Shown: positions 1-64,000 of the stretch, in pieces
How positions within the stretch are numbered: the stretch's first letter is position 1
How the letters are laid out: every line of letters begins with the position of its first letter
Assembly (NCBI GenBank): GCA_000467715.1
Contig: AJFK01000977.1
Coordinates: 1 to 64,000, forward strand
Origin: Hysterium pulicare CBS 123377
Lineage: Eukaryota > Ascomycota > Dothideomycetes > Hysteriales > Hysteriaceae
Length of the DNA: 64,000 bases
Direction of reading: 5' to 3'
Program-made: the position numbers and the translations under genes
Notes under the pieces: generated by a model
Told to the model about the DNA's origin: nothing
Databases searched by the model: none
The model's input: the letters and a program-made list of their open reading frames with translations, nothing else

Positions 1-743
1 ATTGCTTTTGATGTCGGATTTTTCTCACGGGTGGAATGTCGAGATGATGACGGGGTCATTGGAAACCGCGGATCGGAATCTAAGGGCGTCGATATATCTC
101 TGGGTAGAGACCGTCTGTTTCCAGGATCTGGAGTAGGACGGCCAATTGACGGAGAGGGGGATACGTGGATGGTATCGTGGATGATAGTTCCGCCGGGTGC
201 AAGGGTTTGATCCTGCGGTTTCTTCTGCTTTTTAGCCCGCGCGAGAGCCTTGCTGAAGACCCAAGCTCGAAGATAACTCTTCAACCTGTAACGTATTAGT
301 AAATTCCATTTCAATCCCTTGGTAACCTACACTTCAACGTCTTCCGGATAAAAAAGATCCCTAGTATAGAAAGAAGGCTTGTCAGTCTGTGCATTCAGCA
401 AGTGAGATCTATCAGGAATGTTTCGACCCCATAAATCGTTGCCGTAGGTCTGCAGAACTGCGTCAAGGGCCTCACTAAGATCCACCAGTATCCTGTTGGT
501 GGATGTTTGCGAGGCCTGCGCAAGGCGGGAAAATTGAGGATGATCAATCGGCAGCCGATGTGCCATGTCTCCAATTTCTTCATACAAAGAGGTGGCCGCC
601 AGATTCCGGAATGTGAGCGGGCCGTTCGGACTGGACGTTTTCAAGCCAAGGCCTTCGATCAAGTCTCGAGCTCTTCCATTGCCCTTGTAGTGTTGCTGCA
701 GCAAACTTTCGCGTTTGGCAGACTCCTCACTGGGTTCTTTCAT
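1..743 (-). CDS. Orphan family member OF1, 3' end outside window
   Basis: Unrecognised protein, the first of six related genes here. Exon 1 is 743-331 and exon 2 runs from 285 past base 1. The 45-nt intron has donor GTAGGT, a CTAAT branch point and an ACAG acceptor. Residues 1-138 carry the family N-module: LIEGLGL near residue 30, LQTYGNDLW, PDRSHLL and the terminal DLFYPEDVE. After the intron comes the family helix (LKSYLRAWVF), then a Lys-rich and Ser/Pro-rich linker that continues off the window, so the C-module cannot be seen. The ATG at 743 is the first in-frame ATG; upstream the frame has only non-ATG codons. Function unknown. The lack of a signal peptide and the basic linker suggest an intracellular, possibly nuclear, protein (inference). 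Confidence 0.72.
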
Positions 744-2094
744 AACAAGAGGACGAAGAAGTACTGACTCAATGACTCTGACAGGAAACAGCAGCAAGTT
801 TGGAGACCCTATCCGGATATACCGAATGAGGAAGCGTCTTGATGCTGACGGTCTAGAGTGAGCGACCCGAAACTGGCAGAACGCGGAGCTCAGGCGTGAC
901 TTACCTTGTAGCACGGACGCCGCTAAACAAAATGTCAACAGAGATTGAATGTCAGAGAAGACAGCACGAACTGAGGTCACTGCAGACGAAATGATAGAGT
1001 AGGAAGAGAGTGGAGGAAGTTCTTTTGATTTTAGAAAGCTTCTGGTGACTCTCTGGGTAGAAGGACGAGAGGTGTGGGAGAAGCAAAAGGGTCGAACAAG
1101 GGTCAGAACGCCACTAGTGGACCGTCAATTTCGACTAGTCATGATGTGTGCCTTCGTATGCGAGAAGCCGACATTGATGCACGAGCTCAAACTGGCGGCA
1201 GAAAGTGGTGCAAGTGGTGCAAACGGGGCGATGTGATTGTTGCTGAAGGGACGAAGAGAAGAGGTCGGGCCTGAGGGGAAGATGGCAGGTCAAGCGAGCA
1301 CTAGCGCGGGTGTGCGTCGTACCGGGGCTGCGGCAAGTCTCAATCCTTCCAGCCAGCTACTTCGATGCACCGCGATAACTTCAGACATGCAGGTGATGGG
1401 TCCCAGTCTGCAATCTGCCATCATCCCCTTAGTGGCGCTTTTTGACTTGCTTTGTTGGTTTTCTTGGCCAAGCATGTAAAACAAATAGTTTGTGGAACAT
1501 TGCAATCTTGTCAGCCGATACTTGTGACACCCAAACCTTGCAACTCCAGCTCCAAGAGATCTGCACAAAGGACTCAGATATCTGCTCTTTCTGAGCCCCC
1601 TTTATTTTTTCCGATTCGTCCTGCTCCAACACGGGCCCAGACTGGATGCAAGCCCCCGCTGAGGGACGCTGCCCAGTCTGCCCTGGATCTATCACATTTT
1701 ACACACAAACGCCTTCCCTATAATCCAACGGGCGAGATGCATTTCGTGGCGTTTGGTCGCCGTCCAGAGTGGAGATCTCGCGGCAGTCTTCCCTATTGGA
1801 TTGGATAGCTTGATTCACAAGTTTCTGGACAGTGTGTATTTTTCCAATGATTTCATACCTAGGATTGCACTTAGGTAAGGTACTTACTGTAATGTTAGAT
1901 ACACGCTTAGTAAGCCCGAATTCAGATCATCTTTCATGCGAATTAAGCTACACTATATAACTTGATATTTCGCATATAAGTACATGAATTTATGATGGTG
2001 TGAAGCAAGTCATTGGTATTAGAGACTTCAAATCAATTGTATACCGAACCCCGAATAGCCTCGCACAACCCAATCTAGCCTCCCAGACTCCTTG
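744..2094. other. Gene-free interval OF1 / AT-hook gene
   Basis: About 1.35 kb. It is the upstream region of OF1 and the downstream region of the AT-hook gene. Only short uninformative reading frames are present; I recognise no conserved protein or RNA. An AT-rich stretch around 1840-2000 holds several TTAGGTAAGG/TACTTA-like words. Confidence 0.6.
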
Positions 2095-3533
2095 TCATGG
2101 CATTGGCAGAAGCTGGATCTCAAGACCTCCTCTGGGTGTTTGTCTCATCAATTCTTGCGCAATTTTTCCAACAAGTCGCTCGAAAGCAGCATCGTTACCC
2201 GATTTCAGGCAGACGGCTTTTTTGGTGCCATCAGAGAGTTGGTACGAGGCCCTCCAAGCCGTACTCGGCCCATGGTACTGCTTTGCAGCTAGAGCATCTT
2301 CGATGAGCAAATTGAAAAGGACGTCTACAGAAGAATTGAAATCCTTGAGAGAGTGCACATATTCCACGGTCTCACCATCCTCATCGACCGACCATACGAA
2401 ATGAACCCTCTTGGCCTGTTCCTCAGTCAATTCTTCTGCGGCTTCCGCATAGTGTGACGGGGTGGAAGGAGCAGTGTTGAAAGTCGCCATGGTCGATGGT
2501 GTATTTGATGCCTTCTGACGTTTGGCTGCGGATTCAGTACCATTTGAAAGGCCGATCTCCGTTGGCCTATTGGCGCTATTTTGTGCGGGTGCCTCTGTTG
2601 AATTCATAGCAGGAGTTATCGGTGGTGGGCCCATCGCAGTGGTTTCCGTAGCTGTGCTACTAGAGAGCCGGGGGCGTCCTCGACGTCGTTTCTTGGGAAC
2701 AAGCTGCTCTGCGGTGTGCAGCGGAGAGACGTCGAAATCGTCGCCTGAGGCACGGTGCATTGCTCGAGTTTGACGGCGTTCGGAGCCGTCGTTCGGGCTT
2801 TCTTGTTCAGCATTCTCGCTCAGTCGCTGCCGTTTAGCTTTTGTGTTCGATGCGGCCCCTTGCAAAACCTCATTTTGGGTTTGTGGCTCATTCTCGGATT
2901 CGGGTACGCCAATTGGTGTTTCCGGGTCTCGTTGTTCGATGGATCCGGATTCTATCAGCGCTTCCCGTATCGTATCAAGCGTATTGTTGGTGTTACTGGC
3001 GTTTCTAGGTGTAAGAATGATAAAGGTATTCTTGTAGGCTTCCTTGGGTCCGTTTAGTTCCCACGGGCGGTGACTGGCGAGCTTTGAACGGTTGAGGCTC
3101 TCAGGAATTAAAATACAAAAAGCTTGACCAGGCTCGCCCTGAAGTGGAAGTATGGTGATTTTCTAAACAATAATTAATTCGTCTTCGGTTAGGGCTTTCT
3201 TGGACAAGTGCTCACTCTCTTTGTACCGAACCGCAATTCTTGTAGAGTGAGAAGCCGGATCTCACCCGTCTGCTCGCAGCAAGCTCGACATGCACCATAT
3301 CGTTCTTCACCAGGTACACCTTGGATCGATTCTGGGTACGGCGAGTCAAAATGCTTGAGGTTGCGTAGCAATTGGTTGAACGACGGCAAACCCTTATAGC
3401 TTGTGTCGCGTTCTTCTGGAGATAGATATCCAACCCAGACACCTGCTGCATGGAGTCGTTTCGCAGCCCTCCAATGCGGACTCTTGCCTTTCCGATCACC
3501 AAAGCATTCACACGTGGCAGATTGGGGAGCCAT
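2095..3533 (-). CDS. AT-hook protein with Cys-rich N-terminus, uncharacterised
   Basis: Two exons, 3533-3216 and 3162-2095, joined by a 53-nt phase-0 intron (donor GTGAGC, acceptor GTTTAG); 461 residues. The ATG lies in a good context (CCACCATGG). Residues 1-106 contain two Cys clusters (CECFG and CRACCE). The middle is disordered and basic, with an AT-hook (KKRRRGRPRL, core near residues 267-271), which in known proteins binds the minor groove of AT-rich DNA. The last 100 or so residues form a folded-looking domain (VEYVHS, AWRASYQLSDG, AAFERLVGKI) that resembles the C-terminus of the neighbouring gene OF2. A nuclear, DNA-associated role is inferred from the AT-hook only. It is transcribed divergently from OF2. 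Confidence 0.7.
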
Positions 3534-4791
3534 GGTGGGGTATAGTGAACTTGGTTGATGATCAGTGACGAGAAGCACCAGTTAGAACTATCCAGTCAAA
3601 AACATTTCGTTAGCTTTGCTTCAATTTAGTAGAATAACCACGGTGATAAAATGAGATTCATGGTCATGTTTGTTCAACCAAAAATTGAGTACCGCTTTTA
3701 TGCTGGCAAAGTTTCAATGAGAAAGGAGAAAACCCACCAAATGCATCTGAGATGCCCTGACAGAGATTGTATCAGATTAGGTTAATAGGCGCTGAGGCCA
3801 GCTGCTGTGAAATTTGCGCGCAGGGTCCACAGGTCAAGGGATACGGCGCAGCAAGCAAAGTCGATCGATGAAGTGAGGCAAACAAGACCTAGTGGCGGAT
3901 CGGAGAGGTGGACATCCCCATGAGAGAACTGTAAAGAGTTAGTGCTACATTACGCGGTAATATTAGACGAACTGCTGACCTCTCGTGTTGAAGGGCGGAG
4001 GATATAGCAGTGGAGGTGCGAGGGTGGTTGATTGACCGTTGTGTCGCTAAGGTGAGACCCAGCCGTGCCAGCCTCGCGAGATTTGCAGAGTGGCTGGGAG
4101 AGATGCCACCAACAATCAGTGATGGAGAATGGAGCCCAAAGGCTGCATTTATCAGTTTTTGGTGGATAGTCGTCAACAATAGCCAGCGTCCACAGATAAA
4201 TGGAACGGTGGTGTGCTGACGGTTGATGGCAGTAAGTGGACAAGCAGCCAGTGGTTAGGGCAGAGCCGGCGTGAAATTTAATGGGGCCGGGCTAATCGTG
4301 CTGATGCCTGTCCTGCCTCGCATCGTTGCAACCCTATTGTTCGTCTTATTCACCTATTATCTTTACTCGTCACAATAGCATGCAATACATTGCGCTCGAA
4401 GCCCTAGCAATAGACCTATTGTATTAGGGCAATCTGCCTAGTTTCTGATGCCCTCTACTCTTGTTTCGTCCCTGCGCAGTCCTCATCAATACACTTGCCT
4501 CGAACCTCATTGTTTTCTCACTGAACGATCAATTCTCATCTGGGTCCTTCTCCTTTGCGCTGCAGCCGCACTCCCCTGCATTTCTTCTTGACTCCGAAAT
4601 CTAACGACTTGAATCAGCAAACGCTGGTTCTTACCGACCTTCTCCACCTAGACCACTTCAATCTTGTTGGCTACTTTGCTATATGCTACATCAAATTTGG
4701 GTTGAGGTTTACTGCATTGCCCTTGTTTACCCTCCACGACACTTTTATCAGATTACTTCTTTTCCTGTTTCCTACACTCAAATCAGCAATC
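3534..4791. promoter_or_regulatory. Shared 5' region between AT-hook gene and OF2
   Basis: This 1.26 kb interval separates two divergent genes whose products share a C-terminal domain, so it must contain both promoters. No clear TATA box or operator was singled out. The stretch 4440-4790 before OF2 is pyrimidine-rich on the plus strand, as is common just upstream of fungal start codons. Confidence 0.4.
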
Positions 4792-5929
4792 ATGCCTCAT
4801 CGCGGCCCCATTGATTTTGTTGAAGCTCTGGGTCTTGCAACATTCGGCCCAGAGCGCGAGGATCCCCGCTATGTACTCAGGAAACCAAAGTTCAATTTCC
4901 AGCCAGTCATTGATCTCTACAAGAAAGAAATCCCGGCTCTATTTGCTACTCTCGAACTTGACAATGGGAAGAAACACAGACGCAGCGATCCAGACTTATT
5001 TGACAAGGAGCTTGACACGCTTCTTGAAGAATTCGGCCCAGAGATTTGGCCCGACGACGGCGATCGCTCGCATCTCAGGGAGCCAGATCCGGAGAGCAGG
5101 TATCCTGCAGATCTCTATTATCCAGATGATAAAGAGATGTGAGACTCTTTCATCCGACAGACGTCTCATCCAACCACATCGCTAATAAAGCCGCAGAATC
5201 AAGACCCATCTTCGCCAACTTATTCTTCACAAGAAAGCTAGGGCAGGCGTAAACCTGCACACGCTTCTCGAGAAAAAAGGCGAGAGCCATCCTCTCAGCA
5301 AAGATGTCAAGTCCAAGAAGACAATATCTCGTAATACGGACGGACGACTGAAGCCGATCACAAAGTTTCGACGTTCTCGACCTCGGAAACGAAACCTCAG
5401 CGATTTCCTTGATGAGGATGATACCCCCGACGTTGGCAGCGACAGCGATAGTGCCAGCAACAGTTCCAGCGACACTGCTCCCGAAAACTCACCCACCAGA
5501 CAACGGGGCTCAAAACGTCGGCGCATCTCCAACGGCAAAGCCAAGGCCCAGGCGAATGATCGCGCCAATGGCACAATCGGCACCCGTTTTGAAAAGACGC
5601 GACTCCGTCTATTTGACAACACCTCACGATCCCCACGGAAAGCCCACTCTCGGAAAACCACTAGCGAACAAGGGATCGTCTTAACTCACTGCCCGACCGT
5701 CGATGCTTTCTTCGCGAAAGTCTGCGAGCAAATTCAATCGGATGCTAGCTGGATCAACATCTATCTTCCAGAGGACATGAGTCCAGAGGCGAACATCTAT
5801 ATCGAGCGAGGCGCTCAGGGCTCGCGGGTTAAGTTCCAGCAACTTGTTGATGTCATTAACGCTTCGCCGAGCTTTCCCGACTCCGCTGGGCGTATCTTAG
5901 AAGCAAAGGTCGGGCTTGACCTCATCTGA
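4792..5929 (+). CDS. Orphan family member OF2 with a swapped C-terminal domain
   Basis: Exons 4792-5138 and 5197-5929 (donor GTGAGA, branch CTAAT, acceptor CCGCAG; phase 2); 359 residues. Residues 1-116 are the family N-module: FVEALGL, LLEEFGPEIW, DRSHL and DLYYPDDKE at the splice. Exon 2 opens with the family helix (IIKTHLRQLIL). The linker is basic and Ser/Asp-rich, with an NLS-like GSKRRRIS. The last 90 or so residues (VLTHC, FFAKVCEQIQSDASW, KFQQLVDVI) do not match the YNxxLxxW module of its paralogues but resemble the C-terminus of the divergent AT-hook gene, including the SW/AW and F-x-x-LV-x-x-I positions. The similarity is weak and was judged by eye. Function unknown. Confidence 0.75.
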
Positions 5930-7227
5930 ATCATCCACGTTGTACGCAACATCACTGCCATCGGAACGAGTTATCTTAGGGTTGGCTTTGTGCTCGCACG
6001 ACTGTGCTGGCTCGCCGCATTTGTGTAATGCCATACAGCATCCTCTCCCAAATTTCTATCTCCTCTTATCTCGATACATCTTGTTTGGCGGGCCTCATAC
6101 GCACAACGCCACAACCGCTATTTTGTCCAAACAGTCGTGCGATTTGGGTTCTAGGCATGCAAGCAGAAGGCCTCTCACTAATACCAGGATTTTGTCTTCT
6201 TCTCTTACAACGTTTGTTGAGTGAGGATCTGTGCAAATTGCACAAAATTTTACATCTCTGTCATTGTCCGCTTTTGGGGTTAAAGCTTATGGTGTCGGGG
6301 TTCGAAGCAGGGGGCGGTAGCACTGAATTCCGATATCGAATGCGTCATGTATTTTAAACCTGATCGGATAGTGAGAATATTTACTTGAACACTCAACGAG
6401 TTAGACCATCTGCGCTCCGAGCATGCATGTCCCAAGAACCAAGATGTTACCAACAATTCCGCTAAACATACCCGATAATTCTTCAGAACACCTACGACAA
6501 TGATACCCAAAGTTACTCCACCCCTCCACGACTCCGTTAATTTTATACTTTAGAACATCCTACTAGTTCTGCCCAATCCGGTATCCAATTCCCCAACGGC
6601 CTCTCCTAAGCCACAAAACGTACGCACAACTGTCGAACTGGGTTTTGTCGGAGCGACTTGGCCTCCTCTTAACAGTACAATAGAAGAAGAATCCAGAATG
6701 TACTCTAGCACAAGTTATTGATATACACACTGTTCACTGACTACTTCTTCAAGCTGTCGGCACGGTGAATCAGTGAACAAACAGCTGCCTTCCTCGACTA
6801 AATAGCAAGCTAGATGATAGCAAACTGTGAGACCCAAGCTAATCTGCCCTTCTAAGTAGAGGTCAGGGTAGCCAACTCCATAGGAATGTACATAGAATAG
6901 TTGAGTCCTTCGATACGGCCGTCTAGGTAGGCGGTAGAATTGAGTGTATGTTTTTCTAGCACAAGTTGGGCATGACATGCCATTACTGCGCCAGGCTTGG
7001 CCGAGGGTGTGGAGGGCTGTGCCTGAAGCCACAATTTGTGGACCGTGCAGAGCACCAACAGAGGCGCAATAAAAGGGCGGAGGACGATTGACTCATGAGC
7101 AGCAGATCAGAAAGTCTTCCATGGATATATAAAACGCCAATAATAATGTAGCAGATAGAATTTCCCTCAGACAAGAAACCGCAAACAAAAACTTCATGCC
7201 TACGCCAATTTACCTCACATTTCAACA
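5930..7227. other. Gene-free interval OF2 / DUF4291
   Basis: About 1.3 kb of moderately AT-rich DNA with only short, non-conserved reading frames on both strands. The last 110 bases contain the likely core promoter of the DUF4291 gene. Nothing else is recognised. Confidence 0.55.
7125..7135 (+). promoter_or_regulatory. TATA-like box before DUF4291 gene
   Basis: GATATATAAAA lies about 95 bases upstream of the ATG at 7228, a typical fungal distance. Assigned by sequence and position only. Confidence 0.4.
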
Positions 7228-7866
7228 ATGCCATCTCAAACCCCCCACCGCGAAATCCGCGCCTCTTTCGATTCCCAAACTATAACTCTCTACCAAGCCT
7301 ATTCACCCGCTATCGCCATCCCCGCCGTAGAAAAGCAGAAACTCAATGCATCGCCATCGTTTGGCGTCACGCGCATGACATGGGTGAAGCCCAGCTGGAA
7401 TTGGATGATGTATCGATCGGGCTATTCATTCAAAGATGAACGACAAACGAGGATCTTGGCGATTAAGATGACGCATGAAAGTTTTTTGGGGCTGTTGAAG
7501 AAGGCGGTTTTGACTTATGAGGATGAGTCGAGTAAGATTAAAGAAGAAAAGGCCGAAAAAAGGACGAAATCATTTGATGTTAAAGTGCAATGGGATCCCG
7601 AGCGTACTGTCAGGTTGGAGAAGCTACCGTATCGGAGTATTCAGATTGGGATTCCGGGGACGCTGGTGTCGGAGTGGGTTGAGGATTGGATTGTGAGCAT
7701 TGAAGATGTTACTCAACAGGCTAGGGAGTTGAAGAAGGTATTGGATGAGGATGGGGAGGTTGGTGTGGAAGAGTTGTTGAAAAGAGGACTTGTTCCTGAG
7801 GAGAGGGTTTATGAGATTCCTGATGACCTGAAAAGCTTACTTGGTATGAAGATGGATAATAGTTGA
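7228..7866 (+). CDS. DUF4291 family protein
   Basis: Single exon, 212 residues. The N-terminal two thirds carry the hallmarks of DUF4291: REIRASFDSQTITLYQAY at residues 9-26, an IA-AVEKQ segment, then TRMTWVKPSWNWMMYRSGYS near residues 48-68, followed by a conserved helix (ILAIKMTHESF). These match the family from bacteria and fungi, which is usually about 190-230 residues long. The biochemical role of the family is not established. The C-terminus ends in a charged helical segment (ARELKKVLDED). No signal peptide or membrane segment is present, so it is probably cytosolic. The ATG follows a pyrimidine/A-rich leader and the preceding TATA-like box. Confidence 0.85.
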   Translation: MPSQTPHREIRASFDSQTITLYQAYSPAIAIPAVEKQKLNASPSFGVTRMTWVKPSWNWMMYRSGYSFKDERQTRILAIKMTHESFLGLLKKAVLTYEDESSKIKEEKAEKRTKSFDVKVQWDPERTVRLEKLPYRSIQIGIPGTLVSEWVEDWIVSIEDVTQQARELKKVLDEDGEVGVEELLKRGLVPEERVYEIPDDLKSLLGMKMDNS

Positions 7867-9192
7867 GATTAGGGGGCGGGATACTTGTATATATGTCCAT
7901 GTACGCTCTTCATAAAAACTTTGCAAACAACAAGAGGCTACCACTCTACCAACATTTCTGCTGCAAAATACCTTAACCGTCTTTGCGTGCGCTGGCTGAA
8001 TTCTTAATGATAGGTATGGTTCCTTAGAAGTACCTAGGTACCTAGGTAAATGCATTTCACAAAATCACATGACCCTTTCACGTGATGACGCGTAGCGCCG
8101 TGCTGTACATTGGAGCGATATAACAGCCTTCCATCGGCCTTTTCATCTTTCTTTCTTCTGCTGTCTGGATTTTTGATTTGGAAAAGGCGCGCATTGACTT
8201 TCTTCTTATTGACCCTCCAGCTTTCAGCCCCAGTTTGCCAAGGCCTAACTTTCAGCATCCCACGTATCTCCCCACAACAAACAATATGAAAGAGTTTGCT
8301 CACTCAGTATAGGATCTTGAAGAGTGTTTCTCACTGCCTCTATAGCCTTTACCAGCGCAACAAATGGTGTTGCAGAGCACATATCTCGTTTATTGTTTGT
8401 GCACGGACTGCCCCTTTGAGTATAGAAGATCTCGAAGCGGCATGGAGTAGCGAAAAACAACGCGAAAGCGCACGCCAACCGCCGCCAGCTGCAAATCGTA
8501 TTTTTAGCCCCCCGATCGAGAAGCTGAAGAAGAGGCCGGCCACTCACTTCCGAAATGTGGCATTCAAAGAGGGGGGCTTCCTCTTCGCGCCTCTTCTCTC
8601 TTCGCAAAACTCTTCGTCCTCGTCGCTCCTTGAAGCTGCTGTTCGCAAGCTGTCCCGCAAGTGTCATCAACCGTTCCCCTGGGCACCAACGGACCTGGCG
8701 CTCGGGAGACTCTCTACTGAATATTACCCGTGGTTCGAGTCAGCTGCGGCTACTTTTTGTCTGCGCGCCGAATCATCTCAAGGCTCTCACGCGTTTTGGA
8801 GGCTCCCGCACCCATCCCGCATTCCTGCAAAAATACGACTTCAGGCACCCTGCGTTTCGCAATGAGTTGTTTTGTATAATCTTTTTTTGTCGTAATTTGA
8901 CGTCCATTCGCTTTCTTACGCCGCTTTATGTAAGTTAAGCCTGCGCCCTGTTGAGGCTGAAAACCGCTAATTCTAAGGCTTGTAAGGCAGAATCTTCCCC
9001 AATTTATTCAGACGCCTAGGCTTCTGTGGATGATAGCTACTTGACGACTCGCATTCTGAGATTTCCGAGGACACTTTTGGTGTATATATACGTTGGAGCA
9101 TACTACTTTTCGGCATATAATCTAGGGATCGAGGACCAGATCATCTCAGAGTTCTGCGCAAGCCCGCCGACTCTGTACTTGGGGCCACACCT
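7867..9192. other. Gene-free interval DUF4291 / DUF3433
   Basis: About 1.3 kb without a recognisable gene. It contains the CCTAGGTA double palindrome at 8031-8048 and a C/T-rich stretch around 8460-8700. TGTATATATA at 9081-9090 is a possible TATA element about 105 bases before the DUF3433 ATG. Confidence 0.55.
8031..8048. repeat. Perfect 18-nt palindrome of CCTAGGTA units
   Basis: TACCTAGGTACCTAGGTA is its own reverse complement and consists of two overlapping TACCTAGGTA units. The same 10-mer recurs at 44261-44270, and related words occur near 13116 and 1880. It lies in gene-free DNA. Confidence 0.7.
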
Positions 9193-11856
9193 ATGGAGGG
9201 TGTTCCTAACCCACTCCGAGTAGGCACTCCGACAGCGGGGAGGAAGCCATCCGTCGATGAGGTCCCTTCAGCACTCCGCGTTGGGTCCCCGGTTGTGGGA
9301 AGCCCATTTTCTCAGACTCGACCCCCGCTCTCGCATCATTCTACTTCTGGATCCGACAGATTATCACAGCTCTTTCCTTCTCGCCCACAGTCTGTCGCCT
9401 CGATTAGAACCGACTTCGATTCCTCCAGAAGAACCTCGTACCCCTCTCCATTATCAACTCCTGGAGCGGAACCCGCATACCAGAAACCTCGCGCTCCAGC
9501 CCCTCCTTCCTTTTCAGAATCAACATCTTACGATTCCACACCTGAGCCTTTCAAGCAACAATACCCTTCCCCGGGCATACAATCGAGTGGGACGAAGCGG
9601 CTTCTAAGTAGACTGACGTCGCTTCGGACGGGGAGGGCAGGAGCACAGGGGAAATACGGAAGACTGGACGATGAGGACGATGGAAACAAGCTCAGAGGGC
9701 GGCTAAAGAATGTCGATGAGGTCGAAGAAAGTGCCGTATACGACTTGAGCGGATTTGACGGATCTCCCATAGCCATGAGAAACATGGAGGCAAAGAAAAT
9801 GATGAGCACTGCGGATTCTATCGAAGCTGAGCAAGGCCTGCTACAAGCCGGGTTTATGGCAGAATTTGAGAGACTGGAATCTCAGGGAAAGCCGGGAGTG
9901 TTAGGTGCGGGAATGGGTTCCGTGGTGGAAGCGCCCTTCGTCCACAATCCGGAGCCGAAGTCGAAGGCGCATCATCATCTTGGTCATCGCCGAGGGCCTT
10001 CTAATGTAGAAGTCGCAGCCCGTGAGGAAGCCCAGAAAGAGGCCGAGAAGGCTGGAGAAATCCTTGCCGTTTCGGAGGTTCCAATGGATATCAGCGAATT
10101 CGGTGGTGCTGATTTCGAGACTCGTAGTGTACTCACTACTAGCGGCGGGGATGTGGATGGAACCGCGAAGACAAGCTACTATTTCCCTCCGGATCCTGAT
10201 ATGCCAACCTGGCGGCCAATGTCTATGCATTGGTCATACATTTCTTTCCTAATAATCATTGCTCTAGCTCTGGCCGGCCTCCAAGAATTTCTCTGCCAAC
10301 TATCTATCAAAAGAACTCAAGAAGGCAAAGGGCTCATACAATTCTACAAAGCGAACGAACTCTCAATCACGGAATACTTCACTTGGAAATATGCACCCGT
10401 TCTCACTTTTGTCACCTACGGTATTCTCTGGCAGATCTCGGATTTTGAGGTCAAACGACTGGAACCTTTTTATCAACTCTCGAAGAAAACGGGGGCTACT
10501 GCAGCCGAGTCTTTGAATATGGATTATCTTACCTTCATGTCTTGGCTCGTACCGTTGAGGGCGTTAAAGCATAAACAGTACGCTGTCATATTCTCGTCAC
10601 TGGCCACACTGATTGCGGGAAGTCTGGTTCCTGTACTTCAATCGGCCTCGGTGAATATGTATCCACCAAAGAAGGATCGAAATGACAACGATCCGAAATT
10701 CGTGCGAATCGATCCAGTGTGGTCAAGAGCTGTGACAGCATCCCTGGGTGTTGTCGCCATCTGTGGCGCCGTTCTTCTGTTTCACCTGCAACGCAAGAGT
10801 GGTCTTCAATCTGATCCAAATGGGATCGCTGGTATCGCAGCCATGGCTACCCGAAGCCATATTCTCAATGACTTCCATGGACTCGACACCGCACCCATAG
10901 ATAAGATCCACAAGCAACTCCGCCATCGACGCTACATTCTTCACAAGAGCTCCTTGTGGCAGGGAGAATACATACGCAACAGTGAGGAGCGCATTCGCGA
11001 GCATGGAACCGATCCCCGCCCCCTGATGCTTCGGCGCCGCGCTGGAATCCCTTACATAGGCTTCATAATCCTCTTCGCCATTTTCATTCCAATCGCCATG
11101 TTCGTGGAAGGCGCGAACGTTCTGACGGAGAAAATCCCGTTCCTTCTCACGGCCATCGCCACCGCAGTCAAACTCCTCTGGGGCACTTTGGACTGCGACA
11201 TCCGTATGCTTGAGCCTTTCTACATCCTTTCCCTCCGAGGCGCACCTCCTCGCACTCTGACGCTTGACTACACTGGAACGATGCCCGGCTGGCTCTCCAT
11301 CAAAGCGCTCAGGAACAAACATTACATCGTCTCGCTCGTAGGTCTCGGCGCCATCATGACCGAAATCCTCACCGTGTGCGTCTCCTCCTTCTCCGTCGAC
11401 GGCAAGCGCTTCATCCCAGGCCAAGGCCACAACGCCTCGGACGAATCCGACGACCGATACAACTCCGAGCAAACCTTCCGTTCCTTCTGGGTCTCCTTCG
11501 GCCTGGTCCTCGGCATCCTCTTCTACCTCGTCTTCATCGCGGGTCTCGTCTACGTGCGCCGCAGCCACAAGTTCATGCCGCGGCAGATCGGCACCATGGC
11601 GTCTGTACTGGCCTTCATCCACCAGAGTAAGATGCTCGTGAGCTTCGTCGACACGGAGAAATTCAATAGCGATCAGATGACGCGGTATTTGGAGGGGCTG
11701 CCGAAGACGTATGCGCTGGGCTGGTTTTCCGGCAGGGATGGAGAGGATCATTTGGGGATTGATGAGGAGCCTATCTTGGCGCCTTATAAGTATGGCGTTG
11801 ATTGGACTAAGACTAGAGTTTTGGGGAGTCATATTGGGACTTGGGAGCATTATTAA
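9193..11856 (+). CDS. DUF3433 multi-pass membrane protein
   Basis: Single exon, 887 residues. Residues 1-330 are disordered, rich in Ser/Pro and acidic patches. The rest has the duplicated layout typical of fungal DUF3433 proteins, with two halves of similar design. The first has membrane segments near residues 349-368, 400-415, 462-480 and 514-533. The second has segments near 620-640, 654-667, 710-730 and 765-788. Each half contains a soluble motif of the same kind (FEVKRLEPFYQLSKK in the first, CDIRMLEPFYILSLRG in the second) followed by DY and W-L-x-x-L/I-x-A-L-x-x-K. The family is confined to fungi and has no assigned biochemical role. It probably sits in the plasma or an internal membrane. 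The ATG at 9193 is accepted because the whole frame is open from there. Confidence 0.85.
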   Translation: MEGVPNPLRVGTPTAGRKPSVDEVPSALRVGSPVVGSPFSQTRPPLSHHSTSGSDRLSQLFPSRPQSVASIRTDFDSSRRTSYPSPLSTPGAEPAYQKPRAPAPPSFSESTSYDSTPEPFKQQYPSPGIQSSGTKRLLSRLTSLRTGRAGAQGKYGRLDDEDDGNKLRGRLKNVDEVEESAVYDLSGFDGSPIAMRNMEAKKMMSTADSIEAEQGLLQAGFMAEFERLESQGKPGVLGAGMGSVVEAPFVHNPEPKSKAHHHLGHRRGPSNVEVAAREEAQKEAEKAGEILAVSEVPMDISEFGGADFETRSVLTTSGGDVDGTAKTSYYFPPDPDMPTWRPMSMHWSYISFLIIIALALAGLQEFLCQLSIKRTQEGKGLIQFYKANELSITEYFTWKYAPVLTFVTYGILWQISDFEVKRLEPFYQLSKKTGATAAESLNMDYLTFMSWLVPLRALKHKQYAVIFSSLATLIAGSLVPVLQSASVNMYPPKKDRNDNDPKFVRIDPVWSRAVTASLGVVAICGAVLLFHLQRKSGLQSDPNGIAGIAAMATRSHILNDFHGLDTAPIDKIHKQLRHRRYILHKSSLWQGEYIRNSEERIREHGTDPRPLMLRRRAGIPYIGFIILFAIFIPIAMFVEGANVLTEKIPFLLTAIATAVKLLWGTLDCDIRMLEPFYILSLRGAPPRTLTLDYTGTMPGWLSIKALRNKHYIVSLVGLGAIMTEILTVCVSSFSVDGKRFIPGQGHNASDESDDRYNSEQTFRSFWVSFGLVLGILFYLVFIAGLVYVRRSHKFMPRQIGTMASVLAFIHQSKMLVSFVDTEKFNSDQMTRYLEGLPKTYALGWFSGRDGEDHLGIDEEPILAPYKYGVDWTKTRVLGSHIGTWEHY

Positions 11857-13353
11857 GCGTTTATTATGCTATGTATTTGTTCGAAATATTTTAACATCTT
11901 ATGAAGGGTATGGGCGTCTTTGTTCGGCTATGGTAGGGTGTTTATGGGCATGGGGAAATTTTTGCAACTGGGTTGGTTTCAGCGTTGTATATCTTAGTAT
12001 TAACATTGCATATGAACACTCTGCCTTCTGAGTTTGAACTGTCTGCTGTATATTTGGGATGCCAAAGTTTAAGGTTGAGCCCTTGTCGCACGTGATTCAT
12101 TATAAGATTTAAGGAACCACCGCTCCTCTGAGTCTGTCATTATTTGGGGTGGTGTTGTGATAAAATTAAATGGTGTTGTGACAAAATAAGTAGTATTGTG
12201 ACACAAAAAAAGTGGTAGATAATCTCTCCTTCAGAGGCACGCATATACAACCAAATCTGTATCGTCTTGTAAAGAAAGAACAGGTTGACTAAACTTGTAA
12301 TTCTGGTATTAAGAAACCTGCAGTTCTAAAATTGGTACACGCTGTGAGCAAATGATATTCCTAAAGTACCGCAGTTTATCTCCGGTACTCTAACGCACAG
12401 CTGCTCGATCTGAACACAATTACCCGTGCGTGCGCCGTCATGGACGAAGATGAGGCTAACTGCAGTTACTATTAGATTGCTTGCCATGTTTCCCGTAGAA
12501 TAAGAGCACGGCTCGGCCCATTGAAAGCTAATCCGCATACGGCTTGACAAACGGGCCCCTAACCGCCATCCATCCCGCGCCCGTCCAACTACTCTTTTGC
12601 ATCGCCAACACATATCGAAAAATTGACAGCTCAGGAAGCTCATTTTCGATCGATCCACCCAGCCGGGCAGAGGCATGCATGCACGGCAAGGTCGTACGTC
12701 TTCTTGATAGTTGGCAATCGCAACGGCGGCAACCCATGCACCACACGCTGGTCTGCTCTCTGTAGAGTTAGTTGAGGCTTGCATCCTGCATCCATCCCGT
12801 TTCCCCGCAATAATTGTGCATTCGCGGGCCTAGGTGCGTGTCCGTAGTCTAGGTTGGCGGTCTCCTTTGCCAGATCGGCCCGGGCTTTCTCCCGTCTCAC
12901 TGTGACTTACCGCAGCGAGCGCAGCCATGGATCGATGCTCACAGCGATTCCTCGGAAGGGTCTTTTTGGCTCATCGGCTACCGCCCTTTGGCCTGCAGAC
13001 GAAGAGGAGTGTCAGTTGATCTCAGATCAACGTAATTGTCCTGAGCAAAGCATTCGTCCAGTCAAGTAAATTCCTAAGCTTGCGAAGGCAATGGGGCAGT
13101 ATAGCTCTTTCTAAGTATCTAGGTAGTTAAGGCAGAAAAACGTGAAATGCGAATTGTTCAATGCGTCCTTAGATTTAATGTTGCTGGGCTTCTTGAGGTT
13201 AAGCGTGCCGCCGGAGGGGTTCAACTTAACTCCGTCAGCCCCAACCCCTTCGAATACCCACTTCCCGAGAACGTCGCAACGGTCATCCTCAATATCTGTT
13301 CTGATATATCGAGAATTGTGCATCTTCGGTTCCTCTTGTGTCTGAAATACATC
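11857..13353. other. Gene-free interval DUF3433 / OF3
   Basis: About 1.5 kb. It contains a short imperfect tandem repeat at 12151-12212 and no recognisable gene. Reading frames on either strand around 12330-12900 lack conserved motifs. A TATCTAGGTAG word near 13116 resembles the CCTAGGTA element seen elsewhere. Confidence 0.5.
12151..12212. repeat. Short imperfect tandem repeat, about 21-nt period
   Basis: Three degenerate copies beginning at 12151, 12172 and 12192. Each carries (GG)TGTTGTGA or GTATTGTGAC followed by an A-rich half (AAAATTAAAT, CAAAATAAGT, ACAAAAAAAG). It lies about 300 bases after the DUF3433 stop. Confidence 0.6.
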
Positions 13354-14905
13354 ATGGACTATCGTGAGCGAATAGATTCCCTACGGAACGGCCTTGGTGG
13401 TGGGAGGGGAGACAGGATTCGTAACTCGGTAGAAGGGCTAGGTCTTGTCGCACCTGGAAAGGAGGGTGCGCCAATCACGTTCAAAAAAGTTGAGGTGCAA
13501 CAGTTGAATGAACGGGTCCATCAGTTGGCCAAATGTTTACTCGACGAGGATCGCCCATTTGCAATCCATCAACATGACTCAACGCTGCTTGATAAAGAAC
13601 TGGAAGATCTCCTAAGAGATCTGGGAAATGCAATTTGGACACGTAATATTCAGGAGCGCTCTCATCTTCTTCAAGCCGGCGAATCTTCTCACTACCCAAA
13701 AGACTTGTATTACCCCGAGGACAAAGCTGAGTCCGTACTGAAAATCTGTTGCACAGGCTGTCTCACTAATTCCTACATAGATTGAAAGACTGGCTGCGTC
13801 TCTTTGTTCTTCAGAGGTCACGGAATCTTCTCAAGAAGAGCAAAAGTTCTATGTCTAAAACACCAAAAACCCCTTCCAACGCCACCTTGATCAAATCAAC
13901 TATAAGCACCGGTCTATCTAGCTCTCACAAAACTCTATCAGCGTCATCATCAAGCCGAGTCTTACAGCGAAAGGTTATTCCGACCGCCAAAGGAGAGCAG
14001 CTAAACTTAAGGAGGCCTTGGAGTCCGGGCGTGGAGCCCAATGATGATGAAGACGAAGGCGATGTTCCTGAAGACGACGGGAAAGAAGGGACTAAAAAGC
14101 GCAGAATTTCTATCGACTTGACTAGCACGGTCTCCGAGGATTCCAGGGAGCCTACATGGCAGAGTAACCCGTCAAGTCAGGAGGCTCCGTTTGACCTTGA
14201 AGCGATGATGGACGATGTCATTGTTGGTGACAACCAAATAAATGGTGTAGGGGTGTCGACTCCAGTCAGCCAAAGTCCTCGTCCTCTTATCCAAGAAGGT
14301 CAGCTAGCCAATGCCCTCTTTCCGCCATGCTAAACTAAGACTTCACAGACAACAGGCTCAATCCTCCCGAAAATGAAGACGAGCTGAGTTCATTAAGGGA
14401 TGATGTGCGCATGAATCTATATATGTTGATTGACAGGGCCTCGCCCTTTTATAAAGCCAACGGCAAAGCCGACCTCCACGAAATCTGGGAGCTAGAAGTC
14501 GAATTAGACGCATTGCTTCTTAGATTACTCCAGCGACACTCGAGCGGTACTGCTACGCCTGCGCACCAGAAATGGAAAGTTCGTAGAATGGCCGTGCTTG
14601 CTTGGATCAATCTGCGACGTACCGTTCGGAAGGTAGAACAACAGGTCGAAGTTCATGTCGGCCAAGGTCCTCCGACCAGAGAGGCGAAAGCGCAAGCCCT
14701 TCATGGGACGAGCCGTAAAGATCGAAGCCAGCTTGACGGCGATCTCATACTAGCGCGGCAGGCGTGGCGGAAAGGGGTCGACGGGGAATCTTACGGCGAC
14801 CTCCTCGCGAAAGCTCTCAGAGATCTTACCAATTCCTCCGTAGAATGGGGAGAAGAATTGTCGTCATACAATGCAGTCCTACTGTCTTGGAATCTAGAGG
14901 TGTGA
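13354..14905 (+). CDS. Orphan family member OF3
   Basis: Exons 13354-13730, 13781-14298 and 14349-14905; 483 residues. The first intron is phase 2 with an unusual donor (GTCCGT) but a good CTAAT branch and CATAG acceptor; the second is phase 1 (GTCAGC, acceptor TTCACAG). Residues 1-126 are the N-module: SVEGLGL, LLRDLGNAIW, QERSHLL and DLYYPEDKAE. Exon 2 opens with LKDWLRLFVL, then a disordered linker with KKRRISIDLTS followed by acidic residues, which reads as an NLS beside a SUMO-interacting-motif-like IDLT. Exon 3 is the helical C-module (roughly residues 299-483), ending SYNAVLLSW. Function unknown. Confidence 0.75.
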
Positions 14906-16351
14906 ATAGCTGCTTGCTGGAGGTCTGCTGACCCCATGATCAAGATGCTTCGATCGATAGCGGGTTTACTTTTGGTGTCCGAGTTTCGGCTCAATCCGCC
15001 TGTATGGGGAGCGATTAATACCTTTGTATTGGCCAATTGTCTATCTCAATACATGACTTGCATTTTGGAGTACAAAAACTGAATGGATGATGGTCATCTT
15101 CCGCTTCAGCCTAAGGGAGACCTCGATTGGATGGGCCAGGTTTCAACTTCGACCAATCACAATGAAGATCGGACGCCCAATTTGCCAAGACCGTGAAGCC
15201 GCCATTTGACCTCATGGCGCTTTTAATCGAGCAGGAAAAAAACGACGTCTCATATCCAACATGCAAAAAGCCAAACTGGAGCACTCCGTCGCCACATTCT
15301 TTTTTTGCCCGCCTGACCTCACATAAGCCAGGGTAGATTATGCATGGTCCTTGTGACGAGACCAAGGTTTTCACTTGGTAGCGTAAAATAGCACAACAGC
15401 ACCTCGCCGTCTCATTATGCAAATTGAACGGCGACATACATTGAAATTCTGGACACCGCCAGATGAAGCCTGCCAACAGCGGCTGACACCACCGATGGCT
15501 CCGCTATTCACATAATCGGAAGGCTACAGTTTTTCCTAGCTCATCATGTACATCGAGCATCCAGATTCTACGAAGGATCGAAACACAAGGAATAACGCAA
15601 TGTATCCCCGGGACAGGTATGAAGAAACGAGCTCCTGAGGGTCTTCGGGACCGTGCCGGGGATGTTTTTCATAGATTTTCCCACGTTCTGAGCCAAGACT
15701 CTTGTTAACGGGTATTGCGTTACCATGCTTTGGCTTGGAGCAAAACTGGCTCGCTCCTTCTGTCGTACAGACTACTCTATTGTCGACGGCTCGGGTTCTC
15801 GACACGTCGCGCAACATAATTATAGCTTCCCATAGGCCATGTCGTCCCACAAACGACTCTCAAACGGTTGGGACATGTGGATGCTCCAGCCAGGTTCCTA
15901 CCCCTGTCTGTGTCTTCTGGGCTCGTGGGTTTTGAGCATGTCGTATCGATGTCGTTTGGGTACATGCATATGATTATCCTTTCTTTGAAAGCGAGATGGA
16001 AAGGATGTTCGACTTTAGTTACGGAAAAGGCTCTCTCCGTGGTGCTCATGGCTCTAAATCTAATTCTGCTGGTTGATTTTAATGTCACTTTCCGCCCGGC
16101 AGCGAACAGAAATGTTGCCCCGTACTTTTTTCGGCTTGCAGATCGCCTAGTTATTGGCTGATTTCGTTTCCAAGCTAGCCTGGTTGAAAGTATGTCTTGG
16201 ACATCTGGTTATCTGATCCCAAAGCAAACGAGAACATTCTTAGTTCGTTTCAGTTTCATTTGTCTTTTTTACGTTCCTATCCACCCATCCGTACTATGCT
16301 ACTTGTCGCCTTTTTCAATGCGCGATCAACTTAAAGAGAAAGGACGGGCAG
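14906..16351. other. Gene-free interval OF3 / OF4
   Basis: About 1.45 kb. Short reading frames on both strands show no conserved motif. No repeat or RNA gene was recognised. Confidence 0.5.
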
Positions 16352-16520
16352 CGAGTTGATTCGGTGTCTCGGACTAGACAAGCTCAATCGTAAGTTTTCT
16401 CCGAAGTTTGGCAGAACGGAAACTACTTCTGATTTCCTACGAAGTTGGGGTGCTGGTTGAGCTAACTATGAGAGTGCAGACGGGTCTCATTTACTCTCTC
16501 GTCTACCGAAGAAAGACTTC
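16352..16520 (+). pseudogene. Remnant of an OF-family N-module (5' part of OF4)
   Basis: The frame at 16352-16389 reads ELIRCLGLDKLN, matching the LGL start of the family N-module. It is followed by a well-formed intron (donor GTAAGT at 16390, GCTAAC branch, GTGCAG acceptor ending 16479). The next piece reads GSHLLSRLPKKDFY, matching the RSHLL...PKDLYYP end of the module. The central 70 or so residues, including the GxxxW segment, are missing. No in-frame ATG exists between the upstream TAA and the LGL motif. It is either decayed or extensively re-spliced; decay seems more likely. Confidence 0.5.
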
Positions 16521-16760
16521 TACGTGACAGGTGCTTCTTCTTCCTCAGCTGCAGACACTCGTAGGTTGCCGAGATACACCGACATAAAAGCTTACTAATC
16601 AAATCATAGTCCGACCGAACGCCTCTAAGACAGCGTAAACCACTTTCCAACAAGCATCAAGGGCAAACATCAGTCATCCTGGCCCGTTTTGGGGTGGATT
16701 GAGAATTCAAAGACAACATATGCGTTACTTCGGCCAAATCACCTCTGCCTGCCCGAGAAA

Positions 16761-17522
16761 ATGACCTCACCAATGACTCGCGGGCGCCCAGACTCAGGGA
16801 CTTCTCCAAAAAGACCACGCGAATCCGCACGAGGCGGCGACGAATGGCGGACTGTGGAACCTATCCCGCTTCCCAAAAGACCCAGAAACTGTAATTTCCC
16901 CAATATGTCTTCCGACGCATCAACGGCTTTGACCGTCGTCAATGGAAGCGAACTTACCTACGATTCGAGAGTGGGCAACGCACAAGGGCCCCAATGGTCC
17001 GCGACGGAGATTAAGAAGATGAGAACAGAAGTGTGGACACTTCTGCTTGAATCGATCTTCAATCCGCCTTCGAGCGATTTACCTATGCCAGGAAAAGGCT
17101 TCGAAGCCGAATGCAGACTCGACAAAATTTTGGGGATCCTGGCAGCATCTTCTCATGACGAAACACATTCGTCAGATTCAGTAAAGAGGGACGGCGGCTT
17201 AAGCAATGCTAAGCACCGGATTCTGACCGATTGGATATCGATCCGGTGCTCGGTGAGGAGTTTCAGAGAGAAATTTCCATCGCCATTGGAGCCTAAACAG
17301 ATCAACAGTATCGCTCAGAAATTGGATCCTAGAGATCAATGCAAGATAGCGGTTTCATGGATGAAGCTGCGAGAGAACGAGTTCCCAGCCTGGAGCAATT
17401 TCGAGGAGGAGCTGGCGGACATCATCATGGTAATCACGAGATTTCAGTTGGGATTTGGTCGAGGCCTTTTGCTGGATGGCTTCAAGAAATACAACCTGTC
17501 CCTGCGTCGTTGGTTCGGATGA
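16761..17522 (+). CDS. OF4 C-module reading frame
   Basis: Uninterrupted frame of 253 residues from the first in-frame ATG (MTSPM). The frame is open further upstream to about 16629 and may join an earlier exon. Residues 1-60 are a basic, Pro-rich linker (SPKRPRESARGG and LPKRPRNC are NLS-like). Residues 75-253 match the helical C-module of OF3, OF5 and OF6: an opening helix (MRTEVWTLLLESI), a central KHRILTDWISIR with a Trp shared by the paralogues, and the ending KKYNLSLRRWF. The N-module just upstream is badly shortened. The gene may therefore be a pseudogene that keeps one long frame, or a truncated paralogue. Expression is unknown. Confidence 0.6.
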   Translation: MTSPMTRGRPDSGTSPKRPRESARGGDEWRTVEPIPLPKRPRNCNFPNMSSDASTALTVVNGSELTYDSRVGNAQGPQWSATEIKKMRTEVWTLLLESIFNPPSSDLPMPGKGFEAECRLDKILGILAASSHDETHSSDSVKRDGGLSNAKHRILTDWISIRCSVRSFREKFPSPLEPKQINSIAQKLDPRDQCKIAVSWMKLRENEFPAWSNFEEELADIIMVITRFQLGFGRGLLLDGFKKYNLSLRRWFG

Positions 17523-19117
17523 GGATTGCAGTTCGGATCACGCGATCTAGTTCAGTGTTTCCCTTAGAGAGTATCTTTGTTTCATTCTACCAACCTTAAT
17601 CATCGATCAATGAACGCAATTTGTTTTGATTAGTTCCCGTCATAGAATGCTTTCGTTATGAAGACCATTCGTGAGCTGCATTCCTAGACTGTCCGATCTT
17701 TTGCTTTCATGGGAGTCACATGTTTTTTTCGGGCGAAAAACATCTTTGGGAATGATGCGATTGGGAGAGATATGAGATAGCCCGTAAATGGCCGCAACGT
17801 CCTCAACCTTTTGAGAGGTATTCCAACAAGTTTTCCGTACGGACGGCATTTGGCGTGCCAAGCTCGTTTTCTTCCAACACTGATTTTGGTCCTGAGAGAC
17901 GTCTAGGTATAATGATTGGTTGGACTCTGGATCATTTCTCCCGGACATTCAACAACAGAAGGCTAGGTAGATTACAGGGTTGCCGCCCGCTAAGGACTGC
18001 ACACTCACTGAGGATCATGTTACCACTTCCAAACTGGGTAAGCAGAGAGCAGAAGTCGTATAACGAGTTTCAGGTGCAGCTAAGACTCCACCAAAGCGTC
18101 ACACTCAGACGGTCCAAATCCCTCTGCAGAGCATAACAGTGCCAGCAGACGAGGACCAGGGTATACCCTAGAAGCCGCATGTATGAATAAGAAGTTGAAA
18201 CTTCAACATCATTTGCAGTATGTTTCCGAGATTCCAATAAAACTTGTGCAATCATTCACAGTGGGGCGAACACATCCCGGTCCTGCAAAACTGGCTACTG
18301 CAGTTCAACAAACATGCCTAAACTGCCTGCTCGGACACCGGCGAGCGGTATGTTCAATAGCACAAGACTTTTAATCGCTACAGTATTAAGTGTCCCAGCT
18401 GAAGTAAGGCCAGTGAGTAATATAGTATTTCTCTATCTACTAGGGTTTTTTTCTACGTTTTATGCTTCTTAGATGTTACCTAAGTAAATCTCTAAGAAAC
18501 AGCTGACTTGTGTAAGCGGATGTCCCATTATTTCCTAGCGGATGCCTGCTGCAACGTCAGCCCGCTTCCCCGCCTGCCACAACCTCCACGTCGTCATCGA
18601 TGCATTATTGTTGTACAATTGGTTCTTGGGACTCGTCAACACCAGCAATGGCTAGCTGTAAGCCAAAAATATGCTCAAGCTCCCGCGTCTGCATGGCGGC
18701 TATGTCCTTGCAAAATTCATGCAAATTTGAGATAATTTATTCGCGCACGGAGACGGGAACGGGCATTCTGCATTCTCTATCACCGTGTGAGCGGAAGATT
18801 TGCCCCTAGCAATGTCGGCAGGACATCTCGTTTGGCCTTAGTTCTTTTCTTCCCATCTTAAACGGCCAAGTAAGTTATTCGGGCTACAGAAGTTGCCTAG
18901 CACAATCTGTGTAATCGTGTCTTCAGGTACGACATTTGCCGTTGTCCCTTTGGCTGCCTCATTCCCGATTATCGGCAACGATTTGTGTCTACGATATCCC
19001 GAACCTCTCGCCTTAACGTTTTCATATTCTCGTTTCTTTGAAGCCTAGCTCATATACTACCAGAAACGGTGCCTTAATTCACCTCAGTCGGCCCTACTTA
19101 CGTACTTGCACAGCTCA
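17523..19117. other. Gene-free interval OF4 / OF5
   Basis: About 1.6 kb with no supported gene. Small frames near 17640-18380 and 18500-18810 lack conserved motifs. TTACCTAAGTAAAT-like words occur near 18475. Confidence 0.5.
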
Positions 19118-20302
19118 ATGGACGGATCAATCGTCGACTATCAAGACCGCGGCCAATGGCACCATAGATATAAATGGGGCCGAGGCTTCAGACTCAATGA
19201 CATAGTCAGACTTCTCGGCTTAAAAAGAGCTGGCCGGGGAAATCTACCCAGGTTTGATTATTATCCGGTTAAACAGCTATACAGAGTGATCGGGAACTTG
19301 CGAGTAAATTTGCCCATCCAGCTGGACGCTTTGCTTGATGCCGCAACGAATTTAGAGACCCTCAATAGAGATCTGGAAAAATTGCTTGAAAAGTATGGAA
19401 GTGCCATATGGAGTCATGACTCCGCAAGACCTCATTTACTCGTCGGCGGTAGTCCTCTGTATCCTAAGGACTTATATTATCCAGAGGACAAGGCTATGTG
19501 AGAAGTGACAGCATCACATTTCGGAGAAATCTCACTGACTTTACGTAAAGAATACTACAGCATCTTCACTGTTGGGCATTCGGCATGGCTTTGAAACATC
19601 GCAGTAACCATCCTCACATCTGGCGGTCTAAAACATCCCTCAAGGAAAGTGTTAAATTCAGTCCCACGGAAGAAACAATCCCCGATCAAGAAAGTCCTTC
19701 CCCGTCATATTCCGCTTTGTCTACCTGCGATCTGGACGGTCAACAAAGTCCTTCTACTGGGACAACTCCTACTCCAGGTCCTCAAGAACTAGCGGGAACA
19801 TCGGAGGGACCAAGCTCGATTGAGGTGCTGAAATCTAAGGCGGAGGGAGCACTTCGACTCCTGAGTGCAAACTCAACAGCCCTGTTGGACACCGGCAGGG
19901 CCGAAATGCCGACTGCTTCCTCTCGGCGCCTTCAAAGCAACTTTCTTAGTAATGGCAGTTCTTACAGCGATGACGAGGACCAAATGAACCCCATAAGCTT
20001 GCATGGTCGAGCCAACTACGATGGCCAGATTATGGAAACGGAGGAAGGGTTGATGCAAACTCCGAGCTTGAGCCGGGAAGGGTCTCCTTCCAGGAACGGA
20101 CATTCAACGCGCGATTCGGCCGACTCTGCAGGTAAGTTCAAGTTGTCTTACCTTGCTCGTCAAGCGTACTGATAATATCACAGGAGAAAAGGCCGAGTCC
20201 CTGGAGTCGCCAGGACACAATTACCATTCATCAGGACAAAGAGCTACCAGTCCGATTCTCATATCAGAGGACTCATCATCATCGGACGACGAGGTTGATG
20301 AC

Positions 20303-20337
<35 letters not shown>

Positions 20338-21022
20338 GTATATCGATAGTAACAGCAACTACGATGAACATGGCGACAACAGTATCGAACACAATATCCA
20401 AGAAGGCCAAGGGTCTTCTCATTCGGAGAAACAGGCCATTTTGAGCAATGAATCACTCATCGAAGAGAGAAGGGAAAAAGCTCACCGAATACTTCTAGAG
20501 CTACTCGATCAAAGAGGAAAGACTGACCCTAACTTAGACGACGTGCCCGGTCAAAGTAAAACAAGGAAGATCCTCGAGCGGACGCTCGATTTCTTACTTG
20601 CAAACATCTGGAGATATGATAAGGAAGAGAATAATCAGCATATGGGTGATTTCTTTCAGTGTAAGGAGGAGGCTCTAGACGTATGGCTGGTTACGCGGAA
20701 TCAAATTCGGGGACTCAGAGAGCGTTTTAATTTGCTACCCGACCGGCATCAATCACTGGTGGAATACAGCAGGGCCGCGGCATTCTCAGAGGAAGAAAGA
20801 TCTGAACTTCTTTCTAAGCAAGAAAATCTGTTGGGTCAAGAAGCACGCTTGGAGAAATTGGAAAGAATCCTCAACGAGAATTTTGGTATGACATTTGAAG
20901 GAGTTCTGGCTCAAGTCTTTGATGGGTTGACGAAGCGTAGGGTTGGGGCGCAGAGTTTCCTTCCAGGCCTGGTAGTTTACAATACCCAACTTCGGCGTTG
21001 GCTTCGGTTTGCGAAGGACTGA
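19118..21022 (+). CDS. Orphan family member OF5 with poly-Asp tract
   Basis: Exons 19118-19497, 19551-20131 and 20184-21022; 599 residues. Introns: phase 2 (GTGAGA to GTAAAG) and phase 1 (GTAAGT to TCACAG), the same positions as in OF3. The acceptor at 19550 rather than 19560 is chosen because it alone continues the frame and restores the family helix (IILQHLHCWAF). The N-module contains DIVRLLGLKR, LLEKYGSAIW, RPHLL and DLYYPEDKA. The long linker holds PILISEDSSSSDDE, a SUMO-interacting-motif-like core with acidic tail, followed by 13 Asp in a row encoded by a GAT microsatellite. The C-module (last 190 or so residues) ends VYNTQLRRWLR. Function unknown. Confidence 0.75.
20296..20338 (+). repeat. 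GAT trinucleotide microsatellite inside OF5
   Basis: About 14 GAT/GAC units in the coding frame of OF5 encode an uninterrupted poly-Asp run. It is flanked by Ser/Asp codons, so the tract extends an already acidic region. Length polymorphism between strains would be expected. Confidence 0.9.
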
Positions 21023-21344
21023 AGGGGCTCTATTCGACCGGAAAATTCGGATTTTACGGAAACATAACACGCCCTGTGGAAAGCAATCAAAGCAGGATAG
21101 TCTAAATGTCAAGTCACCTCTCTTTCTCTTATCATCATTCATGGATTGAAATGGGTCGTACATGAGAAAGCGAAAAGGCATAAACAACCCATGTCTACTG
21201 CTTCAATCCGTAGCCAGTGGGAGAAGAACAGAGATCAAACACTAATAAGATTAAGGATCGACAGTTTGTATGCACGATGCACAATACGAGATCAAAATAG
21301 CACGACGTAAGACGGGATAGGAGCAACTGGTAGTGCATCCACCA
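21023..21344. other. Convergent 3' interval OF5 / methyltransferase
   Basis: About 320 bases between two convergent stop codons. It holds only the 3' untranslated regions; no other element was seen. Confidence 0.6.
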
Positions 21345-22262
21345 CTATTTTCTTCCACTGGCCACGATGGTTGTCCCAACCATGCGCCCACCACCCGATC
21401 CATACAACTGGCTGAGATGTCTGATCATGACATCCTTCAGATCTTCTAACTGCGCAGGTCCAAGGTCGGCCGTATGTCGCATGAGATACGGAATACTTGC
21501 GATAAGCCAGTGGTAGACCTTTGCTGGATCGCCATAATCAACGTACACCTCTGTCTGCTCGACCGTAACTTCTCGAAAGCCAGCCAATTCCAACTCATGA
21601 CGAACACCGCCGATAGTCTGCCACTCTCGCGGAACCTCGTATGCAGGCTTGTCAGGACACACCTGTACAAGCAATTTCATCAGACCCTGCCAATCGCTGT
21701 GCGGCCAGCAAGATGCTGCAAGAACACCTCCGCCATGTTCGCGGCTCAGCACTCGTAGACATTCCATCAGGGCTTCTTGCGGTTTCGGAAGGAGAAACAA
21801 GACCAATCCCGCGGTAATGTGACTGAAGGAATTATCCGACATTGCTGAGAGGTCCTGCGCATCGCAGACCATATCGTCGACTCTTCCCCACATTGAGTGC
21901 GCGTGTCGCTCAACTTCCTGCGCGCGACGGAGTTGAACCTGTCGAATCATGTCCGGGCTTACATCCGCAGCCAAGACTCGAACAGATGGAGGCACCTCTG
22001 AACCGTAATCTCGGATCATGTGCGAAATTATCTGGCCCGGTCCGCAACCAAGGTCTAAGATGTGATTGGCCTTGGAAAATGGATACACAGAGTCCAGTTG
22101 ATCAAGAAGAGCTTTAGTGGAGCCATCAACCGCGCCTTGTAAGAGCCCGCTTGTGTATTCTTTCGCCAGTGCATTGTACTCGTCAGGCTTTGCTAGAATC
22201 GTGGATTAGCGGAAGATCTATATGGTATGCAGCATCTCAATACCTCGATAGCCTTCAGACAT
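21345..22262 (-). CDS. Class I SAM-dependent methyltransferase
   Basis: Exon 1 is only 19 nt (22262-22244: MSEGYR plus one base). After an intron with donor GTATTG and acceptor TTCTAG, exon 2 spans 22192-21345; 288 residues. The small exon is supported because exon 2 continues the frame upstream of the fold (AKPDEYNALAKEYTSG), and an ATG in the right phase precedes a good donor. Motif I is ILDLGCGPGQ at residues 51-60, followed by an acidic strand end (VLAADVSPDMI) and the DAQDLSAMSDNSFSHI segment, as in UbiE/Methyltransf_11-type enzymes acting on small molecules. The C-terminal half has the cap seen in polyketide/terpenoid O- or C-methyltransferases. The substrate is unknown. It lies next to a transcription factor and a dehydrogenase. 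Confidence 0.82.
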
Positions 22263-22755
22263 ATTTGCAAATGTCGATATTACTGTCAGCTGAAATTCAA
22301 CAATAATTTTGGACTTGGAAGGATAACTTATTTGATGGTAGAGCTTACGATATGTACCTCGGCTTGCATAAGCACTAGCTAAAGTAACTCCGTTAACTTT
22401 GGGCAAACACCTTACCCTACAGCAAAGCGAAAACACCACGAACAGCCATCCATCCATGCCACAAGGACTCGATCAGCCGGTATTTGCCGTAGCGCAAACG
22501 TTGAGACACAGGCTCACAGCAGACCACCTTTTTATTACACAGCTAAGTCCTGCCATCACACAGTGAAGCCCGAACTCGGTTTGCACACGCCTCTTCGGGA
22601 TTGTACCATTATAGCTCCAGGGCCAAACAAGCTAAGTTCTACCTACCGTCATGTTGCTCAAGCAAAATGGTTCGCTCTTAGCAAGTAGGACTGTAACAGC
22701 CAACCTTAGGCCTGCAAGCGGAGTTTGAATGAGGACAACAAAGGCTATATTACTC
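22263..22755. other. Gene-free interval methyltransferase / transcription factor
   Basis: About 490 bases. It contains the promoter of the methyltransferase (minus strand) and the 3' region of the transcription factor gene. No specific sites recognised. Confidence 0.5.
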
Positions 22756-24511
22756 TCATAAGACACTCTGCATCTTCATAGCTTCATTCCATAGATCTCG
22801 GCCGGACTTGTCCTGTATTTTTCCGGTCCAGGCAAAACTCTCCAGGAGCAATTTAGCCTCACACCAATTCGACAATAACAGCTGCGAGACCGCTTGAGCG
22901 ATAGAACAGACAACCCATAACTTTTCGGTTGGATCGATGACAAGAGGGCCCGCAAGAAAATTAAGCCACATACGCAGTGCGCGCATAGACTCAGTCGCGA
23001 AGCTCTCCTCTTCAAGACAAGACTTCAGCTGCCATATCAGTTGTTTACCTATCGGCAAAACCCAAAACTCATTCTGGATGATACCGACGTAGAGCAAGAT
23101 GCCTAGATGACAGGCTTTGATAAGATGGTCTCCTAATCCGCGGATGGCATCCTGATTCTCTCTGGAGAGAAGAGAGTACTGAACTGACCGTATTCTCTCG
23201 CGCAATCTCAAGGGAATGACCTCCGACTTTGGATAGTTGACTGCGTTTAGATCCTGAGCCACGGTATGTACTTTGTAAAGAATGTCGCAAAGCTCCGAGT
23301 CAAATCCATAATTATCATGGACAGCTTGAAACCCGGGAGCAATGTTTCTCTCTGTTTCGTCGCAACCTCGAAGTACACCTGCCTGTGCCTTTCTTTTCTC
23401 CGTTTGCAGGTATGGCTTCGAAAGGCCATAGACGGAGCCCCAGATATCCACTCTGATATTGCCTTAGGAACGATGACAGATCAGCCATGGTGCAATCTAA
23501 CTTACCGATGAAGCGTATCACGCAAGATTGGATTACACTCAAAGGCCAACAACCCTCCTCGTATCTCTACCATCCGCTTTATGCCCCTCATATGAGTGCG
23601 CCAGTTTGCGTGGTTACCGCTTGACTGCTGCGAAAGCAAGTCAGTGTGTCAGGTATCAAATTGTGGAAGTACCTACTTCAGTTAGGGCTAGAAGAGCCAC
23701 AGCAGCGATAGTTGAATCACTTATTTCCTGTAAAGGGTCCGCAAGCCGTTCATTGAGAATCCGGATTGTCTGTTTCAAGTGGTAGACTGCGGAGGGACGC
23801 TCTCTCTTGCTATTCTTTACTGTCTCAAACTGATCGCTACAGAAGAGAACTGAGTTAAGCAAGGCGGGGTCGGTAAAAGCCAGAGGCACCCAGAGCTTTT
23901 TGGTTGGATTGAATCCCCAATATGCTTCGATTTGGTACGCGTGATCTGCCACAGCAGAAACGACTATTATAATGGCGTCAGCAAATTCCTATACAAGGAT
24001 ATCATATGATGTTTATGACTAACGATCCAACAAAGGAAGCAGTGGACTTACACAGGTGAAGAAGGTCGTGCATATACGGTTGCATTTTTATCGGGAAACT
24101 ATCGAAGGGGTCCTCGCTCCAGCGTTCAGGTGATAGAATAGGTGGACGTTCAAGTTCAACGACTGTTTCTGCATCGTTGTCTTGACTCTCAATTTCTATG
24201 TTTTGGAGTCCAGGCTTTGCGTACGCAGCTATCCGTTGCTGTCGTCGATAACTGCGCATAACGTGAGTCCGGACGAACTTTCGAGTCTTCGGGTTATTTG
24301 GACGCCGCCCATCCGAGCAATCGACGAACTCAAAGCACTCCTTCGAAGGTCTTTCTACTTCTTTTATCGGGAACCTCAATAAGTACTCATATTCTTTTAC
24401 TGTTATACAACGCATCAATATCTTGAGTTCAGCTAAAACAGCACGAAATCTAGACCCCTGTTCTGAGCGCCAAGAAGCGCTATGGTCAAACAAAATGGGA
24501 TATTCTACCAT
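22756..24511 (-). CDS. Fungal-specific transcription factor without visible zinc cluster
   Basis: Exons 24511-24052, 23963-23677, 23627-23506 and 23452-22756; 521 residues with this start. Donors GTAAGT, GTAGGT, GTAAGT; acceptors ATAATAG, TTCGCAG and ATATCAG; all phases agree. The N-terminal motif FVDCSDGRRPNNPKTRKFVRTHVMRSYRRQQR (in part, residues 62-92) is typical of a fungal regulator family that lacks a Zn2Cys6 domain. The rest is the fungal transcription-factor middle region, with a characteristic WRTHMRGIKRMVEIRGG segment encoded by exon 3. The start is uncertain: this family often begins just before the FVxx motif, so the ATG at 24417 or an unseen upstream exon is possible. It is divergent from the neighbouring dehydrogenase and may regulate it (inference). 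Confidence 0.78.
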
Positions 24512-25332
24512 GCTTCTGCTAATAACAGAAATGGCTGAACGGACACAACTCACTTTTCCTCGGTCTTCCTCTTCGAATCGATTTTGGCCACTGGACTTTG
24601 GCGTCTTTTGATGAGCAAAAGATCAATCCCCCGTCTTTGCTCTTTGGCCCCGATTTACTGTCGAAGACTAAGAATGTCGGAGATAACGTCGTCATTAAGG
24701 GCTTCGCGACTAATACGTGGCTGATGTAAAGTGCGGGTGTGGTGGAAAGAAGTCCAAAATGAACAATGGTGGTTGCAAAAAGAGGACCAACCGAGCAAGG
24801 TGCGAATGATATTATATATTTCGCTACAGGCTGCGGAGCATAAGCTTATTTCTTACGTCCGCAGGATGTGCTAACCCGTTAGATGGTAGTGCATCACTCC
24901 ACCAATCAGCCACCCAGTCACCGCAGGCTTCCTTCGCCTATTTATCCAAGTCCAGTCGAATTTTCTGAACCGTTGGCCCTTTTGGTGCGCCAGCTCCACA
25001 AACCCCCGGCGCTAACGTAAGCGGTTCCTCCGGGGCCCTCCGCGAACATCAACATCGCAATAGTCTCAAGCATTCGGTCCTCTCATATCGCATCTCCTCA
25101 TATTCCTACAGGATGAAGGAGGACTGATGCCCGCTAAAGGAGGGTTAGACAGCATCCAGAGACTACTAGCCAATCAAAGAGATACTTTAGGTTTGCAGTC
25201 ATCTGCGTTCTTGACTACTTAAACCCATGATACCTCCGCAAAGTCTCATCAGCTTCTCGAGACTCAAGCTCTTTACACCTCACATCTACCACCTCTGCTC
25301 TAAAAAGACGTCATATAGCCAAGGCCCCCGAA
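24512..25332. promoter_or_regulatory. Bidirectional region between transcription factor and dehydrogenase
   Basis: About 820 bases between divergent start codons. It includes an AT-rich patch with ATATTATATATTTCGC near 24810, a GC-rich patch near 25000-25050, and a C/T-rich leader before the dehydrogenase ATG. Any operator is unidentified. Confidence 0.4.
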
Positions 25333-26382
25333 ATGGTCGATCTAGCAACCCTTCCAAAAGACTGGGTTGTCACCTCAAATCAATTCACCAGGGAGGTCCA
25401 CACCGACATATATCCTGCCATCGACCCATCTAAACCAGAGAACTCGCTCAAAGGCAAGACGGTAGTTGTGACGGGCGCCAGCCGCGGCATCGGGGCTAGG
25501 GGCATTGCACCGGCTTTCGCAAAGGCGGGCGTCAAGGCTATGGTGCTAATTGCTACCAATGCTGGTAAGCTGGCAAGTGTTGAGAAGGAGCTGAAGAAGA
25601 TTAACCCAGAGCTCGAGACGCTTGCCTTGGGTGCGGATATCTCGTCTTCCGAACAAGTCACTAAGGCATGGTCTGAGATCAACGCTAGGTATCCCAAGGT
25701 CCACGTGCTGGTTAACAATGCTGGCGTGGAGTGTACCCAGAGTGATAAGGCGATGCACGAGCAGGATCCGGACATCTTTTTCAAGAATTTTGTAGGTGAC
25801 CTCTGGCAGCCTTCTTTCAGTGTGCAAATGATCAATTCTCCAAGTAAGAATTCGGCAGTGCGAATAATGCAGCTGATATCCATCCTCCCCGTCTAGGAAA
25901 TCAACGTCAAAGGTACCCACATTATAACACAGCACTTCCTTCAGGCCGCGCTTCCTTGGGCCTCAACCACCGACAAAGCCAGGATTATCACATTGACCAG
26001 TCAGACCGCCTGGGGCGTCTGGCCATTCTTAGCCGCCTACGCCATGTCTAAATTGGCCAACATCCAATATACCACTACTCTTGCCGCCGCCTATCCGGAC
26101 ACGCTGGTCGCTATCTCGGTCAATCCTGGGTTGAACGACACAGAGATACTCCCGCAGGTCCTTAGGGAGGCTGGATTCAATTACAACAACCCAGCGCTCA
26201 CTGGTAGTATCATTGTGTGGCTGGCGGCGGACCCAGCGAGAAGCCAATTTTTGAATGGGAGGGCGCTTTCGGTTGAGTGGGATGTCGAGGAGCTGGTCGC
26301 GAGGAAAGAGGAGATTACGAGTCAGAATCTACTGACGATTCAACTGCAGGCATTGCTGGGAGCGGAGCAGTTTGTAGACTGA
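25333..26382 (+). CDS. Short-chain dehydrogenase/reductase (SDR)
   Basis: Exons 25333-25791 and 25897-26382; 313 or 314 residues depending on how the stop is counted. The 105-nt phase-0 intron runs from GTAGGT to GTCTAG, and the join restores the conserved sequence before N-x-K-G-T-H. The Rossmann motif TGASRGIG is at residues 47-54, NNAG follows in the middle, and the catalytic set is Ser188, Tyr201 and Lys205 (YAMSK). This is a classical NAD(P)-dependent oxidoreductase, probably cytosolic. The substrate is unknown. It is transcribed away from a transcription factor and close to a methyltransferase, which suggests a small metabolic group. The ATG at 25333 is preceded by a purine in the -3 position. 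Confidence 0.87.
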
Positions 26383-27913
26383 GACCGGCTTCGATGGGCG
26401 GAGCGTAAGGGTCTACCTGAAAAGATAGACCATTATAGATACGGATGATTGTTAAGATACTCCACTTTACACGTTTTACCTATATCAGAAGAAACAAAAG
26501 ACCTTTTAGACCACTCAAATTCTGAGCTTCATAACTTAAATAACTAGGAAGAGATCGATGTTAATTCACCAGCTCTACTTAGTTATAAATTTTAAAGCAA
26601 GACCCTATCTATACCATGTCTAAACAAAGATATTTTACCTTGACTGCAACCCGCGGTAGTCTTGGAATGATTGAACTGCTAGTTTGAAGTTTAGGCGTCG
26701 AGATATGTCAACTTCACTCCCACTCCTGTGCAGGTTGTCAAAGTAAGTGGTGCGAGCAGGAATATTTGAACCATATTCTTTGTTTCGCGAAGTTGAAAGT
26801 CTATACTTTACTTAGCTTCTACGCGATGGGAACGTCTCAACCGTGCGAGGTGCAGTATGCAATCTGTAAAACACTGATCCGAGCTATGATCATGATGCGA
26901 GTACAGCATCCGTCAATACGGAATCTAGACTTATCGTCGAACAGAGAAGTCTCGTAATCAAAACGAACACATGACAAGGCGTAGAGCTGGTTCGGTCAGA
27001 GTGACTGGGCCATTAGCAAGACACTTTTATTCCGGAGCCTTGGCCACGATTCACGTATTCACAACGAGTGGTCCTTGTTCGCTACGGCGACCATGCCAAA
27101 CTGCTGTCTGGGATGAACCACGACCCATCTAACGTATGGCTTGGGGCGTTGTTAGATTTAGGCAGAACAGACTCCAAAATGTGACCTTGGGAGTGCAAAC
27201 GCCACTCGTGTTCCATTCAATCGTAGAAACTGTAGCAGAACTGATGCCTAGATGGTCTGCATTGGCTTCGATGCGCAATTCCGTTTGGTTTTCTTCCACT
27301 TCTCACATGCAACGAGCCTCTGCGCTGAAACAAGGCGCTTTGCCAAGTCACCACTCGCCGGGGTCATCGGTTACGTGCATAAGTCTTGATCTTCCAATCT
27401 TAGAAACCTAAACATCCACGCGTTGTATAGCAAAAGCCCTGTCTAGTCCAGGCCGGAAATGTGCGAACTCCGTCTTTCGTAACAACCTCAGCTTGCCTGG
27501 CATTCTCCTTGGGAATGATCCCACAGTACCACATATTCAATAGCCATACACGCATACTTCTTACTCTTTGCCCAACATCTCTCTTACGAGAGTTGTTCGA
27601 CGCGTGGAAATCCGATCTCCCAACTCACCCTACTACAATATCTCGCCCTCCCCAAACAAGAGGAGGACGATCCTTCCGGAAATCTCTTCAGACAGGATAT
27701 GTCATAATTCAGGGCAGTAACCATTTGCATAGACACTTGCATAATCATCTTTGCTCTTCTGTGTTCGTCTTCTTTGATCATGTCTGAGTTAATATCTAGC
27801 TAATGGTCTGCCAGAAACCGAATCCGAAAACAAGGTGCTAGCGCTTTAGCTAAGACCCAATTCACCCCACATTTCACCTCGTACCTCCTCTTTTTCGCAG
27901 AAGGACCCAAATC
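26383..27913. other. Gene-free interval dehydrogenase / OF6
   Basis: About 1.53 kb. The first 300 bases are AT-rich. Short frames near 27136-27411 and 27461-27787 have no recognisable motif. A C/T-rich leader precedes the OF6 ATG. Confidence 0.5.
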
Positions 27914-29466
27914 ATGTCCCTATCACCAAACTACGTATTACCTGACCATCGAGACGGACGAGGGAATAGTAAGGATACTATCAAGTATCTCGGACTCCTA
28001 ACGAAAACCCAAGGAGGTGGCATAGCCTTCGTGCATCAGGCAGCCAATAGCTTATACAAGGATGTGATGACTTTGGCTAGCTCATTGGGCAACACTCCCG
28101 AGGAGATACAATTGAAAGCTAGAAATTTGACCCCAGTCAACTATAGGATACATGAGCTTCTAGAAAAGTACGGTGTACACCTTTGGCCTCGAAGGGGACA
28201 AATCAGAAACCATCTATTCGATCCCACTGCAGCTGGAGGAAGCAACCTTTATCGGAAGCATTTGTACTATCCGGACGACAGAGCTGAGTGAGTAACAGTT
28301 CACCTTCCGGAGCAAGAGTACAGTGCATACATGCTAATTTTTGAAGGTTAAACTCGTTCTTGCAAGGCCTCGTTTTTGTGGTTGCCTACGAGCAGACCAA
28401 ACAGACCGTATCGCAGCTCCCAATCAGCACAGGTGCTGCAAGACCCCTATCGGGTTCCCAAGTCGAAGTCTCATCGAACAAGAGTTTAACACCTTCTTCC
28501 TATAACGCTCGCTATAAGGTCAATAGAAATGGCAATAGTGATCCGTGGACAGTTTCTTCACAGACCTTAAATCTTCCCAAGCCATCATCATCTCAAAAAC
28601 TTCCTGATCTCAAGAACAAGGATACAAAGCGTAAAGCGGAGAGTCCGAGAGTTGCTGGAGGTAGGCATGAAGACGAAACGGGATGTAAGAAGCCAAAGCT
28701 ACAAGACAATGAAGTTGTTAGCGCAAACAACAATATTGGGACAAAGTCGACACTTGGAAGCGGTCAAAATCGGTCACAGTCATTGCCTGATCAAGCCGAG
28801 ATTATATCTATTACATCAAGCATGTCCTCTAGCTCTGCTGAAGATGACGACATCGTTGTCAGCCAATCGTCCCCTCGATATGACCCGCAAGAGCAGGAAA
28901 GCTTGAATACAGATGCTCGAGATGCCCAGCACTACTTCATGAGTACGAGGTTGAAAGCGTATCAGTGCTTAATCGGATTATTGGAGGACGTCGGCCCCAT
29001 AAATGACCCCAGTATTATTTGGGACATTTGGGATACATACTCGAAATCGAAGCAAGCTGGAAACCCCGCTTCAAACAACTCTACCGTCAAGGAAATGGAC
29101 GACGACTTGAAAACGTGGCTCCATATGGCACAAGCTATGAAACAGTTCAAGGCCACAATCAAATTGCCGAACTACGAGCACAAAGACCTGGGCCGACATA
29201 TCCGAAAATGGGGAGCAAAAGACATACTCTTTCTGCATTACAACTTGGCGGAATTGAAACTACTTTACCCAACGGAAAAGCTGCACCAGAGATCCTTCCT
29301 GATCAAACGCCACAATTCTTCTGCCCCGAACTCGTTACTTGAAGCACTAATGTGCATTCTTGACGTCGGCTTTCCAGGCACTGAAAGAGCACTGAGGGAA
29401 CGCCTCCAAAGTTACAACGCGGAACTGCTCCCATGGTTTGAACCACATCTTCGATTTACCTTCTAG
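27914..29466 (+). CDS. Orphan family member OF6, single intron
   Basis: Exons 27914-28287 and 28347-29466; 497 residues. The phase-2 intron (GTGAGT to TTGAAG) sits at the family position, directly after HLYYPDDRAE. The N-module has TIKYLGLLTK, LLEKYGVHLW and RNHLF. Exon 2 opens with LNSFLQGLVFVV. The linker is Ser/Asn-rich, with two basic clusters (TKRKAESPR and CKKPKLQD) and an EIISITSS core followed by SSSSAEDDD, again SUMO-interacting-motif-like. The helical C-module (about the last 180 residues) ends SYNAELLPW, then FEPHLRFTF. Unlike OF3 and OF5 there is no second intron between linker and C-module; the frame is continuous. Function unknown. Confidence 0.77.
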
Positions 29467-29961
29467 GAGCCGTCTTAAGCTCCTTCGTGGAGGCGGTTAA
29501 TCGAGTCGATACAAAAGTTCCCCCTTTCAACTCTTTCCTACCATCGCATCGTCAACTATCTTATAAGTTGGTTACTTTTGTATGTTCAATGGGCTGCCAT
29601 ACTTTTTTTCTATATTGGGTCTTTTATTTTCTTTTCTGTTGACATGTTTAGTCGCAAATCGGCCGGAAATAATGACCAGACGTACGTGAACCAACAGAAG
29701 CAGTTTTCAGTGACTCTATATTCAATTGTCGCTATTCTATCGGGCCCCTACAATCACCTTAGATAGTACTTTTCATACATATATTCTCTCATCATTTATA
29801 AGAATTCCTTATCAGATTTCACCCAGATAAACTCCGTTAAGTTGAAACTATTAGCATTGACACACGGGACTAAACTAAGGCAACAAGAAAAGATTAAAGA
29901 AGGCGCGGGTTCCGAAAATGGCTTCAATAACCCTATGCCGGCCGACAGCTGAACAGTAGAA
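29467..29961. other. Convergent 3' interval OF6 / coiled-coil gene
   Basis: About 495 AT-rich bases between two convergent genes. No element recognised beyond the two 3' ends. Confidence 0.5.
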
Positions 29962-30855
29962 CTACGCCACCTGATCCTCATCAGACTCGTAAGCATATAC
30001 AAGGCTGCCGTTAGAATTAAGCGTTAGTGTGCGCCCCCTAAACTCTTTCGTGCTCATCCACTGTGGCTTTTCTTTCGCTTCTTCGTCTTTCTGTTCGTTC
30101 TCCTTCCTGGCTGCTTCCGCATCATATGGAATTGGTGTACGCGGACTTACCGGTGGCTCAGCCAAATCTTTAATCTTCGATGCAGTGGCAAAGTTCCAGC
30201 CACCCCAATCCAACACGATCTCCTTCGGCTCACATATATCGCTGTAGTTCTTTGTCCGTTGTTCCAGCGCCTTAGCACGCCTCTCCAACTCGGACAATCT
30301 CCCGGCCGGCAGTGGCAGAGTATCGAACAGGTCAACTTCGTGCTGAAGAGCCTGGATCTTTGTCTTATCAGAATCAGCCACTCGTTTCCACCGCTTGTAT
30401 TGCGGGTCTCTTGATATGGTTTGCTGCTGGAACGTCGTTATAAGGGAATCTCGAATGCGAACGGAGTCCTGAAGATCTTCGAGTACGGCCTTCAGTTCTC
30501 CAAAGCGGTTAGCGATGGTTGTCGGAGAAGCGGATTTGGCATTCGCTGCCGTATCAAGCCCTGTGGAATCTGGACTCAGGTTCAAGAGCTTTAACTTAAA
30601 ACCCTCGGCACGCTCCTCCCATTCCGCCATTCTACGGGAAGTTGCCCACTCACCTTCCCAGTTGACTTCCCAAGCCAGAGCTTTCAAACCCTTGTCTGTG
30701 GAGCCAGGATGTGATCGAAGCTCTGCTATTAACTTTTTTAGGGATTGGAGGCGACCTGCAAGGATGTAGGAGACAGGAGGAGAGATCATCGGCGAAGAGG
30801 GCTCATAATGCGTAGTAATGAAGGGAAGCCCATTAAGGCCCTCTTTGAGAGGCAT
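29962..30855 (-). CDS. Coiled-coil protein, uncharacterised
   Basis: Single exon, 297 residues, starting at an ATG preceded by an A/C-rich leader. Residues 25-220 are predicted largely helical, with heptad-like spacing (LQSLKKLIAELRSH, ERAEGFKLKLLNL, ELKAVLEDLQDSV, ELERRAKALEQRT). The C-terminal third has a DWGGWNFATASKIKDL segment, then a charged stretch (AARKENEQKDEEAKEK) and a conserved-looking tail (MSTKEFRGRTLTL). No signal peptide or membrane segment. I do not recognise the family. Its length and composition suit a fungal scaffold or cytoskeletal accessory protein, but no function is assigned. Confidence 0.65.
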   Translation of the reverse strand: MPLKEGLNGLPFITTHYEPSSPMISPPVSYILAGRLQSLKKLIAELRSHPGSTDKGLKALAWEVNWEGEWATSRRMAEWEERAEGFKLKLLNLSPDSTGLDTAANAKSASPTTIANRFGELKAVLEDLQDSVRIRDSLITTFQQQTISRDPQYKRWKRVADSDKTKIQALQHEVDLFDTLPLPAGRLSELERRAKALEQRTKNYSDICEPKEIVLDWGGWNFATASKIKDLAEPPVSPRTPIPYDAEAARKENEQKDEEAKEKPQWMSTKEFRGRTLTLNSNGSLVYAYESDEDQVA

Positions 30856-31217
30856 TGTGTTGTTGAAGTTTGGGGTGGGAGTCCGGTCAGTACGATCAAC
30901 GTACGGTTTCGGAAATAACTGACGGAAGATCTGAGGCTATCAGAGACGAATCTGTTAGAGCTTCCGAGTAAGTTTTGACAGTGTCTATAGACAAATTTAT
31001 TCAAGCATCCTAACGCACATTTATAATCCATAGCTATCGTACAATGTGTAGAGACAATGTCATTACCTGACAACCCCGAACTTAAAAAAAGACAAAGCGT
31101 TGTGAATCATTGGGTGTGCCGACCGTTATAAATTGTTACATTGTACTTTTAACTCTCCAAATGATGCTTAGGGCTTGTATCTTCAAGACGGATGGTGGTA
31201 AATCCAATAGGGGTAAG

Positions 31218-31233
31218 GATATCACGTGATATC
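31218..31233. promoter_or_regulatory. Perfect 16-nt palindrome with CACGTG core
   Basis: GATATCACGTGATATC is a complete inverted repeat centred on CACGTG, the E-box bound by bHLH factors such as Cbf1- and Pho4-type proteins. The flanking TCACGTGA is the preferred Cbf1/USF octamer. It lies about 360 bases upstream of the coiled-coil gene start. Whether it is used is unknown. Confidence 0.45.
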
Positions 31234-31776
31234 AGGAATTTTCATTGTATATAAGCACAATGTTCTTTTTAACAGCAACAATTCAAGGAACTAATTTCTC
31301 GTGGGGATGATCCCTAAATTGGTCCCAGTTCTATCATGATTCTTACAGAAATATGAGTACTACTACGTGAGGAAGTGGATATAGCTAAGCTTTTCTAGCC
31401 CACACTTGGCCCTTCGCCGGCGTGATAAAGTCTACAGAATTTAGGAGCACCTTCAGCCTTCCCACAAAATGTCCCACTCCTAACATCTACCTCGGTTCCA
31501 CCCACTTGACCATCAATGAACCTCCAACATCATATGCCCCGAGATTAGATCATAATCCGTAGATGAGCACCTGTTTCCATCGTAACATATCCACTAGTAG
31601 ACTTGACTTAGTCTAGGCTTCAGGAAACTAGTTACATTAACCAATTGACGATTCTTAACAATTCTACAGCCTATAATAGCTCTATTCCCGGCTTTCATTT
31701 ACCGATAGCTCTTCCAGGTACTTGGTGCAGGAGTTGCTGACCCGGCATTAACCTCTCTATGCCAGGCATGCCATGA

Positions 31777-31784
31777 TATAAAAG
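31777..31784 (+). promoter_or_regulatory. TATA-like box before dehydrogenase relic
   Basis: TATAAAAG lies about 140 bases upstream of the relic ATG at 31921, so the relic appears to have kept its core promoter. Confidence 0.35.
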
Positions 31785-31920
31785 CATGGAGATTACGGAA
31801 CCTTAACTGCGGAGGATGTAACCCACTACAGGTAGATAACAGTACTTAATCGCTAACAACCCTTACCTCTCAATATCAGCCTTCAGTATCGTCCTCTGAT
31901 TCAGAAATCTACGAACAATA

Positions 31921-32480
31921 TGTTGGATCAATGGGGATTCTCAACAACAGCCGAGGAGGTTACAACAGCTCTCTCGGACCAAATCAAGGGCAAAACAGGT
32001 ATAATTTAAGGTCCAACCTAAAAAAATCACGCGTAGTGTCATTGATGATAGTTTACTAAACTCTGTAATAGTCCTTATAACAGGCGTCTCGCCAAACAGC
32101 CTCGGTCTCACCTCCGCAATAGCCATATCAGCCCACAACCCCTCCCTCCTCATCCTAGCAACAAGAAGATGAAGAAACGAGGTAAATCCACCCCCGGCTA
32201 GATATTTCGAGGAATACAAGCTTACTCAAATCCAGGTATCCTCGACGAAAACGGCAAGCTCAATCTAAAGAACCCAAATTTCAATTTCAAAAATCACTCT
32301 CAGGGGTCATCTACGACTGTCAGAGCGGCTTTCGATCCCTCTATCGCGGAGAAGAGTGGATCTTACATGCAAGATTGTCAGGTCGACGAAACAGTGCAAG
32401 AGTATGCGACGAGCAAGGTGAGCGCGGAGAAGTTGTGGAAATTGAGTGAAGAGCTAGTGAATCAGAAGTTTGAGTATTAA
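31921..32480 (+). pseudogene. Internally deleted short-chain dehydrogenase relic
   Basis: The 5' end encodes MLDQWGFSTTAEEVTTALSD, then after a likely intron (GTATAA to AATAG) VLITGVSPNSLGLTSAIAIS and LLILATRR. This is the start of a fungal SDR of the type that begins with a TTGxEV...KGKTVLITG leader. The frame then stops. From 32238 to 32480 a frame reads GILDENGKLN...FDPSIAEKSGSYMQDCQV and ends KLWKLSEELVNQKFEY, which matches the C-terminal 75 or so residues of the same enzyme type. The roughly 200 central residues, including NNAG and YxxxK, are absent. The gene has lost its catalytic core by a large internal deletion. Confidence 0.7.
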
Positions 32481-32939
32481 GGGAACTTCCGTCTTGTTGA
32501 GCACCAGAACAAGTTGATATAGGAAAATCCGATTACTTTCGACAACGTGCAAATTTAATGGCAAGAGATCAATGTCAACATCGATTTGTCAAGAAGTCCT
32601 CTCGCGATAATGAGAGCATTTCAAGCTCATGTTACGCCATGACAAGAAACCTTTTGATTCAGTAGGACATCACATTGCACAAACCACATCATGATTGCGC
32701 ATTTAATGCATGGATCGAGACTAGAAACTCATTCAATTCGTTTAAATAAAGACACGCACTCTCAGCGCGCTTTCCCTGACCAGATCCCCTTTTGGGAGCT
32801 TTCGACGTACGCTAACTTCTATTGCAAACCGTCCATAGAGCCGAGGCACTGAAGTCTAATCTTTGAGTTCATTTAATTTAATATGTTTTATGTGTTACTT
32901 CCGGCCTTCGTGTGGTTTCTCACCCCCAGCCGCCGAAAT
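32481..32939. other. Gene-free interval relic / Cys-rich gene
   Basis: About 460 bases, 3' region of the Cys-rich gene (minus) and of the relic. Nothing further seen. Confidence 0.5.
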
Positions 32940-34682
32940 TTAGCTCGAATCTAACTTATCCTTAGCCGAGTTCTCCTCGATAATCGCATGCTGGGATCTA
33001 ACACGGGTAGGGGGACTGTAATAAGCCACTGCGGCGACTGGTACACTCGATCCAGGATGTACTGCAATAGCTTGGACATTTCTATCCTTTGGAACATCAG
33101 TTGGATCCGATGGTCCAGATAAGGCAGTCTCACTTGAGATGATCTCAAAGGGTGGTTCGACTACTCCATGCCGCCGAGTCTTGTGATGATAGTTCGCGTA
33201 TGAAGGAGCGGACGGTCTACGACGGTTATTCATACTGACTGCGGAGGCTTGAAGGGGCGTTCTAAAACTAGAAGGAGTTGCGAGACCGCTTGTGGATGAG
33301 TTGTTTTCCTGGAATGGGAAGGGAGGGATCTCGCAGTAAGGCCTTGAAGGGCGAGGCGCCTCACGGCGGGAAATCTGAGAGCCGAATTTCTCAGATGCGT
33401 CATTGAAGGAGAGCGAAGGAGATGTAAAATCCTCGGGGCTAGATGGAAGCGTCTGGGAGTGAAATGTCTCAGAGTCAGTCTTAGTGTTCGGAGACACCGG
33501 CATAAAGCTCCAACGATGCCTATCCGGAATGTTCTGCGAAGCGCCGAAAGGTATAGTTCTAGCCGATACGGGGGGAAGCTGTGCATTCTGATTTGACTGT
33601 GACCGTGAATGAAGACGAACTGCGTTAGCTCTACGCAGCCTAAACGTAGCTGATTTCTTCACCTCCAGAATCGAAGGTTCTTGTGAGGGGCTATTTGTGA
33701 ACACAATATTATCCGTAGGACGGAATGAACCAGATACTGCTGGTTGGGTGGAGATGTCAGCAGCTTCTGCAACACGAATACACCACGCCTCGAGTTCTTG
33801 GGACATACCTAGCTGGTTTGCCTCATCGCTTATCCACGTGGGATCCCATCTGTGTTCCGTTGCGAGAGTCCTAGCTAGAGTCGGACTTAGCTGTCCACAG
33901 GCCGTACAAACAGACTCCAATGTAGACTTGTACTCCTCGTAAATGTTTTCGGGGATCACTATGCAGTTGGAGCACTTATAATTGTCCTTAGGGCTAATAC
34001 TTGCGGTCTCGGATAAGTACGAAGGGGCGGTCGCTGGTTGGATCGGGATAGAACCACCGCGTTCCTCCTTTTTGGATGTCTCTAGCGCATTAATACGTTG
34101 TGGAATGAACCGATGACAAGTCGAGCAAATATCCACACAAGATGATAGTCCATTTTGACTGTCATTAAATGGCTGCTTACAATCAGGACATGTCGATGCA
34201 ACCTCAACAAACAGCTGCGATTTCCTGGGACGTTGCTCAAAGGCATTTTTTGTTGTGTCAGGCTGAATCACAGCCTGCTTCAAACAAGACGTTGCCCTCA
34301 ATGCAGTCGATCCAGTGGTGCTATCCGGTATCGCTGCCCTTAAGGAGTTTGAGCGAGGTCTAGCCACCAGAGGCTCTTCGTGACGCCGCTGAGATGGTAG
34401 AAGATCGCGATCTGACGCATGCCAGCGCGCAAAAGTAGGACGTGGAGAATCTGGGCAACGTACCGGAATCAAGGGCATTGATCGAATAGAGGCAGAGCTT
34501 CCTGGCCGTGCAGGACGATCACCACGAGGATGGCGGGCAGTCGCCAGATTACGTCCCCAGATGGCATTGAGTTGCGATACCGGGGGAATTCGCCCTCCTT
34601 CAGGAGTACGGGTAAAGTGCTCTGCCGAATTTTGGCGCAGATTATATTCCGGATGGCACGATCTTCCAGGGTCTTTTCTCAT
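32940..34682 (-). CDS. Disordered protein with two CxxC-CxxC zinc-like modules
   Basis: Single exon, 580 residues from an in-frame ATG. The first 150 and last 250 residues are low-complexity (Ser/Pro/Arg-rich). Between roughly residues 160 and 275 are two Cys-paired segments: CPDC followed by CVDICSTC, and CSNC followed about 30 residues later by CTAC. The spacing suggests one or two zinc-binding knuckles. Just downstream is a helical patch (EHRWDPTWISDEANQLGMSQELEAWCIRVAEAAD). No membrane segment or signal peptide. I do not recognise a named family. It may be a fungal-specific regulatory or scaffold protein, but no function is assigned. Confidence 0.65.
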   Translation of the reverse strand: MRKDPGRSCHPEYNLRQNSAEHFTRTPEGGRIPPVSQLNAIWGRNLATARHPRGDRPARPGSSASIRSMPLIPVRCPDSPRPTFARWHASDRDLLPSQRRHEEPLVARPRSNSLRAAIPDSTTGSTALRATSCLKQAVIQPDTTKNAFEQRPRKSQLFVEVASTCPDCKQPFNDSQNGLSSCVDICSTCHRFIPQRINALETSKKEERGGSIPIQPATAPSYLSETASISPKDNYKCSNCIVIPENIYEEYKSTLESVCTACGQLSPTLARTLATEHRWDPTWISDEANQLGMSQELEAWCIRVAEAADISTQPAVSGSFRPTDNIVFTNSPSQEPSILEVKKSATFRLRRANAVRLHSRSQSNQNAQLPPVSARTIPFGASQNIPDRHRWSFMPVSPNTKTDSETFHSQTLPSSPEDFTSPSLSFNDASEKFGSQISRREAPRPSRPYCEIPPFPFQENNSSTSGLATPSSFRTPLQASAVSMNNRRRPSAPSYANYHHKTRRHGVVEPPFEIISSETALSGPSDPTDVPKDRNVQAIAVHPGSSVPVAAVAYYSPPTRVRSQHAIIEENSAKDKLDSS

Positions 34683-35244
34683 CGGTGCAATTAATTCGTG
34701 TTTTAGAAATTCGACCAGCGAAGCTGTAAGATGAAAGTAAATGTATTTTTCTAGTAGTAAGGAGCGAAAAAGACAAGATAATTGTTAGAAGCGTACAAGT
34801 TCTTGGTCGGTGCAGCCTATTTATCGATCCCGGTTGCGTACTCTGAAATCGCAGAGTATCTATGTACAATGAACAAAGGAGTTATACAGCTCCAACGAAG
34901 TCCAGGTGACCCGAGCAAACTGAACGTTGGTGCGAAGCACAAAGAATGTGAACAATGCATTGTTTAGTAATAGTCGTGGAAGTAGACCACGGCAGTTCTT
35001 TGAGTAGGCATCGAACCTTGATATCGAGAAGAAAAAGCTCGTGCAATGCTGTTTCCGGAATTTGTTCCCCAGACAGAGTTGAATTGATCAAGTCGGGATA
35101 ATCTAGTAGATGGGACCGCTAGTCTTTTGGGACTGCATTTTGCCTCCGCTCCTATACTCCAGATATATGTAGCCAGACAGTACGGGAACGATGATTTAGC
35201 TCAATCAAGGCCTTGAAAAATACTTACCATTGGTAGGAGGGCAT
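34683..35244. other. Gene-free interval Cys-rich gene / cyclin
   Basis: About 560 bases with the promoter of the Cys-rich gene and the 3' region of the cyclin gene, both minus strand. No element recognised. Confidence 0.5.
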
Positions 35245-36185
35245 TCACCCAGTACCGTTCAGCATCTTCCTCTTTTCGATCTCTGATTCCACTTCATCTA
35301 CTGTCATAGGCACTTGTCTCCTACCCCATTTCGCCTTCTCTTCTACTGCATACCTCTCCACACTCATTAATGCCACAACTAAAAATCCAAGCTCTTCTCT
35401 ATCTGTATCAAACACCTCCCACCATTCGTTATCTGGAAGCTTGAACCCTACTTCCTTTGCCGCCAAGTAAATCGCTGCGATTGCTAGACTTGGCGGCTGG
35501 TGTGTCAAATATAAAAGTTGCGGGCTTAGCAAAGCAGAGTTCAGATGTGTGAAAGCTCGTTTTGCCAGCTGCGAGGCGTGAGGTTGGCTGAAAACGTCCA
35601 GGGTTTGGAGATAGGTAATACATAGAGTATACGGTAAGGCGACGTGTAATTGGAATCCTAGTACGCGTAAAATCTGTGACTCCGCCTTCAACAAAAGCAC
35701 TCGCCGGCTCTGATATATTCCCTCCGTGATATAGTATGTTTCCGCGTCATTGGATTTCGTTTTGTTCGAGTCAAGGAAGGTGTGGCTTAGTGAATCAAGG
35801 TAGGCAAAGACGTTGATAATGCTACGAGGCGACTTTGGATATGCTGAGAGCTTTGCCATTAAGTATAAAGAGCTGGCTGACACTTGCTTTGGCCAAAGTT
35901 AGCCTTATTCATGTGTGCAACAACGCAACGTGTGGTACATACCTCTGCTCCATACTCAGCCAAGCTTCCGCCCTCTGGGCCTAGCCAAAACCGAGCGAAG
36001 ACAACAATTGCCTGGGCAATGATCTCTTGAGGTAGCCGAAGGAGAATTCCGGCAGCCTGTGTAAGCTTTGCGCCTGCGAAGCGAATTGAGTCCTCGAGGT
36101 CTGCGGGTACTCCGTCGAGCTGAGATCCAGAGGAAGAGAGCTGCTCAACGGTTGCCAAGGGGTTTGCCAATTGCGACGGCTCCAT
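35245..36185 (-). CDS. L-type cyclin (cyclin-box protein)
   Basis: Exons 36185-35943 and 35886-35245; 294 residues. The phase-0 intron runs from GTATGT to GCCAAAG; this acceptor is chosen because it gives EQVSASSLYLMAKLSA, the expected cyclin-box sequence. Residues 8-75 (NPLATVEQL, SQLDGVPADLEDSIRFAGAKLT in part, LLRLPQEIIAQAIVVFARFW) and the following PRSIINVFAYL segment are diagnostic of fungal L-type cyclins. A second cyclin fold (residues 150-260) follows. Such cyclins partner a CDK acting on the RNA polymerase II C-terminal domain and on splicing factors, so the expected location is the nucleus. The specific CDK partner cannot be told from sequence. Confidence 0.83.
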
Positions 36186-36384
36186 CGTAATGGACGTGTG
36201 GTTGTTGCTAGGTGACGTCCAGTCACGGTCGTGATGTCTTCGAGATTTGAAGTTCTTGGCATTGTGCTCGGGCCTCCATGAATGATTACTAAGTACATGG
36301 TACTTCTGACTGTTAAATTACTGATGCGATAATTACTAGATATAAAAGCTACTTGCTGAAACTACTTAACCACCAACATAACCA

Positions 36385-38020
36385 TCATTTTTCTGAGTCA
36401 AAAGTGACTCTCACCCCTTTAGAATCTAGCCTCGCAAACGGATTGAAGAAATCATGGGCGATGTCCACGTCACTTCGATCCGTGTCAAACAATTCCATAC
36501 TAAATCTACGGAATAGTGTGGCCAGAGTAAAGACTATTTCCGTACGTGCTAGCTCCTTGCCTAAGCATATCCGCGATCCTTTGGTAAAATTGACCAAGTA
36601 TTTTGTGAGATGGTCGGCTCCAGGTTCAAGCCATCTCTCTGGCTTAAACTGGTTAGGTTCAGGGAATAACTCAGGGTTCAGATGCTGTAGCCAGGATGAC
36701 ATCGCCATTGGAGTCCCTGCTGGGATGATCCAGTCTTGGAATCGCAGGTCTTCCTCGGGCGCCACACGAGTAATCCGCGCAATAACCCCGTGTGTAATCC
36801 TAAAGTTTTCGTTGATGACTGCATTAAAATAGGGTAGACGGTCGAGATCGTAATAGGACGGAATGATAGATGAGTCTGGGATAGCTTGCTCTAGCTCCGC
36901 CTCCAGCTTCTTGAGGACTTCTGCGTTCGCAAGTATGTGGTATGTTGCGGCCTTCAAGTAATGGGCAGTGGTGATTGACCCAGCAGCGACAATGGTTTGA
37001 CCCTCCCCAAGCAAACGCAGAGGCGTTTTCTCTGAAGCAGGAAGATCGCTAGCTAAGAGACCATGGAAAATGGTCCCCTCTGCCGGGCGTTTATTTCCTT
37101 CTTTTGTAACTTCGTCCACCTTATCTTGAATGCCCTAGAGAGGTTTGTCAACTTGGCATCATGAATAACATAATGAATGACTCCTCACATACCGCTTGGA
37201 AGATTACAAATTGGTACACTGAAGGATTCAATTTTAGTAATAAAGGGAGCGGTATCTTTTTCATCAGCTTTGTGAGCCAGCTCATCTGCTTATGCAGAAG
37301 AGACGTCTCGGACGCGGAACGCATGAGCTGAAGCCAAATGGGCTTGAAGTCTGGTGACGCCAAATAACCGTAGGACATCCCAAAGGCATATTGCGTAATA
37401 ATATCAGTGGTCAAGCATACATACGCATCTTCCATGCTTACGGGTTGTCCTGACTCCTGAAACTCTCTGAACCTAGAACAAAGAAAGTCGATTTTGTTTC
37501 TGATAACAGGTTCGAAACGTGTAATAGCTTGCTTGGAAAAGTAAGGGTTGAGCGGAGCGCGACGACGACGGTGTAATTCGTGAGGAACTGTTGATATCAT
37601 TGAGTTTGGGATGTCGAACATATCTGCTGACCAAGGGTACTTTTCACGCTTTCTGGAGGAGCCGGTAAAGATTTCATCGTAAAAATCTGGATCGTTGATA
37701 TGCACCTCATATGGATTGATCCTGACAATTGGGCCTGCCGTGGTAAGTCAAGGTAAAGCGGTATTAACCTGACAAGCTACAGTACCATAGACTTCATGCA
37801 TTCTTCGTATTTCCCACGCAAATCTCCCCCTCTTAATTACATCGTAGTAAAACTCGTACCATAGAGTGAGCGCAGCTAACTTGGGCCCCGGGAATCTAGC
37901 TAGGGGGCAGAGGTAGAGGCGATACACCGCAAGGCCGATAATATAGAGTATAATTAGAACTAAAGCGCCTAACAGAGCTTGAGAAAATGAGATGTGCTGA
38001 ACATAATGTGTAATTGCCAT
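36385..38020 (-). CDS. Cytochrome P450 monooxygenase
   Basis: Exons 38020-37786, 37734-37193 and 37134-36385; 508 residues. Introns GTACTG to CACGGCAG (phase 1) and GTATGT to CTCTAG (phase 0). The N-terminal membrane anchor is residues 14-34, followed by the Pro-rich hinge [10 protein letters not shown]. The oxygen-binding I-helix AGSITT is at residues 310-315, the ExxR pair is Glu368/Arg371, PERW follows, and the heme loop [10 protein letters not shown] has its Cys ligand at 449. All landmarks are intact, so it should be an active ER-bound enzyme. The sequence style resembles fungal CYPs of the trichodiene oxygenase/benzoate hydroxylase type, but the substrate cannot be assigned. No polyketide, peptide or terpene synthase lies in the window. 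Confidence 0.88.
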
Positions 38021-39069
38021 AACGGAGTAGGTTCGTGGCGTACTGATCGCCTTGGTTATGATGTAGAAGACAATACTTTGGATTATCGAGAGAGATGGCA
38101 GCTTCGCAGCTGGAGGGTATATATGCGGGGTTACCAGTTCTCTTACCCTCCTTCCGTATGCAGAGCCGTATCCAGCCTCCTGCAGAAGCATGCAGATGCA
38201 GCCAAGCCATATTCTGTACTCTCGGTAGTTGCAGCGAATCACGGAACAAACTGACAACCAAGTGGCTGAGGCTAGAACAGCAACATCCTTTCCTAATGAA
38301 TTGCTTTTAGAGCTGAACGAGGTTAACAGATTGATAGAGCGGGATAACTACGCTAGTTAAATATAGTAACTCTATTAGAAGATACAAGATTTAAGAAAGC
38401 ATTCGAAACCTAGTCAACGTCACTGGAGCTATCATTGCATGTAAATTACTATTAACACTGGAACGAAAGCTACCAGACGAGTTGGCGGATAAGTCTGAAG
38501 TCATAAGTAGGACCCATAAGAGTGGAATGAGATCATCCAATACCATTTTGAAGTTTGCCTCTGCTCGACGGTAGCTTGCGCAATCCTAAGAAGTTGAGTG
38601 ATCCAGATACTTTCGGAACTACCTCGAGAACTCAGACACCTCTCATTGCGGACCGTCGAGCCATAACAAAGCTTGGCACACGCGGAGCGTTAGTAATGGT
38701 ATGAAGCTGAACTTGGTATTTGAGTCATCGTAGTCGATATTGGGTGGGGACCATTCTTATGGAAGAAAACTGCATGGTCTAGAGGTATGTATATAGCCTG
38801 GACGATTTGCTATCCACAAAAGAGTGGGTTAACAGCTAGAGATGCTGCAGTGAAGTATATCAAGATGAAGTGAAAACTACCACGGGTGACATCCATTAGC
38901 TTGTTGATTCAGCTTTCCCTTTGGCCTTTGAAGTTTCCAGGAGTCTCTGGCCCGAAATGTAGCTGTGGATCCCCCGACCGCATGTCCAGTTGCTCTCATA
39001 CCCTCTTCCTTTCATGACGCTTTATTTTCAAAGCTATCTCCGCCGCCTCAATCTGTCCCATAGTCCCCT
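38021..39069. other. Gene-free interval P450 / F-box gene
   Basis: About 1.05 kb with the P450 promoter and the F-box gene 3' region. AT-rich from 38300 to 38460. No gene, RNA or repeat recognised. Confidence 0.5.
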
Positions 39070-40262
39070 TTATTGCATAGATGACTCGGAGTCAATCGTC
39101 TCGTCAACGACATCACTGCCCCTCAAATCTTCGAAGTGCGAATAGATGCGACGCAACACTCCGCCCTTGGCCCATGCTTGCCCGCCATAATCTCCATCCA
39201 CCTTCTGCTTCTTTGTGAGTCCCCATTGTATGTTCTGAATAGAACATGGAAGCGCAGCAATGAGATCTCTCATAAACCTCCGATACTTTGACGTCGTGCG
39301 CCATCGTTCATTGAAGTTAGCCGCTACTCCGTTATGATAAAGCCCAACGAAGGTAATGCAGATTTGAAGGTTGGTCAGAGCGGTCAATTCGCGAAAGATA
39401 GACCAGCCGTAGTCATCGTTGGGATCAATATTCAGAGTTTGTGCAGAAATCTGGACCTCGAGACGTAACTTTTTGATCAGGGAGAAATCCCAACCCAAGA
39501 CAAAGAGTTCCCCTATGTACATTTCGTTGGCAGAAACCATGATCGCGAAGTCGTTCTGCTTGTAAAGCACATTCTCCGCCTCCTCGTGAATTTTTTTAGA
39601 GGTCCGCAGGAAGTCGACAGCGAGCAACGGCTCTTGAGGCCTTAACTCTTGAGCTACTCTGCCAAGTGTGGCTTTCGAGTCATTCATGAAGCCATGCTCA
39701 TATTTGTGCGTGTTCGAGTGGATTCCCGTTCCGTTTAGGAAAGGTGTCCTAAGAGCTGGCCTTGGACGCACATGGGAACGCACTTGATCTTGCTCTGCCC
39801 TGCATGCTTTTCTCCGCAGGATATCATTCGCGTGCAGAGTACGATCATTCGGATCTCGGTTGTTCGTAAGAAGGATTTCATAGATCATGTTGCGTAGTTC
39901 TGGTGGTAGTTTCAGAAAGGGGAACGGTGGTTTTTTCGCTTCAGCTTCGGCTTCGGCTCTAAGTTTTTCTTCTTTCATTATACGTTTCTCTTCAAGCTTT
40001 CGTCGCTTAACCTCCGCGTTTTGCTCGTCGTCTTCGAGCTTGCGCTTCCTTGCTGAATCGGATCAGATTCTGCTATGTATATCTCAAAGGAGGATTCTTA
40101 CTTGACGTTTCGGGCTATTAAACGGGCTTCACGGGCCTCGATATCAGCTGCCTTTCGCTTTCTGCTATCGCGGCCCATGGTTGCTAGACTATTTAGCAAA
40201 TCGGAAGGCTCGTGAGACGTCGCCGCTCGTAACGGTGCTCCTTTTTTAGAGCGGAGAGCCAT
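39070..40262 (-). CDS. F-box / 2EXR-like protein
   Basis: Exons 40262-40102 and 40048-39070; 379 residues. The phase-2 intron runs from GTAAGA to CAGCAAG; the acceptor four bases further than the first CAG is used because the nearer one leads to a stop. The first 95 residues are highly charged (KKRKLEDDE, KRRKLEEKR, EKLRAEAEAEAKK), probably helical and nuclear-targeting. Near residue 100 begins FPFLKLPPELRNMIYEILL, the LPxELRNxIY signature of fungal F-box/2EXR proteins. The remainder holds the usual family pattern (LLAVDFLRTSKKIHEEAENVLYKQN in part, LRLEVQI). These proteins are often substrate adaptors or of unknown role; the substrate is not predictable. Confidence 0.78.
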
Positions 40263-41323
40263 GGTAAAAATCTCGAGAAGGGATGTTAAAGTAGTTAAAC
40301 TGGTATAATAAGTGGATGGACTGGTTGTGGTGTACCCGGTTCAGGTGGTGGGAGCTGGACTATGTTGATAGCAACGACACTAGAGGTCGATAAGTTTTTA
40401 TATAGGCATAAGGTGCCTTTCCCATAAAAGCGTGATTCATCGGTAAGTAATCCAAGCGTCTAAGAGTCACTTAAATCACAGCGAATTGATTGATTCTGCG
40501 GGTGACAGTTATCCTTGCGAGGATAGAACGAACTACATTCACCCTTGGCATATACCGGTTGGAAAGTTCTGAAGCATATTTAACGAATTAGCAAAAGACT
40601 GTTATACTGACAAGTGAGTCATCTTACCTCCGGAGACGACATCAGTCGACTTATATCGTTTCTCCTGCCTAAGATTTGCCGACAAACAATTGCCTCTGCG
40701 ACCTAAAGCAAACTTTATTCCCAGAACTGTTATATTTGCTTTACTTATTTACTTCTGCACGAGCAGTTGTCCACGATCCATCCCAAACCTCATATGCCAC
40801 CGCTATATTAAGACATGAGACGCATCCAAACGAGGGTAGCGTGCCGAGTAGACCAAGAAGGGGAAATGCAATAATGTGTACATCTTTCATATTTTCCTAT
40901 TGAATAGAAAGAGTCAAGCCCAAGTCCGTATACGGAAGGGGTAATGATATATCCAAATAGACATAAAAAAGTATCTCAATCCGAACATGTATACTAATAC
41001 CGCTCTGCGGCGGTTCAAACTGAATACCACCATATTGAAGTGATCATGAAAAACCTGTCTTTCATTCATGACAAATGAAACCAACAGTGACCCGAAACCA
41101 AATGGGAGATAACACCGATCGTGCTTAAAAGTCGAACCTAGAGTTTGCTTGAACCCACCATGAACGAAGATATAATACTGGCAACACCAAGAACACCGGT
41201 ATCCATGTAGACCATGCCGTACATACAGTTCTTCTCGTCAAACCCAATTCCTTAAACCAATCCAAAATCCTTTTTGGCCCGAGAATTGCGCCCATAATCG
41301 GTAACCTAAGTCAAACATTATAC
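40263..41323. other. Gene-free interval F-box gene / membrane protein
   Basis: About 1.06 kb covering the F-box gene promoter and the 3' region of the membrane protein gene. No additional element recognised. Confidence 0.5.
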
Positions 41324-43657
41324 TTACTGGAACAACCACTGGCAATGACAAGCCCCCGCGGGATCATCCCTCGGATTCAACTTCCGCTTGTTGTTGTTAC
41401 TGGCGGTTGAGTTCTGCCCCGACGATGATGGGGCAGGGCTCTGGTTGGTACCGCTGCCTCGATAAAATTGATCTAGGCTTGGATCGCTCTCCTGCAGCAT
41501 AACTTTGATTGCTTGTCCAATAGAGTTCAGCGCTGACACTAAGGTTCCATTATCAAGCAGTTGCATTTTCTGGCAATATGGTTGAGGTGAATTTGGAAGG
41601 CGGCGTTCCTCGATTTTGACGATACGAGGGTATGGTGGGAAATGAGGGAAATCATTGTTATCGCGAGCGTATAACATCTGAGGATGAGAAGTTGGAGTAG
41701 CAGAGCTCGCGCTTGCTGGTCCGTATCTATTGGAAGGAGCCGCGGCAGAAGGAGCTGAAGGCACAGAAGTAGGAGTGGAGACCGCTTGGAACGAGGATGC
41801 GGCCATTCCAGAAGGATAAGCTGTAGGCCACGATGACATGAATGACCCGGTAAAGGTGGCGGCAGATGAATTATCGTTCACATAAAGATAGCCCTCGATA
41901 AACGTCTCATTCCAAACGCAAAACCAAGGGAAATCTCCAGGTTCGACTTGGAAACGATGGCGGAAGTTATTTGGCGGACCACTGTCGCGTAATCGAAGCC
42001 CTTGGCCGGCGGAAAATTCATTCTCATCTAGGACGACGACTCTGTTATACATGCCTTGAAAGTGGAAAGCCGGACCAAAAGCTGGATAGTCTTCATCAAC
42101 AACAAGTTGAAGCGGTTGAGCACGAATTGTGGGTGCTTGAACTCCATATTGAATGCCGCCGTCCGGCTTTGTGAAAGGGTTGATGTTGATCATCGGAATA
42201 GTGGCTCCACTGGGAAGAGATGCATTGATTGTCAGTAGAAGCGGGATCATCGACATCTTACATGACCAAGCAGTAAGTTGGTTGGCCACAGTGAGACAAC
42301 TGGGGCTGCTCTCCTGGGCAACCCCTAGTGGCAACGTATAGGCTCCTGTCGGTAGAGGCAATAACGAAGCGGGTGTTGCGAGAGGCGATGCGTCGAACAT
42401 GCTGTTGGTTGCAGTCACTTGCGACTCACTGTTTGACGATTAGAGTTTGAGTACACTGGACTCGACTTCCAGTACTTACGGATCATCGGGCTTCTTGTGG
42501 TGCTTCTTTGATGACTCTCTTGTTTTCGCAGCGAGAGAGCCAATGGCAGCACCAAGAATGATGGCGAATACCATCACCAGGATAAGCAGCACTATAACGA
42601 CTCCAAAGGGAACTTTACCCCATAGTCTTCTCCTTCTCCAGCCTTTCCAAGATCTACTTGCTTCAGATTTCTCCGATCCACCTTGTTCTGTAGCGTTCAA
42701 CGCTTCTGAAGATGTGGCGTTCGGCGCTACTAATACCTCTTCACTAGCTTGCTCTCGTGGCTGACGAGCATTCGGAGAGACACTAATATCATGCGAAACA
42801 ATGGTCGACGGTGAAATCGTCTCGACGGGCGTTGAAATGGGTACTGTTGCTATTGCTTCTGCGGCAAAGCCTTCTTTCGTGGGGCTGTGGCCTTCCTCGG
42901 GGTATCTAGAGTAGGGAGGTAGTTGTTCCGTATGCCCATCCGGACCAATGATATCCTGCTCCTCTCCATCAGGACCTATGCGCCTGTGGTAACCGGTATT
43001 GAGACCGGGAAAGCCAACAGGAATCGCAGGCGGCGGTGGTGGGACGGTTGCTTCGTCTGAATCTTCGATTACATTTTGCGGGTACATACCGTATGGGTGC
43101 GTTGGGCGTTGTCCTGAAAGCGAACGTTGTGGTTGTCGTGGTGTCGATGAGGTGATCACACTCGATGACCTAGCCATGGTGTTTTGTGGATACATACCGT
43201 AGGGATGGCTTGGTCCACCTCCATACGGGCTCTCTGACCTCGCCATTGTGGCAAATGACCCAGTAGAGCTGATTGATACTCGATGCTGTAAAGCTGTGCC
43301 CTGCGACGCCGTCCCTCGAGTGTGTGAAGTGGCATTTCGGCCCCCAGCCGTGCCATCGTGGAACGGGTCGACAGCTTCTCGTGTAAGCGGCGGTTTTGTG
43401 GGACTGCTTCGCGATGGCATCCTTCCAAAACCCAATTCCGACGTCTTTTGTGCTGAAAACGACCGCCTCGGTGTCGATTGTTCTAAATCCTCGTCGTCTC
43501 TCCTTTCATCCGTCTGGCCGTGTCCAGGTCTAAATCCATCTGCTACAACGGGCACAAAGTCCAGATCGGATGCATCCACGGCATACTCATCGTCGAACAC
43601 ATTCGGATTGATAGAATGTCGAGGCGTAGAGTCGTCGTTATCGTTGCGTCGCTCCAT
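41324..43657 (-). CDS. Single-pass membrane protein, fungal uncharacterised family
   Basis: Exons 43657-42480 and 42428-41324 joined by a 51-nt phase-2 intron (GTAAGT to AAACAG); 760 residues. Residues 1-340 are disordered and contain repeated HPYGMYPQN motifs. Then comes RSWKGWRRRRLWGK, a basic stop, and one hydrophobic span (about residues 350-375, VVIVLLILVMVFAIILGAAI). The second exon encodes an extracytoplasmic-looking domain with paired Cys (CLTVANQLTAWSC), FHFQGMYNRV and FPWFCVWNETFIEGYLYV, a Ser/Pro/Thr-rich stretch, and a final Cys/Trp segment (CHCQWLF). The layout suggests a type II or III plasma-membrane protein (N-terminus inside) conserved in filamentous fungi. Function unknown. 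Confidence 0.8.
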
Positions 43658-46278
43658 TGTGGCCTCGATCAGCCCAGATGGGCTCGTTCCCCCTTAAATG
43701 ACCTCTGCGCAGCGCGATCCTATGTAGCCAGCAATAGGAGTTGTTTCTAGCCGAAAGGAATGAATGTTGTGGTTCGTGATAGCGGTGGGAAGGTGTCGTG
43801 AGAGAGTTTGAAACGAACGGTGGTGGTGGGTTGCAGAGTTGGCTGGTATTGTGAGGCGCTTGGAACGGAATCTGGGGCCCGGCTTCATCGGCACCTTCCA
43901 AAGTGGGCGCTTGACTAGGGTTGGCAGAGTTTAGAGACCACTGCCGTTTCAGGACAACGCCTCCTCACCACCAGCCTCGTATGCTTCAAATGCCTTCATT
44001 CATCAATGCCAGAGTGCCAACTGACCTTTCCACGTCTACAGACAACTTTCGCCTCGTTCTCTTGGTCTTTGCGAGCTTCGTTGACTCTCGCGGCCTTCTT
44101 GCGAGCATCACACAATAGCCCTGAATTTAGCCATCGACCACCCCTCCCGTTAATATAAAACACTCTCGCTGAAGTACCGGCTGGAGACATCCAATAACAG
44201 GGCCTCTCGAACAAGTCGTTTTTCTCGCGCATTTGCGCAAAGTGGAGCTCACTTAGGGTGTACCTAGGTACGGGTGAAATCTTCTCGTTTAGAAGATGCT
44301 CCGCCGGCTTGTTGCGATCGGAATCGAAGACAAGCCGTCCATGATTATGTACTGCCAGATGAAATATGACTCCGGAACTTTAATTGTTACTTATACAAAG
44401 TGCACTGAGGAACAGCATCCTTGGTCGACTGGAAAGCTGTCGCTGCATATCATTCCCACCCAGTGATATCGACGTTGACCTGCCCCTTTCCCTTCTAGCT
44501 GACTTCCATTGCTGAAGTTCGTGAGAGGTTCGGATGCTTTTCTGGCAATCAGACGAATACAATAACAGTTGGCTTTGTCAAAAAGACCCAACCTTGGAAG
44601 TTCCAAGAACAACACGATGAGACCTCGGTACTTGGTCGACCTCTTTCCGTCGCTACTGGGATAATTTAGATTGGTTACATCATGCGTTTATATATAGGAG
44701 TTGGCATATTGAGTGCAGTTAATGCAGATGAGCTTTGCCGCGTGATCTTTTCTTTCTTCAACGAAAAGGCATCTTTATTTCTTTCCGTGCAAAGACGAAA
44801 GTAAAGACCTCGGAGTTCTCAGGGCGATATGGACGACAGGGCTGGAAACCATACTCAAAGATCATGCCAATACGAAAGGGTACTGCTTAGTGTTGGATAG
44901 AAACTTATTGGACCAGAATGAGGGATGCTAAAGAAGTGTAACTTTGATCGTAGAACCATTGGATCCAATATAGACTGAAGTTGCATGGTACCATCGTAAC
45001 CAGAGGATGAAACTAAGAGTTTGATCATATATTCAGCATCGACGCTAATCTATCTTTCCGCTTCGAGCAACGTAACATCTAGACCTACACGTCTGTCATC
45101 GAAGGCCATTCTATTGAGCGGTACCATGCCAAACACTAATGGTGAAATGATTAGCTAACAATTGTGAACAAGCTCAATACCTAATGTTATGAATTAGTGT
45201 AAAAGTCGATCCACGCTTATCAAGGATGGACGGCATTGGTGAAATGGAAGCACTTCCAGAAAGTCAGCCATTGCTTTCTGAAGATGAAATTACTTCGTTG
45301 GTGTTTTGATTTCGAGACAGCTCGTCAGATATCTTCCGAGTATCTGCCGTACAATGCGCAGTGGATTTGGTGTATATAGTATCGGGGAGAACCGGTGCTT
45401 AGGTGATATTCTTGCTGACATGCATGAACTGAACGGATAGGTCCGTTGCGCGCTCGTGCATGAGCCTCCGAGCTGAAAAATCCCAAACTCCCCCGAAGGG
45501 CTTGAGCCGGCACTCGTGCCTAGCAGAATCGTAAGATGGCACGGCCTTGGGGATGCACGTGGACTTTGGTTTAGTCGACCAAAAGTTGGAGTATTTCGGC
45601 AGGTCGAGATGTCCTGAAGTGCTATTGTTGTCGGTGGACGACTGGCAACGAACGGCAATTCACATTTCGCCGCCAGCTGTGGCTGCTTTGGCTGGTCCCT
45701 GAAGCTAATCCTTCTTTGGAATAGCCATGCTTGACACTGCCCTGCAGCGTCGAAACTTTTCTTAAGCTGGCGAAAGGGTGGCCCGATTATTTTGCAAGCC
45801 GCCAACGCAGGTAAGATAGAAAGCAATCCTTCGCTCGTAAAGACGTTTATCACGGATATTGCACGGATAGAAAACTGCTCCGTACTGCAGATAAGCTGAG
45901 GGGTACAAATCGCCCGAGTTGAAGCCTAACTGATGCCTGAGCGCCCTGATTTTGCTCAAACAGTGATTTGCGGCTTGCAAGAGGCAAAAGTTAGCTGCCG
46001 CGCAACGTAACTGAATCCCTTAAGCGAGTTGGGATTTGTTGAGGCAATCCAACGCCTTTCTAACGGCTTGGAGACTTGGGGGACCTACGCCGAGTAGTGG
46101 ATGATTTCGCCAGTTGCCACAAACAGATCGCCGCTACTCAGACCGCAACTCTTGCTTTGTCCTATCGCTCCTCTACCACACCTTACTTACCCAGCGGTGA
46201 CCCGATTTCGGCCTCATCCTTCTCTTGACTTCCTCTCATTCCACCCCGTATTCGCAAATCCACTCTCTGACCGCAAAC
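43658..46278. other. 2.6 kb interval without supported gene
   Basis: The longest gap in the window. It must hold the promoters of the membrane protein (minus) and of erg13 (plus). It contains TACCTAGGTA at 44261-44270. A 187-codon minus-strand frame at 45290-45853 begins with an ATG but shows no domain, so I do not call it. No sterol regulatory element was identified with confidence near erg13. Confidence 0.5.
44261..44270. repeat. TACCTAGGTA palindrome
   Basis: Perfect 10-nt palindrome identical to the unit repeated at 8031-8048, again in gene-free DNA. Confidence 0.6.
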
Positions 46279-47878
46279 ATGGCCACACGACCCTCCAACA
46301 TTGGCATCAAAGCCATCGAGTTGTATTTCCCCAGTCAGGTATGTCATGAATCCTATCATTGTCACATAATTATGGATCTCGACCCCTCTTAGGATCACGA
46401 TTCTAACTCTTTCGCAGTGCGTTGAACAGAGTGACTTGGAGAAGTTCGATGGAGTCAGCCAAGGGAAATATACCATTGGCCTCGGCCAGACCAAGATGAG
46501 CTTCTGCGATGACCGAGAAGGTGAGCTCCATGACGGGCCTGCACCCAGAACCACTTCAAAGTCATATATTTACAATACGCTTCTCCGCAGACATATACTC
46601 TTTGGCCCTGACCACTGTCTCCTCTCTTCTCAAGAAGTACAATGTTGACCCTACATCCATCGGCAGGCTTGAAGTCGGCACGGAAACTCTGCTCGATAAG
46701 TCAAAATCGGTGAAGTCCGTTTTGATGCAACTCTTCGCCGAGTCTGGCAATACAAATGTTGAAGGCGTCGACACTGTAAACGCATGCTATGGAGGCACAA
46801 ACGCGCTTTTCAACACTTTCAATTGGATCGAATCATCAGGGTGGGATGGGCGAGACGCTATTGTCGTTGCAGGGGACATAGCTCTATACAAGAAGGGAAA
46901 TGCCCGCCCCACGGGTGGAGCTGGTTGTGTGGCTATGCTCGTTGGTCCGGACGCTCCAATCGTGGTCGACCCAGGGCTCCGCGGCACCTACATCGTACAC
47001 GCATACGATTTCTACAAGCCCGATCTAACCAGTGAATACCCGATCGTAGACGGCCAATTCTCCATTCGGTGCTACACCGAAGCCGTGGATGCGTGCTACA
47101 AAGCATACAACAAACGGGAAACCACACTGAAGAAACAGGCGAACAACCAAGCGAATGGCGTCAACGGTCATAGCGATAATACCCAGGAGACTCCTCTTGA
47201 TCGTTTCGACTATATGTGTTTCCATGCACCTACCTGCAAACTAGTGTCAAAGTCATATGCACGGTTGCTCTACAATGACTATCTCTCAAATCCAACAAAT
47301 CCCATCTTCGCGGAGGTACCATCAGAGCTCCGAGATCTTGATTATGCAACCTCCGTCACGGACAAATCGGTCGAGAAGGTCTTTATGGGACTAGCTAAGA
47401 AGCGGTTCTCCGCCCGTGTTCAACCAGGCATCCAAGTCCCGACGATGTGTGGGAACATGTATTGTGGAAGCGTCTACGGAAGCTTGTGCAGTTTGATTGC
47501 CAATGCCAGCAGCGAAACCCTTGCAGGCAAGCGCATCGGCTTGTTCAGCTACGGTAGTGGACTTGCTAGCTCTATGTTCTCATTCCAAGTCAAAGGTAGC
47601 ACCGAGGACATTCAAAAGAAGCTAGACATTCACGCGCGACTGGACGCTCGACGGGTCGTTGCACCGGAAGTGTACGACGAGGTATGTTTCTTTCTGGTCT
47701 TAGTATTGTTCTCTAATCACGTGACTAACCATCATTTTAGATGTGCAACCTTCGTGAAAGAGCCCATCTCAAGAAAGATTATGTCCCAAGCGGCAATGTT
47801 GAGACTTTAGCGCCCGGCACATATTATCTTACCGGCATTGACGGTATGTTCAGGCGCACGTACGAGATCAAGCAGTAA
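46279..47878 (+). CDS. erg13: Hydroxymethylglutaryl-CoA synthase
   Basis: Exons 46279-46338, 46418-46520, 46591-47681 and 47741-47878; 463 residues, normal for the cytosolic fungal enzyme. It condenses acetyl-CoA with acetoacetyl-CoA to HMG-CoA, the second step of the mevalonate pathway to ergosterol and isoprenoids. Landmarks: N-terminal [30 protein letters not shown], catalytic Cys120 in [21 protein letters not shown], the active-site His in [17 protein letters not shown], and GLFSYGSG near the C-terminus. The last exon ends with [15 protein letters not shown]. Splice sites GTATGT, GTGAGC and GTATGT all fit. The C-terminus has no peroxisomal or membrane signal, so the protein should be cytosolic. 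A core housekeeping gene; no duplicate is seen in the window. Confidence 0.95.
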
Positions 47879-48545
47879 ATTCAGCCTCCTCCTTTTCTGC
47901 TTCCAGTTCGAGCATTTCCAGGAGTCAGATCATGGTCCGTATTGACTGCGCATGTTTCGAAATCCTCTATAATTAAGTAGCTCACATCCTTGGTCGGTTG
48001 GCCGTTAAGTCAACCACGGCGGTATGGATTATAATCATATCTAATAGTTGGTCTACGAATTAGAGATCATTTAACGTTTTATAAATGCCCTGGAGCACTC
48101 TCTTGACCATGCCGAGGCTTGTCTTTCCTTATGTTCAAGTATGTGCCGCGGACGTTCTAATTGCATGAAAATGAAATAGAAATAGAAATGTTGCTATAAA
48201 TTCAAGCACAATTACTTCTAAGAACTCTGCGAGATCTTTCAATTCATGTTTGAACATTTGTGGTAATGAGGTATTATTGGCTAGATAGCCCCATAGCCCA
48301 GGGATTGATTTACTAACCTGTTAACTTCTGATTCGCAAACATACAGATACAATATTCAGACACAAGCCAATTCCGCTTTATTGGCAAATTGATCTCTGCT
48401 TCTCGCGAGCACCACCACTAGCAAGGGAGGAGTGAGATGAGAGAATAGTCCAAGAACCAAAATAACACAACATAATACCAATATGCTTCCTGATGTCATG
48501 CCCCGTATGAACGCCTTTCCAAATGCATGTTTGAAGTTTTTGCCA
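47879..48545. other. Convergent interval erg13 / cox16
   Basis: About 670 AT-rich bases between convergent genes. No further gene or structured element recognised. Confidence 0.5.
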
Positions 48546-48978
48546 TCATTCCAGAACACCATCGACTTCACCAGGTAGCCGCTTAACTCGTTTTTGTTCC
48601 CAATCGTCCAAATCCTTGGCTTGAAGTCTCTGAATAGCCCAATTAGCATCCTCCTCTAACCCTTGTATAAGCGCCGTAGAGCAACTATGCACTCACATAG
48701 TATTCCTCCTTCATGTCTACTTTCCTCCGATCCTTACCAAGACCCATCGCTTCATCCTTGGACACTTGTTGCACCTTGCGATCGTGACGTTCATAACGAA
48801 GCGCAGTAGCTGGTGTAAGGAAGAAACTGCCGGCAACGATCGTAGTCATGAAGGGTAGGCCGAATAAGAGGAATGGTTGCTTCTTCAATCCACGACGGTA
48901 GCGGGCCGCGAGTGAGTTCGTATCAATGGTCTTTGCGAAGGACTTGGATTGGAAAACTCGGCCTCTGCGAGGAAACAT
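48546..48978 (-). CDS. cox16: Cytochrome c oxidase assembly protein COX16
   Basis: Exons 48978-48697 and 48629-48546; 121 residues. An alternative in-frame ATG at 49011 would add 11 residues. The intron is phase 0 (GTGAGT to ATTCAG). One membrane span (residues 34-54, FLLFGLPFMTTIVAGSFFLTP) is followed by the conserved TALRYERHDRKVQQVSKDE and, in exon 2, RLQAKDLDDWEQKRVKRL. This arrangement is the COX16 signature, with the membrane-proximal GLPF and RYERHD motifs. The protein sits in the mitochondrial inner membrane and aids assembly of the Cox1/Cox2 module of complex IV. The basic N-terminus serves as a targeting sequence. The gene lies head-to-head with mec1. Confidence 0.9.
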
Positions 48979-49443
48979 TGTGGAATGGTTGAATTGGCCT
49001 CCCTTTTGCATAGGAGAAGTGCGGCAGGGTCGAAGGACGGATAAAGTTCGCGAAATGGGTCGGTGGTGATGCTCGAGGCAATATCATCACACTTTACCAA
49101 GGAAAGTTAGAGTGATTTCATGTCTTGGCAGTCACGCTTTCTCGCGTTTTCTTCCGACGCGAACCACAGCTATGACCTTCACGAACCTGGTGTCAGTCTG
49201 GACGATCAATGATTCATCCCATGCTTCACCCGATTGCATACCAAGGGAGAACGGCGGTTGACACTTTGGACCTTATACGAGGTCTTAATTCACTCTCCAT
49301 GTATTTCCGCGAGTGAAAAAGCCCTTCGTTGTTTCCATCTCATTACTCAATCCAGTCTTTCCAACTCCTGTCCAGATCCTGACCTACTCTGCGTCCATCC
49401 TCAATATATTCTATGGCACGAGTAAAAGGTTGACTCGACAACC
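48979..49443. promoter_or_regulatory. Bidirectional promoter region cox16 / mec1
   Basis: About 465 bases between divergent starts. No TATA box is obvious. TTTCTCGCGTTTTCTTCCGACGCG near 49140 is a CG-rich patch of the kind seen in housekeeping promoters. Confidence 0.4.
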
Positions 49444-52400
49444 ATGGCCCGCAAAGGTCAACTAATAAATGGAGGTGTGCCGCCATCGACAATCGCTGCG
49501 CAGATTGTGAACAACGCCTCAAATGCTCAGCAGGAGCCTGGGACAAAGGCCGTCTTCGGGCAGTTGTTACAAGAGTATCTCAATGATCCGAGCACCGATG
49601 AGCCAGACTCCCAACTCAACGCTCAGCTTATATCCGTGGTTGCTGAAGCAGGATTAGATGTACTTTTACAAGACAATCCGTTTGCGTCGGAGTCACTTAT
49701 ACCTCAAGCGCTCGATAGTATTTCTGTCATCAAGCTTACTCTTCAGCGAAGACCACAGTTATTGCTTAATCCGAAAGCAGATGACAGTAGCACATTGCAA
49801 CCACCTCTGCTCTTATGGTTACTTCCTAAGCTTCTGGGATTGTTAGGTCGTTCAAATTCCGACGTCGTTCAAACGCATGTGGAGGCTCTGTTATCTTTCT
49901 TTTTCCAGGTCTTGCAGCATACGCCTGATTTATGGCGGCGTGTTCAGTCTATTCACTACACCTACCGGTCTTGCGTGGATAGTATGTAAGAGGTTCCCTG
50001 TGGCGGAATCTTATGCTAAACTATTGACCAGGTATATTGGACTCTTTGAAAGCAACGAGTTATCTATCCCGATCTTCACATTCCGTCTTTAAGGTCTATT
50101 TACCCCCGTCAAATAGTATTGGCGAGATCTGGCCAGCCAGCCAGCACTTGGTAGCTCTTCCACACGGGTTGCAACACGCAGTCACCTCACGTCCGCACGC
50201 CATCTTAACAGCCCTTCATCTTGTGAAGATAATAGGAGGCTACAAGAATCCGTCGAAAGCCATATCTCCCGGCTTTTCAGCCGACCAAAACCTCCAATGG
50301 GCATTGGACAGCTGTGCAAACATTTGGCTAGGGCTTCGAATTTGGAGAGATAACAGTGAACGGACTCAGTTGCACGAAGAAATCGAGTTAGCATACCTTC
50401 ATACGCTCGAAATGATTTGCTTTGATGAACTTGAAGTCGGCCGTCTCTCCTTGCGATCTTCAAAAGCTTCCATATCAATTTCTTACAGTCTTTCGGACTT
50501 CATCGAGTCAAACGTAACTTCTCCGCACTCTCAGACTATCCAAAACAATGTAGCTCGACAGCTCATACGGTTACGGAGGTTGGTGGAAGAGTCTTTGCCA
50601 GAAAGCTCCGAGGGGAATCGCCATTCTACCCGTTGGATTCAGCTTGCTGTTGATTACCTTCAACCAAGCGTCTCCAAGGTCTGCGGCGACCCATCCATAT
50701 TCGATAAATTTCAGAAGGATTTACAGGCAAGACCGATCCTCCTCTATGGGCATCCCCTGCTGACCAGTCTTAGCTTGCTCTATGTCTTTGGGCCACTGGA
50801 CAGGATCAAAATGAATATGTTGAGTCTTTGCGTGCTCTCCTGGAAACGACGGAATTGCAGCACTTCGACGATCCCGAACTGGAAACGGAGTACTTTCCGC
50901 TTTCAAAAGCTTTCACCAAGCTTGATATAAGGGATCAAGAAAGGCCAAGGAAGCGTCTAAAGATCGATGGCAACGCCAACCATGATGAACACCGCGCTGT
51001 TTATAGTGATTTTGCCCATGAAGTAACCGTCCGACTTTCGAAATCTCCAAAGAGCAATCTGAAAGATCTAAGTGAAACTGCACAGTAAGTAGATCTCTAC
51101 CATCTAAATTTCATTGCTCTTACAAACTTCAGAGAATGTTACAGGTGTCTCTCTGAGAGCGAACGGTGTGAATTACTCTCAGAACATGTTATTGGGAAGA
51201 TAGCCTGTGCAGGGTCTCACACTTTACAAAACCAGAATGCAACACTAAGTCGGTTGTGCGAGCTGGCGTGCAAATTCTGTGATTCAACCACTCCGTTACC
51301 CGTGCCAGATCAGGGGTCATACTGGAACAACAATGGCAATGACTGGAAGGAAATCGTTTTATGGCTAACAGCATTGACTGAGGGTCAAGAATTTCAACGA
51401 TCCATGAGGCCCCGTATCTTGCTGACGCTGTCCATTCGTCGCATCTTCACCCACATATCGGACGCAGAACACCTCGACTTGAGCGTTTCTCCACTGGGAC
51501 AGTGGTGCTTGCGCTCTCTCCGAAGCTCTCTCCGAGAACTCCGCATTGCCGCAGGGCGAGCTTTGGCAGTGTTCTTAAGAGATAGTATACCCAAGGCAGT
51601 GAAACGTAAGAATCGACTTACCGCTCTTGATTTCTTCAGGGCGTTGTCAGAAAGAAATCTACTTCCAGAGCAGGAGACCCTAATTTTAGCATACGGCCAA
51701 GCAGCTCGCGTTTGTGGTGATGATGAACTTAACATCATTTTAATCGAACTTGTGGGATACCTTGGACATCCTAATCCACTTCTTTGCGGCATAGCTCACA
51801 ACGAGCTTTCTTCAGTGGCTGATGCGTTTGGCACGAAGCCAGCAGACCTGCTGAAACCCTTTTGGAGAAGCGTCGCAATCACGGTGGTCAAAGACCTTCA
51901 AAATAGGCCACAGAAGGCTCAGCAACTCTCCGATATACTTGGTATAAGTGTCAACCAGCTGTTATTAATGACGCAGACCGAATCTCTACCTTACCTCGTT
52001 TTGATGAAAAGAAGAGACATTCTACAGCGGATTGCTGCTGCGCGCGGTACTTCTATCCCGGACTTGTGCACGCAGCCACGCAAGAATCTGGCTGCAATCC
52101 TGGCCCTATTGCTTCGTCAGCCATCTGCCGACGTGGAACAGAGCGCAATGGATGCCTTGGTTGCAATTGATCCTGTATTCCGAGACAAGGAAAAGTACTT
52201 CTTCAGCTGGATCCAACTGGAGCCAGTCCTAATCGCGTGCGAGTTACTCAAAGCCGCAGCTGAGGAAGACGAATCAAGGAAATCTCAGGTACGTAAGCCA
52301 CATCAAGATCTGGTTTGGTCTAACGTATGCAGGTTCACCAAGCTTTTCAACTATTTGCTATTTTAGCAGATATGACAAATGCACGATCTAAGTCGTCCAC

Positions 52401-55400
52401 AAAGAAGGCCAAGATATTATTCTCCTTTTTTGACGCCCACCTTTTAGGTATTATGGCACATTTTTCCGAAGTTCTCGATAATCCTCACGAACTCCTTCCA
52501 GTATCAGAACGAAAGCGGTGTGTTGGAGCTATTGGCGAGATGATCGGCCTTGCCAAATCTCATGTTAGCATAGCTCTCCCTCAGATTCGTGCTTGCCTCC
52601 AATCAGCAATGGGAGACGAAAAACTGTGCGATCAAACTTTTACGGTTTGGACCGGACTGCTTTCTGTAGTCGAAGAGGAAGAAGATCTTGAGTCTCTCAT
52701 CCATCAAACCTTTGCGCTTATTACACAAAATTGGCCCTCCTTTAGCGACGAGACGCACATGAAAGCTCATGATACCGTTGAGCATGTTCTCAAGGCACAT
52801 AGTAACTTACTACGGGAACGAATCGATGCACTCCCCTCACTGCCTTCTATTGCACTACTCTCTAAATTTGAAGGGGAAATTTCCCGACTCAAAGCAAAAG
52901 TCGAGCTTGGTAACCATTTCGATACGTTCAGTCAGCGTTGCAATGATGAGAATGCAATAGTTGTGACTCGAGCTTTGGAAGAACTTCTACCATTCCTTGA
53001 AAGTAATCAAAGATTCCTACACGACGCCGCGACCAGTCAGAAACCGACGCGAGTCCTGTCTGCACTGACTCGATCAATCCTTGATGCCTCAGTCCGTTTC
53101 GCAGAGGACCATCCAGATGTTTCGTTCCTATGTAGTCGCTGCTTAGGGATCATAGGCTGCCTCGATCCCTATAGAGTTGAGGCTGTGTGGGAGAAGCGCG
53201 AGATACTTGTTCTTTCAAATTTCGAGCGCGCCGCCGAGGTCATCGATTTTACCGCCTTTTTGTTGGAGAGGATCTTAGTAAAAGTCTTTCGTTCTGCGAC
53301 TAACGCCAGAGCCCAGGGGTTCCTTGCGTACGTCATGCAAGAGCTGCTCAAGTTTTGTGGATTCAATCAAATTGCAACACAACGGCCCCGTTCTTCACAG
53401 CCCTCGCCCGTCTTTCAGCGATGGCTAGAGATTCCCGAATCAGTCAGGGGTACACTCACCCCTTTTCTAAGCTCCAGGTATATGATCCGAAGCCATGTAC
53501 CCCTAGCCCCGACTTTGCAGATCTATCCACTCTACAAACAGGGAGTTAGCCATGCAGACTGGCTGCGTGCCTTCGTCTTTGACCTTCTACAGCGGGGTAA
53601 AGGTGACAATGTGCAAATGATCTTTCCAGTCCTCGCAAGAATCATCAAAGGGCATGACCTCTCCATTGCCAGTTTTATTCTTCCATTTGCTGCGCTGAAC
53701 GTTATTGTTGGTGGGGACGATGAGGAGACAACAAACGTTGGGCAAGAACTACTTAACATCTTGAAGACTGAAATTGAGGATGGCGATCATATTGAAGCGG
53801 CGAATATCAAGCAATGTAGCGAGGTGAGTTAATTTGATGGCATCTCAGCATCACCTGCTAATCAAGACCAGAATGTCTTTCAAGTCCTCGACTACTTGTC
53901 CAGATGGCTACAGGAAAAAAGAAGGTCAGTCGCGGAGACCCGCGCGATGGCCGGTAAAACTGGCCGGGGCATATCGGAGATGGATGAGATCAAGGATATT
54001 ACTCAGATCAGCTCCGTTGAGCGAGTTCTCCAAGGGATCCCAGCCGAAGTTATCTCTCGTCGTGCAGTCGAGTGCGGATCATATGCCCGTGCTCTCTACC
54101 ATTGGGAGCAATACATGCGACAGGAACACGAGAGAGCGGAGACCTCGGGGACGGCGTTTCAGCAAGACAGTCTTTTACAGCATCTGCAGTTCATTTACGC
54201 ACAGATTGACGAACCTGATAGCATCGAAGGTATATCAGCACATTTGCATGTCTTAGACCCCGATCAGCAGATAATGGAACACCGCAAAGCAGGAAGATGG
54301 ACTGCTGCCCAAAGTTGGTATGAAATATCAATAGCAGAGAAGCCTCATGATACAGAGGCTCAAATCGATCTTTTGACATGTCTGAAAGAGTCGGGGCAAT
54401 ATGGTAAGTGATACTAGCTTTTTGTAAGCACAAACTAACTTCTAACCAAGATTCCTTACTCAATTACGTCGAGGGCTTCCATAGCAGCTCCACTTCTCGT
54501 ACTGCAAAGGTGTTGCCATTTGCTGCAGAAGCGGCTTGGGTTACCGGGAAATGGGAACAACTTGAGAAAATTCTCGCTTCTCCCTCCGACGAACTTTCAC
54601 AAGTCTCCCAAGATTTCAATGTCGGCATTGGAAGGGCACTACTCGCATTGCGTCGGAATCAGAAAGATGGGTTCAAGCACACAATCGCGTCCCTTCGAGA
54701 GGCAGTTGCCAAAGGCCTTTCCCCTACTTCCACTTCGTCAATACAGGCTGCTCACGATCACCTACTAAGATTACACGCTCTCTACGAAATTGAAGCCATT
54801 AGTGGCTTGTCAGAAACTGCGACGACTGATCGACAAGTCATACTCGAGAACTTAGACCGGCGATTGGACGTCTTGGGTGCTTATACGTCAGATAAGCAGT
54901 ACATGCTAGGGATTCGGCGTGCAGTAATGCAACTGTCCAGGTCAGTAGTTGAGTGTCTACCCCAAATCCTCCGGAATTTGCTAATTCTACCTAAAGCCTT
55001 AACCTTACTAAACTTGACATTGCTACGGCTTGGCTTACGAGCGCAAGGCTAGCTCGCAAGGCCAATTTTACTGCAACAGCATTCAATTCAGTACTTCGTG
55101 CAGCTCAGCTTGGAGACGATGGATCCAAAATCGAATATTCCAGGCTTCTATGGAAGGACGGTCATCACCGGAAGGCGATTCAAACACTTCAAGGCGCCAT
55201 TTCCAGCAATGCCTTCGACTCGCCAGATGTTATCCTGCCTACGGAAAGTTCGGTCACCATGAGCATAGATGTACAATCCTCACAGAACAAACTCAAGGCA
55301 CAAGCTCATCTTTTACTTGCTAAGTGGCTAGACAGAGCTGGTCAGACTAAACAGTATGATCTCATGCACAAGTATGTCGAGGGAGTTACCGCTTTCCCTA

Positions 55401-57281
55401 GGTGGGATAAAGGGCATTACTACCTCGGGCGGCACTATAACAAGATTTTAGAAGCAGAAAGAGTCTTACCTAAGCACAAACACAGCATGGCGTATGCTTG
55501 TGGAGAGACTACGAAATTAGTCATTGATAATTACACCCGGTCCTTGGTGTACGGCTCAAAATACTATTACCAAACGGTCCCAAAGATTCTTACGCTGTGG
55601 CTAGACTTGGGTATGGAGGTTCATACAACCACCCATAGGACAGGGGCGGAAGCGGATATTTATGCGCAAAGGTTAAAGTTCCTAGAGGCCATTCAAAAAC
55701 ACATCCGGAAATACTCGACCGATCGAGTGCCAGCGTATACCTGGTATACTGCATTTCCTCAGATCATTACTCGCATAAGCCACCCCAACAAGAGCGTTTA
55801 TGAACTGCTGTCCTTCATCATTGTAAAGGTTGCCGCCAAATACCCTCAGCAATCTCTATGGAGTCTTCTAGCAGTACCAAAAGCTACAGCGGCTGATCGT
55901 GCAAGTCGCGGGACGGCGTTACTATTAAAACTAAAGGTATATAGATTCACCTCAGTTTCCCATTACATGCTAATACCAACAGGAACCAAAACGAGGGAAG
56001 ACAGATGGCACATCCTCCGATCTCAGACAAATCATCTCACATGGACAAAAACTCTCGGAGGCTCTCCTGGCTGCATGCGAAGTCGCAGTCGAGCCAAGAA
56101 CATCACATGTCAGCCTACAAAAGGATCTCAACTTTAACCACAAGCTAGCTCCTTGTTCTCTGGTGGTGCCAATCGAAGCAACGATGATTGCAACTCTCCC
56201 ATCAGGCCACGATTCTAGGGCGATCCGAGCTCACAATCCTTTCCCTCACGATGCGATAACCATTTCATCCTTCTCCGATGACGTCCTAGTGCTCAGTTCG
56301 CTCCAACGACCCAGGAAATTGACTGTGAGAGGTTCCGATGGGCGGTCGTACGGTCTTTTATGCAAGCCAAAGGACGATCTAAGAAAAGACCAGCGTCTAA
56401 TGGAATTCAATGCTATGATCAATCGTGCCCTGCAAAGAGATATTGAGTCAAGTAAGCGGCGATTGTATATCAAAACATATGCGGTGACACCGCTGAATGA
56501 AGAATGCGGAACGATCGAGTGGGTAGAAGGCCTGAAGCCCATGCGAGACATCATCATTGGCCTTTACCGCCGGAAGAACATTCAAATCGATTATGGAGAG
56601 ATTCGTGTATTGCTCGATGCGTGCTCGGATCCCAGCAAAGTGTCCATTTTCACCGATCGAGTGTTGAAGAAGTTTCCCGCTGTTCTTTATGAATGGTTCA
56701 TAGAAACTTTCCCCGAACCCGAAGCCTGGTGTGCGGCGCGACTACGTTACACGCGTTCTTGCGCCGTCATGTCTATTGTTGGGCACGTGCTAGGTCTCGG
56801 AGATCGTCACGGTGAAAACGTCCTCTTGCAAGAGGGTAATGGTGGTACTTTTCACGTCGACTTCAACTGCCTTTTCGATAAAGGCTTAACGTTCGAGAAA
56901 CCGGAACTTGTACCCTTTCGCCTTACCCACAACATGGTCGACGCAATGGGACCTCAGGGGATTGAAGGGCCGTTCCGAACTGCCGCTGAGCTCACATACA
57001 CGCAACTCCGTCAGCATGAGGACACATTAGTCACTATACTTGAAACATTTGTACATGATCCCACGGCGGACTTTCTAGGCGGAAAGAGGAAGAAGAAACT
57101 TGACGGAGTTCCGGAGACGCCGAGAGAGGTGTTGGAAAGTGTGAAAGGGAAGGTAGGTGGCTTCTTGAGAGGAGAAAGCGTGCCATTGAGTGTAGAGGGG
57201 TATGTCGATGCTCTCATCAAGATGGCGAGGGATCCCAAAAACCTATCGGCTATGTATATTGGGTGGTGTTCGTTTTTTTAG
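49444..57281 (+). CDS. mec1: ATR/Mec1 checkpoint kinase (UvsB/Rad3 type)
   Basis: Nine exons: 49444-49981, 50032-50726, 50774-51084, 51133-52288, 52333-53823, 53872-54403, 54451-54940, 54997-55936 and 55983-57281; 2,483 residues. It is a PI3K-like Ser/Thr kinase that senses RPA-coated single-stranded DNA and starts the DNA-damage and replication checkpoint in the nucleus. The N-terminal two thirds are HEAT-repeat helices; the FAT domain covers roughly exons 5-7 (RRAVECGSYARALYHWEQY, DIATAWLTSARLARKAN). The kinase domain in exon 8-9 has the GLGDRHGEN catalytic loop, HVDFNCLFDKG and VPFRLTHNMVDAMG. The FATC end is MYIGWCSFF, which separates ATR from ATM and TOR. The intron at 50727-50773 uses a GC donor; all other introns are GT-AG. 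The synonym uvsB is used in Aspergillus. Confidence 0.93.
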
Positions 57282-57362
57282 GATCATATTACGTAAGGCA
57301 TTATAGTAAAAATCACTCCTCTCCGTGAGTCCTTTGTAGCATATGATTTGGAGCCTCGTCTC

Positions 57363-58166
57363 TTATGACTCGTCAAGACTTCCGGGGACTTCCTTAAGAG
57401 GTATAATTTCCGTCTTCAACTCTCTTGTCTTCTTTTGCTTTGGTTCGGGTGCTGTTAATCAGATTAGCGTATCGGGTTTTCAAAGTCTAAAGCTCGTTAC
57501 CTTTCTCGTTCTCCTGCACATAGAACTTTCGTAGCAACATAATAGCTTCTTCTCTGAATATACCTCCATATACCGGATAAGGCTTGTCCACGCTGGGGCT
57601 TCAGCTCGTTAGTACTTGGAACAGTCAAGGTAAGAGTGGCTTACTCTGAGTGTATGGTCAACACGCCCCCTGTCCCGCCAAAGCGTTCGTTCCAGCAACC
57701 AAAATATACGGCTCTAATGCCGTACTGTCGTAGTGCGGACGCGCACATGACGCAAGGCTCTACTGTTACATAGAGATCCGTCTCTTTGAGAATGCTGATG
57801 GGGTGTTTGGATAGTATTCGGGCCAGAGCGACGAATTCGGCGTGACGGGTGCCCTGCAGAATCTCAGCATCATTTCCAAATTCAATTCGTCACTGCAGCA
57901 TATTGCGAGGAATTTGAACGAAGGCCATATGCTTGATCAAATAACATACATTCAAAGATTTATTCGTCTCGTTCATTCCTCGCCCAATAATCTCGCCCGC
58001 TTTTACAAATACGCATCCGACGGGCGTCTCGTCACTCGCCAAAGCCAGTTCTGCCTAGAGTATATGAGTATTCAGTGTTCCGTGCCAAATCTTTGCAGGA
58101 GACTATCACCATTGCAATGGCCTCGCGCATAAAGCCCTCATGGTAGGCTTTGTCCTCCGCGCTCAT
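57363..58166 (-). CDS. tad2: tRNA-specific adenosine-34 deaminase catalytic subunit TAD2
   Basis: Five exons: 58166-58110, 58054-57950, 57853-57645, 57598-57501 and 57451-57363; 185 residues. Every junction keeps phase and rebuilds a conserved stretch. The zinc-dependent deaminase motifs are HAE (His58 zinc ligand, Glu60 proton shuttle) and PCVMC (Cys88, Cys91). The N-terminus MREAIAMAELALASDETPVG in part and the C-terminal GGIFREEAIMLLRKFYVQENE match eukaryotic Tad2/ADAT2. With the Tad3 partner it converts A34 to inosine at the tRNA wobble position. An alternative reading through the fourth intron would stop six codons later; the spliced form gives the known basic tail (TRELKTEI). The gene is convergent with mec1, with 81 bases between their stop codons. 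Confidence 0.92.
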
Positions 58167-58709
58167 GGCTGCCGTGACTGTGAGTTACCATTTCTTGGCG
58201 ACAACTGACTAAGACTGCTTTCTGAACATTTCTTGCTCGTTCAGGAAACTATCGTGCGAATCGAAGCTTAGATGATAGAGGCGCAGGTAATGGCAGTGAC
58301 GGTGGTACGTGGAGACCAAAAATAAACAGTCGGTCCTTCTTACTTCCGCGAGATTCGCAGCGGCCCTGATTCACCAACCAACCCGGAGCGGCAAGAGCCG
58401 CGAGCGTGAGACGTGGAACTTTCGTACGCTCTCACTTTGCTGAGGCAACAGAATTTCCAACTTCAACCTTGCATCGCCACAAACTCCGAGCATTGAAATA
58501 CTTTCATCTACCTCATCTGCAAGTCTTCTCAAGAATCGGAAATCCCCACCGCGCCGATCCATCCGCCTTGTAGGGCTGAAGAACAACCGTCAACAAAGGC
58601 AGCTGAGATTCTGAATAAGAGCTCAAATACGGTCCTAACGGGATACAACAACCACCGAATTCATCAAAACAAGGGGAATAATTGCTGTTAAGCAGCGTTT
58701 CAAAGCACC
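58167..58709. promoter_or_regulatory. Bidirectional region tad2 / tvp18
   Basis: About 540 bases between divergent housekeeping genes. It is moderately GC-rich around 58350-58450 and shows no recognisable TATA box or gene. Confidence 0.4.
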
Positions 58710-59498
58710 ATGACGCTCGCCGACGAGTTTAGATCAAGAAATTTCAGTAAGGTCGCTGTTTGCTTGTTGCTGGGACAATTGCTGACATGAACTTTTTCAA
58801 TAGGTATATACGGTCAATGGTCAGTGATTTTTACATCCATTTCTGCATATTCGAGCTCGGAATAGACTTCTTCAATGTTTCCTGCGGTTTGATCAAGTGG
58901 TCAACAATCAGCGCTACACCTCTCAGGAACCGCGAACAGGCTCCTCCGAGCTCTCATAAACGCCGACCTCTACCTAAGGTTGCACAAATTAGCGCTGGAA
59001 CAAAGTGGATCACGCATATCAAGGTCGAGATTACTGACTTGTAGCAGGACCGGAGTTCTTTGCATAATTCTATGCTTTGCTCTCGGAATTGCCAACATCT
59101 TCCACCTCCACCTCATCATTCTCTTTAGCGTAATATGTCTGTATGTAACACAGCAAACACTCCACAATACCAATTCAGAGTCTAATCCGAGCTCCAGAGT
59201 GTGCGCCTTCATCCTCATCTTCGTCGAAATCCCGCTTCTCCTCCGCATCTGCCCGACGTCCCAAGGATTCGATGGCTTCATCCGCCGATTCGAGACCAAC
59301 TACATGCGTGCGGCCATCTACTTCGTGATGAGCTTGATACAATGGCTAGGAATTATCGTGAAGCCCACTAGTCTCATTGCTGCTGCCATTGTCCTCCTGA
59401 TTGCGTCGCTGTTCTATGCTCTCGCTGGCTTCAAGGGCCAGGCTTTCCAGGGAAGCAAGACGCTTGGTGGACAGGGTGTTGCGCAGATGATTGTCTAA
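58710..59498 (+). CDS. tvp18: Golgi apparatus membrane protein TVP18
   Basis: Four exons: 58710-58746, 58804-58819, 59048-59140 and 59198-59498; 148 residues. Exon 2 is only 16 nt and supplies SIYGQW; it is followed by a 228-nt intron, the longest accepted in this window. The join gives MTLADEFRSRNFSIYGQWTG, the conserved start of TVP18. Four membrane spans follow: VLCIILCFALGIANI, IILFSVICLVCAFILIFVE, AAIYFVMSLIQWLGI and IAAAIVLLIASLFYALA. RICPTSQGFDGFIRRFETNYMRA (in part) and the end GSKTLGGQGVAQMIV are diagnostic. In yeast the homologue resides in late-Golgi (Tlg2) vesicles; its molecular function is unclear. Confidence 0.92.
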
Positions 59499-61080
59499 GG
59501 GTATTGCGAAGGTCAAAAAGTGGTCGGAAGACGGATCTGTGCCAGAAGACTTTTGGGAACTTGGCCGATGAACGCCTGCATGCGTTTGGCATGGGTACAA
59601 AACGATGATAGGTTTGGCAGTCACGATTGTGATGTTGCTTGTGGTCAGCGATGTAAGAGGTCGCTGGCATTTATTTCTGCGATGGTTATGGGGCTTTCTT
59701 GACCATTTTTATGTATCAAAGCTGGGCGTTATGCGGATTATCTCTCTGCATTTCCCAAAAGGCCCAGGCTTTATTCGTTTTTCCAGCAAGTCGACGATAC
59801 CTTTACTAGGTTTCGTTGGAATCGATTGATTCGATTCACAACTGTATCACGCGATGTCTGGCCATGTCGTCTAGCTACGTGTTGCGAATGGAGAATAGTA
59901 CGTAATGGAATTCAGGCGTGGAGTGATGTTCTTATAGTTCACGATTGTTTGCATCATCAGCAAACATTGAAAATTCCTCGCCCAACTCCACAGCCCATAT
60001 CATCTGTGGAAACCTTTCAGCCAACATATGCAGTAAAGAATTGCAGAGAATCAGATTGACGTTCTAGGTCAAACCCCCATGCACAATTGAGCTCTGGATC
60101 ACGTATGCAGCGGTTGGCGTGGCAGCTGGGCCAAATTCAGGAACAAGTTGAAGTCACGGGAACTGGGGCGCGGGGAAAGTGGCGTAAAACCGGGGCTGAA
60201 CGAGTGGACAGCTGCCAGTGCAGAGTCTTCCATGGCAGGACACTGGCAGGGCTGATGCGTCTTAGGGGAAAAGGAAACATGATGGCAGACGAGAAGCTGT
60301 AGATGAGAATCACTGGTATTGTCAGATGCAGTTGGGGGGAACATTGCTGCAGACTTCGCAGGTCTGATCAGTTCACTCAGGATACCCGATTCAGCTTAGA
60401 GATGTGATAAAGGCCAAGCGATGCGGCATCATTCCTCGTCTGCTGAAGATACAATGCTGGATGTTGAACTCAGCAGATGCAGAGCTGGGGCAGTGAATGA
60501 GAGAATTATCTCGCGTCAGGGCCAATTCAAGATTTTCATTCGACAGCAGCGGGCGTTGTTCGATATGGTGCATGGACGCCGAGCCTTTTGCGCCATCGAT
60601 CGTTTTCTCAAGCACTTGGGCGTCACTGTGGATCCCCTACATATAACAAGAACCGCCGATGCAGTGACCTCTGCTTGCCCGCCTTCTTTGCGCGCTGCCA
60701 TTCTTATCACAAAGCTTTCGTCCCCTACTAACTGAGAACCCATCATAGCAAGAATCGCACTGTTTGTGAGTGAACTGCCCTCTTTGTCTCCCCCGGCTTC
60801 AATCTTGCGGTCAATTACGACACCCTTGATTGGCTGGCTGCTTTTGGGTCGCGTCGGCCGTGCAGCTCTTGCAGCTCGAGAAAGTCTTTTTATTCGAGAA
60901 GTTGCTTCTGCCCAAGACTTTTGCCCGGGCCTGCGCTGTGTTGCTGCCGGCTTATCTCACGCAAATTGTTTCAAGGCCTGGCTTGTGAAGGCTGTCTTCC
61001 GCTGAGACTGACTGACGCCTTCCTCCGACAGCTATCTGGATCACCACTTCCCCATTCACTGAAGCACTCCTGCCTGCACA
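59499..61080. other. 1.6 kb interval tvp18 / aim21
   Basis: Contains the 3' end of tvp18 and the upstream region of aim21. A 104-codon plus-strand frame at 60421-60735 starts with ATG but has no recognisable domain. A long 5' leader for aim21 is plausible here. No RNA gene recognised. Confidence 0.5.
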
Positions 61081-64000
61081 ATGGCCGCCCCAACAATACC
61101 TCCTCGTCCTTCTCGCTCCCAGAACCTCCCACCGGCTTCTGCCAACATGGATATCCCCAAGATTCCTCCACGCCCTAATAAACGGAGCGTCGAGCGTTCG
61201 ATCTCGCCGAACCGCGATACTTTTGCTCGTTCTCCTTTGAACGATCCTACATTTTTACACAAGGGCTTCAAACCCCCTCAAAGGGTGGAACACGACCTCC
61301 CTCCCCGACCTCCCAGTGTCACGCTGCCCTCGATTGGCCAAGAAGGGAGCGAGTACGCAAGTCTTGAAGACTTATCCCGCGACCAGTCATCCCCGCAACA
61401 AACTAAGAATATTGCTGGAGATTTGCCTCTTTATGCTCCAACGGCTTCGCTGGCAAGCTCTACTGCTAAGAGCAGAATATCTGCCGTCACCCGTACCGAT
61501 TCTTCTCAAGTTACGGCAGGTGGCCTTGGAAAGAGCCTCTTTCCTGAGGAGAAACCCGGCAAGCCTGCGTCCATCACGTCAGAATCCTCAGCTGGCAACA
61601 GACCATCATCGATAATCAAAGATGACGAAGAACATGGTATCCCCGAAATCGGCGTTCAGGTGCCCATGTACCCCAATGCTGGAGATGTCCAGGCTCCAAC
61701 ACCCTCACCTATGCCTCCACCAGCCACTGGTGTAGGGTTCTTCAACAGCGGCGGCCAACAACAGACTGGACGTCACCACGGGCGTACCAAGAGCGGCCGA
61801 GAGATTTTCCACGGGCCGCCCGGGAGCTACGGTCTCCATGGCCATGGCAAAATCCCTAACAACGAATTCGAGCAGAAATGGTACGAGAAGCACCCGGAAG
61901 ATCTCGCGAAAGAGAAACAGGGAGAATATGGGCCTGCAATCCAGGTCAACCGAAAGGATTATCATTGGGCAGGAGATAAATTAGTTCAACTGGTTCACCA
62001 ATCACCGGGAATCGGAATGGGTACGCTATCGATGGCGATTCTGCCAGTCTTTGGCTAAAACTAACCATACAATTCTAGGTACATCAAGAGAAGCTGTTGG
62101 AACACCTGATGAACAAGTAGGATATATGGCGCACGAAGAGTATGCCTCGAGGATGGCTTCGCCCCGCCCTTCGTCCGCTCGTCCTCCTTCCATTCAAGTG
62201 CCTAAGCGACAATCTGCCTCATCGGCTGAGTCGCCTCTACGCAAGATGAGCTTCCCAGCGGACCAACTTAGCAGAGACAACGTGAAGCCTGGGCAGGATA
62301 ATGCTATGGAAAGCGAGACCGACGATGATGTTATCCATATCGACCCCCCTTCTCGCCGCGCCAGTAAGGTTGGCGGTGGCGGTTATGACCCGCCAACGGA
62401 AGACCTTGGCCCTCAAGGAGGCAACACTGAAGAGGAGGGTGGTTGGATCAACGAAAACGGCTACGGAGTTCCAATCCTCGCATCGGACCAAGTCGCTCAG
62501 CGCCCTGAAGCGCAGTACTTGCAGCCTGCTGTCTCTCCTGAACTCGAACGCAGCGGTACTGGAGATTATACGGTGAACGATCCCGACGGTGTACCGTCTT
62601 ATCAGACCGGCCGTAAGAGTCTCAGTCGACCGTCGAGCAGGAATAATAATGCCAGCACCCCCAGTCTGCAGAGATTCGCCACTCCCAATAATGAGAACGA
62701 GAGAACAGGCACTCCTCTAGAAAACGTGAGGGAATATGAGCCACTGTTCCCCGACGACGAAGAACACCAACAGAAGCACAAACCACAGACAGCAGTGGAC
62801 AAGCTCAGACGCCCGGACCTTGCTCGTCACCACTTCCCAAGTCAAGACGTCTGGGAAGATACCCCTAGCAGTCTGCAATTACAGACCACAGTCGAGACAC
62901 CCCAGGGAGAAGAAGAGCTGCCCACCACGCCAGGCGAAGTTGAAGTTGGCTCCGCCAAAGTTTTCGAAAAGCCTGAAACTGAGCATGCCCGGAAAGACGA
63001 CATCACCGAAGAAGACCAGAAATCCTTCCTGTCGGATCACACGAAACGCTTTGCCAAGAGCCGATTTAACAAAGATGTCATGGGTGACATGCCAACTCGA
63101 CCGGGCATGAAACAGAGATTCCCGAGCCACGATATCTGGGAAGATACTCCTGAGCACCATCACCTCGTCACGACCGTCAATGGCCCACAAACAGAGGAGA
63201 CAAACGAATATGCTGATGACACGGCTGCTGCCACCGAAAAGCCTCAGGTCCCTGCCAGACCTAGCGTGCCAGCTCGCCCGGCACAAACAAAAGAGATCTC
63301 ACCTATAGACAAGAAATCCCCGGCCATCCCTGATAAACCTAAGCCACAAATCCCCGCTCGCCCAGCTAAACCTTCTTCCACTATTTCTAGTGAAAAGGTC
63401 CCAACGACATCTGCAGCCGCCGGAGCGGAACCCTCTCCACAACCGAAAGCGAAGCCTACAGTACCAGCTCGACCAGCTGGGAGCAAGATCGCAGCCCTCA
63501 AAGCTGGTTTCTTGAATGACTTAAACAGCAAACTAGGCATGGGACCTCAAGCTCCCAAAGTCAAGGAGCCGGAACCCGAGAAGGAGGAAGAAGTGGAGCG
63601 AACACCCTTGGCTGATGCACGAAAAGGTAGAGCGAAAGGTCCGCAAAGGAGAAAACCAGCCAGTATTCCTTCCGGCGCCGCAGCCGCTGAGCCCGCTTCC
63701 ACCGCTACGAAAGCCCCAGTGCTGGAATTTGCTGGCGTCAACACGATCTGGGAGATTGGTAGTGAAGGCCACCTCGATGTCCCCGCTCCCCGCATGTCCG
63801 AGCAATTGAAAGCGGCCGTCAAAGGCATCGACAAGCCCTCTTCCGCGGCCGTCGAAAAGGGACAGAACGCCGAGCAGGAAGCGCTCGCTGTCCCCGAAAC
63901 AGAAACACCACCCAATCTCCCGTCCACCCGCTCCGGTTCCTCCATCGAGCCAGAGCCCGTCTCCGAAGCCACCGCGACGGTGCACGACGAACTCGACAAA
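61081..64000 (+). CDS. aim21: AIM21-like actin-patch regulator, 3' end outside window
   Basis: Exons 61081-62020 and 62079 to beyond 64000 (phase 1; GTACGC to AATTCTAG); at least 954 residues. The protein is almost wholly disordered and Pro/Ser/Glu-rich, with repeated PARP motifs (VPARPSVPARPA, IPARPAKP), which fit SH3 ligands. WYEKHPEDLAKEKQGEYGP near residue 265 and the repeated FPSQDVWEDTP / FPSHDIWEDTP motifs are typical of fungal AIM21. ADARKGRAKGPQRRKPA near residue 850 is another hallmark. In yeast Aim21, with Tda2, binds capping protein and limits barbed-end actin assembly at endocytic patches. The ATG lies right after a C-rich leader. Composition alone explains the long open frames on the opposite strand. 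Confidence 0.87.

Follow-up and report, generated by a model that had tools for sequence, protein, structure and literature searches.

A paralogous fungal gene family with an uncatalogued N-terminal module and a putative common intron

Fungal gene families without known domains are common and numerous, and duplicated fungal multigene families contain paralogues that have a common intron, unrelated flanks and, in some cases, one copy that may be decaying. The genes considered here, OF1 to OF6, lie in a 64-kb stretch of DNA that was analysed as a whole (the window). They resemble such duplicated families in their common intron, their unrelated flanks and their one possibly decaying copy, but they differ in that their modules match no named family (Pfam and PDB sequences for the N-terminal and C-terminal modules; NCBIfam and PHROGs for the N-module). 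A second comparison is provided by the lineage-specific genes of Neurospora, which are reported to lie near telomeres, to be clustered with HET-domain genes and to encode proteins with few or no recognisable domains (PMC10684091). The OF genes are like those genes in being clustered and in encoding proteins with few or no recognisable domains; unlike them (PMC10684091), they have no HET gene among the neighbours scanned. Homology-detection failure is reported to be enough to account for many lineage-specific genes in fungi (PMC7660931). Judged by their sequences, the OF genes are a real, old and uncatalogued fungal gene family, most of whose copies look intact, and one that is nothing out of the ordinary among fungi.

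The preliminary description had six members sharing an N-terminal module. A six-frame motif scan of the 64-kb window places the motifs given for this module together at five sites, one in each of five genes:

OF1 N-module: 743-333, minus strand (motif scan, alignment)
OF2 N-module: 4792-5136, plus strand (motif scan, alignment)
OF3 N-module: 13354-13728, plus strand (motif scan, alignment)
OF5 N-module: 19118-19495, plus strand (motif scan, alignment)
OF6 N-module: 27914-28285, plus strand (motif scan, alignment)

The module spans about 115-137 residues at the N-terminus of OF1, OF2, OF3, OF5 and OF6, and its alignment (n=5) has 19 invariant columns, with 30-41% identity to OF3. When each N-module was searched with a profile built from the other four, all were recovered (OF1, E 8e-31; OF2, 1.8e-20; OF3, 1.1e-32; OF5, 8.4e-29; OF6, 1.2e-25), and in five of five cases the real sequence scored above all 999 shuffles. 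With this homology, seen by the profiles and by BLASTP, the OF genes are certainly a real paralogous family, as had been proposed. A profile of the five modules run against the whole 64 kb found no sixth intact N-module, and OF4 is the member that is without one. The family is also easier to detect pairwise than the claim that its members are hard to see as paralogues would suggest, because BLASTP matches all ten N-module pairs, with E values from 5.6e-9 to 5.8e-18 in one-to-one runs (the same matches in a database would have larger E values). OF1 alone is on the minus strand; the preliminary description had pointed to the five genes on the plus strand, but chance puts at least five of six genes on one strand in roughly a fifth of cases (p = 0.22).

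Gene models were built with splice sites placed by hand, guided partly by the open frame and by the likeness of the next helix, and with the ATG nearest the module taken as the start codon. OF4 is here equated with the ORF at 16761-17522, the preliminary description having given no per-gene coordinates.

OF1: 1..743, minus strand; predicted exon 1 743-331 (N-module), intron 330-286, exon 2 285-1 (open); cut by the window start
OF2: 4792..5929, plus strand; predicted exon 1 4792-5138 (N-module), intron 5139-5196, exon 2 5197-5929; without C-module
OF3: 13354..14905, plus strand; predicted exons 13354-13730 (N-module), 13781-14298 and 14349-14905 (C-module)
OF4: 16761..17522, plus strand; single open frame of 253 aa, C-module only
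OF5: 19118..21022, plus strand; predicted exons 19118-19497 (N-module), 19551-20131 and 20184-21022 (acidic linker and C-module)
OF6: 27914..29466, plus strand; predicted exon 1 27914-28287 (N-module), intron 28288-28346, exon 2 28347-29466 (linker and C-module)

In four of the five copies the motif YYP(E/D)D is followed by an in-frame stop three codons on, and the OF3 frame reads on. This early stop made the motif look terminal, as it was initially described; rather, YYP(E/D)D closes the predicted exon 1 and not the protein, with a putative intron directly downstream in all five. The putative intron, 45-59 nt long, interrupts the third codon past the motif; its alignment position is identical in all five copies and its phase is always 2. 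Each copy of it has GT...AG ends and a CTRAY branch-point motif that starts 13-16 nt before the intron end. After predicted splicing, the open frames run into helices that resemble one another (LKxxLRxxV or a variant of it), and the predicted order of the protein after the N-module is helix, low-complexity linker and then, in OF3, OF5 and OF6, the C-module. Sharing of this intron among the five N-module genes is thus strongly indicated by these features. (It should be noted that the first donor of OF3, GTCCGT, is atypical and that the OF5 acceptor was preferred over an alternative for its frame and helix similarity.) A second putative intron lies within the linker of OF3 (14299-14348) and OF5 (20132-20183), that of OF3, which has no CTRAY branch point, being less sure. 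OF3 has an alternative in-frame ATG at 13147, 69 codons upstream, and the other five genes have none. Codon usage in frame 0 of the OF models scores 0.10-0.175 bits per codon, compared with 0.12-0.17 in seven training ORFs that were scored on their own codon table; this bias is weak evidence, the reverse strand scoring about as well as frame 0 for OF2, OF3 and OF5, and frame 2 about as well as frame 0 for OF4.

The position of the putative intron, common to five diverged copies, points to duplication at the DNA level. Retrocopies, which would be expected to have lost the intron, were considered and rejected, the same phase-2 intron having been placed by hand in five of five N-module genes. Among N-module pairs (102-124 codons each), the proportion of third codon positions that differ is 0.60-0.79, where random sequences would give 0.75, and the six upstream and five downstream 800-nt stretches give no matches to one another (blastn, plus strand, E 0.01). 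Because third positions are near saturation and the flanks are without similarity, the OF copies are read as old duplicates and not a recent burst. In an N-module tree (n=5) every end branch exceeds one change per column, and the tree lacks resolution, since neither inner branch (90/89 for both) reaches the program's mark. The N-module pN/pS of 0.48-0.66 suggests constraint, although so near third-position saturation it gives a rough sign only. The family had been called fast-evolving, and no more than half of this holds: drift is seen in the linkers and C-modules, but the N-module looks constrained.

Transposable elements were also considered and rejected: positions 1-30000 hold no inverted repeats of at least 18 nt, the flanks do not match, and the six models contain no mobility domain. 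A related explanation, that the OF genes were domesticated from parts of a transposon or a virus, their helical ends, basic stretch and disordered middle being gag-like, is distinctly improbable. The copies are dispersed, one is possibly decayed, and no cellular family was found for them in the libraries searched, all of which such an origin would accommodate; yet a putative spliceosomal intron is common to five of five, terminal repeats and common flanks are absent, and Pfam finds no polymerase, integrase, transposase or zinc knuckle in the six proteins. Nor was a relative found in viral contigs, where none of 15 pattern matches was confirmed, in a search limited to one peptide pattern that says nothing about fungi. 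A search of prokaryotic genomes, likewise with one peptide pattern and likewise silent on fungi, gave 27 pattern matches, none confirmed.

The second module, which comprises the last 184-204 residues of OF3, OF4, OF5 and OF6, has 8 invariant columns, including the Y, N, L and W of YNxxLxxW, and the likeness among these four C-modules is weak and varies from pair to pair. The clearest pair is OF4-OF5 (BLASTP E 3.8e-4), for which none of 500 shuffles is as good over the whole C-module; the corresponding numbers are 9 of 500 for OF3-OF6, 19 for OF3-OF4 and 26 for OF4-OF6, and OF5-OF6 (121 of 500) and OF3-OF5 (167 of 500) are not above chance over this length. In the last 45 residues, none of 1000 shuffles is as good for OF3-OF6 or for OF4-OF5, with 8 for OF4-OF6, 15 for OF3-OF5, 28 for OF5-OF6 and 116 for OF3-OF4 (six comparisons, uncorrected). 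In leave-one-out searches against 999 shuffles, OF5, OF4 and OF6 rank first and OF3 second, one shuffle being better. OF1 is truncated by the window start before any C-module. OF2 has a different C-terminal stretch and is absent from the C-module profile matches up to E 50; a C-terminal domain common to OF2 and the gene at 2095-2760 (minus strand) seemed likely by eye and was rejected, 349 of 1000 shuffles being as good.

OF4 joins the family through its C-module, chiefly by the match to OF5. Just before it lies a possible remnant:

Possible decayed N-module before OF4: 16320..16530 (limits approximate), plus strand; ELIRCLGL piece and GSHLL...KKDFY piece

One piece resembles the beginning of the N-module and the other its end; the middle is absent, and no single open frame runs across. 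The ELIRCLGL piece is the top profile match outside the family's own frames (E 2.3, 5.1 bits), the next, unrelated match scoring 4.8, and the GSHLL...KKDFY piece alone scores -0.7. Among 400 control windows, one reached the score of this site, a place chosen after it had been seen. This evidence is suggestive of OF4 as a member with a decayed N-module.

As had been stated, no known domain is recognised in either module. In Pfam-A, none of the six models (OF1 partial), five N-modules or four C-modules has a match above the curated cut-off, the best being DUF7623 (E 0.049, 14.2 bits where the cut-off is 27). The five N-modules likewise have no significant match in NCBIfam (best E 0.036, 13.6 bits where the cut-off is 290) or PHROGs (best E 0.17). 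In PDB sequence-profile searches, which covered both modules, the best matches have E values of 0.094 and 0.62. AlphaFold models of the OF3 N-module (exon 1 only; mean pLDDT 58.8) and the OF5 C-module (mean pLDDT 59.5) are almost all helical, which gives a low-confidence prediction of a helical fold; Foldseek against the PDB returned best E values of 2.8 and 0.36 for these models, both below 60 pLDDT, a result that is not evidence at such model quality. No such family is named in the titles and abstract beginnings searched. A paper on LAS1L that matched the motif letters was set aside, since its main text has 0 occurrences of them.

Composition suggests, weakly, that the OF proteins are soluble and probably nuclear, with an adaptor or regulatory role. 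There is no membrane or hydrophobic segment (highest 19-residue Kyte-Doolittle mean 1.18). The linkers contain 75-80% disorder-promoting residues, by hand-set limits and as composition without a control, and those of OF2, OF3, OF4 and OF6 have basic clusters, again as composition without a control; the linkers of OF1 and OF5 have none, the basic helix of OF1 lying outside that scan. In the 32 residues that follow YYP(E/D)D the net charge is +5 to +8 for OF1, OF2, OF3 and OF5, and the OF6 helix at this place has a net charge of 0. Patterns like SUMO-interacting motifs were unconvincing: shuffles did as well 47 times in 1000 for OF6, 25 for OF4, 206 for OF5 and 552 for OF3, and OF1 and OF2 have no such pattern.

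The basic charge after the intron in four of five members and the low-confidence helical model of the N-module would also fit proteins that are sequence-specific DNA-binding regulators, with the N-module and basic helix forming an undescribed DNA-binding domain and the C-module being regulatory. A very weak match to HTH_37 (E 0.19, one of five members) and a match to a TFEB chain (E 0.094, PDB sequences) lean the same way. However, neither match is significant, equally weak ones occur elsewhere (myo-inosose dehydratase, E 0.036, and NAD+ synthase, E 0.16, one of five members each), and the OF6 helix is not basic. Cysteines are few (0-4 per protein), so there is no zinc-finger cluster. DNA-binding regulators are an unlikely reading. 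Far less credible is that the OF proteins are effectors secreted by a fungus associated with plants or animals. A diversified multi-copy family without domains is what this would predict, but at the chosen starts all six are without a signal-peptide-like segment (19-residue mean at most 0.68, hydropathy only), cysteines are few, and the linkers are long and disordered-looking. From the alternative start that OF3 alone has, the N-terminus would be mildly hydrophobic (19-residue mean 0.94).

The reading preferred here starts from the family itself, whose homology is shown, and takes it to be an old set of paralogues that arose by DNA-level duplication, then spread and diverged, in a fungus that looks like an ascomycete by its short introns and by the affinities of the neighbouring Pfam families. 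That the genes encode nuclear adaptor proteins is held tentatively, and the reading as a whole stands at somewhat less than even confidence. An ancestral gene would have been duplicated at the DNA level with its intron carried along in each copy, and the copies would then have dispersed and diverged, one of them possibly decaying. By sequence the full-length members are two-ended: the constrained N-module, with a helix that is basic in most copies, stands at one end and a fast-changing C-module at the other, and between them runs a lengthy linker rich in disorder-promoting residues. Acting in the nucleus as an adaptor, the protein might bind one common partner, or itself, through the constant N-module and differing partners through the variable C-module, with the linker holding the two apart. 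A bolder form of this proposal, that the N-module is an undescribed domain founding a fungal nuclear-adaptor family with a constant recognition end, a disordered linker, a rapidly varied effector end and local diverging paralogues, is doubtful.

Such families are common. Since homology-detection failure, too, can account for many lineage-specific genes of fungi (PMC7660931), the OF family alone changes little. The large class of fungal genes without known domains would gain from it a single uncatalogued domain and a family whose gene anatomy is clear, and the corrected models, with the intron after YYP(E/D)D and the C-module, are what annotators need to find relatives. The preliminary description also saw a candidate system, and nothing ties the OF genes to each other's action or to their neighbours. 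A role as lineage-specific genes linked to self-recognition or reproduction, as for the clustered genes of Neurospora, is quite unlikely: the OF genes are clustered and domain-less, and a similar class is described in PMC10684091, but Pfam finds no HET-domain gene in the 24 neighbouring single frames given to it (two overlap; they are part of the window's frames, unspliced). The family is interleaved with other genes, as first described, and Pfam identifies among its neighbours at 1-30 kb DUF4291, DUF3433, a methyltransferase, a Fungal_trans_2-type gene and a short-chain dehydrogenase. Beyond 30 kb the Pfam matches are to P450, DUF7730, DUF7820, HMG-CoA synthase, an ATR-type kinase and Aim21.

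In OF1, OF2, OF5 and OF6, related genes that share an N-module, intron 1 is a phase-2 intron whose first four bases are GTGA or GTAG, a combination that brings an immediate stop in unspliced RNA. As read from the sequence, unspliced RNA of these genes would encode a protein of about 115-140 residues consisting of the N-module only. OF3, unlike OF1, OF2, OF5 and OF6, has no immediate intron 1 stop in its unspliced frame. A candidate intron separates the two possible pieces of the OF4 N-module, which may be shortened rather than dead. In the OF5 linker, an aspartate run is encoded by a GAT/GAC repeat.

16390-16479 (+), intron-like span upstream of OF4, GTAAGT ... GCTAAC ... GTGCAG, read by eye
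20285-20335 (+), GAT/GAC repeat in the OF5 linker
2095-3533 (-), gene without a Pfam match in its last frame (2095-2760), the part scanned; Pfam scan and sequence reading
22756-24622 (-), gene in pieces

The N-terminus of the gene at 2095-3533 contains cysteines (CECFGDRKGKSPHW...CRACCEQ), with KKRRRGRPRL, which we take to be AT-hook-like, downstream of it. One frame of the gene at 22756-24622 matches Fungal_trans_2 (Pfam, E 8e-6); a frame upstream of it carries FVDCSDGRRPNNPKTRKFVRTHVMRSYRRQQR, a motif known from fungal regulators.
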